Shown: in pieces, positions 1-64,000 of the stretch
Layout: every line of letters starts with the position of its first letter
Numbering within the stretch: position 1 is the stretch's first letter
NCBI GenBank assembly: GCA_029204225.1
Contig: CM055094.1
Span: 9,593,234 to 9,657,233 of the forward strand
Reading direction: 5' to 3'
From: Diphasiastrum complanatum
Lineage: Eukaryota > Streptophyta > Lycopodiopsida > Lycopodiales > Lycopodiaceae
DNA: 64,000 nucleotides
Notes under the pieces: generated by a model
The model's database searches: none
What the model was told of the DNA's origin: nothing
Seen by the model: the letters and a program-made list of their open reading frames with translations, nothing else
Translations under genes and position numbers: made by a program

Positions 1-300
1 GCACTCACTTTAATTGGGTTAGCCAGGAGATGGTATTATAACCTGCCTAGGAGGTCTATTGAGACCATAGAAGAATTTCTCAGACTATTTCTACTTGAGT
101 ATGCTCCACGTCGCACCCTCGATGGTCTATTGTTTACAATCAGTTCACTTCAAGAAAGTGAAGGTGAAACAGTTCGTCAATATCATCGTAGATTGACTGA
201 ATTAACATGACAGGTAGATGCCCCCCCCCAACTATTACTCACTTTTTTTCTGAGAGGCCTAAGAGATGACATACAACTTGTAGTATGTCAGAGTAGCCCT
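1..300 (+). pseudogene. Ty3/gypsy gag fragment
   Basis: The first 300 bases translate in frame 1 into a Retrotrans_gag-type segment. It contains ARRWYYNLPRRSIETIEEF, then a leucine-rich stretch, then QESEGETVRQYHRRLTEL, which is the usual 'W-Y...E-F...E-S-V-x-Y-x-R-R' gag pattern. A TGA at 208-210 interrupts the frame, which then continues as FFLRGLRDDIQL before a TAA near 309. It is cut by the window edge on the left and has lost its pol. Its strand is opposite to the gypsy integrase at 1652-2436, so the two are separate insertions or rearranged. Confidence 0.7.
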
Positions 301-524
301 CGGACTTAACAGAAGCCTTAAGTAAAGCTGTTGTAGTGGAGGATGCACATATTGCCATCACCCATGCATCAAAATGATGATGTTGTGGCTGCTGCGGTGG
401 TTGCCTTTAATGTCTACATTTGGGATTCCGCCTCAATTGATGGCGCTGGCCCTGATAATACCGGTGCAATCTTGATATCCTCCTACACTGTCAGCACACC
501 TGCATGCATGCATAAGATGCCCAT

Positions 525-1139
525 CTACTGACCCAGTCTGGAGAACTGATTTACTTTTATTAATTTACAGAATTGCTTAAAAGCAAACTGTCCGAAGGCA
601 ATCTGCTCTCCATTTAAGGCTCTCAGCAGGTATCCCATATTGGTATTTGAAATTGTGTACTCTTGCTCTGGTAGAAAGATAGAAGCAAGAGTAAATCGAA
701 CAAAGCTCTTGAGATTGGGGTCTCTAATGTAGGAGAGTTTGTATCCCCGTTTCTCAATATATGCTCCTTCTTGAAAAACTCCGCTCTTCGCAATGAAATC
801 TGGTTTGGTAACTGGCATATTGCCGTCCATAGGCAATCCTAAGGCACGACAGTAAAACCCCCCTGGGATTATAATCTCTTGATTGCGGACTGTTGTGAAA
901 ATATGTCCTTCCTCTGTTTTGCCCAAGTTGCGGATCAGCTCATAACAAATATCAGTAAGAATAACTGATGAATTGAATTGAAGAAGACCTTCAATTCGCG
1001 CGTGAACAACTAGTGGTTGTAAGATTGGTAACACTGGCTTTGGGTGTGACTTGAGTATGATCGCCATAGTGCTTGCAAATGTAAACGAGCGATGGCAGAC
1101 AAGAGCTTGATTGCAACAATTCGCAATTTCGGAGAGCAA
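525..1139 (-). CDS. Plant retrotransposon-associated ORF (putative 'plant transposon protein' domain)
   Basis: An open frame of 204 codons. The N-terminal half contains VILTDICYELIRNLGKTEEG followed by a GGFYCRALGLPMDG segment. The C-terminal half, around FVRFTLASIFLPEQEYTISN and GYLLRALNGEQIAFGQF, follows the pattern of the plant-specific domain found beside gypsy gag and extra ORFs: a conserved 'P' loop, then a leucine helix, then 'G-x-x-I-x-x-G'. The family assignment is by pattern recognition only. It lies on the same strand as, and 0.5 kb downstream of, the gypsy integrase, so it could be an additional 3' ORF of a Tat/Athila-like element. Confidence 0.4.
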   Translation of the reverse strand: MLSEIANCCNQALVCHRSFTFASTMAIILKSHPKPVLPILQPLVVHARIEGLLQFNSSVILTDICYELIRNLGKTEEGHIFTTVRNQEIIIPGGFYCRALGLPMDGNMPVTKPDFIAKSGVFQEGAYIEKRGYKLSYIRDPNLKSFVRFTLASIFLPEQEYTISNTNMGYLLRALNGEQIAFGQFAFKQFCKLIKVNQFSRLGQ

Positions 1140-1651
1140 GAGTGATGGAAAATGGTAGCGACAACAACTGAAGTGTTTGAGGTTTTAGGCGTATTGATGA
1201 TATTTCGGCGGATTGGACTACTATTAAATGGAAGCGTGTCCTTCGTTTTGAAGGTACATACTAAATAATAAAGTGTCTAGTCCAAAAATCAAAAATAAAT
1301 AAATAAACAAAATGCAGGAATGCTTTGCTTGGTAAGCTTATTTCTTCCTTCGTTAAAATGCAAAAAATGCGAAGGTGAAATCCCGAAAAATGCGAAGGTA
1401 AGTGTCGCAATTTCCGTATTGGTGAGCTTACTAAATACACCATATTCCAATATAGTGTCAGGTTTTTTAAAAAATATAAATGTAGCGAAGGTCTCGACTT
1501 TTTCACAATACAAACAATTGCAACATGCTTCGGCATTTTCGCAAAAAAAAATGTAAACTTTGGTAAAAAAAAAAATAGAATAAAATAATAAATAATAATA
1601 AAAATAATAATTGGACAAAAAATGACGGACTTCAAAAACTGATGTATCGGA

Positions 1652-2436
1652 CATTAGTAATAGTAGCGCTTCACCCTTGAACCATTTACTCGAGTGTCAA
1701 GTAAATGTCCTTGGAGATCAGCTAACTGAAGTGATCCATTATTAAAAACTTCTATAACTTTATACGGTCCCATCCATCTGGTATGTAATTTTCCAAGAAA
1801 CAACATGTGTCTGTTATCATACAGAAGCACATAGTCCCCTTGTTTAATTTTTATTTTCTTAATAGATTGGTCAAAATTTTCTTTTCGTTTACTCTGAACT
1901 CGTTCAGTCTCGATTAATGAAAGACGACGATCCTCTTCCAGTTGCATCAAAGAAATCATCCTCTCCCGGAGACTATCATGTTCATCCATTCGCTCTTCAT
2001 TACTAATGCGAAATGTCGGAACTTCGAATTCTATCGGTAGTATGAGATGCATTCCATACACAAGATAGTATGGAGTCTGCCTAGTTGTAATTTTTTCAGC
2101 AGTTCTATATGCCCATAAGACAAATGGTAACTTCTTATCCCAATCAGAAGAATGTGTTTCCGTTACTTTATTCAAAATTTTACATAGAATTCCATTTGTC
2201 CGCTCCGTAAGCCCATTTGCTTTTGGATTATATGGAGTGGTTTGGCGATGTGTAATAGAAAAATATGACAAGATGGCTTCAATGGTCTGATTAAGGAAAT
2301 GGGTTCCCCTATCGCTAACGAGTTCTAAGGGACAACCATATCGCGTGATAATGTTTTGGAATAAAAACTTTGCTACAGTCTTAGCATCGTTCTTAATTGT
2401 GGCTTCTACAAAACATTCAACATGTATTGGATGCAA
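1652..2436 (-). pseudogene. Ty3/gypsy integrase C-terminal half
   Basis: A continuous frame of 260 codons that encodes the integrase core from just after its first catalytic Asp to the C-terminus. VSDRGTHFLNQTIEAI carries the second catalytic Asp, and NGLTERTNGILCKILNKV carries the catalytic Glu. A chromatin-side GPF/Y-like tail follows (WMGPYKVIEVFNNGSLQLAD), and the frame ends in RVNGSRVKRYYY, typical of Athila/Tat-type elements. The reading frame stops being gypsy at about 2436 and, within a few bases, gene 1 of copy A starts on the other strand, so this fragment marks the left breakpoint of that element. RT and RNase H are absent. Confidence 0.85.
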
Positions 2437-2439
2437 GAG

Positions 2440-4790
2440 TTATCCAGGGAGCATGTGATGATTCGGGAATTAGTTGTAAAGCATATACTCTATTGTTTAA
2501 AATTGTACAGGAAGCCTTTGCACATGTGAAGATTTGATAGCTACCTCTTCCTCGTCCATTTAGAGTAAAAAAAAACAAGAAATTGCTTATAGGTGAACCA
2601 TTTCATATCAAGAAATTGTATACATGTGAGAGTGGAACATTGGAATACAATGAGTCCAACAATTTATTTTTGGATATTAACAAAGTAGTGGCATACATGA
2701 TTAAATATGACAAAATATTTGAAAGAGAAGTCCAAGGAAAATTGATATTGGTTATTAAACTTGATGAGTTTGAAATTGTTAAGGGATAAAAATTGGAATG
2801 GGTAAGTATCACCTTTATGAACAGAGCATTGAACAATACTGAAAATGATGCAGATGATTCCTTATTTAGTGTTCAATCAGAGAATGAAATATGGTGGTTA
2901 GCAGCATTTCAAGTATATTTCAATTTTACTTAGTATTGTATTTTATCACCTAAGTTGCTGATGTCGATGTTCGTAACTTTGTATGTGTTTGTTACTTTTC
3001 AGGTTTCAAAAGAATACCATGCTATCTTGTCGTGGATTTTTTTGACATCAAATTATGCGAAGATTATCCTGGCTGCTGTTGCTGACATGGATCTAGCTCT
3101 TTGATGAAGGTTTTGAGCTGTTTTTCAACAACCCACCAAGGCTACTGTGCCACGGATTTGGAGCTCAAGCAAGTAATCCTGTATCAGGCTTCAAAGCCTG
3201 ATCAGCTCAACTTTCATTTGTTTTTGCTCTTTTGTTTTTCTTCGTTGCTTACATGCATGATGCTGATTATTGTGATTTTCATGTGTCTGAGTCAGAATGG
3301 TTTCACTTACTATCTGCTATCCATTTCTTTTGGTTTTTGTTCGTACTGCATTTCTTCTGGCCTTTGATACGTGAAAGTAATGCAGAAGCTCGGTTGAATA
3401 GATCAATGGAACTAATGGACTAGTATTGCAAAGTAGTTCAATTTCCAGCCATTGTAACGGTTCCTTAAGGTTTTGGGAATTCACCAAACTTAAACGTGCG
3501 TTCTGTGGCCATAGCGTGTGTGAGATCCAGCTACTTCACCATACTACTGCAGTTTCCGAAGGTTCTCACTTATTGCGACACTGGTTGTGACTAACAATAA
3601 TTTATAAGATATAAGCGACTTATTTCATACTGACTTTTAGAGAAAACAAAGTTTTCCGAAGAAATGCTGAAGCGAAGAAATAGTAGTCTACGTGTGAGGA
3701 AAGTCATGGGCTTATTTCAGAGAAATCTTTACAAGTTTCTGTAGCCACACCCCTTGCGTACAAACTTCTGTCACATCTTTATTGACCGGAAACAAAATAT
3801 ATGTGCCAAACTATGGAACGTTTCAAATTTTATGGCATCTTGCAGCTGATTTAAAGACACTGAAATGTATGTATAATGTTTCGCATGGAGCAAATACTAA
3901 ACACCCTTGTTTGTATTGTATGAAGAATTGTAAAGACTTGAATTTGACAAGATCACGAGTTGGTCCAATAAGAGATCGAGAGGATCCAAACTTTAGACCT
4001 GTGTTGGCAATTCCATTGATCAATGTTCACATATGCACATTGCATGTTGAGGTACGAATTATTGAAAAATTGATTTACAATCATATTTTGTATGTCTGGA
4101 ATACCAAACCTGAATCAGCTTCTAAAATTGGAATTGAGAGATTAGAGCAAGTACTTTCAAAAGCAGGTTTGCACAAGGGGAATGTAAAAGTAGAAAAAAG
4201 TGAAAAACTATTAGGTAAATCAGGGAACGTTCCAAACAAGCCATCAGTTGAAGGTGCAAAAGCTAGAAGGTCTTTATCCAATCACATTGGAAAGTCTTCT
4301 ACCGTGACATAATGTTTGGAAAGACGTTGTTGCAGCATCAAAAGATTTTGAAGGGAGGGGCAACACAAGATTAAAAAAAGTTGCAGTATGGCAAAATCTC
4401 GACAATTTGATTGGCATGTTGCAAAAAGAAAAGTTATCTGAAATTGACATTGCAAATTTACAAAAATATTGTGAGATATTTGTCAAATCAATAGTGGAAT
4501 GTTGGGGAGAGGATCATGTTACACACTATATGGTAATTCACTATTTGTTTTTGTGCAAAAATTGTTCTGCAATGTCATATATTTGATTTCAAATATATGT
4601 ATTTTACTGGTTGCAGCATATTCTATTACATCACACCACATTTTTTGCAAAAGAATATGGAAGTATGAGCATATGGACTTCTCAAGGTATGGAGAAATCG
4701 CATTGGCAAGCAAGAGGAGCTTTTCATCGAGCAACCAACCGTGGAGGATATAATTCAAAGAGATGTTACTTATATTAATTATTTCAATGG
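2440..4790 (+). pseudogene. Gene 1, copy A: transposase-like protein, truncated and broken
   Basis: This is the homologue of the minus-strand gene at 54550-57053. It starts abruptly in VIQGACDDSGISCKAYTLLF (copy B has VQGACDFAGISREAYATIF) directly against a gypsy fragment, so the N-terminal coiled-coil exons are lost. Matching blocks follow in order: EPFHIKKLYTCE...YNESNNLFLDIN (2590-2680), IKLDEFEIVKG (2757-2787), VQSENEIWWLAAFQ (2874-2910), an intron-like gap, KEYHAILSWIF (3010-3042), a 0.7-kb foreign stretch (about 3075-3785), then LAADLKTLKCMYNVSHGAN with KHPCLYC (3840-3925), LSKAGLHKGNVK (4150-4190) and YGSMSIWTSQGMEKSHWQAR (4653-4713). Several stops and frameshifts break it. The Asp in ADLK, the CxxC and the Glu in MEKSH suggest a DDE/RNase H-like transposase; the superfamily is unassigned. 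It is tail-to-tail with gene 2. Confidence 0.7.
3075..3785. mobile_element. Foreign segment interrupting gene 1 of copy A
   Basis: In copy B the stretch after LSWIFSRTSYPRIIKDH runs directly into VEWHLAGDLKTLK. In copy A about 0.7 kb of unrelated sequence separates LSWIFLTSNYAKII from ILWHLAADLKTLK. I recognise no protein or terminal repeat in it, and it could be an insertion or a long acquired intron. Confidence 0.4.
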
Positions 4791-4920
4791 TTTTACAGAA
4801 GAGCACAGTTTAGATATCAAACCAAATATTTAACAAATCTCATTTCATTCAAAAAGACATTTCAACATTTGAGGAGAAATAGTTCAACTTCATCATCATA
4901 ATAGAAAAACAGTTAAAATA

Positions 4921-6357
4921 TTAGATATCCTCATCGATATCAAAGGTCAGTTGAGTAGTATGGTCATGAAGAAATTGTCTCCTCTCATATGGATCCAGAT
5001 GCTCAATTGATCTTCTTTTGCTCAACTCTATGTAACTTGCGTACACTGCTAAAGCAGATGATCTTTTGGGTACATTTTCAGAAACATAACCCAATATTTT
5101 GATAGCTATATCCCTCTTCACAAAAATAATTTTGTATGTATTGTCAGGATATCTATGTCCATCACAAAATAGGACAATGCCTTTATTGCCATTACTATAG
5201 TTCCTACTTGTGAATAAAAGTTGTCATGTTGAATACAAATTTCATTTTGTACAAAGTATTTCACGTAATGGCACAATGTTGAATCCTTATGGCCAACAAC
5301 ACCTCGGGCACCTCCTCTTCTCATAGCAAAATCATCAATTTCAATAGTGTCCTGCAACATAAATACAAAAATTTGTAATCAGTTATAGTTTCAGATGGAT
5401 TTTGATTGAATACAATGCTAAATATGATTATAATGGAATAAGAAAATAAAAATTACCATGTCATGCTGATCATACTCCAACAATCCTTTTTCACGCAAGT
5501 CATGCCCAGCAAGAAACGTATCCTCAGAAAAAACGTATTGCTCTGAGGAGGATATCTTTTTTGAAACTCAATGAACTCCTCCTCACTAGGAGCATTTGCG
5601 CCATAGACTAGACATTGTTGCCTTGTAATTTGTAAGGCCTGCTCTCCAGACTTCCAACCACCTTCATCGTGATAGTCAATCCCTTCAATTAAATCATCAT
5701 GATTGAAGTCTATTATATCTGAAAATTTTGACAATGCTTTGGCTAGTACAGATAGGATCTCGTCCTCTCTCATGTCGAACACATCTCCAATATCATTCAA
5801 TGATAAATATGGCAGGCTATTCATATGGTATATAGGAATGTCGAGACATCGAAGCCAGCCTAGCCTCCTCCTCATCACCCAATACTCCGTCTTCTAAATT
5901 TTTGTCCACATCGACAATAAATCTCTGAGTTGTTCTACTTGAAGAACCAACACCAATTGATCTGGAAGATTGGCCTTCATCAAGTATTAACGCAGATATG
6001 AAGAAAACAAAAGCTATGCCCTCAGCTATAAACTTGCATGATCTCCTATGGGATTCACAATATTGTACCACCTTTTAGGCTCTCGTCAAGCTTGGTAAAC
6101 TTCCTATCATGCTTTTGCTTGGCTTCAGGCTGGGCAACTATCAATTCATGGAAATGAATAAACTTCAGGCCATCAATAAAAAGAGATAATTTGAGGATGC
6201 TAGTCCAAAACATTTCGAATAATTCTAATAGGTGAGACTTGTGCTCAAGCACAAATCCATCAACATCAAATTTAAGACGAAAAAACGATGAAAAGTACTC
6301 AATTTTGTCTAGAACACCAGCGTCACAAAGAAATTTATGTAGCTTGTCAAATTCCAT
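4921..6357 (-). pseudogene. Gene 2, copy A: unrecognised protein conserved with copy B
   Basis: This is the homologue of the plus-strand gene at 52739-54298. The start chosen is ATG at 6357 (MEFDKLHKFLCDAGVLDKIE), which aligns with LSLFLSEFGITENLDYF of copy B. Further matches are FIHFHELIVAQPEAKQKHDRKFTKL, a Cys block (VQYCESHRRSC), NDIGDVFDMREDEILSVL, DIIDFNHDDLIEGIDYHDEG, EEEFIEFQKRYPP and, after an intron (5352-5456, GT-AG), DTIEIDDFAMRRGG...IVMAIKALSYF and YASYIELSKRRSIEHLDPYE. The intron is at the same place as in copy B, after the equivalent residue. Single-base shifts near 5540, 5880 and 5118 break the frame. I recognise no family. It is divergent from the H3-like gene and convergent with gene 1. 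Confidence 0.65.
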
Positions 6358-6687
6358 ATCAGAAATGACAGAGAACACTAGATATCGGATATTGCAGGCA
6401 CGCAAGGAATGGAGACAATTCGAATCGACAAAGAGACTATCATGTGGCAGCGATATCAGGCAAACAAGCATCTAACAATATTTCAGGCACGCAACGGTGT
6501 GCAAGAAAAATAGAGAACAGTAGCAGCGTCGCGTCGTAGCGATATTCGGTAGCTGAAACAAATATCCGATATCGCAGGCACGCGAGGGAGTGATGGCAAA
6601 TAAAATCGAACGTAGTGGACTCACGTGGTTGCGATATTGCCTTGACGATCTCTGAATAGCAAAATATTTTATGGCACTGTTTAGCCC

Positions 6688-7028
6688 TTATATAGATCCC
6701 GCAGATTCATCGTAATCGTTCAAAAATCACCGTTAGATATGTGACACTTCAAAGATATGTCAAGTCCTATAACACGTGTGAATCATTTATGTGAAATTTT
6801 GGCCAAATCCATAGGTGACATGTGTGTGGTTGAAAAGAGGACACGTGTATCCGCACGTGTGGAGGAACTATCAATAAAACACATGAATCAGAATTCGGCA
6901 CGTGTGTGGTTGAAAATATGACACATCTATTTGCACGTGTGGAGCAATCATTAATAGGACACACCAATTAAAAATTGGCACGTGGCGCTTTTTCATTTAA
7001 TGCACAAAAAATCTCTCTCTCTATATAA
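6688..7028. promoter_or_regulatory. Bidirectional promoter between gene 2 and H3-like gene, copy A
   Basis: A TATATAA box faces left at 6688-6694 (for gene 2) and another faces right at 7022-7028 (for the H3-like gene). Between them, from about 6745 to 6980, is an array of boxes built on CACGTG or CACATG, for example AACACGTGTG, GACATGTGTG, GGACACGTGT, GCACGTGTGG and GGCACGTGGC. These are G-box/E-box palindromes of the kind bound by plant bZIP and bHLH factors. Copy B has the same layout. Expression itself cannot be judged from sequence. Confidence 0.65.
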
Positions 7029-7258
7029 GTAGAGACCGTGAATGAAAATCATTTGGCTACCAGATTTCTGAATCGTTCCTTGCTCTCTCTCACAGAAACT
7101 CAGAGTCGCGCGACCATCAACATTATTTCTAATAGGCCTGGTTGCTTCTCGCACCGCTGTGATATTGGAATCTCTTGGGCTGAAATCGGAGCCGCACGAG
7201 GATCTGCATTTGAGTAACTCATCTACGACCTAGTCGCATGCCTGCGATATCAGAAGGA

Positions 7259-7603
7259 ATGGAAAGAACTAAACAGACCGTGCATCCAAAGTCTACTGTC
7301 TCGTCTGCTGGTCAAGCCACATCATCCTTGCATCCTGTAGCTACTCGACCTCGCGCTAGGGGAACTGGCAAAAAACCCTGCCCATGGCTCAGAGATATCA
7401 GGAGGTTACAGAAGTCCACCAACCTTCTGATACCGAAAGCTCACTTCAACCAAATAGTGAGGGATGTGACAATATCTTTGTCCGTGGATGTCAGATGGTG
7501 CGTGACTACAATTGAAGCATTGCATATAGCCTATGAAGATTATCAGATTAGACCATTAGATTTTCATAGCCACCGGGTATACTCCTGTCAATTGACCAAT
7601 TAA
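7259..7603 (+). CDS. Histone H3-like gene, copy A (divergent variant, C-terminus altered)
   Basis: The frame opens as MERTKQTVHPKST, recognisably the H3 tail start ARTKQTARKST with Lys4 retained but Lys9 not clearly so. A 30-residue divergent tail follows, then PWLRDIRRLQKSTNLLIPKA, which matches the H3 alpha-N helix ALREIRKYQKSTELLIRKL. Next come HFNQIVRDVTISLSVDVRW (H3 PFQRLVREIAQDFKTDLRF) and CVTTIEALHIAYEDYQI (alpha-2). The loop HxKRV may survive as HSHRV, but the alpha-3 helix is not recognisable and the frame ends at 7603. It is a strongly diverged H3 type, not a normal replication H3. ATG 7259 is chosen over 7238 because it starts the H3 homology. A TATA box lies at 7022-7028. Confidence 0.75.
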   Translation: MERTKQTVHPKSTVSSAGQATSSLHPVATRPRARGTGKKPCPWLRDIRRLQKSTNLLIPKAHFNQIVRDVTISLSVDVRWCVTTIEALHIAYEDYQIRPLDFHSHRVYSCQLTN

Positions 7604-7604
7604 T

Positions 7605-8200
7605 TCTTTTTTCCTTCGAGTATACCTTTTCAGATATTCTTTCTCTTTTTGGCTTATTGAATTCAACTGGGTCTAAATTCGGGTTGAATAGCCAATTTTT
7701 CTAAATTGTTTCAAAAATTGGATTTTTTAAATCTCCCCAAGTTATCCTTAAATCAGGTTCAATTGGGTAAACCATGTTCTAGTTTCTTTTCTAAGAAACC
7801 AAGAAATATCCTCAATTTATAAACATCAAAATATTTTCTATTACTCGCAACAATCGATTGAAATTGAGATACATAACTATCTGCATCTTCTGAGACTTTT
7901 TCCTTGAAATAATCATATCGGATTTTAGAAGAAGATAGTCTGAGAATAGCCATATCTTTCGGATCACTTTGATTAATCTGGTGGGATGGATAATTCTTTT
8001 TTCTCATATTCGTTTTCTGATATCAAAAGTTTCTTATTATCGGGTTTCCTTCTCTGATCAGTATTGGTATCTAGATCCTAGTTTAATTCTCTTTCCCGTT
8101 CTCTACATCTCCATCTTTCTTCTTGTTCTTTTCTGTCTTTCTCGTCATTTTGAACTATGTTGGCCTATTTTAGTCACATGATAGTTTTTTTGTTTTTTAT
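7605..8200. other. Downstream of H3 copy A; possible gag scrap
   Basis: After the H3 stop the similarity to copy B ends. A short minus-strand frame (7759-8007) contains YDYFKEKVSEDADSYVSQFQ and LGFLEKKLEHGLPN, which resembles a gag domain fragment but is too short to be sure. The rest shows no coding signal. Confidence 0.3.
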
Positions 8201-9600
8201 TATTCTAAACTTTTATAGATTCTTGAACATGTGCATTGGATCTAATGGATGATTTATCAACAATTGTCCCAAATAAAAAAGTTTATAGAGTATAGACAAC
8301 CTCTTCAAACCAAGAAGAGAGCATTGTAGATCTTGATTGGGTCTCCATATTTGAAGCTAATCACTTGCCTATTAATAAATAAGCATGGATGGAACTTGAT
8401 CAACAAAGTCATAGATGTTAATTATTACAACATAAATAAATAAATGCTACAAAATGACAATTTGTTTGTATGTTTTACCTTGAAAGCATGGGGTCTATGT
8501 CTCAAAATGTGACTTATTTTGAAATGAGTCAAATCCTAAAAAGAGTAACCATATAATAGTTTTTAAAGTTTTTTTTTTTCAAATTAAACATACTCTTTGA
8601 AGTGAAAACTCTTGAAATTCACAAAAATAATTAACATAAAAACATATACTTTGACCCAAAAAAATAAGTACATTATGCCAAAACAGTATAAATTTATCAA
8701 TAAAATTCAAAAAATCAAAATTTTCCAATATATGAGCAAAATACATAAATATTTATGATAAATTAATAGTCTAAATTAGCTTTTAAAAAATAACTTGTAT
8801 AATACATTCAATACTAATTATTCTAAATCCACAAATTTTTGAAAACACTAAAAATATTTTTACGATTCAAATTCCAAAGAATTTTCACTCACTTCTCTCA
8901 ACTCAACGTGTGATATTTTGTCAAGACTTTCATTTTCAGGTGATGAAGTTGATGACTCGTCTTTTTTATCATAGTCTAATGGTAGACTCATTTAAGTCAA
9001 CATTCAATATTGACAAAAAATTTCATTACAACTTTGCTCCATTGCTACCCTCCATGGCTACCAAGTTAAAGACGATGGTTAATCTAAAATAGTTCTATAA
9101 TAAACATTGTTGACTTTTCATAAATGATCCATCATTGTCAATTAAAAATAAAAAAATAAGCACATTCGCATGTTGAAAATTTACATTATCAAGTTGATTT
9201 TATGTTGAGCACTTTCTTTTGTCCTTTGGATCTAATTGTAATATTTCTAATTTCCATACATTCTTAAGAAAGCATTTGTTGAAGTGGTCTACATTCAATG
9301 CACATGCACAATTTTTGTCATGTTGTTGTTCTGAATAAACCTATTAATTGATTTTTTAAAACAAAATAATTAGGCTAAATAATAATTTTTATGTGATGTT
9401 TGACATTCTTTTCATATAGAATTGATTAAAAAATAGTAGGTGATAAGAAACAATTTGGCTTGTATAGCCTATGCCAAGGGGGCCCCCTAGTTCACCCAAA
9501 AAAAACTACCAAATTTGTCTAAGTTGAATAGCCTTATAATTGGTTCTAATATTTCACAACATGGCCTCAAAGTCATTCATAAGTGGTAATTGTGCAACCC
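8200..9600. other. AT-rich non-coding stretch
   Basis: This 1.4 kb is AT-rich with many poly-A/T runs and no frame longer than about 60 codons that resembles a protein. I see no terminal repeats or RNA genes. Confidence 0.5.
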
Positions 9601-9629
9601 AGCTTGTGTAAATTTAACACTCCTCCTCA

Positions 9630-10010
9630 CAACTAGTTTGAAGATAACATAGACTTGCCTAGGGCTGATCTTAACTTCACAAATGCAGCTCTTTGAAGTA
9701 GTTTAGTGAGGATATCAGCAATACATTCATACTTGCCACATGCTTCCAAAGATATCTCCTTTGATTGCACCTTCTCTCTCACAAAATGATGAGAGATCTC
9801 AATATGTTTTGACCTTGCATGGAAGATTGGATTGGTTGCAAGGTGTTGGGATGAAATGTTGTCATTGTAGAGAGGTAGAACAACATCTAAACTCATGACT
9901 TTCAGCTCCATAGGTAGTCGATTACCGGACCACTTAGTCTTGGCGGCTTTTATAGTTTGATGTCTTTTTCTGGAATCCAAATAAATTTTTTGTTTTTCAT
10001 TTTGCACACG
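9630..10010 (-). pseudogene. Ty1/copia RNase H fragment
   Basis: The minus strand encodes a copia RNase H C-terminus: LYNDNISSQHLATNPIFHAR followed by SKHIEISHHFVREKV and ECIADILTKLL. These are the 'CDNxSAxxLAxNPxFHxRxKHIExxxHFVREK' and 'ADxFTK' motifs of plant copia elements. The RT upstream is missing and no LTR is visible nearby. It lies inside the region between the H3 and DUF7869 genes of copy A and probably is one of the insertions that spread those genes apart. Confidence 0.85.
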
Positions 10011-10659
10011 ATATAAAAATCTGGTTTGTTGTAGAATAGTTGAGGATTTAATTGTCGTTGTTAAAATTGTTGATCTTAATGGCCAATAAATTTTTCAGAG
10101 AACTTTTATCTCCCAAGTTAATCAAACTAAATTTTTGTTAAAAAATAAAACCATTCATCAATGTCGATCAAACTCATCAAAAGGTTGGTGCGGTACTTGA
10201 ATGGTTTCCAAAATATTAGTCGTTGAAGGGACAAGGATTTTAAAATTTGCAAGAATCTGTTTGGGCGTCGGTATAACCTCTCTAGAAAACACAATATTTC
10301 GAGATTTATACGAGGTCTTGAGGAATTTTTGATATTCGTAACTTCTAAAAATAGTGAGTTTTCGTAGTCTCAATTTTTTGAGGATTATTTCGAGGTCCTC
10401 AGTAAATGTTGAAATCGAATCTGAGTTTTGGAGGTGTGAATACAATATGGTCATTCAAAGGAGAAAAAAAGCTCTTTTCTCTATATGCCTAACCTTGAAA
10501 TCTAATTGTAAAACAATGATCCCTTACCTTGATTCTTGTAAATTGGACTCCTAGTATACACAGGTCGAGAGAGACTCTTTGTATATTCTAAAAATAATAA
10601 GTTCTAACGGTCTCAACTTTGTGAGGGTTATTCCCTTGATTCCCATAATCCTTTATCTC

Positions 10660-11270
10660 AAAGCCCGTTATCCCAAATTCATTTATCTAGATGGCTTACT
10701 GCTAAAACCTTACACCAAAAATCCTAAACCCTTAACACTAAATCCTAAGCATTAAACCTAAATCCTATATCCTAAATCATAATCCCTAAACCCTTAATCC
10801 TAAACTTATTGCCCATTATGCTAAATCATTTCCCTAGATCTCTTATACTAAATTCCAACCCTAAGTTCTAAACCTTAAAATTTGACATAAATCCTAAATT
10901 CTAAACCCTAATCCTAATCCTATTCCTAAGCCCTAGAACCTTAGAACCCTAGAATCCAAAACCCTAAACCCACTAAACTCTAAGGCCTAAGTTGTAACCT
11001 CTAAATCCAAAGCCCGACCCTAAACCCTTAATGATAAATCCTAAACCCTAAGTCGTAGACCCTAAATCCAAAACCCTTGAATCTAAAACCTAATCCAAGT
11101 TACCTTGAACCACTTATTCTAGATCCCTTAGCTCCCTTCACTAGATCCTTGAATCTAAACCGTAAGCCCCTTACCCGAGATCCATAAGCTCCTTTCCCTA
11201 GATCCCCTAAAGCTCCTCTCCTCAAAGCCATTTACCCAAACTCCTTACTACAAATCCTAAGGGTTAATTA
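10660..11270. repeat. Degenerate telomere-type (CCCTAAA) repeat tract
   Basis: About 600 bases consist of variants of the plant telomere unit on this strand, for example CCTAAACCC, AAACCCTAAACCC and TAAATCCTAAACCCTAA, interspersed with diverged forms (CCTTAAA, CCCTTAATCC). Spacing is irregular, so this is an old interstitial telomere-like or degenerate satellite tract rather than a working telomere. Confidence 0.75.
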
Positions 11271-11279
11271 AAGTACAAG

Positions 11280-13100
11280 CCAAAAAAAATATGTTTTTGG
11301 GTTATGTGGTGTATGTCGATGAATAAACCGCTAACATGATCCCAGCTAGTGATATGTACGTCAAGCTTAACGACAATTTTATTTGTGTATTCAATTTTTT
11401 TATCACATCTTGCTCTCTAATTTGTTTTTGATCCATTGTTACTTGACAAGGTGGACCAATGCAATGGCAAGTTCACATTCTTCTTTTTTAGATGATGAGA
11501 CTAGACCATCACAGTTTGGATCAGAGACCTGACTCAACTAGAGAATACCATGTCCACATACATGATGTAAATATGCATTACGACGAGAGCGATGTGTTAC
11601 TATATCACACGTTCGTGTGTACAGATAGATTGAGAGAGAATCATTATTTGTGAGGTCTGAAGTTGGTTCTTCAGTGAGTTTTATGTATTTATCTTTCACT
11701 GTGCTTGATGTTTGCAAACTTAACATTGCTCATTATTGCACATTTATCTTGTATGTTTTTTACGATCTTCATGATTAGAGAGGATTTTTCGTTGTTCTTG
11801 ACTGTTGCTGCACTTCTTTTCTGTAGGATGATTGTTATGTCCATGACCAAAATATAGGATTTAGTATACTCCTAGTCTTGGATACACGGTACTCTAAAGA
11901 AACAAAAATAAATGTTCAAAACTGAAACAAAATTAGAAAATGTAAAAAAATAATTCGAGAAAACTTAAAAATGTAAAAAATAATAATAAAAAAAACTTTA
12001 AAAGTTTCCAAAATATTTATGAAGTAAAAAAAAAAATTCTAAAAAAAATTTAAAAACTTAAAACATTGAAAAATAGTTATTAAAAAGAACAAAAAATAAC
12101 ATAGTTTAAGATGACAAGTAAAATAAAAAAATGGGACATAAAAAAGACATGGACAAAATTTTTAAGAACGTAAAAAAATTTAAATCATCTAAAAATCTGA
12201 AAAAAAAACAAAAAAAAAAACTTAATATCCTAAATAAAAGTTAAATCAATAAGATTTAACAAAAAAAATAATCTTAAAACATGGAAAATAATAGCATTTA
12301 AAATTAAATCTTTAAAACAAAAAATTAAAAAATACAAAATTCGCAAATAGTAAAAGAACCTAGTTAAAAAAATTAAAAAAGTACAAAACAATTATAATGC
12401 CAAGAAATAAATGCGAAAAACATACAAAAAAAATCTAATGAAAAACTATAAGAATTTTGGTTTCAATACAAGAAAAGTATTAAAATATGTTAAATATATG
12501 TATCTCCGTATATATTAAAATATTAAACTCTACGTAATTATGTACAAACTTATTAAAAACCATTACAATGTAAACTATAACAAACTTTGAAACTTTTATT
12601 TTATTCATCTCATCATGTATCTTCGCTTTGTTCACATATATACATACACATGTCGTGCGCTTTGCTCACACACAGACTCACACATTGCACTTTACTAACA
12701 CACACGCATACACACATACACATTCTTACTCTTTCTTTCTCTCACAGATTTTCTAATGGACAACTCAAGAAAACATGTGCACGTTGCTCTAATATTTTAA
12801 AAAGAGGTGGTTGCATTCGGTAGTGTTCTATGCAATCAATCTAGCCAAAAATGTTTTTTTAAGAGAGCCTGACATAAAAAACCGTGGTTATCATTTTCAA
12901 GGTGCTTAAAATGGATCATTCAGTGCCATACTCTCACGGTGACTTTGAACAACTCGCAGATGTTTACAACTGTACTTCGGTGGATTTATTGCAAGGAGAT
13001 TGTTGTGGGATAACACAAATATTGTGAAGATGGAAGAACTTATAGTTGTAGATTGTCCTATATACAAAATCGATGATATTGTTGATTGCATAGATTTTTC
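11280..13100. other. A-rich non-coding stretch
   Basis: From about 11.9 to 12.5 kb the plus strand is mostly A with AAAAAT-type runs. No convincing gene is present; the short frames are low-complexity. CA-rich microsatellite-like sequence occurs near 12.65-12.73 kb. Confidence 0.45.
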
Positions 13101-13736
13101 ATGTGGTAGTAGTTGTTTTTGCTACATTCAAAGGCTCTTATCCTAGTGAGAGTCATTCGCTTGCTACTGTGAAACTTATTTCAATAACCATAGAAGGAAA
13201 CATCGTGAATGCCATGACTGAGGACGAAAACCCTTTCTATGCAAAAAATTAATCAATTATTTGGTGTTTGTCAAAACTTTCATTCCATTTTCAAAGGAGA
13301 AACCAAGTATCATTTGACAAGACTTTGAATGAGTGTTTTACATATTGCGTTGACAATTTCACAAAATTGTCATCCAAGGGAACAATGACCAAACGTGTTT
13401 CAAATAGAAACAATACGCTAGGATCAACGTATAACTCAAAATTTCTAACAAGTCTAGAAGATGTGGTTGATCGTAATATATCAAGATTGACATATACAAA
13501 ATATGCATTGTCATTAGAAAATATATGCAAAACTTTGATGCATTCGACAAATCACCTACAAAAAATGTGAAGACTTTTGATTAGGTGTGTGGATAAAAGG
13601 GAAAGCTGAAAGGCATAATCACTTGTTGCAGATGTTTTCATGTTTTATTAATAGATAAGAAAAGTCAAATACAACATCTATAATATTCGGGAGGAACCCA
13701 AAATGTGCTTCAAACCAACAGTAGCTAGGAAGATGT

Positions 13737-15746
13737 ATGCTCAAAAGCATATTGCTTGAAATCTCCCATGGAATGTTTTGGCAAGTAATTGCGAAGGCGC
13801 GTTACAACATTGTATACAAATTCCATGGAAATACGGGAACTTTCAAACAATGTGAACATTCACCACATGGGCTGGCCGTAATGCATGGGATTCTAGAAAA
13901 GCATATGTTACCTCAATCGCATGTACAACATGTATCAAAAAATGGCATTGTTCTTTGTGAACACCATCTCCCCTTGGTATGCGTAAAGATGATATATTCT
14001 CTTGTATGTCTACAGTTTCCAAAACAACACTTTATCGGATGTGGAGACGAGAGTTTGGACATCTGAAGACTCCGACAAAGCAAAGAATGTCGAAATGCAA
14101 AACATGTGATGACCTCAAAAATGCGATGGCGACAATTCCTAACACTAGGATGCATAATCATTATATTGCAATGAGAACTCGTCATCTGCATTGTGTTTTT
14201 TATTCAAGAAAGTTGTAGATGTATTGGAAAGAAGAATGAAAATCACATCCTGAGCAATCTTTGTTTCTCATCATTGACGAAATGTATCAAAATACAACAA
14301 CATTATCTCGTTTCAAGAGGACTCCTCCCAGATTAGAGGGTAGTCATTTTTTAAAAAATGCATGTTTGAGAGGTGCTAGTTCATGGATTCAAATTGCTCT
14401 ATGAAGTTTGAATTGATACCTTGGATGCTCATGATAGCAACCAAGTTGCCACATCAATAATGAAATAACACATGTGCATGCATCACGTGGTAAATTGCCT
14501 CCGATCTTGCATATCCAAGCCGACAATTGTTGGAGAGAGAATAAGAATAAATTTATCTTTGGTCTTTGTTCTTTGTTAGTGGCGCATATAGCATCTTTCA
14601 AAAAGTGAAAATGGGATTTTTAATGGTTGGCCACACACATGAAGAAATTGACCAGGTTTTGAGTGTGATATCCAAAACATTGAAGTCCAATCAGGACTTG
14701 CAATGCAAATATGCTAGCACGAATTGGTCAAAAGATAGGTGGCGGTGGTACCGAAACAACTCAAGTAGAATTTCTGGAACGAATGGTAGATTGGAGAGGA
14801 TTCATAGATCCACATATTATTCATGGAAATCATGGCTTGGAATGTCACACCAATCCTCAATACTTTTGTTTTCAAAGGCTGAATGGTGAGCCAACCATCC
14901 AATGGAAATACTATTCTAATGATGGAGACCACTCACGGAGTGAACCTTTCAAACTCTTGAAGTGTGTACCATCAAAAGATGAAACAATCTTCTTAGCACC
15001 CACAAAGGACTTGGATTCGGATGAAGTTAAAGGAATAATGTCCTTCATTGATTACTTACAACATATGAGTCTAAAGTTTTCGGAATACAGAGACCACAAT
15101 GCTGTATACATGGATGAAAACAAAAAACTTCTTGAGTATCTTACCAGACAAAAGAACTTGTCAACGTCACTACATAGCCAAGCAACTTTTTGGCCGCAAT
15201 CTTTGCCAAGCACTTTTGAGCCAACTGGACCAACTTCTAATAATGACATCCAAATGGATGCAGAGTTGTTACCCCATAAATTTTGTGATCAAAAAGGTGA
15301 TGTACCTCTATCTGAATTCACAACTAGAAGAGAGGTTGCACTGGACAAATTTGTTGCAATTCGGCCTCTAGATGAGGCTATTGCAGAGGGAGCTCCTATT
15401 TGGATGGCAAAGGTTGTCGAAGTGAAGAATGACGTTGAAGGTTTGGTCACAACTTTCAAAGCATTACGGGATGAACCTAAATCAAACCGAAGGCATGAAA
15501 ATGATAGAGCAATCAACAACAAGGAGCTATGCAAAAATTGCCTATTGAAAGGATGGGTTTCGAACAATGACGGACCACAACGACGATGCAATTATTTTTG
15601 CATGGAAATCAAAAGAAAAAAAAATAGTTAAGACACATGGCTATATTGTGGAGAAATCAATATCTATTCCATATATCTCTGTGGCACAAATCAAGGAGTA
15701 TCTGTCCAAACTATCTGATGAATGTACAACCGATATTGATGAGTAG
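13737..15746 (+). pseudogene. DUF7869-type DDE transposase-like gene, copy A
   Basis: The decayed frame shows, in order, TLYRMWRREFGHLKTPTKQR and SKCKTCDDLKNAM (14030-14130), FLIIDEMYQNTTTLSR with a candidate first catalytic Asp (14260-14310), then LHIQADNCWRENKNKFIFG with the second Asp at 14522. FLMVGHTHEEIDQVLSVIS (14610-14675) follows. This 'DN-x-x-x-ENKN ... GHTHEdID' signature is that of DUF7869 proteins, which are widespread in eukaryotes. The C-terminal part has VEFLERMVDWRGFIDP, a GAPIWMAKVVEV block resembling a small Tudor/BAH-like fold, and SISIPYISVAQIKEYLSKL. A frameshift near 14615 and another near 15570 break it. The extent upstream of 13737 is uncertain; weaker matches begin near 13100. 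Its relative position and direction equal copy B. Confidence 0.65.
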
Positions 15747-15749
15747 ACA

Positions 15750-16550
15750 TTGTAACTATTGTTATTATTATAAGTATTTTTCAAGAGTCCTGGTTAAGAT
15801 TGTTTGTAACCATATTCATAGGACCTATAATAGACTAGCAAGCAATCAAAGAATTTGTAGTAATAGTCATGATCATGACAAATGTCTTTGATTTAAACGC
15901 AATCCTTCTTGTACAAATGTATGTTCAATCTGAATATATCAATACAGATCTATGATTTTTGGATTATCAAGTTCGTACTTGTTTACATCTTTTCAATGAT
16001 GATCAGATTTCTATTTTTGAGTTTTTTAAGGACCTCGGATTTCTATAATGTTCATTCATGATGGTGCTATTAATTGTAATTTTCATTCAAGTGACATGAA
16101 TAACTATTATAAGTCGATATAATAGGTTTATCACTATAAGAATGTACATGAAATTGTGTCTTTGTTTTGAATTTACAGTTGGTGATTGTAGTTGTTGTTG
16201 AATTTAAACATTGAATAAAAACTTAGGGAGTTTCAAGTTAGGGAAGGAGGAGGAGGAGGGGGGGGCAGATCCTCAAAATAGTCCAAATTCTTTGAAGAAG
16301 TCCAAAATTAATTGATCATGTGTTGATATCATATTGTAAGCATGTGTTGTAATTGAAATATGAATAATTAAACATATAAACCATTGTCATGAAGCAACTA
16401 TGATTTGAGATATCACAATCATGTTGTAAGCATATTTTGAAATTGAAATATGAAATGCAAAATTGAAATCTATTGTATCATATATACAAATATAATAAAC
16501 ATATACTAAAATGCTGCAATTGAAATATTTAATATATAGTCAAACAATTT
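15750..16550. other. Non-coding flank after DUF7869 copy A
   Basis: AT-rich, with a purine tract (AGGAGGAGGAGGGGGGGGCAG near 16246-16266) but no coding similarity. Confidence 0.4.
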
Positions 16551-16589
16551 TTCACCCAAAAAACATAGAATGCACACAATTCTTGAGCA

Positions 16590-17165
16590 AGCAACAGACA
16601 ACCATGATAGTTATAGATTCATCAATTGTGCACGTAGCGAGGTTTAGTCATGGACCAAAGATGAATCCATAACTATCGTGTACATGAACAATTATTGTAA
16701 ATCCATCAATAACACCTAGCCAGGTGAATAGTCATGCACCAAAGATGAATCTAAAATAACCACATAGACCTGAGACTAAGCACACAGTAGACAACCATGA
16801 TAGTTATAGAATAGCCTCTAGACAAATCTACACAAATGATTATTTTAAATCCTTTAATAGCACCTTGCCAGGTGAATAGTTGTGCACCAAAGATGAATCT
16901 AAAATAACCACACGGACTTGAGACTAAGCACGTAACAAACAACCATGATAGTTATAGATTCAACAATAGCACCTAGCCAATTTTAGTTGTGCACCAAAGA
17001 TGAAACCATAAATATTGTGTACACAAATGATCATTGTAAATCCATCAATAGCACCTAGCTAGGTGAATAGTCGTGCACCAAAAATGAATCTACAACGATC
17101 TACAAACTTGAATGGTTATCGTCCATTCGTAAGTAGTACCTAGCCAATTGAATAGCCATGCACCA
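16590..17165. repeat. Variable tandem repeat, about 110-190 bp units
   Basis: The phrase ACCATGATAGTTATAGA recurs at 16601, 16794 and 16942, and GTGCACCAAAGATGAATC-like phrases recur near 16648, 16737, 16882, 16991 and 17077, with TAGCACCTAGCCAGGTGAAT between them. Units vary in length by internal deletion. It lies 0.85 kb beyond the DUF7869 stop of copy A; copy B also has a tandem array just beyond the same gene, but with a different sequence. Confidence 0.7.
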
Positions 17166-17179
17166 AACACAAATGAACG

Positions 17180-18740
17180 GCTTCAACTTTGAAATGAACG
17201 ATTTTGAAATAAATATCTAATTTAAAGTACAAAAAATAGAATTTAAACTAAGTATAACTACCTTAGGTTATTGCGCAAATGAGATTTCAAGGAAGAAAAA
17301 GCAAGGATATCGCATAAATAGCTCTAAAAACACTCAGAAAGGTGAGAAATAGGGTGGGCTTCACCCTATTATTATATTCAAAATATTATCGGCCTATATT
17401 AGAGGATGTCTGGTGGGCTTGGCAGGCTAATCCACTAGCCAAACCGGTCCAAGCATCTCCAAAAGATCACTTTTGATTGACGTTAATAAGTTTTTTCACG
17501 TAATCATATCAACAATGAAGCTACTTTTGTGAATACATCAATATGAAAACCCTGGACACTGCTTATTTTGAGTGTATTTCATTGGACTTGATTTTGACAC
17601 AGGTAGCTATTGACTAAATTACCATTGTTATTATTCTCTAATTTCAATATTTTCAATATGCCATGCCTTAGAGACTAATTTCCATACAAAAACTAGATCT
17701 AATGTTGTGGAAAAACACAGATGAGAAAGTGAATATAGTGACTCAAATACAATACTTTTACAGTTGAGTCTACTGGCTCTTTATAAAACTCACTCCTCTT
17801 ATTGGTTTTATCAAAGGTGTCAATGGACAGCTCACAATAAAATTTTTGCCACTACATGCGTTGATATACAAAACCTCTTATGGCGATAGTTAAAGTCATT
17901 CTCCTATATTTTGTTTTAACAAAAATCGATATGTTGTTTTTTGCCCTTTCTATTGCCAAGGCTCGTTGTCTTATGCCTACCTGTGTTTGCTACTTTAATG
18001 GATGGAAAGGCAATGGTCATTCATGTTGCCAACCTACCTGATATAAACTTTTTATCTTTGGATCCCATTACTCTTTATTTGCTTGAGCATTATCTCTTCA
18101 ACCTAATTGTGTTATGATAGGTCTAGGAGACATAACGTGTTGATCATTAGTGATTTGTTATTTAGTTGTGGTAGGTTCAAACACACACACTTGTTTTTAT
18201 GGAAGAGGATTCCCTTCTATAATTTCATCTACTTATGACCTACTTCGCTTGTTTTTTCTGCTAATGATCAATCTGTTGATATCATGCTTTCAAAGCTATA
18301 CTTGGGAAACTTATTTAATTTAGGATATGTCTTGACACTTATTGCGCCGTCCCCAATGAATCATGATCTCACTATATACTTCTTTAGATAGATATCCCTA
18401 ACAAATAGTGAGGGATTCACAAATCACTTGTGCAAATTTAGAATGTGGGAATTATCTTCCACAAAAAAAGGATCATGAGATCTAATCGATTCACAATTCC
18501 TAATCCTGTTTAATATTATATTTAATTTTTTCATGATTGCTATGTACTTTTTAAACATTTTGGTTGGCTATGTTTCTCATTTTCCTCCATACTCTCCACC
18601 ACTTTCATCTCCTCAAGATCATTCTCAATTGCATCAAGCTCATGGGTCAATTCTAGACTGCAAGTCAACCATAGAACCTCTATCCTTACCCCAAAAAAAT
18701 CATTAAGAATGAGAAACATCTATTTCATGGAGAGGAAAAC
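17180..18740. other. Non-coding or highly decayed sequence
   Basis: I see no intact coding region. Around 18.0-18.6 kb some plus-strand phrases resemble old copia gag/pol, but not well enough to call. Confidence 0.35.
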
Positions 18741-18746
18741 TTTACA

Positions 18747-19125
18747 TGTCATCTAGGATCATTCATATCACATAGATGCTTGAGGTTGTACTACATATCA
18801 CATGCTACAATTGGAGACATAAAGTATTCCCTAGCTTGGTATTTAAGACCTAAAACACTTAACAAACAAATTTATGATTAATCTTAAAAATTAATGTAGT
18901 GCCTCAAAGAATGACATTCTCTCTAATACTTCACATAGATGTCATCTAAGATCATTCATATCACATAGATGCTTGAGGTTGTACTACATATCACATGCTA
19001 GAATTGGAGACATAAAGTATTCCCTAGCTTGGTATTTAAGACCTAAAACACTTAACAAACAAATTTATGATTAATCTTAAAAATTAGTGTAGTGTCTCAA
19101 AGAATGACATTCTCTCTAATACTTC
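18747..19125. repeat. Tandem duplication, 193-bp unit, two copies
   Basis: GTCATCTAGGATCATTCATA at 18748 recurs as GTCATCTAAGATCATTCATA at 18941. The match continues through CTTGAGGTTGTACTACATAT and CCCTAGCTTGGTATTTAAGA to CTCTCTAATACTTCA, with only a few mismatches. It lies downstream of the p24 gene. Confidence 0.85.
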
Positions 19126-19616
19126 AAAAGTTATCCTCAACTCATTTGCTCCTTGCATGTACCAATTTGGCAACAAGTCTTAGAAGAAAATAGGTAGGAG
19201 TCAACCATCAATTTGAAGCCTAAAGTTATAAAAAAATCGATAACATTTACTCTTCAAGTGATTGTCTCATAAAATTAAGCACGTGCAGTATTTCTTGAAG
19301 GAAGAAACATTAGAATATATTCTCAAAGTTAGATTATGAAAGGCTAGACTTTACTATGCAAGTGGTTGAGATGCAACTCTTTGACCCAGTATCCTTCAAA
19401 TATATTAAAAGGCTACACAAGTTCACATGCATAATTTTCTATGATCATTAATCAAAATCAAATATCATGGAGCAAAAAATACATCGGAATGTATCCTCCA
19501 TAAAGTTTTTCCACATAAACAACTTAGAGTTTGACTATGCAACTCAACGATCATAAAGTAGAAAATCACTATGTTTGAGGCAGAAAAGGCTATGATTGGG
19601 ATCAACTTAAAAGGCC

Positions 19617-22600
19617 TTATAGAATACTTTTTTTTTTAAAGTAGGATCTTATATGCAATATTTGCCATCCTGCCATTAGTAAGGAAATCAAGATAGATAT
19701 TGAAGTTAACCATGCCACTCTTGATTCTGTTTTTTTGCTTATCATGGACAGCCATAAGCCCCTGTTGTAATGTAGTTTTGATGTCGAGTAGTTGCAAACA
19801 AAGAGAGGAGTAATATTAGTCTAATTATCAATAGCAATCAAAAGCTAAAAGAATGACCTAGATTGATATTGCATATAATGTCAATCTAACTACTCTAAGT
19901 GAGAAGAGAACCTATTAAAAATGCAAAATAAGTTTTGTAGCTAAATACCTTTTTTTTAGGTACAACATGTCTGTGTGAATGTAATACACCATATCAGCAA
20001 GCCTCTTCAATTTAAGCTCCATGCCCTGCTTTTACAAAAAAGAGATAGCAACCACATAAGCATAAAATAATGTTGAAAAATGGTGCTTGTATAGAACAAT
20101 CTTTTTTGCAATCTAAAACATTTTGCAAAGTTGTTCAAGCACACTCAAAGAACTACTATAATTTACTTGTCAATTACATGAAAGTTGTGTGATAATGTCT
20201 AGCATGTTAAGAGAGTAGATATTCACAATGAATATAAATCACCTCAATTTTTTCCTTTTTCGCAATCATATTCCAATCCTTTGCAGCCCATCCAAGCTTC
20301 AAAATTAAATCAACGCTAACTGGAAGGCTTGAATGCGGATTGTGCATAGAAAAACACATCAAGTAATCACCATATCCCTTTGATGTGAAGCTAAATAGAC
20401 CATTCTGTAGTTGTTCATCTTTGTGTATTACATCTCCATATGATGAACGTACCTACACATCATTCACGCATCGTCTTGTTATTTTAACATACCATGTGAT
20501 ATGAAAAATGTATACTCACAAGTTTGATTTTACTAGTTTGTATTATTATTTGGTAGATGTGCTCTTATGATAGCCTCATTGATGCTTACATGATGCAGAA
20601 AGCATTAAGAATAGACAGAAACTTTACATACACATACACACTCATCAATTAATATTGTAAGGAGAAGCACCTCCAAGATCGTGCTTACAAGACACACACA
20701 AAGGAATGACAGTGGAGCCAAACCACCTAACCATGTAGATGCTAAAATTGCCAATAGCATCTCCTCCATGCTACAACATAGAACGAAGGTGTAAGAGAGA
20801 GTAACCTGGTCACAACAGTAATGGCAAATTTTTCCTAGTGTATATAGGCCTTGCTTTATCTATGCATGTGCCCATGCAAACCTATAATGATCCCATACTT
20901 GCAGTTCATTACTATTGATACTCTACACCATGCCAATATTCCTCCTAACACATGCAGTAGCTCCACACATCACAATATGTGTGAATGAGTCCTCACAACA
21001 TTCTCATTTCTGGTCTTTTTGGAATAACGAGGTGTATCCAATAATCTCAAGTACTCGAGTATCATGTATCTAGGTCTAGGACTATGAAAAATCCTATGCC
21101 GGACGTGGACGCAACATTCTTCCTCCCTTGAACTAGTTTTGTCCTCTAAAGAAAGAGAGTTCAGGAATCGTTCATTTAACTTTCAACACTTACCTAGAAA
21201 ATCGTGATCCTTAATCTGACTTCAAATATCAAACAAGTACCTAGAAATAGAATGATCATTTATCTCTGTTCTAGAGTATACACTCATATTTGAAAAGTAC
21301 ACCAAGTGATAAATTTTTCCATCTGGATTTCACTCTTTATAAGTTAGTAATATCATCTTCATGTAAAACACTAGGTGAAGACTATCTAACTCGGGAAATC
21401 AACTTAAACTAAACTAACAATTAGTTTCAAACTAGACAATTCATAAATGCTTCTTAGCATAAATACTCTTAGACTCCAAAATTCTAACTAGAATCTCTAG
21501 GAGATCCATCAAAATAAAAAATGATTTAAATGTTGGAGTTTAATCTTACTCCTACTTACCTGAATACATCTTCTGTGAGTACTCCTATAATGTAAATATC
21601 AACTCTCTACAATAGTCTATAGAAACGAGCTATTATTCGAGACAGTCTGTAGTTTCACACACACATTCGAATAGTTTGTAGAAATACCTGAGTATTCGAA
21701 TCAAAGCTATCGACATCAAACTATTGACACTATCTTCACTATCAGCAGTCTCAACACTGTCAAACTATCGAATGTCGCAGTACCACTCGAAATGGAGCTC
21801 TTCCTTTGCTGAATCCAATACAAACTACGTCACCGTTTGAACATTATGTAGTGACTAGTTTCACGTCTGCATACTATATAGTTTATACTAAATAGTTTAA
21901 CCTTGTCTTGTAAACTCTACATCATGCCTAAAACCTATGGTTAGCCACGACCTCTGTAATTTTGTATATATACAATAAATTAGAATAGGTAAGTTCACAT
22001 CAAAATAGATGCGTGAATTATAGTTTAAGTACAAATTCGGGGTGCACCATTGTGTTTTGGAGAGTTTCGACCACCAAACAGAAGACGCCATATGGATCTG
22101 TTATTTGTGATATGAAGTAGCTCGAGGCTACTTGCAAGTCTATGTAAAGAGTTTTCTGGACCCTTATGATTCCTATCGTCATAGAGTGCATCGCTGTTGG
22201 TATACGGCAGAAAAAGAGCTTCCTACGGAACGGAAACAAATGCTACGGAGAGACCTTAATAGCTACAACAACATCTCGAAAGCTGACAAAGTGAGCAATG
22301 TCATGCGGCCTGTAATCTCCAGCTAAGAAACAATCACATAATTTCCCATTAGCAGGAAAACTATAACCGCTTCGTGAAGGCGAAGTTAAAAGTCTTAAAA
22401 GGTAACGTCGAAGCATTATAATTGCTAAGGACCACCATCTTTTACAAGAGTAATTGTGAGCATGATTGCAGTCGTATTAGAATAAAACCAACAAGTGCAA
22501 ATCCGAAAATCTAAAATACCTCCACGTCAAGTGTAGCGTTGCTGGCGTGAGAGACATCGTGAGTGACGACGTAATACTCGCCAAGCGCTAGTATCTTGTC

Positions 22601-22729
22601 TGGGATCATTTCAGAAAAGCACTTTGTGGTAGAGTGCAGCATATCAAAGCGCAGGCCAAGCACGAATTTCATCTGCAAAGCAGAAGCTAGCAACAGCACC
22701 ATCACCTGCACCAATCTCAGACCATCCAT
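19617..22729 (-). CDS. p24-delta family cargo receptor (emp24/GOLD), four exons
   Basis: Exons on the minus strand are 22729-22520, 20452-20243, 20025-19949 and 19761-19617, all with GT-AG introns. They join to a 213-residue frame without stops. Residues 1-25 form a signal peptide. The GOLD domain starts LRFDMLHSTTKCFSEM and contains YYVVTHDV, SSYGDVIH and a second Cys in DYLMCF (Cys37/Cys103 disulfide). GWAAKDWNMIAKKEKIE and GMELKLKRLADMVYYIH are the p24 coiled coil, TESRVAW precedes one membrane helix (about 184-203), and the tail is RSYFKKKSIL. Plant p24-delta proteins are 210-215 residues and act in ER-Golgi cargo sorting through COPI/COPII. Here the lysines sit at -4 to -6, not the classical KKXX spacing. 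Asn64-Ala-Thr is a possible glycosylation site. The 2.07-kb first intron is long. ATG 22729 is chosen because it opens the signal peptide; 22789 would add 20 residues. Confidence 0.88.
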
Positions 22730-22799
22730 GACTACAACAAATACGATCAATCGGTCGGGACTCGGCACGCGAATATAATACTTGATCAATCATGCCATT

Positions 22800-23142
22800 A
22801 TAGCAGCGGCAGCAGCATCACGCGATAATACGGCTATCCCCGCCACAAACAAATACGATCAAGCATTTGCGATCATATTATGCAGATCTTCACGTCAGAT
22901 AGTGTTAAAGCGAGCAAGGCTCGTGAAACACATATGTAGACAAATGGACATGAAGAAGTGATTGTGGGTAACCACTTAGGCCCTTTGCCTAAAATTTAAA
23001 TTTAGGTTGTGTGTGTGGTTGATCTACCTATATGTATATAGGTATTAGTACAAGTTTGGATTTTTTAATTATTAAAATGGGGTCAAGTGATGCTAGGAAC
23101 CTTGCTAACTTAATTGTGGACCCATTCTTGAATCGGGTTTTG

Positions 23143-23194
<52 letters not shown>

Positions 23195-24700
23195 GTGAGA
23201 ATAAAACATGTCTTCATATATTACCTACGGAATGAGCAAACACACCTCTAGAGATTCCAGGTGCGACACTCCATTGACTAACTCTAGTTAATAGATGAGA
23301 TACAAGTACATGTAAATTATACCATTGAAGGTACATTTAACTAGAGTTTAATCTACTCTAGTTTAAGCTAGCGATATGAATCTAGTCGATTTGTATGATT
23401 GACTGGATTAAGGCTATTCCATGCATCATTTCAGTTCTGAAGGTCTTGTCCTTTAGTGCAAGACAAGCATTTATATCTCGAAAAAATGATATAGGACTCT
23501 TCATAATATACCACATGCAATTCTTCACTTTCATCTATGATCTCTCCACCCGTTGAGTGTGCATGTTCATTGTTGGTTGTAAAATATGATTATTTAGCAA
23601 ATATGTGGCATATTCTTGTGAAATATCCTTGTGAACAAATAATCTCAGTTTCAAGAAATGTTCATTCCCTAGTAAAGAATACTTTCATGTCATTGGATAT
23701 TTCTCCTTTTAAATCTTCGTTAGGTCAAATGTAAAGATATTTCTTCAATCGTTAAATATATGACTTTTACTTGGTATTTCAGAATCAAATGTTGATTCGA
23801 AATATATTTCAGCAAACATCAAGTATTGCATTGTCTTTGAACATCATGACATAATCAGCAATGTCGTATACTAGAAGAATTTGGAAAAGATTTCATGTAT
23901 TGATATCATCATGTAATTGTTGTGCCATTTCCAAATCTTTTTGACACTCGAGCAATAATGTCTTCTTTTGCTCAGGTGTATCTTTCGATAGGTAAATTGT
24001 CGTATGGTGACAACCTTACAGAGAGTAAAGTCCCATCAAATAATTCCTATACTAACTGAGAATTTTTCCTAAGTGTAATCTGTTCAAACAAAGTAGATGA
24101 GAATTGAACAAACTTACACTTTACAAATAAGTTCTGAACAAAATATAATGTTTTAACTGCAAAAGTGCCGAACTACCAGTAAGTATATGTGCAAAAGGCT
24201 TTATATTCATGGGATTCAACTCTATTATGTAGATTGTGCTTGATTTCTACAAAATAACTTGAAAAATTTCACTCCTAGTCGGTGTATATACTATACAACT
24301 CTGGGTATACAATATTAATATTTAACAAAGGATCTGCATCGTCGAATTCCTAAATATTCACATGGCCTTCTGGTAAGTATAGCTTGAACTTTGCATGTCG
24401 CCTCCAAAATTTTTGTTTCGAATGACTATGCTTCAAAAATTGGTATTCCTTTATACGGATGTACTCTAGAGCATACATGAAGGTTGAGCCTATGTATAGT
24501 TCAACTGACCCGAATGGCAAAACTTTAAATTTACCCTAGATTATGGCCCAACATAGACAACCATTTTGTTCTACTAAGTTGGTCCCATAACTAGAGAAAA
24601 TCTTCTTTTTCCCACACTAATTGCCAGTCATGCCTAACGAGCTTGGTAGCATCAAATTAAATAATCGACATGCCATTGCAATTCAATGTTAAGATGGTAG
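22800..24700. other. No recognisable gene; one CT microsatellite
   Basis: Upstream flank of the p24 gene followed by AT-rich sequence without convincing coding similarity. A pure (TC)n run lies at about 23149-23191. Confidence 0.45.
23149..23191. repeat. (TC)n microsatellite
   Basis: About 21 uninterrupted TC dinucleotides. Confidence 0.95.
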
Positions 24701-24708
24701 GGACTCCA

Positions 24709-25367
24709 TGTGAAGGATTTTCGATCATTCAAGATCCAATCCATGTCCCTGGTCTTTGGTTACAATAAGGAGCAAATCAACAATCCTGCCAATGTAGAAT
24801 CAACATCTACATACAAAATGAGATGAAAACTCTAAGAGATACTGATCAAACATGAACCAAAACATAAAATATGGTTTTTGTCCATACAATTACAATACCC
24901 TATTGTATTTCACATGTGTGAAACCAAAAATAACAATAAATGATTATTCTACACATAAAATTGCAAGATAACATCATGACAGTGCACCAATGAGTAGTAG
25001 AACCTAAAGAGAACCATGTATAATGATGAAACGGAGAAGATGTGTCTCTCCATGAGTTTCCTCCTTTTATAACAGGTCCAAACCCTATTTGGCCACTTGG
25101 ATTTCCCTCCAAAATGATAAACCTACTATTTTTGGGTCTAGATTCAAAGTACCCAACATTCAAATTTAAATCTCTTCCAAACTCGACTACCAACTTTCCC
25201 ACACTTTCAAAAAGTGTTTATTGAATGTATTTTAAACTGATATAACTTCAAAAAGTTTATCTCTAAGTCTAAAATGAGTTTTGGTCACATATTGACAATT
25301 TACCAAAATATGACTAAACTAGACTAAACTAGTTGAAATCTGACTAAACTAGTTGAAATCTCTCACA
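24709..25367 (-). repeat. Copia LTR (family 1), 3' LTR of a minus-strand element
   Basis: It is homologous along its length to the LTRs at 28731-29379 and 32078-32727, with shared phrases such as GGTCCAAACCCTATTTGGCC and CACTTTCAAAAAGTGTTTATT. On the minus strand it begins TGTGAGAG at 25367, preceded by a polypurine tract (GAAGAGGAAG, 25368-25377), as expected of a 3' LTR. It ends at 24709. The 5 bases outside it, CTCCA (24704-24708), nearly match CCCCA outside the LTR at 32078-32727, consistent with the two being ends of one old insertion. Confidence 0.75.
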
Positions 25368-25387
25368 CTTCCTCTTCAACTAGTTTT

Positions 25388-25857
25388 AGTTGAAATTCCA
25401 ATAGAATCTAGTGCAGTATGCATATCACAATGCACAATCACCACAGCCACTCCTCACAAGCTCTCAAAGATGGCACAACAAAAGTTATTAGATTACAAAG
25501 AAACACTGTACATATAGAGTATTCACAAACTGCATGAAAAGGCAGGTGTCCTAAAATTGGCCTACCACCTGTCAAACTAAGGTCGGGCCCAATATGGCCA
25601 AATTCGACCGACAAACTTGGGACATGCCCCCAAGTATAGCAAGTACTGTAAATAACTATGTACAGGCTAATTTCTTCCTACGTGTGGCTACCCGGCTAAC
25701 CCAAGTAGCCGTCTACGGGATCAGTGCCCGATCAATATATTTTAACGGGTCATGTCCCGATCACAACCATATACAGTAAACCAAATAAATTGTACACTAA
25801 TTACATCATCACATTTAGAGCTTATACTAATGAATCCGATCAGAAGCTGATTTCTAA
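25388..25857 (-). repeat. LTR of a second family (family 2), 3' copy
   Basis: It is nearly identical to 34250-34715 in the same orientation, for example AGCTCTCAAAGATGGCACAA and CCGTCTACGGGATCAGTGCC. On the minus strand it is preceded by a purine tract (AAGGGAGAGAG, 25858-25868) and begins TTAGAAATC. It ends AATTTCAACT. It sits exactly against the polypurine tract of the family-1 LTR, so it interrupts that element. Termini are not the usual TG...CA. Confidence 0.7.
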
Positions 25858-25996
25858 CTCTCTCCCTTAAGCTCAAATGTGATAAGAGTGAAAAACAATA
25901 TATTGCAGCAGCGTCTGGAGTGTCCAAAAGATGTTATGCATATCACAGCTACTATGTACTTGACTCACACTCAAGCACACCAACAAACCACCAGGT

Positions 25997-28735
25997 TTGA
26001 CTCACAAAGTATCATGTAAACACAATACTCATATAGAGAGTCTACTATACTCTCGCTTCAAGTCATTGGAGGTAATGGCAAGGAAGAAGGTTGTGATTGG
26101 TCTTCCAAGTTCCTTAAGTAATGACAAGCATGTTTGTGAGTCTTGTGCTTTGTCTAAGTCACATAGACTACCTTATAATAGATCTATTTCTAGATCTACA
26201 AAGCCTTTTCAACTTGTACATTCGGATATTCATGGATTTACTACAATTAGCAATAGTGGAGCTAAGATGTATGTAACATTCATTGATGATTTTAATAGAT
26301 TTTGTTGGATCTATCTACTAAAGAGCAAAGATGAAGTGTATGATGTCTTTGTCAAGTTCAAGAATGCAAGGGAGAACCAATTCTCCACAAAGACCAAGTG
26401 CTTGAGTGGTGAGTACATATCTAACAAGTTCAAGGCCTTTTGTGATGAGCATGGGATCAAGAGGGAGTATACAACATCAAGGACCCCACAACAAAATGGA
26501 GTGGCTGAAAGGAAGAATAGAACTTTATGTGAAAGTGCTAAAGCTACACCTTTTGAGATGCTTTTCAAGAGGAGGCCGAGTGTCAACTTTCTAAGAACCT
26601 TTGGATGCACATGCTATGTCAACATTACTCTTGATGATAGGACCAAGGAGGATCCATCTTCAAGAAGAGGTATTTTTGTTGGATATAGTGAGGTGAGTAA
26701 AGCCTACAAGGTTTACATTCCTTCTATTAACAAAGTGATTGTTGGTAGAGATGTCATTTTTGATGAGGGAAACATTCCAAAGGTGTCTTCAAGCATGATT
26801 GATGGTAAAGTAGATGGTTCTAACATTCTTGATGTTGATGAGAAGGATTCTACTTTGGATGGTGGTGATGATGGACCTTCATCAAGTCAAAAACCAAGGA
26901 GAACATCAAGAGAAAGACAAGTACCTTCAAGGCTCACATATGATCAAAAGGGTAAGCAAGTAGTTTCTGGAAATTATGTTGCTTTCATAACCTCTTTGGA
27001 TGATCCTACAAGTGTAGATCAAGCAAGGAAAGAAGAGGAGTGGATCCAAGCAATGGATCTTGAGTATCGATCTCTTATGAAGAGTGAAACATCTTTTGGA
27101 AGATCTTCTTGTGTACATGGAGCTATGCAAGTGGATGGATGTTATCTTGCTGTAAAATCAAGTAATGGATCTGGAAAACAAAGTTTGTTCAATGACTTTG
27201 ATGGTCAAGTTGAAGATCAAGAGGTTGATCTCAAAGCGCTTCAACTAGTCAAAAGGGAAGTTGGCAATTTGGAGCTAGTCAAGAGCATCAAAGGAGAGGT
27301 AATTGGAAAAGGTGTTATGGATCTGTTTTTACAGCATATTGAAAACTCAAGTAAGGTCAAAGGAACAGCAAGGAAATGTTGTTCAAGTTTACTTTACTTT
27401 TTCTATCTCATGTTTGAGCAATTTCATGTGGATGTGTGCAAATTGTCAAGATATGGTAAAACTAGCTACAATGGTGAGCATTGTTTTGATGTTGGATTTG
27501 TACTAGAATTCTTGGTTGATTTTGCTAATGGAAATGAAACTATTGGAGGCTCATTATGTCACTCATCCATGGCTAAGTTCTCAAGTGTTGAGCTACTTGG
27601 TGCCAATACTTGGAGATTGTCAATTTTTGGTGAATTCATGGTCATTTTCTTGTGTCAAGTAGATCTTGAAGATGGACTAGTGCAAACTGCTTGGTTTATG
27701 GAGTCATGTGGTGCTGGATTTGCATCATTAACGTACTCACCTACTCATGGATTTCCAAGGTTTGATGGTTTCTTGTGGCAAGATGAAGATGGAGGCTCAT
27801 TCATGGAGTATCATGGTGGATACAAGGCAACAAAGGACAAAGGAGGAGGAGACATGCAAGCAAAAGTTGATCACTCACGTTTATTGTTTGTTTGCTGTAT
27901 TTTTCCAGAGAGTTCAGAGTTGGAAGCATGGTGGAATCATCTCACTTACATTCTATTTGATTCTTCATGTTCTAGTCACATTTTTACATGTAAAATTGAT
28001 GTAAGAAATAGTGAAGCATCCCAAGTGGACACTATTCTCTATATCAATTATGGTTGTTTCTATTCTGAGCATTACATGATCATTGAAAGGAGATCTATTC
28101 TTAGGAAGAAGATCATTCTTATGATGGATCAAAGTTCTATTGGCAAAAACTATGCTAGGCTAGGAAAGCGAGTTTTGAGGTACATCATTGGAACTCGAGA
28201 TTTTGGCATATTGTATGAGGGATCATCACCTAATCTTTTTGGATTTTCAGATTCGGACTATGCTGGAGATGTAATGGATAGGAAATCCATTAGTTCTTAT
28301 TGTATTTTCATAGGTGATGGAGCTATATCATGGATGTCAAAGAAACAAGCCACTATCTCATTGTCATCTAGTGAGGCCGAGTACAAAGCTCTTACACATT
28401 GCACAAAGGAGATGGTATGGATCAAGAGGATGATCAACGATCTTCACTTGCTGGATATTTCAGAGAGCCCAATCATCTTTTGTGACAATCAATCAGCCCA
28501 AAGAATGGCATCCAATCCTATCTTTCATGCTAGGAGCAAGCATATTGAGATACAATATCATTTTGTGAGGGAGCGAGTCATTGCAAAGGAGGTGGAGCTT
28601 CAACATGTGTCTTCAAGGGAATGTGTAGCTGATATCTTCACCAAAGCATTGGGAAAAGACTTGTTCATGAAGCATAGGACCTCACTTGGAGTATTATCAA
28701 AGTCTATGCTAAAACTAGTTGAAGAGGGAGTGTGA
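25997..28735 (+). pseudogene. Copia polyprotein with RT replaced by foreign in-frame segment
   Basis: One open frame of 912 codons. It starts in the pre-integrase zinc region (HVCESCALSKSHRLPYNR), then the integrase with the first Asp (VHSDIHGFTT) and the Glu (QNGVAERKNRTLCE). The second-Asp motif is deleted (KCLSGEYISNKF lacks the usual SDNG). Pol continues to about codon 350 (RKEEEWIQAMDLEYRSL). It then gives way to about 370 codons with no RT similarity, and returns as copia RNase H: RVLRYIIGTRDFGILYEG, DSDYAGDVMDRKS, SEAEYKAL, CDNQSAQRMASNPIFHAR. YVDD-type RT is absent. The 5' end, gag and protease are missing. The stop overlaps the 3' LTR start after a GAAGAGGGAG polypurine tract. Without RT it cannot be autonomous. 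Confidence 0.88.
27070..28170 (+). other. Cargo segment inside the copia frame
   Basis: This stretch encodes sequence unrelated to copia. Recognisable phrases are GRSSCVHGAMQVDGCYLAV, FEQFHVDVCKLSRYGKTSY, ANGNETIGGSLCHSSMAKF, GFLWQDEDGGSFMEYHGGY and CKIDVRNSEASQVDTILYIN. The same phrases occur in the minus-strand element at 34720-36270 (for example FELFHVDVCKLSRYGQTSY and CKIDVRNSEASNLDTILYIN). I do not recognise its family. It seems to be a passenger sequence shared by at least two copies of one copia lineage. Confidence 0.7.
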
Positions 28736-29379
28736 AAGATTCAACTAGTTTCATCACATTTTGCAGTATTTCCATATTTGGCATATTGAGGCCAAAACTT
28801 GTTTTAGACTTAGAGGTTGACTTTTCAAAGTTCATTAGTCTAAATTTCATTTGAATAAACACTTTTTGAAAGTGTGGGAAAGATAGAATGCGAGTTTGAG
28901 TAGATTCAATTTGAATAAGTTGGGTACATTGAATCTAGACCTAAAATTGGTAGGGTTAGCATTTTGGTGGGAAAGCCAAGTGGCCAAATAGGGTTTGGAC
29001 CTGCTATAAAGGATGTAACACGTGGAGAGAGTCATCTTCTCTCTTCTCTATCTCATTTCATGCTTATACATGGTTCTCTTGGGTTCTACTATCCATTGGT
29101 GCACTATCTTGGTGATTGCTTGCAATTCTATGTGTAGAATGATCTATATTTGCTATTTTTGGATCCACACGTGTAAAATACAATAGCTTGCTGGTTTTGT
29201 ACGGACAGCAACAGTACATAATCATTTCATTCAAGTTTGATCAAGTTCTATTAGTGTTTGCATCTCAAATTGTGTGTAGATGCTGATTATTCTACATTGG
29301 TGAAATTGGTAGTGTATTTCTCTTTCTAACCAAAGATCATTCAAGTAGATTGGATCTTAAGGATCTGAAATCTTTCACA
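28731..29379 (+). repeat. Copia LTR (family 1), 3' LTR of the 25997-28735 element
   Basis: It begins TGTGAAAGAT at 28731 and ends ATCTTTCACA at 29379, giving perfect 10-base inverted ends and 649 bp. A polypurine tract immediately precedes it. It is an inverted near-copy of 32078-32727. Confidence 0.88.
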
Positions 29380-30139
29380 TGGGGTAGATGGTAGCCTGGA
29401 GGTGGTACATATCTTGAGGGCATAGAGTACATTACATGGTGATGTGGATCCAGCATGCCCATGGTTGTGAGCCAGCATGGATGGAGATGGTTGCTCAGGG
29501 AGTGACAGCTGATACTTTGGTGAGTGATCAGGTGAGCTGCATGGTTATATGCACAGCTATCTCCAGGTTGGCATCACATGTTGTTTCCATCCATCATTAT
29601 TTGGTAATCAAGAAGTAGTTTTTGGTTAGATCCAGTTGGAGTCTAGTTGCACTACAGGTGGATAGAATCTTGGGGAGCTATCAGCGGGTAATGGATACTT
29701 AGTGATGAGATAGTACAAGGTACATGGTTCTGGAGCTATCCTACCTGATATGCTATGGATCGTGGGTGAGTTATTCATCACGATAGTGGATCTAGTTTGT
29801 ATTTGTTTTGGCTTGGACACTATGATGGATATAGTGTTGGTGAGATAGGCTCCTTGGTGGGAGGCCTATGTACTGGTCAAATCAGAGCTGGCAACGTCAA
29901 GCATGGAAAGTTGAACCTACATGGGATGTAGGACAGAAAGATCATCATCAGTATATCTGGGAGGTAGGCGAGCTACTTAGGTATAGCCTATGGTGAGGTT
30001 TTTGTACATTCATTCATTGAGTCCTTGGTAGACTCTTGTGCTTGGAGCATGGAGAATGGATGGGGATCAGCTTTCAGGGCTTATTGGACAGGATGCCAGG
30101 GCAAAGCGGCTTGGAGCATAGCTTTGTTTGGGACATACA
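29380..30139. other. Unidentified sequence between two copia parts
   Basis: This GC-richer stretch shows no recognised protein or terminal repeat. It separates the plus-strand element end from the minus-strand gag-pro. Confidence 0.35.
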
Positions 30140-31477
30140 TCAGGGATGAGGCTTGGAGCGCTCATTGGTTCGAGTGTCCCATCCTTTTGTGCCAAACCTC
30201 TTGAATAGAAATTTGCTCCCTTGCAACACATCCAACTTGGTTAGCAATAACACATGCCTTTTACCTTTTCCAATCAAGACATCCTTCCTTTTGATCAAAC
30301 AAGCATCTCCATCAAACTCCACCTTTAAGCCCTTACTTAGCATTTGACTCACACTAAGCAAATTCTTGGTAATAGATGGAATAAACAAGACATCCTCCAA
30401 ATGAACATTCCTATTTGTAGAGAGAGAAATAGGAATTGTGCCAATCCCTTTGATTGCACACTCACCATCATTGGCCGTGTAGATCACCCTCTTGTCATCT
30501 CTATATGCCAACAAAGAAGTGAAGTACTCTTTGTGAAAGGTCATGTGTGAACTTGCTCCACTATCAATCCACCAAGGATCTAAATCTCCATCATTAGCAA
30601 GCATACATGAAGACATCACAAAAGCATCATCATTTGCATCTTGCACATCCAAACCATCCTCATCAAGAGTAAGATTACCTTGCTTGTCTCCTTGATCTCT
30701 CTTCTTCTTGTAACACTCACTTGCAAAGTGTCCTTTGATGCCACAATAGAAGCACTTGAGCTTTGATCTATCCTTCTTTTTGCCACTTGAAGAAGCATCC
30801 ACTTGATCTTGTCCTTTAGACCACTTGCTTTTGGTTTTGCCCTTGAATTTGCCCTTTGTGAACATAGCATCCTCTTGAAGTGTCGATGTAGATCCACCTC
30901 TTGCTTGAAGCCTATATTCCTCATTAATCAAGATCTCTTGAAGATCCATCAAACTTGGCAAAGTATTTTGAATAGAAATATTTTGAACAATGTTAGCATG
31001 AGCATCCAACAAGCCATTAAGAATCACTTGAATAAGCTCTCCTTCCTTAATGCTTTTCTCTATGCAAGCTAACTCATCATTTAATGCTTTCATTCTCAAA
31101 ACAAAAGTACTTGGACTTTCTTCATTCTTTTGCAAACAAGAAAAGAATTGCCTTCTTAGAGTCAACACTCTAGAAGTAGACTTGGATTCATAAAGCTTTT
31201 TCAATGAATTCCAAGCTTCCAAAGATGATGTGCACTTACCAACTTCCTTGAGAAGTTCATTGGTAACATTCGTCTTTATCATGTGTAGAGCCTTCTTGGC
31301 CCTCTTGTCATACCTCAATTGATCTTGTTGTGTTGCTGGTCTCTCCTCCAAACCTACAACAATATCCAAAACATCATTCATCTCAAGAAGTGACTCCATC
31401 CTCACTTTCCATAATGAATAGTTACTTGAGGTAAGCCTATTATTGGCTTCCAACATGACTCCAATTGAGGTTGCCAT
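30140..31477 (-). CDS. Copia gag-protease (element with 5' LTR at 32078-32727)
   Basis: An intact frame of 445 codons starting MATSIGVMLEANNRLTSSNY. The gag UBN2-type domain follows (WKVRMESLLEM, AWNSLKKLYESKSTSRVLTL, LNDELACIEKSIKEGELIQV). A CCHC zinc knuckle (CFYCGIKGHFASEC) and the aspartic protease active site (WWIDSGASSHMTFHKEYF) come next, then LFIPSITKNLLSVSQMLSKG. The frame leaves copia sequence at about residue 428 and terminates, so integrase, RT and RNase H are cut off. It lies 0.6 kb downstream of its primer binding site, on the same strand as the 24709-25367 LTR. Confidence 0.9.
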   Translation of the reverse strand: MATSIGVMLEANNRLTSSNYSLWKVRMESLLEMNDVLDIVVGLEERPATQQDQLRYDKRAKKALHMIKTNVTNELLKEVGKCTSSLEAWNSLKKLYESKSTSRVLTLRRQFFSCLQKNEESPSTFVLRMKALNDELACIEKSIKEGELIQVILNGLLDAHANIVQNISIQNTLPSLMDLQEILINEEYRLQARGGSTSTLQEDAMFTKGKFKGKTKSKWSKGQDQVDASSSGKKKDRSKLKCFYCGIKGHFASECYKKKRDQGDKQGNLTLDEDGLDVQDANDDAFVMSSCMLANDGDLDPWWIDSGASSHMTFHKEYFTSLLAYRDDKRVIYTANDGECAIKGIGTIPISLSTNRNVHLEDVLFIPSITKNLLSVSQMLSKGLKVEFDGDACLIKRKDVLIGKGKRHVLLLTKLDVLQGSKFLFKRFGTKGWDTRTNERSKPHP

Positions 31478-32065
31478 GTAGCAATGACCTGATCTCCTCT
31501 TTCAACCTGTTTCAATGCACAAAGCACTCTTTTGAACAACAACAAATGCTTTCAAAAGAAATCACCAAGATTTGAAACTATCTCACAAATTCTCTTCTAG
31601 CACTTATCCAAGCAAATCAACACATAGAATCATGGAATCTTGATCAACCTATGATCTATCCTCAATCTAATGACTTTTGCCACTTCCTAAGATTGAAACA
31701 CACTCAAATGAAGTCCAGCAACGTCACTATCTAGAGATCCAATCAAAATTAGGGTTTTGACAAAATCACAAAAAATTGACTATTCCAAATCTACATGCAC
31801 ATGCTGAAAATTTGATATGCAATCTATAAGCCATCACTTAGGCTGAACTCATGATCCAAAAATCGGCCAAATCCAGCATGTGAATTCAAAAAATGGAATT
31901 GAACAAGTATATTGACCTATTTAGTGTTTTGATCTACAAAAGATCCAATCTGCAAAAGCAAAAAATCCGATTTTGGTGTAGAATCCTCTCTAGCATGCTC
32001 TAGACTTGATATCTTCACCAAATCATTGATAGATCTGATTTCCTCTTTTATAACCTGAAACACAA

Positions 32066-32077
32066 GCTCTGATACCA
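32066..32077 (-). promoter_or_regulatory. Primer binding site, initiator tRNA-Met type
   Basis: On the minus strand TGGTATCAGAGC directly follows the LTR end, the classical plant copia primer site complementary to the 3' end of initiator tRNA-Met. Confidence 0.9.
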
Positions 32078-32727
32078 TGTGAAAGATTTCAGATCCTTAA
32101 GATCCAATCTACTTGAATGATCTTTGGTTAGAAAGAGAAATACACTACCAATTTCACCAATGTAGAAAAATCAGCATCTACACACAATTTGAGATGCAAA
32201 CACTAATAGAACTTGATCAAACTTGAATGAAATGATTATGTACTATTGTTGTCCGTACAAAACCAGCAAGCTACTGTATTTCACATGTGTGGATCCAAAA
32301 ATAACAAATATAGATCATTCTACACATAGAATTGCAAGCAATCACCAAGATAGTGCACCAATGGATAGTAGAACCCAAGAGGACCAAGTATAAGCATGAA
32401 ATGAGATAGCGAAGAGAGAAGATGACTCTCTCCATGAGTTACATCCTTTTATAGCAGGTCCAAACCCTATTTGGCCACTTGGCTTTCCCACCAAAATGCT
32501 AACCCTACCAATTTTGGGTCTAGATTCAATGTACCCAACTTATTCAAATTGAATCTACTCAAACTCGCATTCTATCTTTCCCACACTTTCAAAAAGTGTT
32601 TATTCAAATGAAATTTAGACTAATGAACTTTGAAAAGTCAACCTCTAAGTCTAAAACAAGTTTTGGTCTCAATATGCCAAATATGAAAATATTGCAAAAT
32701 GTGATGAAACTAGTTGAATCTTTCACA
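32078..32727 (-). repeat. Copia LTR (family 1), 5' LTR
   Basis: On the minus strand it begins TGTGAAAGATTCAACTAG at 32727 and ends ATCTTTCACA at 32078, 650 bp, followed at once by the primer binding site. Flanking CCCCA (32728-32732) nearly matches CTCCA at 24704-24708. Confidence 0.88.
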
Positions 32728-32732
32728 CCCCA

Positions 32733-34237
32733 TACTGCATTTACCTCCTCCAAACACCCTGTTACCTTGTCAGGAGTAAGTAATAATGATTTTGAAGCGA
32801 TAATGCCTCATTGTACCACCCTGTAGTAGGTTTCACCAGCCAAAAATTGTCTCAAATTTGGCCCTATGGTACCCAAATGGTGAATGTAGCCCATCACTAG
32901 GTCACCCGCACTCTGCTCGATGGAATGGTGACAAAACTCCCCAAAATGCCTTTCTTGCTGCTCCGTGATGTCGCTCTGTCTGTTGGCTCTAAGCAGCCAG
33001 TTTCAGGGGTCAATTTGGCCCAAGGATGGCCAAAAAGGGTGCCTTCTAGCCAAAGATAGGCCCAAAACCAAATTGGCTTGCAAAATGAACTGTTTCTTCA
33101 TTTTGAAGATTTTTAATGAATAATTGCCCTTATGGCACTTCGGGTCCAATTTAAACTTCAAAGAATTTTAGATTGAAGATTTTTAATGACATTGAAGGCC
33201 ATAATGCTCTTCAAGTCCCTTCAGCCTTCTCAAAACCCCTATACTTGTCATCCAAGGGCCAAGTCCCATCTAACGGACCATATTCAACCTCCATTGAACG
33301 ATCTCCTCCGTAGATTCATGGATACTCCAATCCGATGGCTCTCTGCAGATTTGTGTAGTGAAGCCACCTCCATCGGCCACTATACACCTCTGGCCGCTAT
33401 GGCCCCCATCTAGTTGGGTGCACGCGAGGTCCCGCGACCCCTCCTTCCTTCTTCTCCTCATAAGCTTTCAAGCTTGCTGATTTCACATCTATGGCAGATA
33501 TCTGTCAATGGAGATAACTCCTTCTATAGCCCGCGGCTAGCCACAGCCCTTTATCAGATCCTTTATTGTGCTAAGGCGCCCATCTGCAGCTCTTGACAAA
33601 ATAAAAAACGATTTTCATTTGTGAAAGGTCCACGTTTTTGTGCAGTAAAACCCTAGTTGTCCTATTTTTCCATAGTTGAGAGAAGAAGACACAATTGCTC
33701 CTCAATTGCTTCTTGGCTATCCCTGACAATTTACCACAAGCTTGGCCCCTACTGTAAGATATTGGGTAGCAATTTACAGTGCCCACTTCCATCAAGTAGA
33801 GAGAAAGATCTGCAGCTTTACGTTTTTCGTCAACTAATCGCTTTTTGCCGATTCCCATAATTGCTTCTTTCTCCTCCCACTGTAAATGGATGTCAAAGTC
33901 CTCTCATGAATGAGAAACCACTTCCTTGATTTTTCTTACGATCCGCTCCACTCAGCAATCACCAAACTACTCTGAGAGTTCTGGCCAGCTTTCCGTAAAA
34001 GCCATTTCAAATCATGTATGAACAATTTTCTGTGAATGCTCCTTGGAATCCACCTACGACGATCGTTCTGATCTTCCCCGAAGCTCTGATCTCAGGAACT
34101 TTGTTGTCTCCATCCATCCGGACTGCTGATACCTCGTATGGAGTCCTCTCTCCTGAGATGCTTTGAGTGCTATTTCTTCTGATGAAAGATGATATCCCAT
34201 AGCTCCACCGGATCGTGCATACCTGCAACACCCTGTT
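32733..34237. other. Untranslated leader-like region of family-2 LTR element
   Basis: This 1.5 kb lies on the internal side of a family-2 5' LTR and primer site. No gag-like frame is visible; the short frames have no family resemblance. It may be the leader of a non-autonomous element. Confidence 0.35.
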
Positions 34238-34249
34238 GCTCTGATACCA
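34238..34249 (-). promoter_or_regulatory. Primer binding site of the family-2 LTR element
   Basis: The minus strand reads TGGTATCAGAGC directly after the family-2 LTR end AATTTCAACT. Confidence 0.85.
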
Positions 34250-34715
34250 AGTTGAAATTCTGATAGAATCTAGTGTAGTATGTAGATCACAACACATAAT
34301 CACTATAGCACTCCTCACAAGCTCTCAAAGATGGCACAACAAAAGTTATTAGATTACAAAGAAACACTGTACATATAGAGTATTCACAAACTGCATGAAA
34401 AGGCAGGTGTCCTAAAATTGGCCTACCACCTATCAAACTAAGGTCGGGCCCAATATGGCCAAATTAGACCGACAAACTTGGGACATGCCCCCAAGATAGA
34501 AGTACTGTAAATAACTATGTACAGGCTAATTCTTCCTATGTGTGGCTACCCGGCTAACCCAAGTAGCCGTCTACGGGATCAGTGCCTAATCAATATATCC
34601 TAACGGGTCATGTTTCGATCACAACCATATATAGTAAACCAAATAAATTGTACACTAATTACATCATCACATTTAGAGCTTATACTAATGAATTAGATCA
34701 GAAGCTGATTTCTAA
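34250..34715 (-). repeat. LTR of family 2, 5' copy
   Basis: Nearly identical to 25388-25857 in the same orientation, with a primer binding site beside its lower end. Its outer end (TTAGAAATC) abuts the cargo-bearing copia remnant at 34720. Confidence 0.8.
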
Positions 34716-34719
34716 TTGT

Positions 34720-36800
34720 TTTGGCATAGTTTTAACCATACTACTTTGATCCAACTTTAGAATTATCTCCATCCTAAGTATAGATCTCATTTCTAAGGTT
34801 CTAAAGTATCTTTTATAATTGATATAGAGAATAGTGTCCAAATTGGATGCTTCACTATTTCTTACATCAATTTTACACATCAAGATATAACTAGAACATG
34901 AAAAACCAAATAGAATGTGAATTAAATGATTCCTCCATGTTTCAAACTTTGAAGTCTCTAGAAAATTACAGCAAGCAAACAATAAATGTGAGTGATGACC
35001 ACTTGCTTGCTTGTCTCCTCCAACTTTGTCCTTTCTTGATATGTCTCCACCATAAAACTCCATGAATGAGCCTCCATCTCCATCTTGCCACAAGATATCA
35101 TCAACACTTGATGACTTGGCCATGAATGAGTGACATAATGAACCTCTAATAGCTTCATTTCCATCAGCAAAACCATCCAAGAATGCTAGTACAACTCCAA
35201 CAATAAGATATTGCAAGACAATGTAGCTAGTTTGTCCATATCTTGACAATTTGCAAACATCCACATGAAATAGCTCAAACATGAGATAGAATAAGTAAAA
35301 TAAACTTGAACAACACTTCTTTGTTGCTCCTTTGACCTTACTTGAGTCTTAAATAAGCTGGGAAAATAGATCCATAACATCTTTGCCAAATAACCTTCCT
35401 TTGATGCTCTTGACTAGCTCCAAATTGCCACCTTTCCATTCAATGTGTTGTTGAAGCCCTTTGAGACCAACCTCTTGATCTTCCTCGACTTGAACATCAA
35501 GTCATTAAAAAAACTTTTTTTTTCCAAATCCATTACTTTCTTTTCCAGTATGAAAACTATAAAAAACAATATCCACTTGCATAGCATCATCTACACAAGA
35601 AGATTCTCCAAAACATGTGAGTAAAGCAAAATGAGTCGCTTCCACTTGCTTATCTTTCTCTTGATCATCAAAGATATCAAAGATATGAATATCTTCAGAC
35701 CTGAACCTCTGGAAATACTCCCTCACAAACATATGATCTAGATCCAACAAGATCTCATCAATGCTTGATCTTGAATTTCCACAAAGGTTAGTGAAAACAA
35801 TGTCATTAATGTCACCATCATAAATCAAAAGATAGATTCCAAACTTTCCATCCAACATGAAGTAGAGTAGGTGAAGATGAGTATCAAACCTAATAAATCC
35901 AGCTCTCTTGAGACCATAACAAACATCAATAAGCTCACCAATGAGATCTCCCTTGCTTTGAAGAAATTGCCTCTTGATTTGCTCCACGTAGTCTTCTCCA
36001 ACCAAGCTTTTGCCATCTCGATCATGAGTGATCAATTCACGATCATAGAATCCTTTGAGTTGATGAAGAGATTTGAGATTCATGCCTTGGATCTTCCCAA
36101 GAACCAATCTTTCATTGCTCTTTCCTTCATAATGCTCTCTCTTAATGATTGCATCATAAAAAGTAGAAACCTCAAAGACATTAGAAGCCATGAAAAAAAT
36201 GATTAGTACCTTCAACATAAGGATGATTATTGAAGTACTCTCTTTTTTCAAACAAGAACTTCTACTCAATGTTTTAGGTAATGACTCATATGATAATTAT
36301 TCCTCCTCACTATCATTCATAATGACATCATTCAAAGTACATCCTACTTTGAACTTTTCACATACTTCTCTTCTTCTTGACTTGTGACTATCTCCCTCAC
36401 CAAGTCCTTGATAAATTTTTTTGATCTACTCTCTTTATAAAGACATGTGACTCCAATTGCTGCAAAAATAACTTTCTTGGACTCATCACAAAAGAATGTA
36501 GAAGAACCACCTCCTTCATGAATGCACCTAGCAACATCTTTTTCCATATGATCAAAGAAATCATTAGCAACAACCTTTTTCAAGGAAGAGCCTTCATCTC
36601 CATTGATGAATTTAGCTCTTTCCTTACCTTTTGCATCCTTGTACTTGCCATGAAGGACCATTGAAGAACCATCATTATCCTCATAGCTAGCCAAGTTAAC
36701 ACAAAGATGAACATCTCCAAGAAGCATATTAGACCTCGAGCTAGATCTAGCATAAGAAAGCTTTTTAGACTTTGCATAAGATCCACCAATCTTATTGATG
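34720..36800 (-). pseudogene. Cargo segment of a copia element, longer version
   Basis: Directly downstream of a gag-protease region on the minus strand, where integrase and RT would be expected, lie several frames without copia similarity. They include ASYEDNDGSSMVLHGKYKDA, ELITHDRDGKSLVGEDYVEQ, GELIDVCYGLKRAGFIRFDT, YFMLDGKFGIYLLIYDGDI and ESSCVDDAMQVD. The last of these, followed by FELFHVDVCKLSRYGQTSY and SCSSYILMCKIDVRNSEASN, matches the cargo at 27070-28170. Frameshifts separate the parts. The family is not recognised. This copy includes about 1 kb of cargo missing from the other. Confidence 0.6.
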
Positions 36801-36879
36801 CTAAAAGTAACTTTGGAAAGTTGAGACCAATCTCCTTTTTCATTCCATCCTTTTTGTTAGCCATAACAAAAGCATCAAG

Positions 36880-37865
36880 CTTGAAAAGTCTACCTTGTTT
36901 ATTGCCCCTAGCAACCAAGATTTCTTCCTTTGTAATGAACCAAGCATTACCACCAAACTTTACCATGTATCCTTTCTCTATCATTTGACCAACACTTAGC
37001 AAATTCTTTGAAATTGAAGGAATGTAAAGAACACCATCAAGTCTTGATTTCCTATTAGTAGAGAGACAAATAGGAATTGAACCAATACCTTCAATCACAC
37101 ACTCATCACCATTGGCCATGCAAATTGCTTTCTTGGCTCGATCATAAGTGACCAAAGAAGTAAATTAACTCCTTGTGACTAATCATGTGTGAACTAGTTC
37201 CACTATCAATCCATCATGAATCTTTGTCACCTTCACTTGATATTGGACTTGAAGAACACATCAAAAGAGAATCACCACCACCTAGATCCTCATCATTAGT
37301 AGTAAAGTTGATTTGTTTGCTACCTTCATCCCTTTCCTTCTTCAAACATTCATTTGCAAAATGGCCTTTGATTCCACAATAAAAGCATTTCAACTTAGCC
37401 TTATCTTTCTTTTTGCCAAAAGAGGAAGTCTCACCTTGATCTTGTCCTTTTGACCACTTGCCTTTGCCTTTGCCCTTGAACTTGCCTTTGATGAACATAG
37501 CATCCTCTTCGTATTGAGATGTCAATGTAGATCCACCTCCTCTTGATTGAAGCCTATACTCCTCATTCACCAAGATCTCTTACAAATCCACAATACTTGG
37601 CAAAGTCTTTTGAATAGAAAAACTTGAACAAGATTAGCATGATTATCCAACAAGCCATTAAGTATAACTTAAACAAGTTCTACCTCCTTAATGCTTTCAT
37701 CAATACATGTTAACTCATCATTGAATGCTTTAACCCTCAAAACAAAAGCATGAGTACTCTCTTCCTTCTTTTGCAAACTTTGAAAGATTTGCCTCCTAAG
37801 AGTAAGCACTCTTGATGTAGACTTGGATTCATAAAGCTTCTTCAAAGCTTCCCAAGCCTCCAAAG
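36880..37865 (-). pseudogene. Copia gag-protease fragment (cargo-bearing element)
   Basis: Matches the intact gag-pro at 30140-31477. It has LKKLYESKSTSRVLTLRRQI (N-terminal, 37800-37860), a frameshift near 37600, MVNEEYRLQSRGGGST, the zinc knuckle CFYCGIKGHFANEC, then after another break IEGIGSIPICLSTNRKSR and LYIPSISKNLLSVGQMIEKG of the protease region. The DSG active site is lost in the break near 37200. The frame passes into the cargo without an integrase. The 5' end is cut at 37865, next to a CT microsatellite. Confidence 0.85.
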
Positions 37866-37949
37866 GTTAAATCTCTTTAACTGTAGATAATGGCTGAGCT
37901 GAACCCAACTGTTCTGCATGATCTAAACTAAAATAAAAAATATATCTCA

Positions 37950-37950
<1 letters not shown>

Positions 37951-38034
<84 letters not shown>

Positions 38035-38075
38035 TCTCTTTCACTTGAAACTCACACACACACACACACATGATC
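37951..38075. repeat. (TC)n-(AC)n compound microsatellite
   Basis: About 35 TC units followed by two short AC runs. Confidence 0.95.
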
Positions 38076-38206
38076 TATATAAGATTCAAATAAAAGTAGA
38101 GTAGTACTAGCAATGCTTGATGAATAGCCTCGATTTGCACCTTTGGCACATCTCTAATTGTTGGATAATGTAGATCCAACTTGGCCTTCATCAAAGAGCC
38201 AAATGA

Positions 38207-38470
38207 CTATGCAAATCTATCTTTACATATTCTAGTAGGGTGTCCATCAATAACCTCAACAAAAATGGAACCTTCATTAAGATTTTGAGCACGTCTAATC
38301 AATCTTTTCTCTCGTTTGCTAGCATTGTACTTTTCTTTTATGGAAGCTAGTATCTCGATATTTGGCTCACCGGCATTACCGGCCATGTCAACTGCTTCTT
38401 TCATGAGGCAATCATCCAAGGTGGCATTAGCGGCCATGTCGATTGCTTCTTCCTTGTGGCAATCATCCAA
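38207..38470 (-). pseudogene. Possible CACTA-associated ORF fragment
   Basis: A minus-strand frame contains two near-repeats (DDCHKEEAIDMAANATL and DDCLMKEAVDMAGNAGEP), then IKEKYNASKREKRLIRRAQN and IDGHPTRICKDRF. Just beyond it, in the same frame after one stop, SFGSLMKAKLDLHYPTIRDV follows. This 'G-x-P...G-x-x-x-K...Y...W/I-x-x-V-P' order recalls the Ptta/En/Spm plant transposase domain, but the match is weak. It lies between copia remains and the CACTA 3' half and could belong to the latter in antisense orientation. Confidence 0.25.
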
Positions 38471-38479
38471 GATCGTGTC

Positions 38480-39200
38480 AACGACCTTGTCAACTGCATC
38501 TTCCCTGGGGCAATCATTTAGGGTGGAATAAGCACAAAAAATGTTTCATTTTCTTGTCGTTGTTTTTGCCCCTCTTTTCTTTGTTAATCTCTTTAGCACA
38601 ATGGGGGACTCAATGGACTCCCCATCATTGGAGTTATATTCCGATTCTTCTGGATTATCGCCTGAAATAAATATGAACATGTAACAAGTTATAATATGTT
38701 GTATGAAAATCAAGCACCATGAGTGTAATAAACTTATCTACTATGATTACTTGTGTTGGGACTGCTCTGTTCATAATTTGTAGTGGTTTTCAGCTACATA
38801 CTCCTTTTCTTCTCTTTTGTCATTATTACATTCAATGTTGTTTGATAGTTTCTTACTAGAGAGCTGGGAAATCCTGGGAATAACATCTAAGGAAAGATTT
38901 AGGTTCTAATGCATGAAAACTAAAAACATAACCATAATAAAACTAGCAAGTATGGATCTAAACATTTGCAATTACATTCGAATCATGAGTTTAAATAATG
39001 TCTCTTATTTATATTTTGTGCAAAAGCACATTGAATACATATCTTACAAGTTGTCTTAATAATGCCCATAGACTAAAAACCTAGTGCCTCTATGAGAAAA
39101 CACATTGCAGGTTTTTTTTCAACTTATTCTATTGCATGTTATAACTCAACTATGCAGTCCTCATTGTGCCTAATTGGTGTCTCGTACGCATGTTATATTG
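38480..39200. other. No recognisable gene
   Basis: Spacer between the weak ORF above and the CACTA transposase remnant. No CACTACAAGAAAA end was found here, so the 5' end of the CACTA element is not in this stretch. Confidence 0.4.
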
Positions 39201-39207
39201 ATGCCAA

Positions 39208-40850
39208 TTGAATGTATCGTTCTTGTCTGAAACAGACGAAAAGCTTATGAGCATGAAAACTCACGACTATCATGTCTTCATGCAACAAATACTTACAGAG
39301 GTTGTACATTGCGACATATCTGACATAGCACGAATTGGCATTTTAAAGATTAGTCATTTTTTTAGAATGATATGTGCACGAACTATAGACCCATCAAAAC
39401 TAGAATCTCTATAACTAGAAGTGGTTACGGCACTTTGTGTTTCAGAAAGATCTTTTGCACCATCATTTTTTGATATTATGACACATCTTGTTGTCCACCT
39501 TGTAGAGGAGATTAGAATTTGTGGGCCTGTTAGTTTGCGAGGGATGTATCCATTCGAAAAAATCATGAAACCTTTAAAACAATATGTGAAATTTTTAGCA
39601 ATCCCTGAGGGTTGTATGGTGGCAACTTATGCAATTGAAGAGGCACTTGGCTTTTATACAAAAGACATCCAAGCCTATGAAGGTACTTCTCATAGTGTAT
39701 GGGATGGAGAAGAAGATCCACGAATGAAGAGTGTGGTTCCTGAAGCAAAAGGGACAATCTTCTATCTTGATGCAATAATGCGCCATCAAGCTCATGTATG
39801 TATTTTGGACAACTCAACAGTCATCGAAGAATGGAAGACGTAATCAACTAGCTAATTGACCACCATATTTTGCAATAATATAAGTTTCCATTCTTTACCT
39901 TGTCTTTTTCAAACATCATTGAAAGAAATCATATAATGTGTTTGTTATATTAACAGGAAATTTGAAAAAGATATGGCTATATTGCAAAAGAAAAAGACTA
40001 AAGATGCCATCAACTTCGATTACAATGCAAATGTTTTTCCCAAATGGCTCTTGAAAAAGGTTTTTTCTACTTTATGTTCTCAACATGATATTTCGAAGTT
40101 CTAACGTTTCATTTATTTTCACTTTGTCATGGAAAATATAATTAACTATTTTTTCTTTTGAAGTCTAGGTAAATGGACTCCATGAAGTAGGCGAGATGTT
40201 GGATTCCATTTTGATTGATTTGGCAACAGGACCAAAGCACCGTTCAACATCATATACAGGTCTCTGGGTGAATGGCTATCATTTTCGTACTACGGATTAA
40301 GATTTGAGTAAAGCAACTCAAGACAGTGGTATTACAGCATGCTTTAGAACTTGGAGCCGCAGTAGTGTGAGAGGTAGAAATCCTATTTCAACCAATCTTT
40401 GTAATTTTGGATGGATTTGCAAAAATTTGGAAGTTGAATATGGTTCCAATTCAGTTATTCTTCTTTATTGTAATTGGGTGAAACCAAACATAGTCGGAAA
40501 GCATGCAAGCATGAGGATGGACAACAATGGTTTTTGCTTGATAGATGTAACAAAAACACTCTGACAAACTAGCATGGAAGATCAGCCATTTTTTATGCTT
40601 GAGCGTGTGCAACAAGTGTTATATATCTAGGACCCGATGGCAACGAATTGGAATGTTGTATTGCATCATTATGCTAGGGGAAGACGTGATGATAAGGATG
40701 GGAATAATGTCATGGATTTTTCATTGGTCGAGGACTTTTGCACGACATCAGTAGATCTATCGTGGATGAAGAAAAATGTACATCTCATGTGGATATTGTT
40801 GAAGGACATGTTATCTCCTCACAAGATCCCCAAAGTAGTGATGATTTAGA
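39208..40850 (+). pseudogene. CACTA (En/Spm) transposase C-terminal half, DUF4218 and DUF4216 domains
   Basis: The remnant begins with MKTHDYHVFMQQILTEVVHC and continues LVEEIRICGPVSLRGMYPFE KI and LKQYVKFLAIPEGCMVATYA, the DUF4218 domain of plant CACTA TnpD-like proteins (split here by a space at Glu/Lys only for reading). After two intron-like or broken stretches it resumes with SILIDLATGPKHRSTSYTGL, CNFGWICKNLEVEYGSNSVI and LLYCNWVKPNI, which is DUF4216. It ends with EDQPFFMLERVQQVLYI. The catalytic DDE part upstream is missing and several stops break it. It is on the same strand as the terminal repeat at 42586-42598, giving a 5'-truncated element of at least 3.4 kb. Confidence 0.82.
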
Positions 40851-41215
40851 GACAGAGTGGTCTCGAAATTTACTTTGTAAATATATGTGTAACTATTTAA
40901 TCTAAAAAATTCGAAACTATTTTCTCTAATATTAGCACATTGTGCAATCATAAACCTTTTTTTAACAACCCGTATGTTGTCAAAACTCGTATAGATCCAC
41001 TACATGCATATTTTCAAACATTAGTGTATGTAGTTATGTGTATCAAGCAATCATAAAGTTTAATCCATATGGCATATGTTTGTGTACTATACATGCAACT
41101 AATTGTTTGCATTATGCATATGCGCTTATATATCATGCACCAACCTTAAAATCCTATATTGAATAACTTTTATTTTAAGACACAAAATAAATGGCGATAG
41201 AAAGTGTTGATACTA

Positions 41216-42598
<1,383 letters not shown>

Positions 42599-42599
42599 T

Positions 42600-43905
42600 A
42601 CCGTATGATGAAAATAATCAACTCTCTCTATTCCCCAAAAGATCAACTCCCTCTATTTTTCAAAATGATCAACTTCCTCTATTCTTCAAAAGATCATCAA
42701 GAACTAGCAGACCTCCTATCAGGTATATCGACGAGTTTGTGGCCTACCCTATTTAGGAGCCGACGACTGTCGAAGAGGTACTCAATCAACCCAATTCCAA
42801 TCTCTAAAAAGAAGCTATGGATAAAGAGTATTTATCTCTTATCAAGAACCAGACATGGACGACTGTCGAATTACCTGCTAGCATAAATGTAGTTGATTGC
42901 AAATGGATTTTCAAAGTCAAGTACAAAGTGGATGGAAGCATTGACATAAGAAAAGCTCGACTTGTCGCCAAAGGATTTTCTCAGGTATACAACGTCGATT
43001 ACACTGAGACCTTCAGTCCAATAGTCAAGCATTCTTCTATTCGACTTTATTATCATTTGTTGTTGTAGCAGATTTGGAAATACATCAAATAGATGTACAG
43101 ACAGCATATCTCAATGGAGTTATTGCAAAAGACATTTATATGTTGCAACTTGAAGGTTGTATTATCAAAGGTAAACACAATCATGTGTGTAAACTCCATA
43201 AAGCACTTTATGATCAAATTGTCAAAGGACCAATGTCCCTGAACAATCAAAGAGAAGGTGCAAATGTGTGAGTATCCTTATCATTCAATAATAGGATCTC
43301 TTACGTATGCAATGATCTATACCAGGCCAACTTGTGCAGTCAGCTCTCTAAGTTAGTTTATGACTAACTCTGTTATAACACATTGGAAGGCTCTTATCAG
43401 AGTCATGAGATATCTTCGAGTTACAATGGACTTTTGCATTTGTTATGGAGCAGTTGACAATGACAAACTCAATGTACTCAATGGTTATACATATGCAAGT
43501 GGGGCAGAAGATGTAGACACTCGTAAATCTAGTTCTAAATTTACGAGTTCTTCCTCAACAATGGTCCAATTTCCTGGAATAGTCGCAAGCAATCTTTAAT
43601 AGTTCTATCTTCTATAGAATCAGTATATCACAGCCTCACAAGCTACAAAAAAAATCAATCTGGTTGAGAAACTTACTTTCAGATATCAGTCTGAATCAAT
43701 ATTCTTCGACATTATTATTTTGTGATAATCAAAGTACCATCACCTTGTCAGCCAATCCTAGATTTCATTCTAGGAGTAAGCACATTGAACTCAAGTATCA
43801 CTATGTCAGAAGCAAAGTTCTCGACAAAGAGGTCAGATTGCAGTACTGTTGAACGCGAGATATGACAACAAATATTTTTGTCAAAGCATTAAGCTTGAAT
43901 GCGCA
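42600..43905 (+). pseudogene. Copia reverse transcriptase and RNase H remnant
   Basis: It begins with the connector RSSRTSRPPIRYIDEFV, then the RT start AMDKEYLSLIKNQTWTTVEL, VVDCKWIFKVKYKVDGSIDI, ARLVAKGFSQVYNVDYTETF and DVQTAYLNGVIAKDIYMLQL. The YVDD centre is deleted. RNase H follows: LIRVMRYLRVTMDFCICYGA, a damaged DADYAG motif (TYASGAEDVDTRKS), LLFCDNQSTITLSANPRFHS and RSKHIELKYHYVRSKVLDKE. Stops and deletions break it. The 5' part is cut off by the CACTA end at 42598. Confidence 0.88.
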
Positions 43906-43964
43906 CATAAAGTTTTGTGTAGAACTAAGTTTGAAGGTCAAGGCATTCATGGATTTAGATTAAG

Positions 43965-44970
43965 GGGAAGCGTTGGATTATTCTCCTACTAATCGACTGA
44001 TCAACATTTTAATCTTCATCCAACTTTTATTCAAACTTGCAGATTTTTTCGTGATTTTACATAGTTTGCATAACTACTCAAAAACGGCTCACAATGTCGG
44101 CATTTTTGAGATTTTTGTCCTTTGGAATTTTCTCTCACTTCTACTTTCTCGCAAAATACTAGATGCCTCAAATGTTAAGGAAATAATGTTGGCAAAGACC
44201 TTCACATTTTTTTGCATTTTTCGCATGACAGTTTACGTTCATTTTTGCAAAGTAACAGTTTGTGCTCAATTCTGTGGATAGACTATTTACGACCAAAGCC
44301 ACTGACTTGCATTAATTCATCAACAAGTAATTTCTGAGATTTGACAATTTAATTGCTTAGTATAAATAGTTGTTTATATTCATACATCTCTAGCATTGAA
44401 ACATGAAGATCAATCATCAAGTATTGAATAGTTAGCATTCTCTCTCTCAAGCCTACGAGCTTAGACACTCTTGAACATTGTAGCTCACTTCTTTAGAGTT
44501 GATTAGAGATTGCTATTACGCTTACCGCTTATTAGCATTGCACCTAATTCAGACTTATATTTAGTCGCTCAGAGATAGCCTAGAGTATGCGGCTTTGATC
44601 TGCAACTTGTTGTACCCATTTACATCTATTTCATTTTCATATTGAATCAATACTATCTTCTTATTGCGTTTAGGTTCTCGTCTCAGGATGTATGCATTTC
44701 TTAATCCTTCGCGACGAATTATTTGTCTGATAATTCAATCTTAATGTTTGGTTATGTAATCGTTGTAGTACTAATGATTTTAAAGTTAGTTACTATAAGA
44801 TTGAACGTGATTTCTATCACTATTGTTTTTTCAAAATTGATAGGCGTAGTCATGCATAGAGAAAGAGAAAGATAGTTTATTTTGCTGCGCACGATAAGTT
44901 TTAATTCTTGTCATTCGAATTCTTTTTATTCGATTCTATTCGACCTATTTTTTCACACACCTTTTTCGAA
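43965..44970 (+). repeat. Probable 3' LTR of the copia remnant
   Basis: A purine tract (AAGGGGAAG, 43962-43970) after the RNase H is followed by GTTGGATTATTC, a usual copia LTR opening (one base changed from TGTTGGA). TATAAATAG at about 44361 is a candidate LTR promoter, and the 44.45-44.6 kb part resembles a 5' leader. The right boundary is estimated. Confidence 0.5.
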
Positions 44971-45236
44971 CATAGTCAAGATTCAAGTACATAAAAAACT
45001 AGCTACAACAAAAGATGGTTTGCAAATGTACAAATATAAATGATAGATGTAAAAACATGTACATAAGTATTTGTAAACATGGAAAGGCTAGTTATAGAGC
45101 CAAAACACTAGCTAAATCTATCTAACTCCTCCTCATGATCTTCGTCATGTGGGACTTGTTGTTTCTCCATGGGCAAGACACATGAATTAGTCTTTTAAAA
45201 AATTGTACGGGTGTGAGAGTGAATAGAAAGTTTAAA

Positions 45237-45560
45237 TTATAACATAAAATGGATTTGATGTTGTACCTGAGGAGCAGCATCCCAGTTTATATGCACGGCC
45301 TGCCTCTTCAATAACTCGAGTACTACCTGCGTACTGTGGGAATATGCATACATATACTCATCATGTGTGGGAGATCCCCCATGAAGGATCGCTACAAAAC
45401 ATTCCAAATTTTGATCATATAAAGAGAGCATTTTATTCCAACGTGTCTTACGAAAAACTCTCAAGAGCAAAAAAATAAAAAATAAATGGGTGTAGGGTAG
45501 ACTTACAAAGAAAATATCCCTTGCTACCACTGCCCAAGGACGTGCAGGACTCATGACCAC
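45237..45560 (-). CDS. Unrecognised exon-like ORFs
   Basis: Two exon-like blocks on the minus strand: DDPDVVMSPARPWAVVARDI ending at a GTAAGT donor near 45508, and after an AG acceptor near 45450, WNKMLSLYDQNLECFVAILH and HDEYMYAYSHSTQVVLELLK, ending at a possible donor near 45267. The composition is protein-like, but I recognise no family. It may be part of a transposon-derived gene continuing upward to about 45.9 kb. Confidence 0.3.
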   Translation of the reverse strand: MVMSPARPWAVVARDIFFVSLPYTHLFFIFLLLRVFRKTRWNKMLSLYDQNLECFVAILHGGSPTHDEYMYAYSHSTQVVLELLKRQAVHINWDAAPQVQHQIHFML

Positions 45561-46021
45561 ATCAGGGTCATCACCACATCCTCCACAACAAGAGACACCA
45601 AGGCAGATCCTCCTCCTCTCCCGAGAGTGTCGGGAGGAAGCACTACCAGTAGTGCCATGGGTGGGGGTGCGACTTTCATCGTAGTGACCCTAACGAGACG
45701 GGAAAATATGAGACCGGTCTACACGAGGAGTCGATTAAATCTCCTTGGTCAATGATGTGTACTCAACCAATTTGCTAGAGCTACAAGCCTTGCGTCGAGC
45801 CCTCAATCAATCTATGACCCTATCCTGCTAGAGAATGGCAATATATCAAGGTAGCTAATGAGATCAGTCTCGCTCATAGAAAAAAGACGAGATGACCCGC
45901 AACTATGGCCTAACTTCTGACAAGGGGATCCATCCTCTGACATAATGGGTGCAATGGAATAAGAGGGATAAATACTGCAGGCAACCAATGAGAGTCTCAA
46001 AAATAGGAAAAAAAAACATCA

Positions 46022-46023
46022 CC

Positions 46024-46094
<71 letters not shown>
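46022..46094. repeat. (CT)n microsatellite
   Basis: About 36 CT units. Confidence 0.95.
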
Positions 46095-46096
<2 letters not shown>

Positions 46097-46739
46097 ATAT
46101 CCCGTGGGCTAAAAATATAGAGTATTGTGAAATGAATGCCAAAATTTTTATGTATATTGACTCATAGCTACAACGTCAATACCAACACATATGTATTGTC
46201 CATTCATGACCATTTCAAGTTCAAACAACAATGATTATCCAAATTAAACCACATTGAGGAGTAGACATCAATAAGAGGCTGACTGGCCCCAAAGTGACTC
46301 GTACGTTAACGAGGAGGTCTTGGCAGTCCTTGAGTTTGACGGTTCATAGCATTGAAGAGAGAAAAGAATGCTACTACTTCAAACTCAACACTTAAAAGTG
46401 GTTACATGGAACCTCATGTAGTATTTTAGAGTTATTGAGTTTGAAGTAGCGGACACACTTTTCTCTTTTCGATGTGGTGAACCATGAAGTTCAAGAACGT
46501 CAACGGCCTGCACACCACATGCCTCTTTGGTGTCATCATTTTTAGGTGAAAAATCCAATCGGCATAGACAACTTGATCGCATAGCCAATTAGCCTCCTTT
46601 GCATCCTCAATGTATCCCTGTCATCATTAATATTGTTAGGGTTATGGTTTGTGATTAATTATAGATGGAAAATTGAATTATATGTTGGTATTGCCCTCGT
46701 AGCATTGACTCAATACCTATAAAAACTCGGACTATGATA

Positions 46740-46754
46740 AGAGAACCACCGCAT

Positions 46755-46787
<33 letters not shown>

Positions 46788-47158
46788 AATAGATTAAGAT
46801 CCTACAAATCAGAGTAGCATGAACTAGTAAGCATGAAACATACATCAAGATACCATGAATTAGGATAGCATGAACTAGTAATCATGAAACATAAACAAAT
46901 GGCATCACACTTACACGCACACGCACACACCCTAAAACCTAAACACACACGAAGAGAAAAAAAAAAAACATAGTAGAGTGCTAATCAAAACTCTCAAACC
47001 GTACGATTATATCCTATTACAGAATGTCACCACATGATCTCTCCCTACGGCATTTGGGCTTTCTTGTGGAACTTATCATCCAACAAGAAACATTTGAACC
47101 ACGTCTTTAATAGAAGAAAACAAGGGCTACACACCTTCCTAGAATTGGGAGTGTTGGT

Positions 47159-47227
<69 letters not shown>

Positions 47228-47658
47228 AGCATAACTAATACATAACACATAAATTATGATCCTACAAAATGAATAATTAAGATCCTACAAATCAGAGTAG
47301 CATGAACTAGTAAGCATGAAACATAAATCAAGATACTACGAATTAGGGTAGCATGAACTAGTAATCATGAAATATAAATGAATGACATCACACTTACACG
47401 CACATGCACAAACGCACACACACACCCTAAACTCCAAAACCTGAACACAAACAAAGTGAAAAAAAGTGAAAGAACATAGTAGAGTGCAAATCAAAACTCC
47501 CGAACCGTATGATTATATCCTATTCTAGAATGTCACCTCCCTCCCTATGGCGCGTTTGGGCTTTCTTGTGAAATTTATCGTCCAACAAGAAACATTTGAA
47601 CCACGTCTTTCACAGAAAAAAACAAGGGCTACACACCTTCCTAGAATTGGGAGTGTTG

Positions 47659-47693
<35 letters not shown>

Positions 47694-47850
47694 ATGAAAC
47701 ATAACTAATACATGACAAATTATAATCCTACAAATTAAAATAACAGGAATAAATTAAGATCCTACAAATCAGAGTAGCATAAAGTAGTAAGCATGAAACA
47801 TAAAAAAATGACATCACACTTACGCTTACACGCACAAACGCACACAACAT
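46740..47850. repeat. Tandem array, about 480-bp units ending in CT runs
   Basis: CCTACAAATCAGAGTAGCAT occurs at 46801, 47284 and 47761. Each of the first two units continues through an ACACGCACAC-rich part, CGTATGATTATATCCTATT-like sequence and CTAGAATTGGGAGTGTTGGT, and ends in a long (CT)n run (47163-47220 and 47659-47690). The third unit is cut off at the DUF7869 gene of copy B. Confidence 0.85.
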
Positions 47851-47854
47851 TGTA

Positions 47855-48970
47855 TCAATTAATTTTGGACTTTGGCAAAACATCAGCTACACATGCATCA
47901 ACCAATTTGTACAAATACTCCTTGATGTGTGCTCGAGAGATTTTTGGAATAGATATTGATCTTTCGACATCATATCCATGTTTCTTTACCATCTTTTTTG
48001 CCTTGGTTTTCCATGCATAAATCACAGCAGCAATATCTACATCTTCTACACTGTCATTGTTTGGAACCCAGCCTTTTGAAAGACAGTCTTCGTGTAATTC
48101 TTTGTTGTCAATTGGATTGTTTCCACGTCTCTGAGTGGATTTAGGCTCATACCATAATGCTTTGAGTGAAGTGACCATACCATCAACATCGGTCCCTACT
48201 CCGACAACCTTTGCCATCCAAAATGAGGCTTCCACTGCAACATCTTCATTTGGAGGTCATATTGCAACAAATTCGTTCATTGCAACCTCTCTACTAGGTA
48301 TGAATCTTGATAATGGTGCATCTCCTTTCCGTCCGCAATAATGATGAGGTAAGAGTTCTATTGTATCCATTTCGACTTCGGTGTTCACATTAGAAGACAT
48401 GCATCCTGAAGGTTGAAAATCAATTGTAAAAGATTGTGGCCAAAAAGTTGTTTGGTTGTATGTTGATAGTGGCAAATTCTTTTGGTTTGTGAGGTACTCA
48501 AGAAGTTTTGTGGTTTCATCCACAGATGAGAAATTTTTATCTTTGTATTCTGGATACTTCTCGCACATATATTGTCCATATTTATGAAAGGATATCAATC
48601 CTTTCATCTCATCATTGTCCAGTTCATTTGTGGGTGCCAAAAAGATCGCTTCTTGCAACAATCTGAAAGTTTCACTCCATGTATCATCTCCATCAGTGCA
48701 ATAATACTTCCACTGCATGGTAGATAACATATGAAAATATCCAAATCCATGAAAAGTCAATAATAAATGCATTCCACAAAAGGATTCACTCTCAACAACT
48801 TATGACGAATCAGATAGTGTCCCAATCCAACGAAAAGGCCACTATACAAGATCCACGGACATAATCCATTTCCACAAATAATAAATGGCTCTATGAATCC
48901 TTTCCAATTCACTATTCGTTCTAACAACTCTACTTCAGTAACTTTAGTACGACCAACCCCTCTGCGATTT
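47855..48970 (-). pseudogene. DUF7869-type gene, copy B (C-terminal half)
   Basis: Matches the C-terminal half of the gene at 13737-15746. It has TEVELLERIVNWKGFIEP (about 48910-48965), TMQWKYYCTDGDDTWSETFR, FLAPTNELDNDEMKGLISFH, TKLLEYLTNQKNLPLSTYNQ, TFWPQSFTIDFQPSG, ELLPHHYCGRKGDAPLSRF, FWMAKVVGVGTDVDGMVTSL, CLSKGWVPNNDSVEDVDIAA and SIPKISRAHIKEYLYKLVDA. This copy retains the full C-terminus through LPKSKIN. Stops and frame changes occur near 48250 and 48790. The catalytic N-terminal half with the Asp and GHTHEEID motifs is missing; above 48970 other DNA begins. It lies on the same side of the H3 gene, and in the same direction as that gene, as in copy A. Confidence 0.75.
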
Positions 48971-48999
48971 ATGCCTTAGGCAGATTCCTTTGCACAAAA

Positions 49000-49790
49000 A
49001 CTATAAGTATCTGATACCTCTGATAAAAAATTTCTAGAGCGGGAGATTCTAAAGCATCTGATACATATATAAAGAATATATATACATATATAATTAAAAA
49101 AATTCAGAATCTCCCGCCGCGGTGGAAGGTTTTGAGGCCACGTTTTTTAAATTATTATTATTATTATTATTATTATATTTACATATATATATATATTTAA
49201 ACTTGTATACACTTTTGCGCATGTGTATGGGTGCACCCATGCATCCTCCTCCCCTCACCCATGCATACAGATTTTTTGAACTGAAAAACTTGGGGAGGAG
49301 GATGCATGTATGGAAAAAAACATGCATGGCCCTCCTCCCCATGCAAAATATATACATTGGCCACTGTCCAACTTCCAAGTGGCAGTGCATATTCAAGATA
49401 GCCACATTTTTTTATTGGCCACCTTTTCAAGATACCCAAATTTTTAATATAACCACCTTTTCTATTTAGGTTATCACATTAGGATGAATGTGTAATGGGC
49501 CACTTGAGTCACTTGATCCTCTCTCTCTCTTTTTCTTTCTCTCTCTCTCTCTGTATGTGTCTCTTTTTCTTTCTTGATCTATGTCTCTTTTTTTTTCTTG
49601 ACCGCGAATTCTATCCTATGCATTGAGCAACCCTGTGTGTCTCTCTCTCTTTGGACGTCTGGATTTTTCTTTGGATCTCTGGATCGCGAGGAAGGGGTGT
49701 GAGGTTCTCTCTCTCTTTCTCTGTCTATACTACATAGCCTATATTGCCCATCTTTTCATGTATGAGGTTCTGTGTCCTTTCTCCTTTTGC
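49000..49790. other. Foreign or non-coding DNA beside DUF7869 copy B
   Basis: A 12-base perfect inverted repeat, GCGGGAGATTCT (49039-49050) and AGAATCTCCCGC (49106-49117), lies at the edge. A (TTA)n/(AT)n tract then runs into TTTAAACTTGTATACACTTT, which resembles TTTAAACTTACATACACTTT at about 60045-60064. No gene is recognised. Confidence 0.4.
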
Positions 49791-49792
49791 AT

Positions 49793-50093
49793 TTACATCA
49801 TAAGGAGCAAGATTTTTCGTCCAACAGTCTGTACATTTCTTTGATTTGATTCTACAAAGTTCTGAATATTTTTGTATGCATTAGGAAAAATATAATGATC
49901 TTTCTCAATAAAAACCATGTGCCTGTCATAATTGGCTATCTCTACCAACCCATCCCACAATGTATTCATCATCCACCACCAACGATGCTTCAAAGACACG
50001 ATACGGGGACTTCTTAGAGAGAGCGATCAAGTAAGCAATGGAAACATCGATTGATTGACATTAGAGGAGTTCTCAATATCAAAAAGACCCTTT
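49793..50093 (-). other. Exon-like block sharing 35 identical bases with 57540-57574
   Basis: On the minus strand, after an AAAG, the sequence reads GLFDIENSSNVNQS, interrupted by one stop, and continues as SLKHRWWWMMNTLWDGLVEI and MVFIEKDHYIFPNAYKNIQN. The first 35 bases are identical to 57540-57574 on the other strand. I do not recognise the protein. It lies between the H3 and DUF7869 genes of copy B. Confidence 0.4.
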
Positions 50094-50524
50094 GTAAAGA
50101 TACTTTTATTTTTTTTCTTAAGTTTTGACCGTCACAAGGTCCAATCAAAATGCACAGATTTGAAATCTACGTAACGTAGTTCAAATTAACTAAAAAATAA
50201 AAAAGCAATATAGAAAACTTTGAAATTTGTGTCCGGGCAGTATGGACGTATCCCATTGGGTTCTTCTTCCTACCCGACACGTGCTAATCTGCCCAACGTC
50301 AATACCTCAAGTTAAATTTACTTTACTATGCTGGTTAGTATAATGAAATTTTCTAACTATACTAGTTACAGTTATAGAAATATAGTATGTACAGTTACAT
50401 AAAATATGGTATACATAGTAACTGTGACTATGTTGGCATTCACATTAGATTAAATGTGATACGAAAAATTAAAATTAAGTAACATATCAGAGAGATTTTT
50501 GGCGCCCAAGTTTTGAAAATATCA

Positions 50525-51480
50525 ATGGCAAGGAGACTCAGATCGACAATCGATTCTGTGATTCTTTACAATGAGAAAGATGAAGCTGATAACTGGAAGC
50601 CAACAAAATATACAAAGAACTCATGGGTATTGTTGCATCCATTATCAAAGGGCAATTTTTGACAAAAGAAAAGAGCAAAAATAACTTATAAATCTTATTG
50701 GAAAGCAAAAAATTTGGAATTTAAGACTACCCCGAGAGGTCAATCGATATCAGAAGTCTTAGCGCAACATGTATATATGCATTCAGAAATCAAAGTACAT
50801 GATATCAATCCTCATGATCATCAAAAATGTAATTGTAAGTATATCAAAACATATGCACTCTACATCAATCATAGGTGATTTCGTTTATTGATGCTCTTCA
50901 GATTATGATTTAAATGCTTCAACATTGTTTTTTTCTTTCAAATTTATATCCATCATGCATAAGTGAATGGGAGCCCGCACAATCACTTGTAGGAATATTA
51001 GACGTGATTCACTCTGATGTTGGAAAGCTGCAATACAGAGGAAGAAGTCCAAAGGAACTTGCAGATTGTGGTATCTATTTTTATGAATCTTTATATACGC
51101 CACAAACAGATGGAGGTTTTGGCAAGCTCGAAGCAATTCCATTGCCTAGTTTTCAAAGTGATGAGTGGCCTACTCCTGACAACATTGTTTCTAAATCCTT
51201 GAGATGCAAGCTACTCATTGATATTAAAAATGCTATGAAGATAAGCACAGGCTCGAAAATTGTTCACCTAAGTTGGGTTATCTCATTGCATACATTTGTT
51301 GATTTTTTCTCGAGTGCTAGTGTTCGTAGGACACCAACTTTATTTGTTTGCAAGGATTTATCAGATGAGACTTTGTTTGATCTCATGGACTATAGCAACT
51401 ATAGGAGTATCCAAAACAGAGGTAGCTATATTTACAGCATTATCTACAATGGGTTTTGGGATAGGCTTCACAGAATCTGA
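50525..51480 (+). CDS. Unrecognised multi-exon gene in copy B, tail-to-tail with H3
   Basis: It starts at ATG 50525 with MARRLRSTIDSVILYNEKDE and continues KYTKNSWVLLHPLSKG. After a one-base shift near 50657 come YWKAKNLEFKTTPRGQSIS and VLAQHVYMHSEIKVHDINPH up to a GTAAGT donor near 50834. A later open block (about 50965-51480) has EWEPAQSLVGILDVIHSDVG, RSPKELADCGIYFYESLYTP, QTDGGFGKLEAIPLPSFQSD and KIVHLSWVISLHTFVDFFSS. The sequence is protein-like but matches no family I know. No counterpart was seen in copy A. Its 3' end overlaps the C-terminal extension of the H3-like frame on the other strand. Confidence 0.45.
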
Positions 51481-51955
51481 AGGGTTAGGCTTCACTTTCT
51501 TAGGAGCACGCTTGGGGACTGTTTGCTTCTTAGGACGCTTTGTAGGAAGATTAGTCCTATCTACAGGAGTTGGTCTAGGAGTAGCAGGCTGAGATACATA
51601 TAACCTACAGTACCTATCTCTCATTCTCATTAGAAGCTGAAAATCCTTGGGCATTATGGTAACTCTCTTGGTATGGATGGCGCAAAAAAAAATCCTCAAA
51701 AAAAAGACTAATATAATCTTCAGCAGCCTCCTAAAGGCACTGAAGAGCACTCGGTGTGAATCTAACGTGGACAGCACAGTAGAATGGAGCTCTTGGGATC
51801 AACAGAGTTGTTGACCTCTGATACTTGCATATCTCAGAGAGCCACCTGCTGCGGTTGTGCATTCTAGGTCTAGCAGGTGGTGTGATGGCAACCGCAGGAG
51901 ATGAGGATGAGCCAAGAGAGAAGAAGTCCCTCCTTTTTTGCTTTTTTCTATCCAT
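51361..51955 (-). pseudogene. Histone H3-like gene, copy B, with a long basic C-terminal extension
   Basis: The frame opens MDRKKQKRRDFFSLGSSSS. After a divergent tail it has RWLSEICKYQRSTTLLIPRA, matching H3 ALREIRKYQKSTELLIRKL. The alpha-1 region is shortened (FYCAV then VRFTPSALQCL), and a TAG stands where H3 has the Gln before EAAE. EAAEDYISLFFEDFF follows, and after a shift in a 9-A run comes [20 protein letters not shown], almost the canonical H3 end [20 protein letters not shown]. The frame then extends about 80 residues past the usual H3 end with a Pro/Lys-rich stretch (RTNLPTKRPKKQTVPKRAPK). A stop and a shift make this copy broken unless the window has base errors there. It is divergent from gene 2, as in copy A. 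Confidence 0.82.
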
Positions 51956-52266
51956 GGGCGTGAACTATGTGATAGCGAACTTGTGCATGAAGGTTAGGAT
52001 GAGAAGGGAGGGATGATAAAGAACTCGCAGAGGACCGCTATGTACGGACAGAATGTACGGTATATCGGACCTATGCGAGCCGAATATCAGAGAGAACGAT
52101 TATATTTGAGGAAAGACGCACAAGTGCGATATGGGATGACACGTAGGCAGATGTATCGGACTTGTGCGCATGGAAGGCAGTAGGAGGAATTTCGATTGTG
52201 AAGGGCATGCACAAATGCGATATGCGAAGTGAAAAAAAAAGTGAAAAAAATTCATCGAAATTTGGG

Positions 52267-52561
52267 ATTTTATATCGGGGTTCACACGTGCAAAAGAACA
52301 TCCTGTCACACATGTGGGAGTTATACGGACAAATGCAAGAGCGACATGTGTCATCCTATCACATTACACATGTAGAATTTCTACGATCGAATGCGAGAGC
52401 GACACATATTTATGAGCAATCGAATGAATATGCGACACGTGTCCAGGTGTCATTTCACACATGTGCGGGTGTCATCTCACATGTGCCTGCACTTGTTGTG
52501 CAATTGAAAGTAGACATGTGTCCTAAGTCCATTGACCACACGTGTGAAAATTTAGTATAAA
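52267..52561. promoter_or_regulatory. Bidirectional promoter between H3-like gene and gene 2, copy B
   Basis: TATAAAA faces left at 52267-52273 (H3 side) and TATAAAT faces right at 52556-52562 (gene 2 side). Between them lie about ten CACGTG/CACATG boxes: TTCACACGTG, CACACATGTGGG, GACATGTGTC, TTACACATGT, GACACGTGTCC, TCACACATGTGC, CTCACATGTG, GACATGTGTCC and CACACGTGTG. Repeats of a second motif around TGCGATAT lie just outside the two TATA boxes (52117, 52214, 52678, 52762 approximately). Copy A shows the same plan. Confidence 0.65.
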
Positions 52562-52738
52562 TGGCACAAAAACCGAATAATTGTTTACTTTATCGTTCTC
52601 GAAATTTGTGACATATCGCTTTTGTGCGCGCTCATTGCTGTTTATTTGCTTGCAACTATACCTACTCGCGCACAAGTGCGATATTCTGTATCTGTATGTT
52701 GTACATATCCATCTTCTGCGCCATTTTGATAGTTAGTT

Positions 52739-54298
52739 TTGGTTCAGTTCTCCCACATGCACAAGTGTGATATTCACGTTACTGCCACGGCCTCTTCCTC
52801 ATCATCCTCACGAGAATCAGGCTTGAGTTTATTTCTGAGTGAATTTGGGATTACTGAAAACCTAGACTACTTCCACAGTCTATTCAGGCCATATCTACAT
52901 GTTTTCGGGACTGCACAACCAAACTCTGACGTATTTTATGAACATTATGTCAGATTCAGAGATCTACTTAGCAAGCATGTTTTTTCCATAGGTCCACTCC
53001 AGTACATACATTATACTGATCTTGTTCATTTCTTCCCAGCTTTTAGACATAGACTGGATAAAATATTCACCAAATTGTTTAATCTTTTCAAAAGTAGTTC
53101 AATGTGTCCGTATTGCAACAAGAAATGTCGATTGGTTGAATATCAGAGTGGTTTCATACTTTTTCTATTAGTTCAGATCCCAGATGATGATGAAGTTCTT
53201 GTTGTTGACCCTCCTTTTGCACCCTCCTCTATTCAGTCAGCCATTAAGGATATCAGTCACTTTCTTATCGACACTCTTGATAAAAAAAGTGACTTCATTG
53301 ATGTAAATACTGATGTTCTCCGAGATTCTTTCATTGGCCAAAATATATCTAATGATGAATCCAAATCTATGAAGGATTTGGAATGTCTTTTCAATTTGCC
53401 TGTATATTATATTAATGACGATGTATATTTTATTACTGCTGATTTATGTAAACTTTTTTGCTATCGTGAGGATGAGGTTCTATGTTTATTATCCGGCACA
53501 ATTTTTGAATTCTCTGACTTTTTAGATTTTAAGACAGATGACCTTGTTGCTGGTATTGATTTTGATGATGAGGAGGGTCTTATGACCGGTGAAGAATGCC
53601 TGAATAAGGCTTTATCAAATATAGCTGAGGATGCGAGAGGCAGACCATCCGATGAAGAATTCACGGCATTTCAATCCCAGATGGGCTTCCCTCGTCCATC
53701 ATTAATGCACTTCACTAATGATTCCACTTTAGTACGTGGTCATTATATTGATCATCCTGATCTAGTTGTTGTTGATGATGAAGAATGTGTGAGTGTTTAA
53801 TCTTCTTTGCATTTGAATGTTTTCAATCACTGAATGTGTTTTTGCTAACATATTTCCTATTGTAGGATGCTCTCATAATAGATGATTTTGCTGCGAGACG
53901 AGGCGGTTTCAGACAGCACGCATCCTCGTTCCAAAGGGACAGTGGATTGGGCTACTATCTTAGGCATTTCTTAAAGAATGAGACCTATATTGCTCATTCC
54001 AAGCTGAGCCCAATCGGGGAGAGTCTTATAATGGCAGTTAAAGCTTTATCATTTTATCTAGGAGGACATAAATTTGTTAAGACAAATAAGATCATTTTTG
54101 TCAAAAGATCTTAAAGTTTTGAACATTTTAGACTTTACTGATGGGATATTCCTTTAAGGAGCTCCCATTATTCATTGTATTCCACTTATATTGAGCTTAG
54201 TAGAAATAAGGATAATGTACATCTATTAGATGCATACGCTAGCAGAGCTTCATGACAATACTACCATAGAATCTGATACAAGATCTGATGATGAATAG
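52739..54298 (+). CDS. Gene 2, copy B: unrecognised protein, largely open
   Basis: Exon 1 (52739-53788) is open for 350 codons. Blocks are LSLFLSEFGITENLDYFHSL, QYIHYTDLVHFFPAFRHRLD, a Cys block SSMCPYCNKKCR (possible zinc site), VLVVDPPFAPSSIQSAIKDI, LPVYYINDDVYFITADLCKL, FCYREDEVLCLLSGTIFEFS and DFKTDDLVAGIDFDDEEG. A 77-bp GT-AG intron (53789-53865) leads to exon 2: ALIIDDFAARRGGFRQHASS, GLGYYLRHFLKNETYIAH and LIMAVKALSFYLGG, to a TAA at 54112. Similarity to copy A continues past this stop (YSTYIELSRNKDNVHLLDAY) to about 54298, so the stop is premature or another splice is missed. No known family is recognised. The first 25 residues are uncertain; copy A starts at the equivalent of LSLFL. 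Confidence 0.65.
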
Positions 54299-54549
54299 TT
54301 GACACTTTGTATTTTGGTATAATACAATCAATACATTTACATTGGGTATTTCTCCTCTCTTGTTCAATGAATTTGCAAAGCAATTTTGAACATGTCATGA
54401 TGATCTTCTACTCAGCAATGATGATCTTCTACTCAGCAATCATCTTATTTTCTCTTCCTGTATGAACTTGCATGCTTTTCTAAACTTGTTATATTGTGTG
54501 GACTTTGTTATATGTCGAATCTGAACTATGCGGTAGAACCACTGAAACA

Positions 54550-57053
54550 ATTGACAAATGTAGTTTCATTTTTCATTGGTTCCTCCATGTTGTGTATTTC
54601 GATGAAATGCTGCTCGTGCTTGCCAGTGTGACTTCTCCATTCCTTGTGATGACCATACACTCAAGCTTCCATATGTATTTGCAAAAAATGTTGTATGATA
54701 TCTTAGTATGTGCTGCATATGTCAAAATCATAATGTTAGTCTTATGTTTTGATCTAAATATATATGAAAATTTGAAAGCATTTTGAAAATTTTATACTAA
54801 CCATGTAATGAGTGATGTGATCTTCTCCCCATGCTTTTGATATTGCATTAACAAACTCGATAGAAGTCTTTTGGACAGCTTTCTTATCAATATCAAAGTA
54901 TTTTTTTTTCTTAAAATAGCAATCATACTATCAAGCTTTTTCTATACATCAACTTTTAGTACTCTGGTTTTGTCATCTTTCTCGAAGTCCTGAGGTGGCA
55001 GCAATAATATTTGTCCAGACTGAGTGTTGAATATTAGAAGCCTTACCAGTATAATTTGATATTTTGCTCCTCCTATGCTTGGCTTACTTGGCATGTTCCC
55101 ATTCTTTCCTGAAAGCTTTTCATCTTTTTGAATTTTGACATGTCCTTTATGGAGTCCTGCTTTTGATTAAACATCTTCTAATCGAGAGATAGCTTCCTTT
55201 GCTAATGATGTTGACTTAGTATTCCAAGCAAAAACTATATGAAGATAAATGATCTTTTCTATTAATCTAACTTCTGCATAAGGGGATAGGCAGCACAGGC
55301 TTCCAGTTTGGATCTACATATTCTCTAGTAATTCTTGAACTCCTAGTTACATCTTTTGCCATTTTCATGTAGTACAAACAAGGGTGTTTTGATGTAGCAC
55401 CGTGAGAGACATTATACATACATTTCAATGTTTTTAAATCACCTGCTAAGTGCCATTCAACATTGAAGTCTCCAACTCCTGGAACATTGAGAAGTCCTCC
55501 ATCCATATGGTCCTTGATGATCCTAGGATAGGATGTCCTTGAGAATATCCATGATAATATATCATGATCCTCTTTCAGCACCTGTCCAAAGAATTAATCA
55601 GACTTAGTTTACAATGTATTAATACTATTCAATGAATGTAATGTAATAATGAGGCTAGTTACCTGAAACGCTGCCAACCACCATATATCATTTTCTGATT
55701 GGACACTGAATTTGAAATCTTCTTGGTTCTATGTTTGTGATAGAGCACCATTCATGAGAGTTATACTAACCATTTCCATCTTCTGCCCTTTCACAATTTC
55801 TGACTCATCTAACTTAAGTACTATGATTATTTTGTCATTCACATTTTTCATAGGTTATATCATAGAATGTGACGATGTATCTCAGCAAGTAATTTAGATC
55901 AACAAATAAATTGTTTGATGAATTATAGAATATCAATCTTCCATCAGCTTTATACACCTCCTCAATATGAAATGGAATTCCAGTGATCTTATGCATACCT
56001 ATGTTTAATGTATCCCTCTCTTTCTTCAAGTGATATGTCCTAGGAATTGGGACTTTTCTAATTTGGACTTGCTTAAAAGCTTCTCTAATTAGTTTAAATA
56101 TTGTTGCATATGCTTCCCTACTAATACCTGCAAAATCACAAGCACCCTGAACTATAATTTTATCTAAAATATTTTGAATGTCCACCATCAAAGACTCTGC
56201 TATTTTACACTTTACATTTGAAATCTTATTGTTCATCATGATACGCTCAGTGGATTTGCAAGTCAATATTGTGTCCAATGACATTCCTAGTAAAGCATTG
56301 TCTTTAATATTCCGAGGAGCTACTAATGCAGATCTGCAAAAAACAACAGATAGTTAACAGAATATCACCATAGCTGAAATTAAATCCAAATGTCATTGAA
56401 AAACTTACAAAATTCAAAATATGCTAAGTTGAATGCACGGATTCTTCTATTTCGATAACCTCCTTTTGAAAGCGTTTGAATATCCTTGTAACTTTGTCGC
56501 TTTCTCTTCTTACTTTCAGCCTTCTTTTTTACCAAATCCACATCCTTCAGTAATTGTAAGTTTTCAATACGAATAGACTGTAAGACTGATTGCATTTGCT
56601 CTAGTTCTGATTTGATATTGATTGTTATCTTCTGTAATGATTCATTTTTTTTTTAAGTTGTTCATTTTCTTCTAACATCTTTTGGAGATGACAGTCTCTA
56701 TTCTGACAATAAGAGGATATCCGAATTAACTCACCTTCTAAAAAGTGAACTTTATTCATTTAAAGTTATTTTCCATGGTTTTGCAATCTTTCACAATATC
56801 CTAGTAATCCACTATGCCCATTGCATATCCATGTAACTAAATGAGTTCTTGAAGAGAATGTGGGATGTGTCAAAGTGCTTGGATCTTGTAGATATAATGT
56901 TCCATCTGTCCACAAATCCAAGTTTTTCTTTCCTTCTGCCTTGTAACGAGAACGATCTTTAGCAGATATTTGAACTCCTTTGCCTCCTCTTCTCAGCAAA
57001 GGTGCCAAATCAATAGGGATATCCACATGTAGATGATATAATGTCATCATCAA
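54550..57053 (-). pseudogene. Gene 1, copy B: transposase-like protein, most complete copy
   Basis: Reading down the minus strand: VDIPIDLAPLLRRGGKGVQI and WTDGTLYLQDPSTLTHP (57020-56870), a Cys-containing coiled coil (NRDCHLQKMLEENEQLKKK, then LQSIRIENLQLLKDVDLVKK), GGYRNRRIRAFNLAYFEF to a GTAAGT donor (56407), and after an acceptor (56335) LVAPRNIKDNALLGMSLDTI. Next are IIVQGACDFAGISREAYATI, IGMHKITGIPFHIEEVYKAD and, after a shift near 55845, VLKLDESEIVKGQKMEMVSI. Then come KEDHDILSWIF, WHLAGDLKTLKCMYNVSHGA with SKHPCLYYMK (CxxC reduced to CxxY), VDPNWKPVLPIPL, SKAGLHKGHVKIQKDEKLSG, WGEDHITHYM and finally YGSLSVWSSQGMEKSHWQAR (54660-54610). The order Asp-CxxC-H/C-Glu suggests a DDE transposase with a zinc subdomain; similar 'GDxK...N..x..PCLWC' proteins occur in animals and fungi. 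This is inference. It has several stops. Confidence 0.68.
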
Positions 57054-57269
57054 AAAAATAATAGAGTAATCAGTTGCATTAAAGTACTATGACCAGATTC
57101 TATGAAGCAAAACAAAATACTCATCTTTGATTATATTATATACTATGTACGATCAATCCAATCTCCATGCTTGTATGCTTGATTCAACTTTGGAAATGCC
57201 GCTCATTTTTTCATTCCAATAGGTAGTTGGTGCTCATATTTCCATTCTCGTGGAAGGAGTGCATATGTA

Positions 57270-57700
57270 AACATTTTGCAATTTTTCCAGATTCGAATTT
57301 GGGGGTGGCGGTCATATTCTAGATCCAGTGAAAATATAGTCCTTTTCGTAACCAATGGAGGGAATATTTTTGAATTTAGTCAGATTATACTGCGAACTGT
57401 TAAGTTTTTAACTGTGACTATAGACATTGTGATTAGATCATTGGGAGTTGGAGAGGCCCTTGGGAGTGTGTGGGCAAGCAAATAAACAATATTATTTTTT
57501 TTATTTTGATATTTTTGTATATCCTACATGGGATTCCTTAAAGGGTCTTTTTGATATTGAGAACTCCTCTAATGCTGAGCTCACATTTGAAAGAGAGCAT
57601 TGGAGAGGTTGGAGATGTTGGAAGCATTGGATATGGACATTAGAGAAGCTTCAAAGATGGCGTGTGAGAAAACACAGACAAAAAGAGGTATTTTAACTTC
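57270..57700 (+). other. Exon-like block with W-rich sequence, 35-bp match to 50059-50093
   Basis: A short frame (57276-57480) is followed by an intron-like T-rich stretch and, after AAAG, by GLFDIENSSNAELTFEREHW, RGWRCWKHWIWTLEKLQRW and RKHRQKE before a GTATTT donor-like site. The first 35 bases (57540-57574) are identical, inverted, to 50059-50093. I cannot name the protein. Confidence 0.4.
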
Positions 57701-57754
57701 AGTCCCTTAATCAGCATGCCTATGTGTCTGATCATGTCAAGACAAATGAGCAAA

Positions 57755-58160
57755 AAAAATTTGCTTGCCTCTACGGCTGGCCAGTGGATCTGGCCAGCCA
57801 CAAAATGTTTTTGCACGTTTAGCTTCTAATTGCAAATTGAAGGTATTAGGTTACAAGTATGCTATTTGTGATAGCAGGACATATTGTTATCCAACTAGCT
57901 TGGAATTAGATCATTTGCTTCAATGCTTAGTTTTATAGGTTACGAAGATTGAAGAGCACTGTAAAATTGGTTTGAAACAACATGGAAGTGGCTATCACAC
58001 CGTTTGTAACAATGCTGCTCTGAATCGTTACATTCCTTGGCGTCTACATTGTTGATAAATATATAGCTGGAGATCGGGCTAGATGGCAATCTACAACCAG
58101 AGGCAAAACGCACAAATTTCTTTTGCTTGCCTCTACGGCTGGCCAGACCCATCCGCCAGC
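57755..58160. repeat. Short direct repeat pair
   Basis: TTGCTTGCCTCTACGGCTGG followed by CCAG occurs at about 57762 and again at about 58121. Both follow an AAA-rich AAATTT phrase. No gene is recognised between them. Confidence 0.6.
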
Positions 58161-58329
58161 TCTGAAAACTATAAATGCAGATTGTGTTTGGAGGTAAGAG
58201 AGTTGATGGAAGTGGTCTATGGCACAAAAACTAGAGATGGCGTAGAAGATAAGGAAGCAAACAACTGTCATTACAAGCAAAACAACTAAGCCAAGATGCT
58301 AATCATTATTTTTGTGGATAAAAGACATC

Positions 58330-58990
58330 TACAAAAACTCATTCATTACAATATTTTCCATGAGACATGGTCAAGAATGATCACCGTACATGAGCAAAGT
58401 GCTTTTGAGAACAAGTCTTCAAATGCAGGATGCAACTTGGAAGTGACATTGTAAGCCAAATTAGCAAGGTGGAGGCAATGGCTTGAAAACTTATTGAACT
58501 TAGCATTTATACTTCATAAGGGCCAGTCATAATCAAGATCATTTGTAATCTACCTTAGAGAAATAAGCACATTATAGCATCTTAGGATAAAGTTCAAGAA
58601 CAAAGACAATCGGTCAAAAATCTCACAACTAGACTTCTCAAAGAAAACTATTGACAAAATGAAAATTATTGAGGAAGATCGTTCAAATAAGCCTTCTTCT
58701 TTCTGGAGGCAAGAAAAACAAGTGTGGCAACAAATTTAATGTGAAAGGTTGTGCCAAGAAGGACAAGCAATACGAAAATCACTATAATCCAATTCATGAC
58801 TATATCATGAACTCAAGAAGAAAACCAAATGTACATATTGCGAGAAAATAGCCCATTGGGTTCATAGATTATGAAACAATAAGTATGACAAAGGCTTGCA
58901 AGAGAGCGAGGGGATTGAGCAAGTAGAAGAGATAGCTGATATGCAAGAAAGAGATGAGGAGGAGAGAACAATCCATTTCCACACTGCCAT
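58330..58990 (+). pseudogene. Copia gag remnant
   Basis: In broken frames the plus strand gives DIVSQISKVEAMA, KLIEL, KIICNLP, DKVQEQRQSVKNLTTRLLKE and then KCTYCEKIAHWVHR, a degraded zinc knuckle (C-x2-C-x4-H with the last Cys lost). This order is that of the UBN2-type copia gag. No LTR or pol was found nearby. Confidence 0.7.
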
Positions 58991-59538
58991 TGCATGGACT
59001 GTAAAAGCAATTACTACTTAATTGCTCCCTACAGTTATTGTAGATCTTTCTATTCGCATAACATAATAAAGATCAATCTTTTATATATGGGAAAGGTAAT
59101 ATGTAGACTATTTGTGAGGGGATACTATGTAATTAATACCATGGATGTAGTGGAACGTTTTGCTGCATATACGTTTCAGACCATTTTTTTATAATATATC
59201 TAAAGATGAAATAAAGCCATTGAAAAATATTTAACATTAGAAAAGATTTTTTTACCCTAAAATTTAGTACTAACTCTTGGAGCCATTTAAACATTATGAA
59301 GCCAAAAAAAAATTAAAAAACCCGAAAAATGATTTTTTGGGGTAATTTCTAAATTGTGCATCTATGATAGGGGGTTCGTGCAATCGAGGAGTGTAGTGGT
59401 GTGGCACAATGACACCAATAACGAATGTATCGGGAAACATGCTCGCGACATCATCTACCACGTTCTTTGAAAACTTCATAGGTTTTTGGGTTCCATGGTC
59501 TCTTTTACCTGCTCACACCCAGGCTTGGCTAGGCCCCA

Positions 59539-59542
<4 letters not shown>

Positions 59543-59591
<49 letters not shown>
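59543..59591. repeat. (CT)n microsatellite
   Basis: About 24 CT units. Confidence 0.95.
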
Positions 59592-59597
<6 letters not shown>

Positions 59598-59997
59598 GTG
59601 AGTAGAATAGAAAGTGAATGCTTACTCAGTAGATTCTAAGCTCTGAACTTTGTTTGATATGTGTTGTAATGTGAGTCTTCAAAATCTCAAATCCTTCTGG
59701 CATAATGTGAAATTGTTGTGAAAGTTTGATAAACTAACTTAGAAGTTTTTTTTAACACAATTAGACTTCTTTTATAGTTGAGTTGTTGGATCATCTGTTA
59801 TTTGGGTTGTATGATAGCAGTTTATGAGATTGTTGTTTCAACTTCAAGCTCACTGAAAATTGTAAGAATCGTAGTTTGTAATTTTTGAATTTGATATGTA
59901 CATTGGCATCATATTAGAAATGACTAGCACATTAATTTTTCTTGAATATTTATACATCATAGCTACCTTGAGATGTTGTTTTGTGCTATTTTCAAGC

Positions 59998-60000
<3 letters not shown>

Positions 60001-60043
<43 letters not shown>
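60001..60043. repeat. (TA)n microsatellite
   Basis: About 21 TA units, followed by TTTAAACTTACATACACTTT, a phrase also seen in similar form next to the AT tract near 49195. Confidence 0.9.
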
Positions 60044-60047
<4 letters not shown>

Positions 60048-60737
60048 TAAACTTACATACACTTTTATGCATATATTATTGGTGGAACTTGCTAAATAAT
60101 AATTGGACCCAATTGTTAGACCTCAAACTTGTCAAGAAATCATAACCAATATCCTTACACTATGTGTCCATAATCTTGTGATGGTCTACAATTCAACTAT
60201 TTTTGTGAATAGAGGTTTATTAAAAGCTCAAGGAACAATATATGCTCATAGATTTCAATATCATGAATCATGATACACTTGATGAATCAATATTTACTAT
60301 TTGATTTGGTTGGTAGAGAGGAATTATTTTTTCCACTCCCCACACTCACCGGCTAAGACAATGAAGATTGAACATGCAAGAATACTGAGCTTTTCTTTTA
60401 ACAAACTGATATCTCAGTCGTTTATTCCAACACACCGACAATGGTGTATACAACCATTTGTAGTCTACCAATCTTTCTCTATTTGGCATACTATTTGCCT
60501 AATGGTAATGCCTAATGCCAAAAGACTATGTGTATTAAAGGGAATAAAATCGCACCCCATAATTCATAAACTCTAATCTGCTTATACGTAACCTTCGCCC
60601 CTGAACCATTGATCTGTCTCTCACTCTCTTAATACAAGTTTTCATGTATTTGATTGTTTCCCAATGTTTGATATAAAACCTGATGGTTTTTTGTTCCAAT
60701 TTTTGCAGGTGTTGTATTTGAGGGAGTGATTCCATGA

Positions 60738-61617
60738 TATGGACACTCCCGAGTGTGTGTGAAGCAACCCTTCATACATCACTTCAGAGGGTGAGAGCCA
60801 GTCTGCAGGAAGGAAGAGGTTGAATAGGAAGCGACAAGCAGTGCGTAGGGCGTTGTCACTTGCACCTATAGTTCGTGTCGTTGAGGAGGCAACATGTTCG
60901 ACCGCAAGTTTGGTTTCAAACTTGCAAAGTGTCGAGCACATTGTGATTGTTGGTGTCAGTGGTGTGGGTAGTTCATGAAGGTTTGTCACGCCAGAGCACG
61001 TGCATGGCAATGCCATGTATAGAACACCGGAGTTGGAGTCTAGGTCAGAGAGGAAGAGTAGATTAGAGCGGAGGAGAAGAGCAAAGATGAGGCTTCTCCC
61101 TCATGAGTTGGAGCAGGTTCAGCAGGGTGTTCATAGGGATGTAGTTGATTCAGCCACCATTGTGAATATTGATGATGACACTCCTCTTAGAGTAGTTGTT
61201 GGTTTGCCTATGAGAGGGTTAGAGTTTGAGGAGGATGTTACACCGAGAAGTTTGGGAGAGAGGTCGATCACACAGGTCTGGTCACCTATGAGAGGAGTAG
61301 AGACAAGAGAGGCAAAATTGTTGATGTCTTTAGGTGCATATTCGACTTTTGTAGAGGTGGTTACACCCGAGGAGGTGCGTAACCACCCGTCGTATAGGAC
61401 ACCTGAGGCCGAGTCTAGATCAGCTAGGACTAAAAGGTTGAGGTGTAGATACTATGCGAAGAGGAGGTTTTTAGGTAGAGGTGGTCCACCAGCACACCGT
61501 GTTACGCCCGAGGAGGTGCGTAATCACCCGTCATATAGGACTCCAGAGGCAGAGTCTAGATCAGCTAGAGGTAGACGACAGAGGCGTATGTGCGGTCGAA
61601 GTTCTCTCGTAGTATAG
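60738..61617 (+). CDS. Protein with repeated TPE-type basic motifs
   Basis: After a good splice acceptor (TTTTTGCAG, 60702-60710) the sequence encodes four versions of one motif. They are SNPSYITSEGESQSAGRKRL, TPEHVHGNAMYRTPELESRS ERKSRLERRR, then TPEEVRNHPSYRTPEAESRS ARTKRLR and TPEEVRNHPSYRTPEAESRS ARGRRQRR (spaces added for reading). Between them are acidic linkers such as DDDTPLRVVVGLPMRGLEF. One stop near 60977 separates the first motif from an open frame 61000-61617. Basic repeats of this 'T-P-E-x-x-x-x-R' style occur in Helitron-linked and other plant transposon proteins, but I cannot assign it. It may be the last exon of a gene or part of an element; a second copy is at the window end. 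Confidence 0.45.
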
Positions 61618-62389
61618 CCCTTCCGCCTGTCAACAAAGGTTAGATCACTGGATAGGTGCCTAACTATGCATAGATGCTACTTTTAGTTGATTTCCTACTT
61701 TCTCCCTTAACTCTACTCACCACTATACTACTCCTCTTTAACTCTATTCCTCTACACTAACATTCATCATAGTTTTGGTTGAAGAGAAGGAATGGAGAAG
61801 AAGAGATTGAGAAGAGAAGAGACAGAGAGAGATAGAGAGTGAGGGTGGAGGTTAGCCCAAATGCTCATTATGCTTGCTAATAGAAAAACATTCACTATGG
61901 CAAACAAATAACATGGAAATAGAAAGCAATGGAAAACACAATCAAGAGCAATAGCAAGTAGTGAATAGCAAATGAGGATGCTTCTCTTCCAAAAATGGTA
62001 GAGTTTCCTCCTTCTCATTAAGCATGGAAATAGTGTACAAATGGTGCCTTTTAATAAAATGAGGAAGGCCCTTGCCCCTCAATCTTATTGGCTAATATTC
62101 ACAATGATCTTATCCATTCATCTTGGACCCAACTTGATCCAAGGGTCCACAAAAAGTACATTAGAAATCACAAGATTCATGTGAGTCCCAATTTGGACCC
62201 AACTCTAAAAAGTGATTTCTAAGTTTAAAAATGACATTGGGTCTCTAGTTTTATTTTAATTACAAGGCCCAAGTCAAGTTTATTTTATTTACAACTTCAA
62301 TTGCGTGCTCATTGGGCCATGCGCTTATACACGTAGGATGCCATGCCCTCGCAACACATTTTATTGGAGGATTTTATTTATTTACACTT

Positions 62390-63825
62390 TGTTGGGAATA
62401 CCCCCAACAGGACCCACGGCCTGAAGTAGTGCCGGTCCCTCGGCACTCTGCCGGTTTAGTAGAGCATTCTCTTGGACCACCTTTGGTGGATGAGATAGCC
62501 CGTAACGTCTTCCATGAAGTTGAGACGGTCCAGTTTCTTCGAGTCTTTTGGCATGTGGAAGGACTTGTGGACTCCTGTCAGCCATTCCTGATCCACCCAT
62601 GCTTGGAATCGTTTCGTCCAGGGATTTCCAAAGAATGCAGCTCGGTAATATACGCGAGTGACTGGCAGCTAATCTTCGACTTTGTCGAAAGCGAGCGCCT
62701 TATTTGGATCAAAAAATATGGAGAGAAGGAAATCATCTCATTTTGCTTCAATGCCCATTAAATATTCTAAGTCTCGGGCGTAAGTGGTTGTCGCGCAGAC
62801 TGTGGGATTGGGGCAATTGATGTAGTGACTGGCGAATGCGGAGAGAGCCCTTCTGGCATCTACATCCATTGTCCACCCATATTCGGATTTGATGATTGGC
62901 CAGTTGAAATTGTTGAGTGTGATCTGGTTCAGAGGAGTGCCACATTCCGCCCATTTGGATCTTCTTGGACATGGCAGGAAATGCGTGTTCACCCGTAACT
63001 GTTGCGGACTCGTCACGTTAGTCCTGATGGTCGCAGGGTCTCTCTTAAATAAATGTTGTCGCCACTCCGGTTGTGGTTGGAGGGCGGGTAAGGCTTGCAG
63101 TTCTTTTCCCTTGATGGTCTGAGTTGAGAATGACATCTGCCAACCGCCTCTTGATGACTTGTGGGGATATTTGGATAAAAATTCATTGATGTTCTCCTCC
63201 ACGGACTTCGGTCTTCGGAAGGCCCGGCTGGCAGATATTGTACGCGATCCTTTGGATGATGTTGCTCGGCCCTGGCTGGTGGTTGCGCCTTGGCTCTGGT
63301 CTCGCGTCTCAGTGGCCGCATCTGTCTGCCTTTGGTCTTGGCCTTCGGACTCTTGATCTGGTTGAAATCCCCTTGCTGCCTGTTGGCTCTAATCTTGGCT
63401 GGTACTAGCTTGTGCAGCGTCAAAATTAGGTGGCGGTGGGATTACCGCGGGGTGGGCTGGGCCTTCGTTTCCATGTATTTTTGGCACGCCTTGAGGGCTT
63501 GCTTGGCCTGGGTGAGCTCTTGCGTTGCGCTTGCCCGATACTTATTGAACTCCGCCTGGTAGCTGTTGGCGGTTTGGCTATAAATCTGCACCTGATGTCG
63601 TAGAAGATTCATCTCTGATTGGGAAAGCGGCCTTGTGTCCAGTGCAACTTGAGCTAACCAGACGAGCTTCTCATCTTGTAAGTCTTTGACCTCCGTCCCC
63701 AGGCACGTGTTCTCTGCTTCCAAAAGTGTAAGTTGCGTCTGGATGGGGGAAGGCCGTTGGGATGCTTCGGTTTGAAGCTCCCACACCTTTGTGGAGGCCT
63801 CAGTCAGGTTCAGCAGGGTGTTCAT
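62390..63825 (-). pseudogene. GC-richer gag-like unit
   Basis: Three minus-strand frames follow each other. 63825-63442 is a coiled-coil protein (TQLTLLEAENTCLGTEVKDL, SQTANSYQAEFNKYRASATQ). 63423-63013 is a basic, Pro/Arg-rich linker. 63202-62738 has CGTPLNQITLNNFNWPIIKS and MDVDARRALSAFASHYINCP. Below 62738 another frame gives RAAFFGNPWTKRFQAW. Coiled coil, basic linker and a Trp-rich domain are the kind of order seen in retroelement gag proteins, but no protease or RT is present. Base composition is clearly GC-richer than the surroundings. It interrupts or adjoins the repeated TPE gene. Confidence 0.35.
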
Positions 63826-64000
63826 AGGGATGTAGTTGATTCAGCCACCATTGCGAGTATTGATGATGACACTCCTCTTGGAGTAGATGTTGGTTTGTCT
63901 ATGAGAGGGTTAGAGTTTGAGGAGGATGTTACACTGAGAAGTTTGGGAGTAGGGTCGATCACACAGGTCTGCTCACCTATGAGAGGAGTAGAGTCAAGAG
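63803..64000 (+). pseudogene. Second partial copy of the TPE-motif gene
   Basis: From CAGGTTCAGCAGGGTGTTCA the sequence repeats 61111-61310 with few differences, for example GATGTAGTTGATTCAGCCAC and CACCTATGAGAGGAGTAGAG. It starts abruptly inside the gene at 63803, directly after the gag-like unit, and runs off the window. Confidence 0.85.

Follow-up and report, generated by a model that had tools for sequence, protein, structure and literature searches.

Why does one stretch of plant DNA hold a gene for a histone H3-like protein twice, each time within a block of the same gene order? We analyzed a window of 64,000 nt from Diphasiastrum complanatum (GCA_029204225.1, contig CM055094.1, 9,593,234-9,657,233 of the forward strand), for which the original prediction had proposed two inverted blocks, here copies A and B, each with gene 1 (g1), gene 2 (g2), an H3-like gene and a DUF7869 gene. 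The inverted pair is borne out: a blastn comparison of positions 1-20000 with 44001-64000 gives five inverted matches of 66-81% identity, all within the named coding stretches, and tblastx pairs gene 1 (2403-4826 with 56191-54503), gene 2 (6342-4996 with 52823-54225), H3 (7319-7447 with 51910-51782) and DUF7869 (14738-15737 with 48960-47879) in identical order and direction. Pfam Histone is matched by copy A at 1.4e-8, in a frame that stops short of the final part of the fold, and by copy B in two frames (1.2e-4 and 1.4e-5, both slightly below the curated cut-off). Stops or frameshifts are present in both copies, which we regard with high confidence as relics of a single lineage of cut-and-paste DNA transposons, each from a different subfamily (Table 1).

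Table 1. Features of copies A and B, in positions of the window.
Feature	Position	Strand	Basis or remark
Copy B, entire subfamily-1 element, 7,516 bp	50059..57574	-	identical 35-bp terminal inverted repeats
Copy B terminal inverted repeat, g4-side end	50059..50093	.	CATTAGAGGAGTTCTCAATATCAAAAAGACCCTTT
Copy B terminal inverted repeat, gene 1-side end	57540..57574	.	35 bases identical to the other end
Copy B gene 1 (g1), broken, RAG1/Transib-like putative transposase	54503..57086	-	tblastx with copy A, frames, relatives, predicted fold of P0001
Copy B gene 2 (g2)	52733..54252	+	first frame open, 355 codons
Copy B H3-like gene, frameshifted	51364..51964	-	Pfam Histone in two frames; subfamily-1 relatives
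Copy B g4	50495..51432	+	identity to g4 of L028 and of subfamily 2
Copy A gene 1 (g1), without 5' part	2403..4847	+	tblastx; catalytic motifs readable
Copy A gene 2 (g2), broken	4924..6471	-	tblastx, frames
Copy A H3-like gene, starts MERTKQT, fold curtailed	7259..7603	+	Pfam Histone; H3 alignment
DUF7869 gene near copy A, judged outside the element	13725..15743	+	Pfam; no comparable gene at 20 other element loci
DUF7869-like gene near copy B, judged outside the element	47858..48975	-	~1.1 kb beyond the terminal repeat

Complete elements measure ~7.5-9 kb, are bounded by terminal inverted repeats of 35-37 bp that start 5'-CATTAG, and carry four genes: g1, g2, the H3-like histone and g4. The ends of copy B coincide with boundaries common to L016, L019, L022, L023 and L028, and the first 25 bases of its repeat are found 1,410 times genome-wide. 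Exact termini number 2,278 in the genome and 0 in controls, and the element is spread across all of C1-C23. Seven of eight complete copies have CATTAG...CTAATG ends, the exception (L011) reading CTATTG at one end. The target duplications that had been expected are absent: six of the eight copies have none, one has 1 bp and one 2 bp, and one empty site is clean, reading GTTAG/ATTAA, as precise insertion leaves it. The copies are thus dispersed, repeat-bounded and precisely inserted, with a fixed gene set, and the predicted large transposon lineage carrying its own H3 variant together with genes 1 and 2 is upheld by them; what we see is very probably a DNA transposon whose core genes include a histone. 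The rival view, that the blocks descend from a host cluster of genes including H3 that was duplicated in the distant past and survives only at these loci, would suit how strongly the two copies in the window have diverged and the lack of matching DNA outside their genes, but is very unlikely, indeed contradicted, because of the terminal inverted repeats, the precise empty site and the 2,278 exact termini (against none in controls), and the dispersal across C1-C23 likewise speaks against it.

Scanning copy A for both known repeats gave no match, and plain CATTAG/CTAATG sites in 1-20000 formed no convincing pair by eye. A retrotransposon integrase frame (1654-2439) abuts gene 1 of copy A where its 5' part is missing.

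The fourth gene of the element is not the one first proposed. DUF7869 of copy A matches its Pfam family at 2e-14 and 1.9e-13; the two pieces tested from copy B match no Pfam family, so that the identity of the latter rests on its match to copy A. We rejected DUF7869 as an element gene because it lies ~1.1 kb beyond the repeat of copy B and is missing from the 20 other element loci sampled (of which L013 and L017 are possibly one locus on two haplotypes), where only a 20-residue scrap was found, at one locus and outside the element. A literature search for DUF7869 found no paper. Its place is taken by g4, which in copy B shows 89% identity across 160 residues with its counterpart in L028 and 27-33% with g4 of subfamily 2; near copy A, g4 was not found. 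The 355-aa g2 frame of copy B has 114 matches in the genome, its own copy included, and gene 2 has no relative at E 0.001 among 5.8 billion proteins. Its structure model, built from three sequences (pLDDT 41.5), is unusable.

Which of these genes could move the element? Two of the genes had been taken for DDE transposases; this holds up for gene 1, in the form of a RAG1/Transib-like predicted fold, and for gene 2 the searches made found no transposase similarity. The fold was recognized by structure comparison of a predicted model of P0001, a relative of g1. The model is of middling quality (pLDDT 64, pTM 0.52) and scores low in Foldseek (TM-score 0.20-0.31, depending on the query); its final catalytic Glu falls beyond the aligned range, in a region predicted with low confidence. 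The candidate residues in P0001 are D404, D501, C521, C524, H755, H760 and E779. Compared with RAG1 residues in the roles we take them to have, the close spacings agree (D-to-C 20 vs 19, C-to-C 3 in both, H-to-H 5 in both, H-to-E 19 vs 20), while the longer ones differ (D-D 97 vs 108, C-to-H 231 vs 207). At the sequence level, g1 was compared with RAG1 and the Pfam families, rather than with CACTA, Mirage, Chapaev and Transib singly: profile searches gave no match to RAG1, and no Pfam transposase was matched. A Harbinger-type DDE enzyme, which g1 might still be, likewise has no Pfam match in g1 and is absent among the listed folds. The middling model thus points to g1 as a probable transposase with a RAG1/Transib-like fold, which would cut and join at the CATTAG ends. 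This fold, and the layout of four genes flanked by short terminal repeats, argue against fossils of a large DNA virus bearing histones: some large viruses encode H3 (PMC9145170), but three word-based scans of a viral collection, which are weak evidence, showed no relatives of DUF7869, g2 or g1, and we give this origin only the faintest credence.

The histone itself is best read in other copies. The H3-like frame of L009 matches the H3 histone fold in Pfam at 6.8e-29, and the folds are 54-56% identical to host H3 over 87-93 residues. In the tail, the sequence ARTKQTAR is retained in 10 of 14 subfamily-2 loci; nothing H3-like was found beyond it, and the conserved tail with K4, K9 and K27 is thus not present. 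At the position of K9, 10 of the 11 tails read have Asp and one has Gly. In subfamily 1 the tail is altered to MDRRKQTRRD and sits on a short linker. In the intact frame of L009 the tail stands ~310 residues from the fold, and in 10 of 11 tail-bearing copies it is out of frame with the fold; the start codon is unsure because an in-frame MSEE precedes the tail. Three long H3 proteins (P0016-P0018) have no ARTKQTAR start and group with neither subfamily. The first half of the copy B histone matches CENP-A/Cnp1 best (E 4.7e-4); descent from a centromeric H3 nevertheless appears less likely, because the better-kept copies match canonical H3 best.

What would a transposon do with a histone? H3K9 methylation is a means by which plants silence transposons, and with Asp in place of K9 the H3-like histone cannot take this mark. 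The ARTKQTAR tail of subfamily 2 could still bear H3K4 methylation. The histone could conceivably, though we would not call it probable, shield the element from silencing or build chromatin on it during transposition. A different role, which we judge unlikely, is that of a decoy or tether outside nucleosomes: ARTKQTAR on a long linker would bind the host's K4 readers, methyltransferases or demethylases, or would steer g1 to open chromatin, much as the PHD finger of RAG2 guides RAG there. The long separation of tail and fold in L009 and the RAG-like fold of g1 fit such a role, but a decoy does not need the good H3 fold that is still found, and subfamily 1 combines a short linker with a changed tail. 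Somewhat less doubtful is passive cargo, a host H3 captured by transduplication with no role for the element. Most copies are broken, L019 is a complete short copy without any genes, and plant transposons are described as commonly picking up host genes (PMC3538342). Against this stand the presence of the histone in the same gene set of two subfamilies with different repeats, as well as a relic in copy A; folds that are only 48% identical between the subfamilies and yet are both clear H3 folds; the tail kept in most subfamily-2 loci; and a pN/pS of 0.35, from a sample biased by its choice according to score against an H3 model.

It is instructive to compare the element with known systems, each as described in the part of its source available to us. 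One is a hAT element with an H3-like gene (H3L) in the fungus Pyrenophora tritici-repentis, already in print (Manning et al. 2013, PMC3538342): it too is a DNA transposon bounded by terminal inverted repeats, and it combines a transposase gene with an ORF of unknown function and an H3-like gene whose N-terminal tail is altered. The fungal element, however, has a hAT transposase, is 5.6 kb long and exists as near-identical copies, 10 of them long and 16 short, whereas the plant element has a RAG1-like predicted fold and four genes, exists in several diverged subfamilies with thousands of ends, and makes no target duplication. With the CMCT clade and RAG1-Transib it shares 5'-CA..TG-3' ends and the RAG1/Transib fold predicted for the relative of g1; it differs in its 0-bp target duplication (2-5 bp in that group), in the lack of a sequence-level RAG1 match and in the extra H3, g2 and g4. 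Spy, of the PHIS superfamily (PMC4482050), also inserts without target duplication, but does so in AAATTT and has one gene, for a Harbinger-like DDE transposase; the empty site seen here differs from AAATTT, as do the flanks of the other complete copies, and the predicted fold is RAG1-like. Transposon-borne enzymes and regulators of silencing are already known: Vandal anti-silencing proteins, SET methyltransferases and TET/JBP dioxygenases (PMC12730594) are, as may be the case here, products of element-borne genes possibly acting on the element's own silencing, whereas the cargo described here is a component of the nucleosome. Single viral histones such as bracovirus H4 (PMC9145170) are likewise eukaryote-derived histones in a selfish or viral genome; those carriers are viruses or their derivatives, with H4 the best studied, and ours is a transposon.

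Returning to the reading of the histone as chromatin of the element's own, we tentatively propose that a RAG1-fold plant transposon without target duplication may package its DNA, or else its synaptic complex, with an H3 of its own, giving chromatin that would be markable at K4, not markable at K9, and proof against silencing. If true, H3 would, with the fungal hAT case, have been recruited by transposons at least twice. V(D)J recombination arose from the RAG1/Transib enzyme family, and a RAG1-type enzyme rearranges antibody genes; a plant transposase with this fold that makes no target duplication would, if true, widen the range of that family. In this plant lineage, which is both very large and old, the histone is a core-set gene that has retained the H3K4 tail but not K9, and it thereby becomes directly testable whether chromatin can be of a mobile element's own making.

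We show that g1, g2, an H3-like histone gene (H3) and g4 form the common core of repeat-bounded units with thousands of ends in the genome and one precise 0-bp insertion. The original prediction of a large transposon carrying its own H3 variant is thus borne out for g1, g2 and the histone, and fails for the DUF7869 gene, which lies outside the terminal repeat of copy B; g4 is an additional core gene. The order and direction of four paired genes in the two inverted blocks of the window, copies A and B, are as described: all four are paired by tblastx. By blastn the window's two ends share five matches at 66-81% identity, all within coding stretches, and stops or frameshifts are present in both copies. 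The copy A histone matches Pfam Histone at 1.4e-8, and its N-terminus, MERTKQTVHPKST, aligns with the H3 tail; the copy B histone gives 1.2e-4 and 1.4e-5 in two frames, just below the cut-off. The retrotransposon copies between the two blocks are recent, with repeated, inverted segments of up to 98-99% identity.

The proposed genome-wide search for dispersed loci (1,744,706,496 bases, 5,176 contigs) was run with both Histone and g2. The Histone profile gave 6,325 first-look candidates, 150 of them scored (the best 150 of 153 matches were used). Thirteen at 163.7-165 bits were left out of the element count; the five of these that were read are all canonical host H3. The other 137, among the matches listed, are spread over 36 contigs, including all of C1-C23. 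Twenty of these loci, each without a stop within the match and chosen before their neighbours were known, were fetched, and gene content refers to these 20 of the 137. At least one further element gene accompanies H3 in all 20: g1 in 16, g2 in 19 (in L025 as a 60-bp piece only, within the element) and g4 in 16. Because 16 of the 20 were read over 10 kb only, some absences may lie past the read end. L013 and L017 are 99.2% identical over their whole 10 kb, flanks included; L013 sits on a 37-kb contig and is therefore maybe an alternative haplotype of L017, so that the two may be one locus.

With the 355-aa frame of copy B g2 as query, 9,610 first-look candidates yielded 114 matches of at least 82% identity, counting the query's own locus, on 40 contigs, 22 of C1-C23 among them. 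Thirteen g2/H3-like pairs lie less than 10 kb apart, few being expected because pairs were counted only among the matches listed; 11 have the same divergent arrangement, ~840-860 bp separating the two genes, and in the remaining two the starts are 6.7 and 6.9 kb apart. Four loci chosen by g2 all contain g1. H3 is at the expected place in three of them and at an unexpected place in L044; in none of the four did the 10 kb read show g4.

Boundaries are common to several copies. The terminus of subfamily 1, that of copy B, is CATTAGAGGAGTTCTCAATATCAAAAAGACCCTTT, and the 35-base sequences at the two ends of copy B are identical; the terminal repeat of subfamily 2 is 37 bp long, and its first bases are CATTAGGGCCCTTTTTGGACTC. 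Terminal repeats, predicted at dispersed copies, bound eight complete copies, five with ends identical over 35 or 37 bases. Exact genome matches number 695 + 715 for repeat 1, by its first 25 bases, and 429 + 439 for repeat 2, by its first 22, which counts ends, short and broken copies included, rather than elements; the same patterns read backwards, as a control, have 0 exact matches in the genome.

Complete copies and other located features (G000, the D. complanatum genome)
Feature	Location	Strand	Length	Remark
Complete copy B	window 50059-57574	-	7,516 bp	subfamily-1 repeat at both positions
Complete copy L023			7,755 bp	
Complete copy L010			8,809 bp	one mismatch between ends
Complete copy L027			8,697 bp	
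Complete copy L014			7,946 bp	
Complete copy L026			8,412 bp	
Complete copy L011			6,404 bp	one mismatch between ends
Complete copy, short	L019:2249-3338 as fetched		1,090 bp	two mismatches between ends
DUF7869 gene near copy A	window 13725-15743	+		diverged from copy-B counterpart
DUF7869 gene near copy B	window 47858-48975	-		diverged from copy-A counterpart
Copia-type retrotransposon frames, repeated segments	window 25964-28735 and 30140-37164			
Degenerate AAACCCTAA-like repeats	window 10691-11093			similar to plant telomere units, inside chromosome arm
Run of 12 exact subfamily-2 termini	G000:C1:48608620-49758129	all minus		53-250 kb apart; the element may have been carried by large tandem duplications
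Local cluster of ~28 exact subfamily-1 termini	G000:C1:64973859-66677520		within 1.7 Mb	

The short copy in L019, gene-less and with subfamily-2 ends, lies within the g1 of an element of subfamily 1. Once joined, its flanks align to the uninterrupted g1 of L028, L023, L016 and L022, gap-free at the junction, and also to copy B, where a separate small deletion lies just upstream: the insertion is precise and without target duplication. This short copy is a non-autonomous derivative, and the same lineage mobilised it. Target duplications had been expected and are largely missing, flanking direct repeats being absent from six of the eight complete copies, 1 bp in L026 and 2 bp in L011. In this the element is unlike the CMCT clade, with its 2-5 bp duplication (PMC12730594), and similar to Spy, which inserts in AAATTT (PMC4482050).

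The subfamilies have the same gene order with the two inner genes flipped: g1+ g2- H3+ g4- in subfamily 1 and, in the same sense, g1+ g2+ H3- g4- in subfamily 2. Rearranged loci occur (g1 inverted in L022, g4 in L021). Between subfamilies, g4 proteins are 33% identical (6.5e-19) and g2 C-terminal pieces 31% (6.3e-12); the 355-aa part of g2 matches at 0.058 only. In an annotated protein of the fern Adiantum nelumboides (P0015), a DUF7794 domain is fused to part of g1, perhaps by exon capture or as an annotation artefact.

Block membership of DUF7869 does not survive: beside copy B the gene lies ~1.1 kb beyond the terminal repeat, beside copy A 6 kb from H3, and of the 20 Histone-picked loci only one has any of it, a 20-residue fragment that lies outside the element. 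Its similar placement beside A and B is best read as the chance neighbourhood of another old repeat, the gene pair probably being a separate transposon family. The Pfam entry gives no function, and an open literature search found no paper naming the family.

For the subfamily-2 histone we used 14 loci with the fold readable in one frame. An upstream frame contains MARTKQTAR in ten and MAQTKQTAR in one, and the next residue is D in ten of these 11 and G in the remaining one. Host H3, read in five genes, has the N-terminus MARTKQTARKSTGG. Tail and fold share one open frame in L009 (412 residues, fold from ~residue 320), and the frame is broken between them in the other ten. In each of the 11, a stop is followed by MSEE or a variant of it and then, in the same frame, by the tail, giving two candidate start codons, and the linker between tail and fold has SR, Gln and Pro runs. 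Most readable copies of the subfamily-1 histone begin with MDRRKQTRRD, and this histone is extended at its C-terminus by a basic stretch. Fold identity to host H3 is 54% for subfamily 2 and 56% for subfamily 1, and 48% between the two. The best PDB matches of the better kept copies are canonical H3, and the first half of the copy B histone alone best matches CENP-A/Cnp1. Against the majority sequence, pN/pS is 0.35 (28 synonymous, 33 nonsynonymous) for 14 copies chosen by H3 score, a choice that lowers the ratio. In the H3 tree each subfamily stays together, compatible with one or several captures.

A hAT transposon that carries an H3-like gene is known from the fungus Pyrenophora tritici-repentis (PMC3538342), and PMC12730594 names transposons bearing other epigenetic genes. 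Exact-word searches of one open-access library found neither a plant transposon with a histone nor a histone in a RAG1-like element. The histone could be passive cargo, or its protein a tail decoy or tether. In our preferred mechanism g1, RAG1/Transib-like by the predicted fold of a relative, would cut and join at the CATTAG ends; with less weight, the H3-like protein may supply the element with chromatin that could be marked active at K4 and not silenced at K9.
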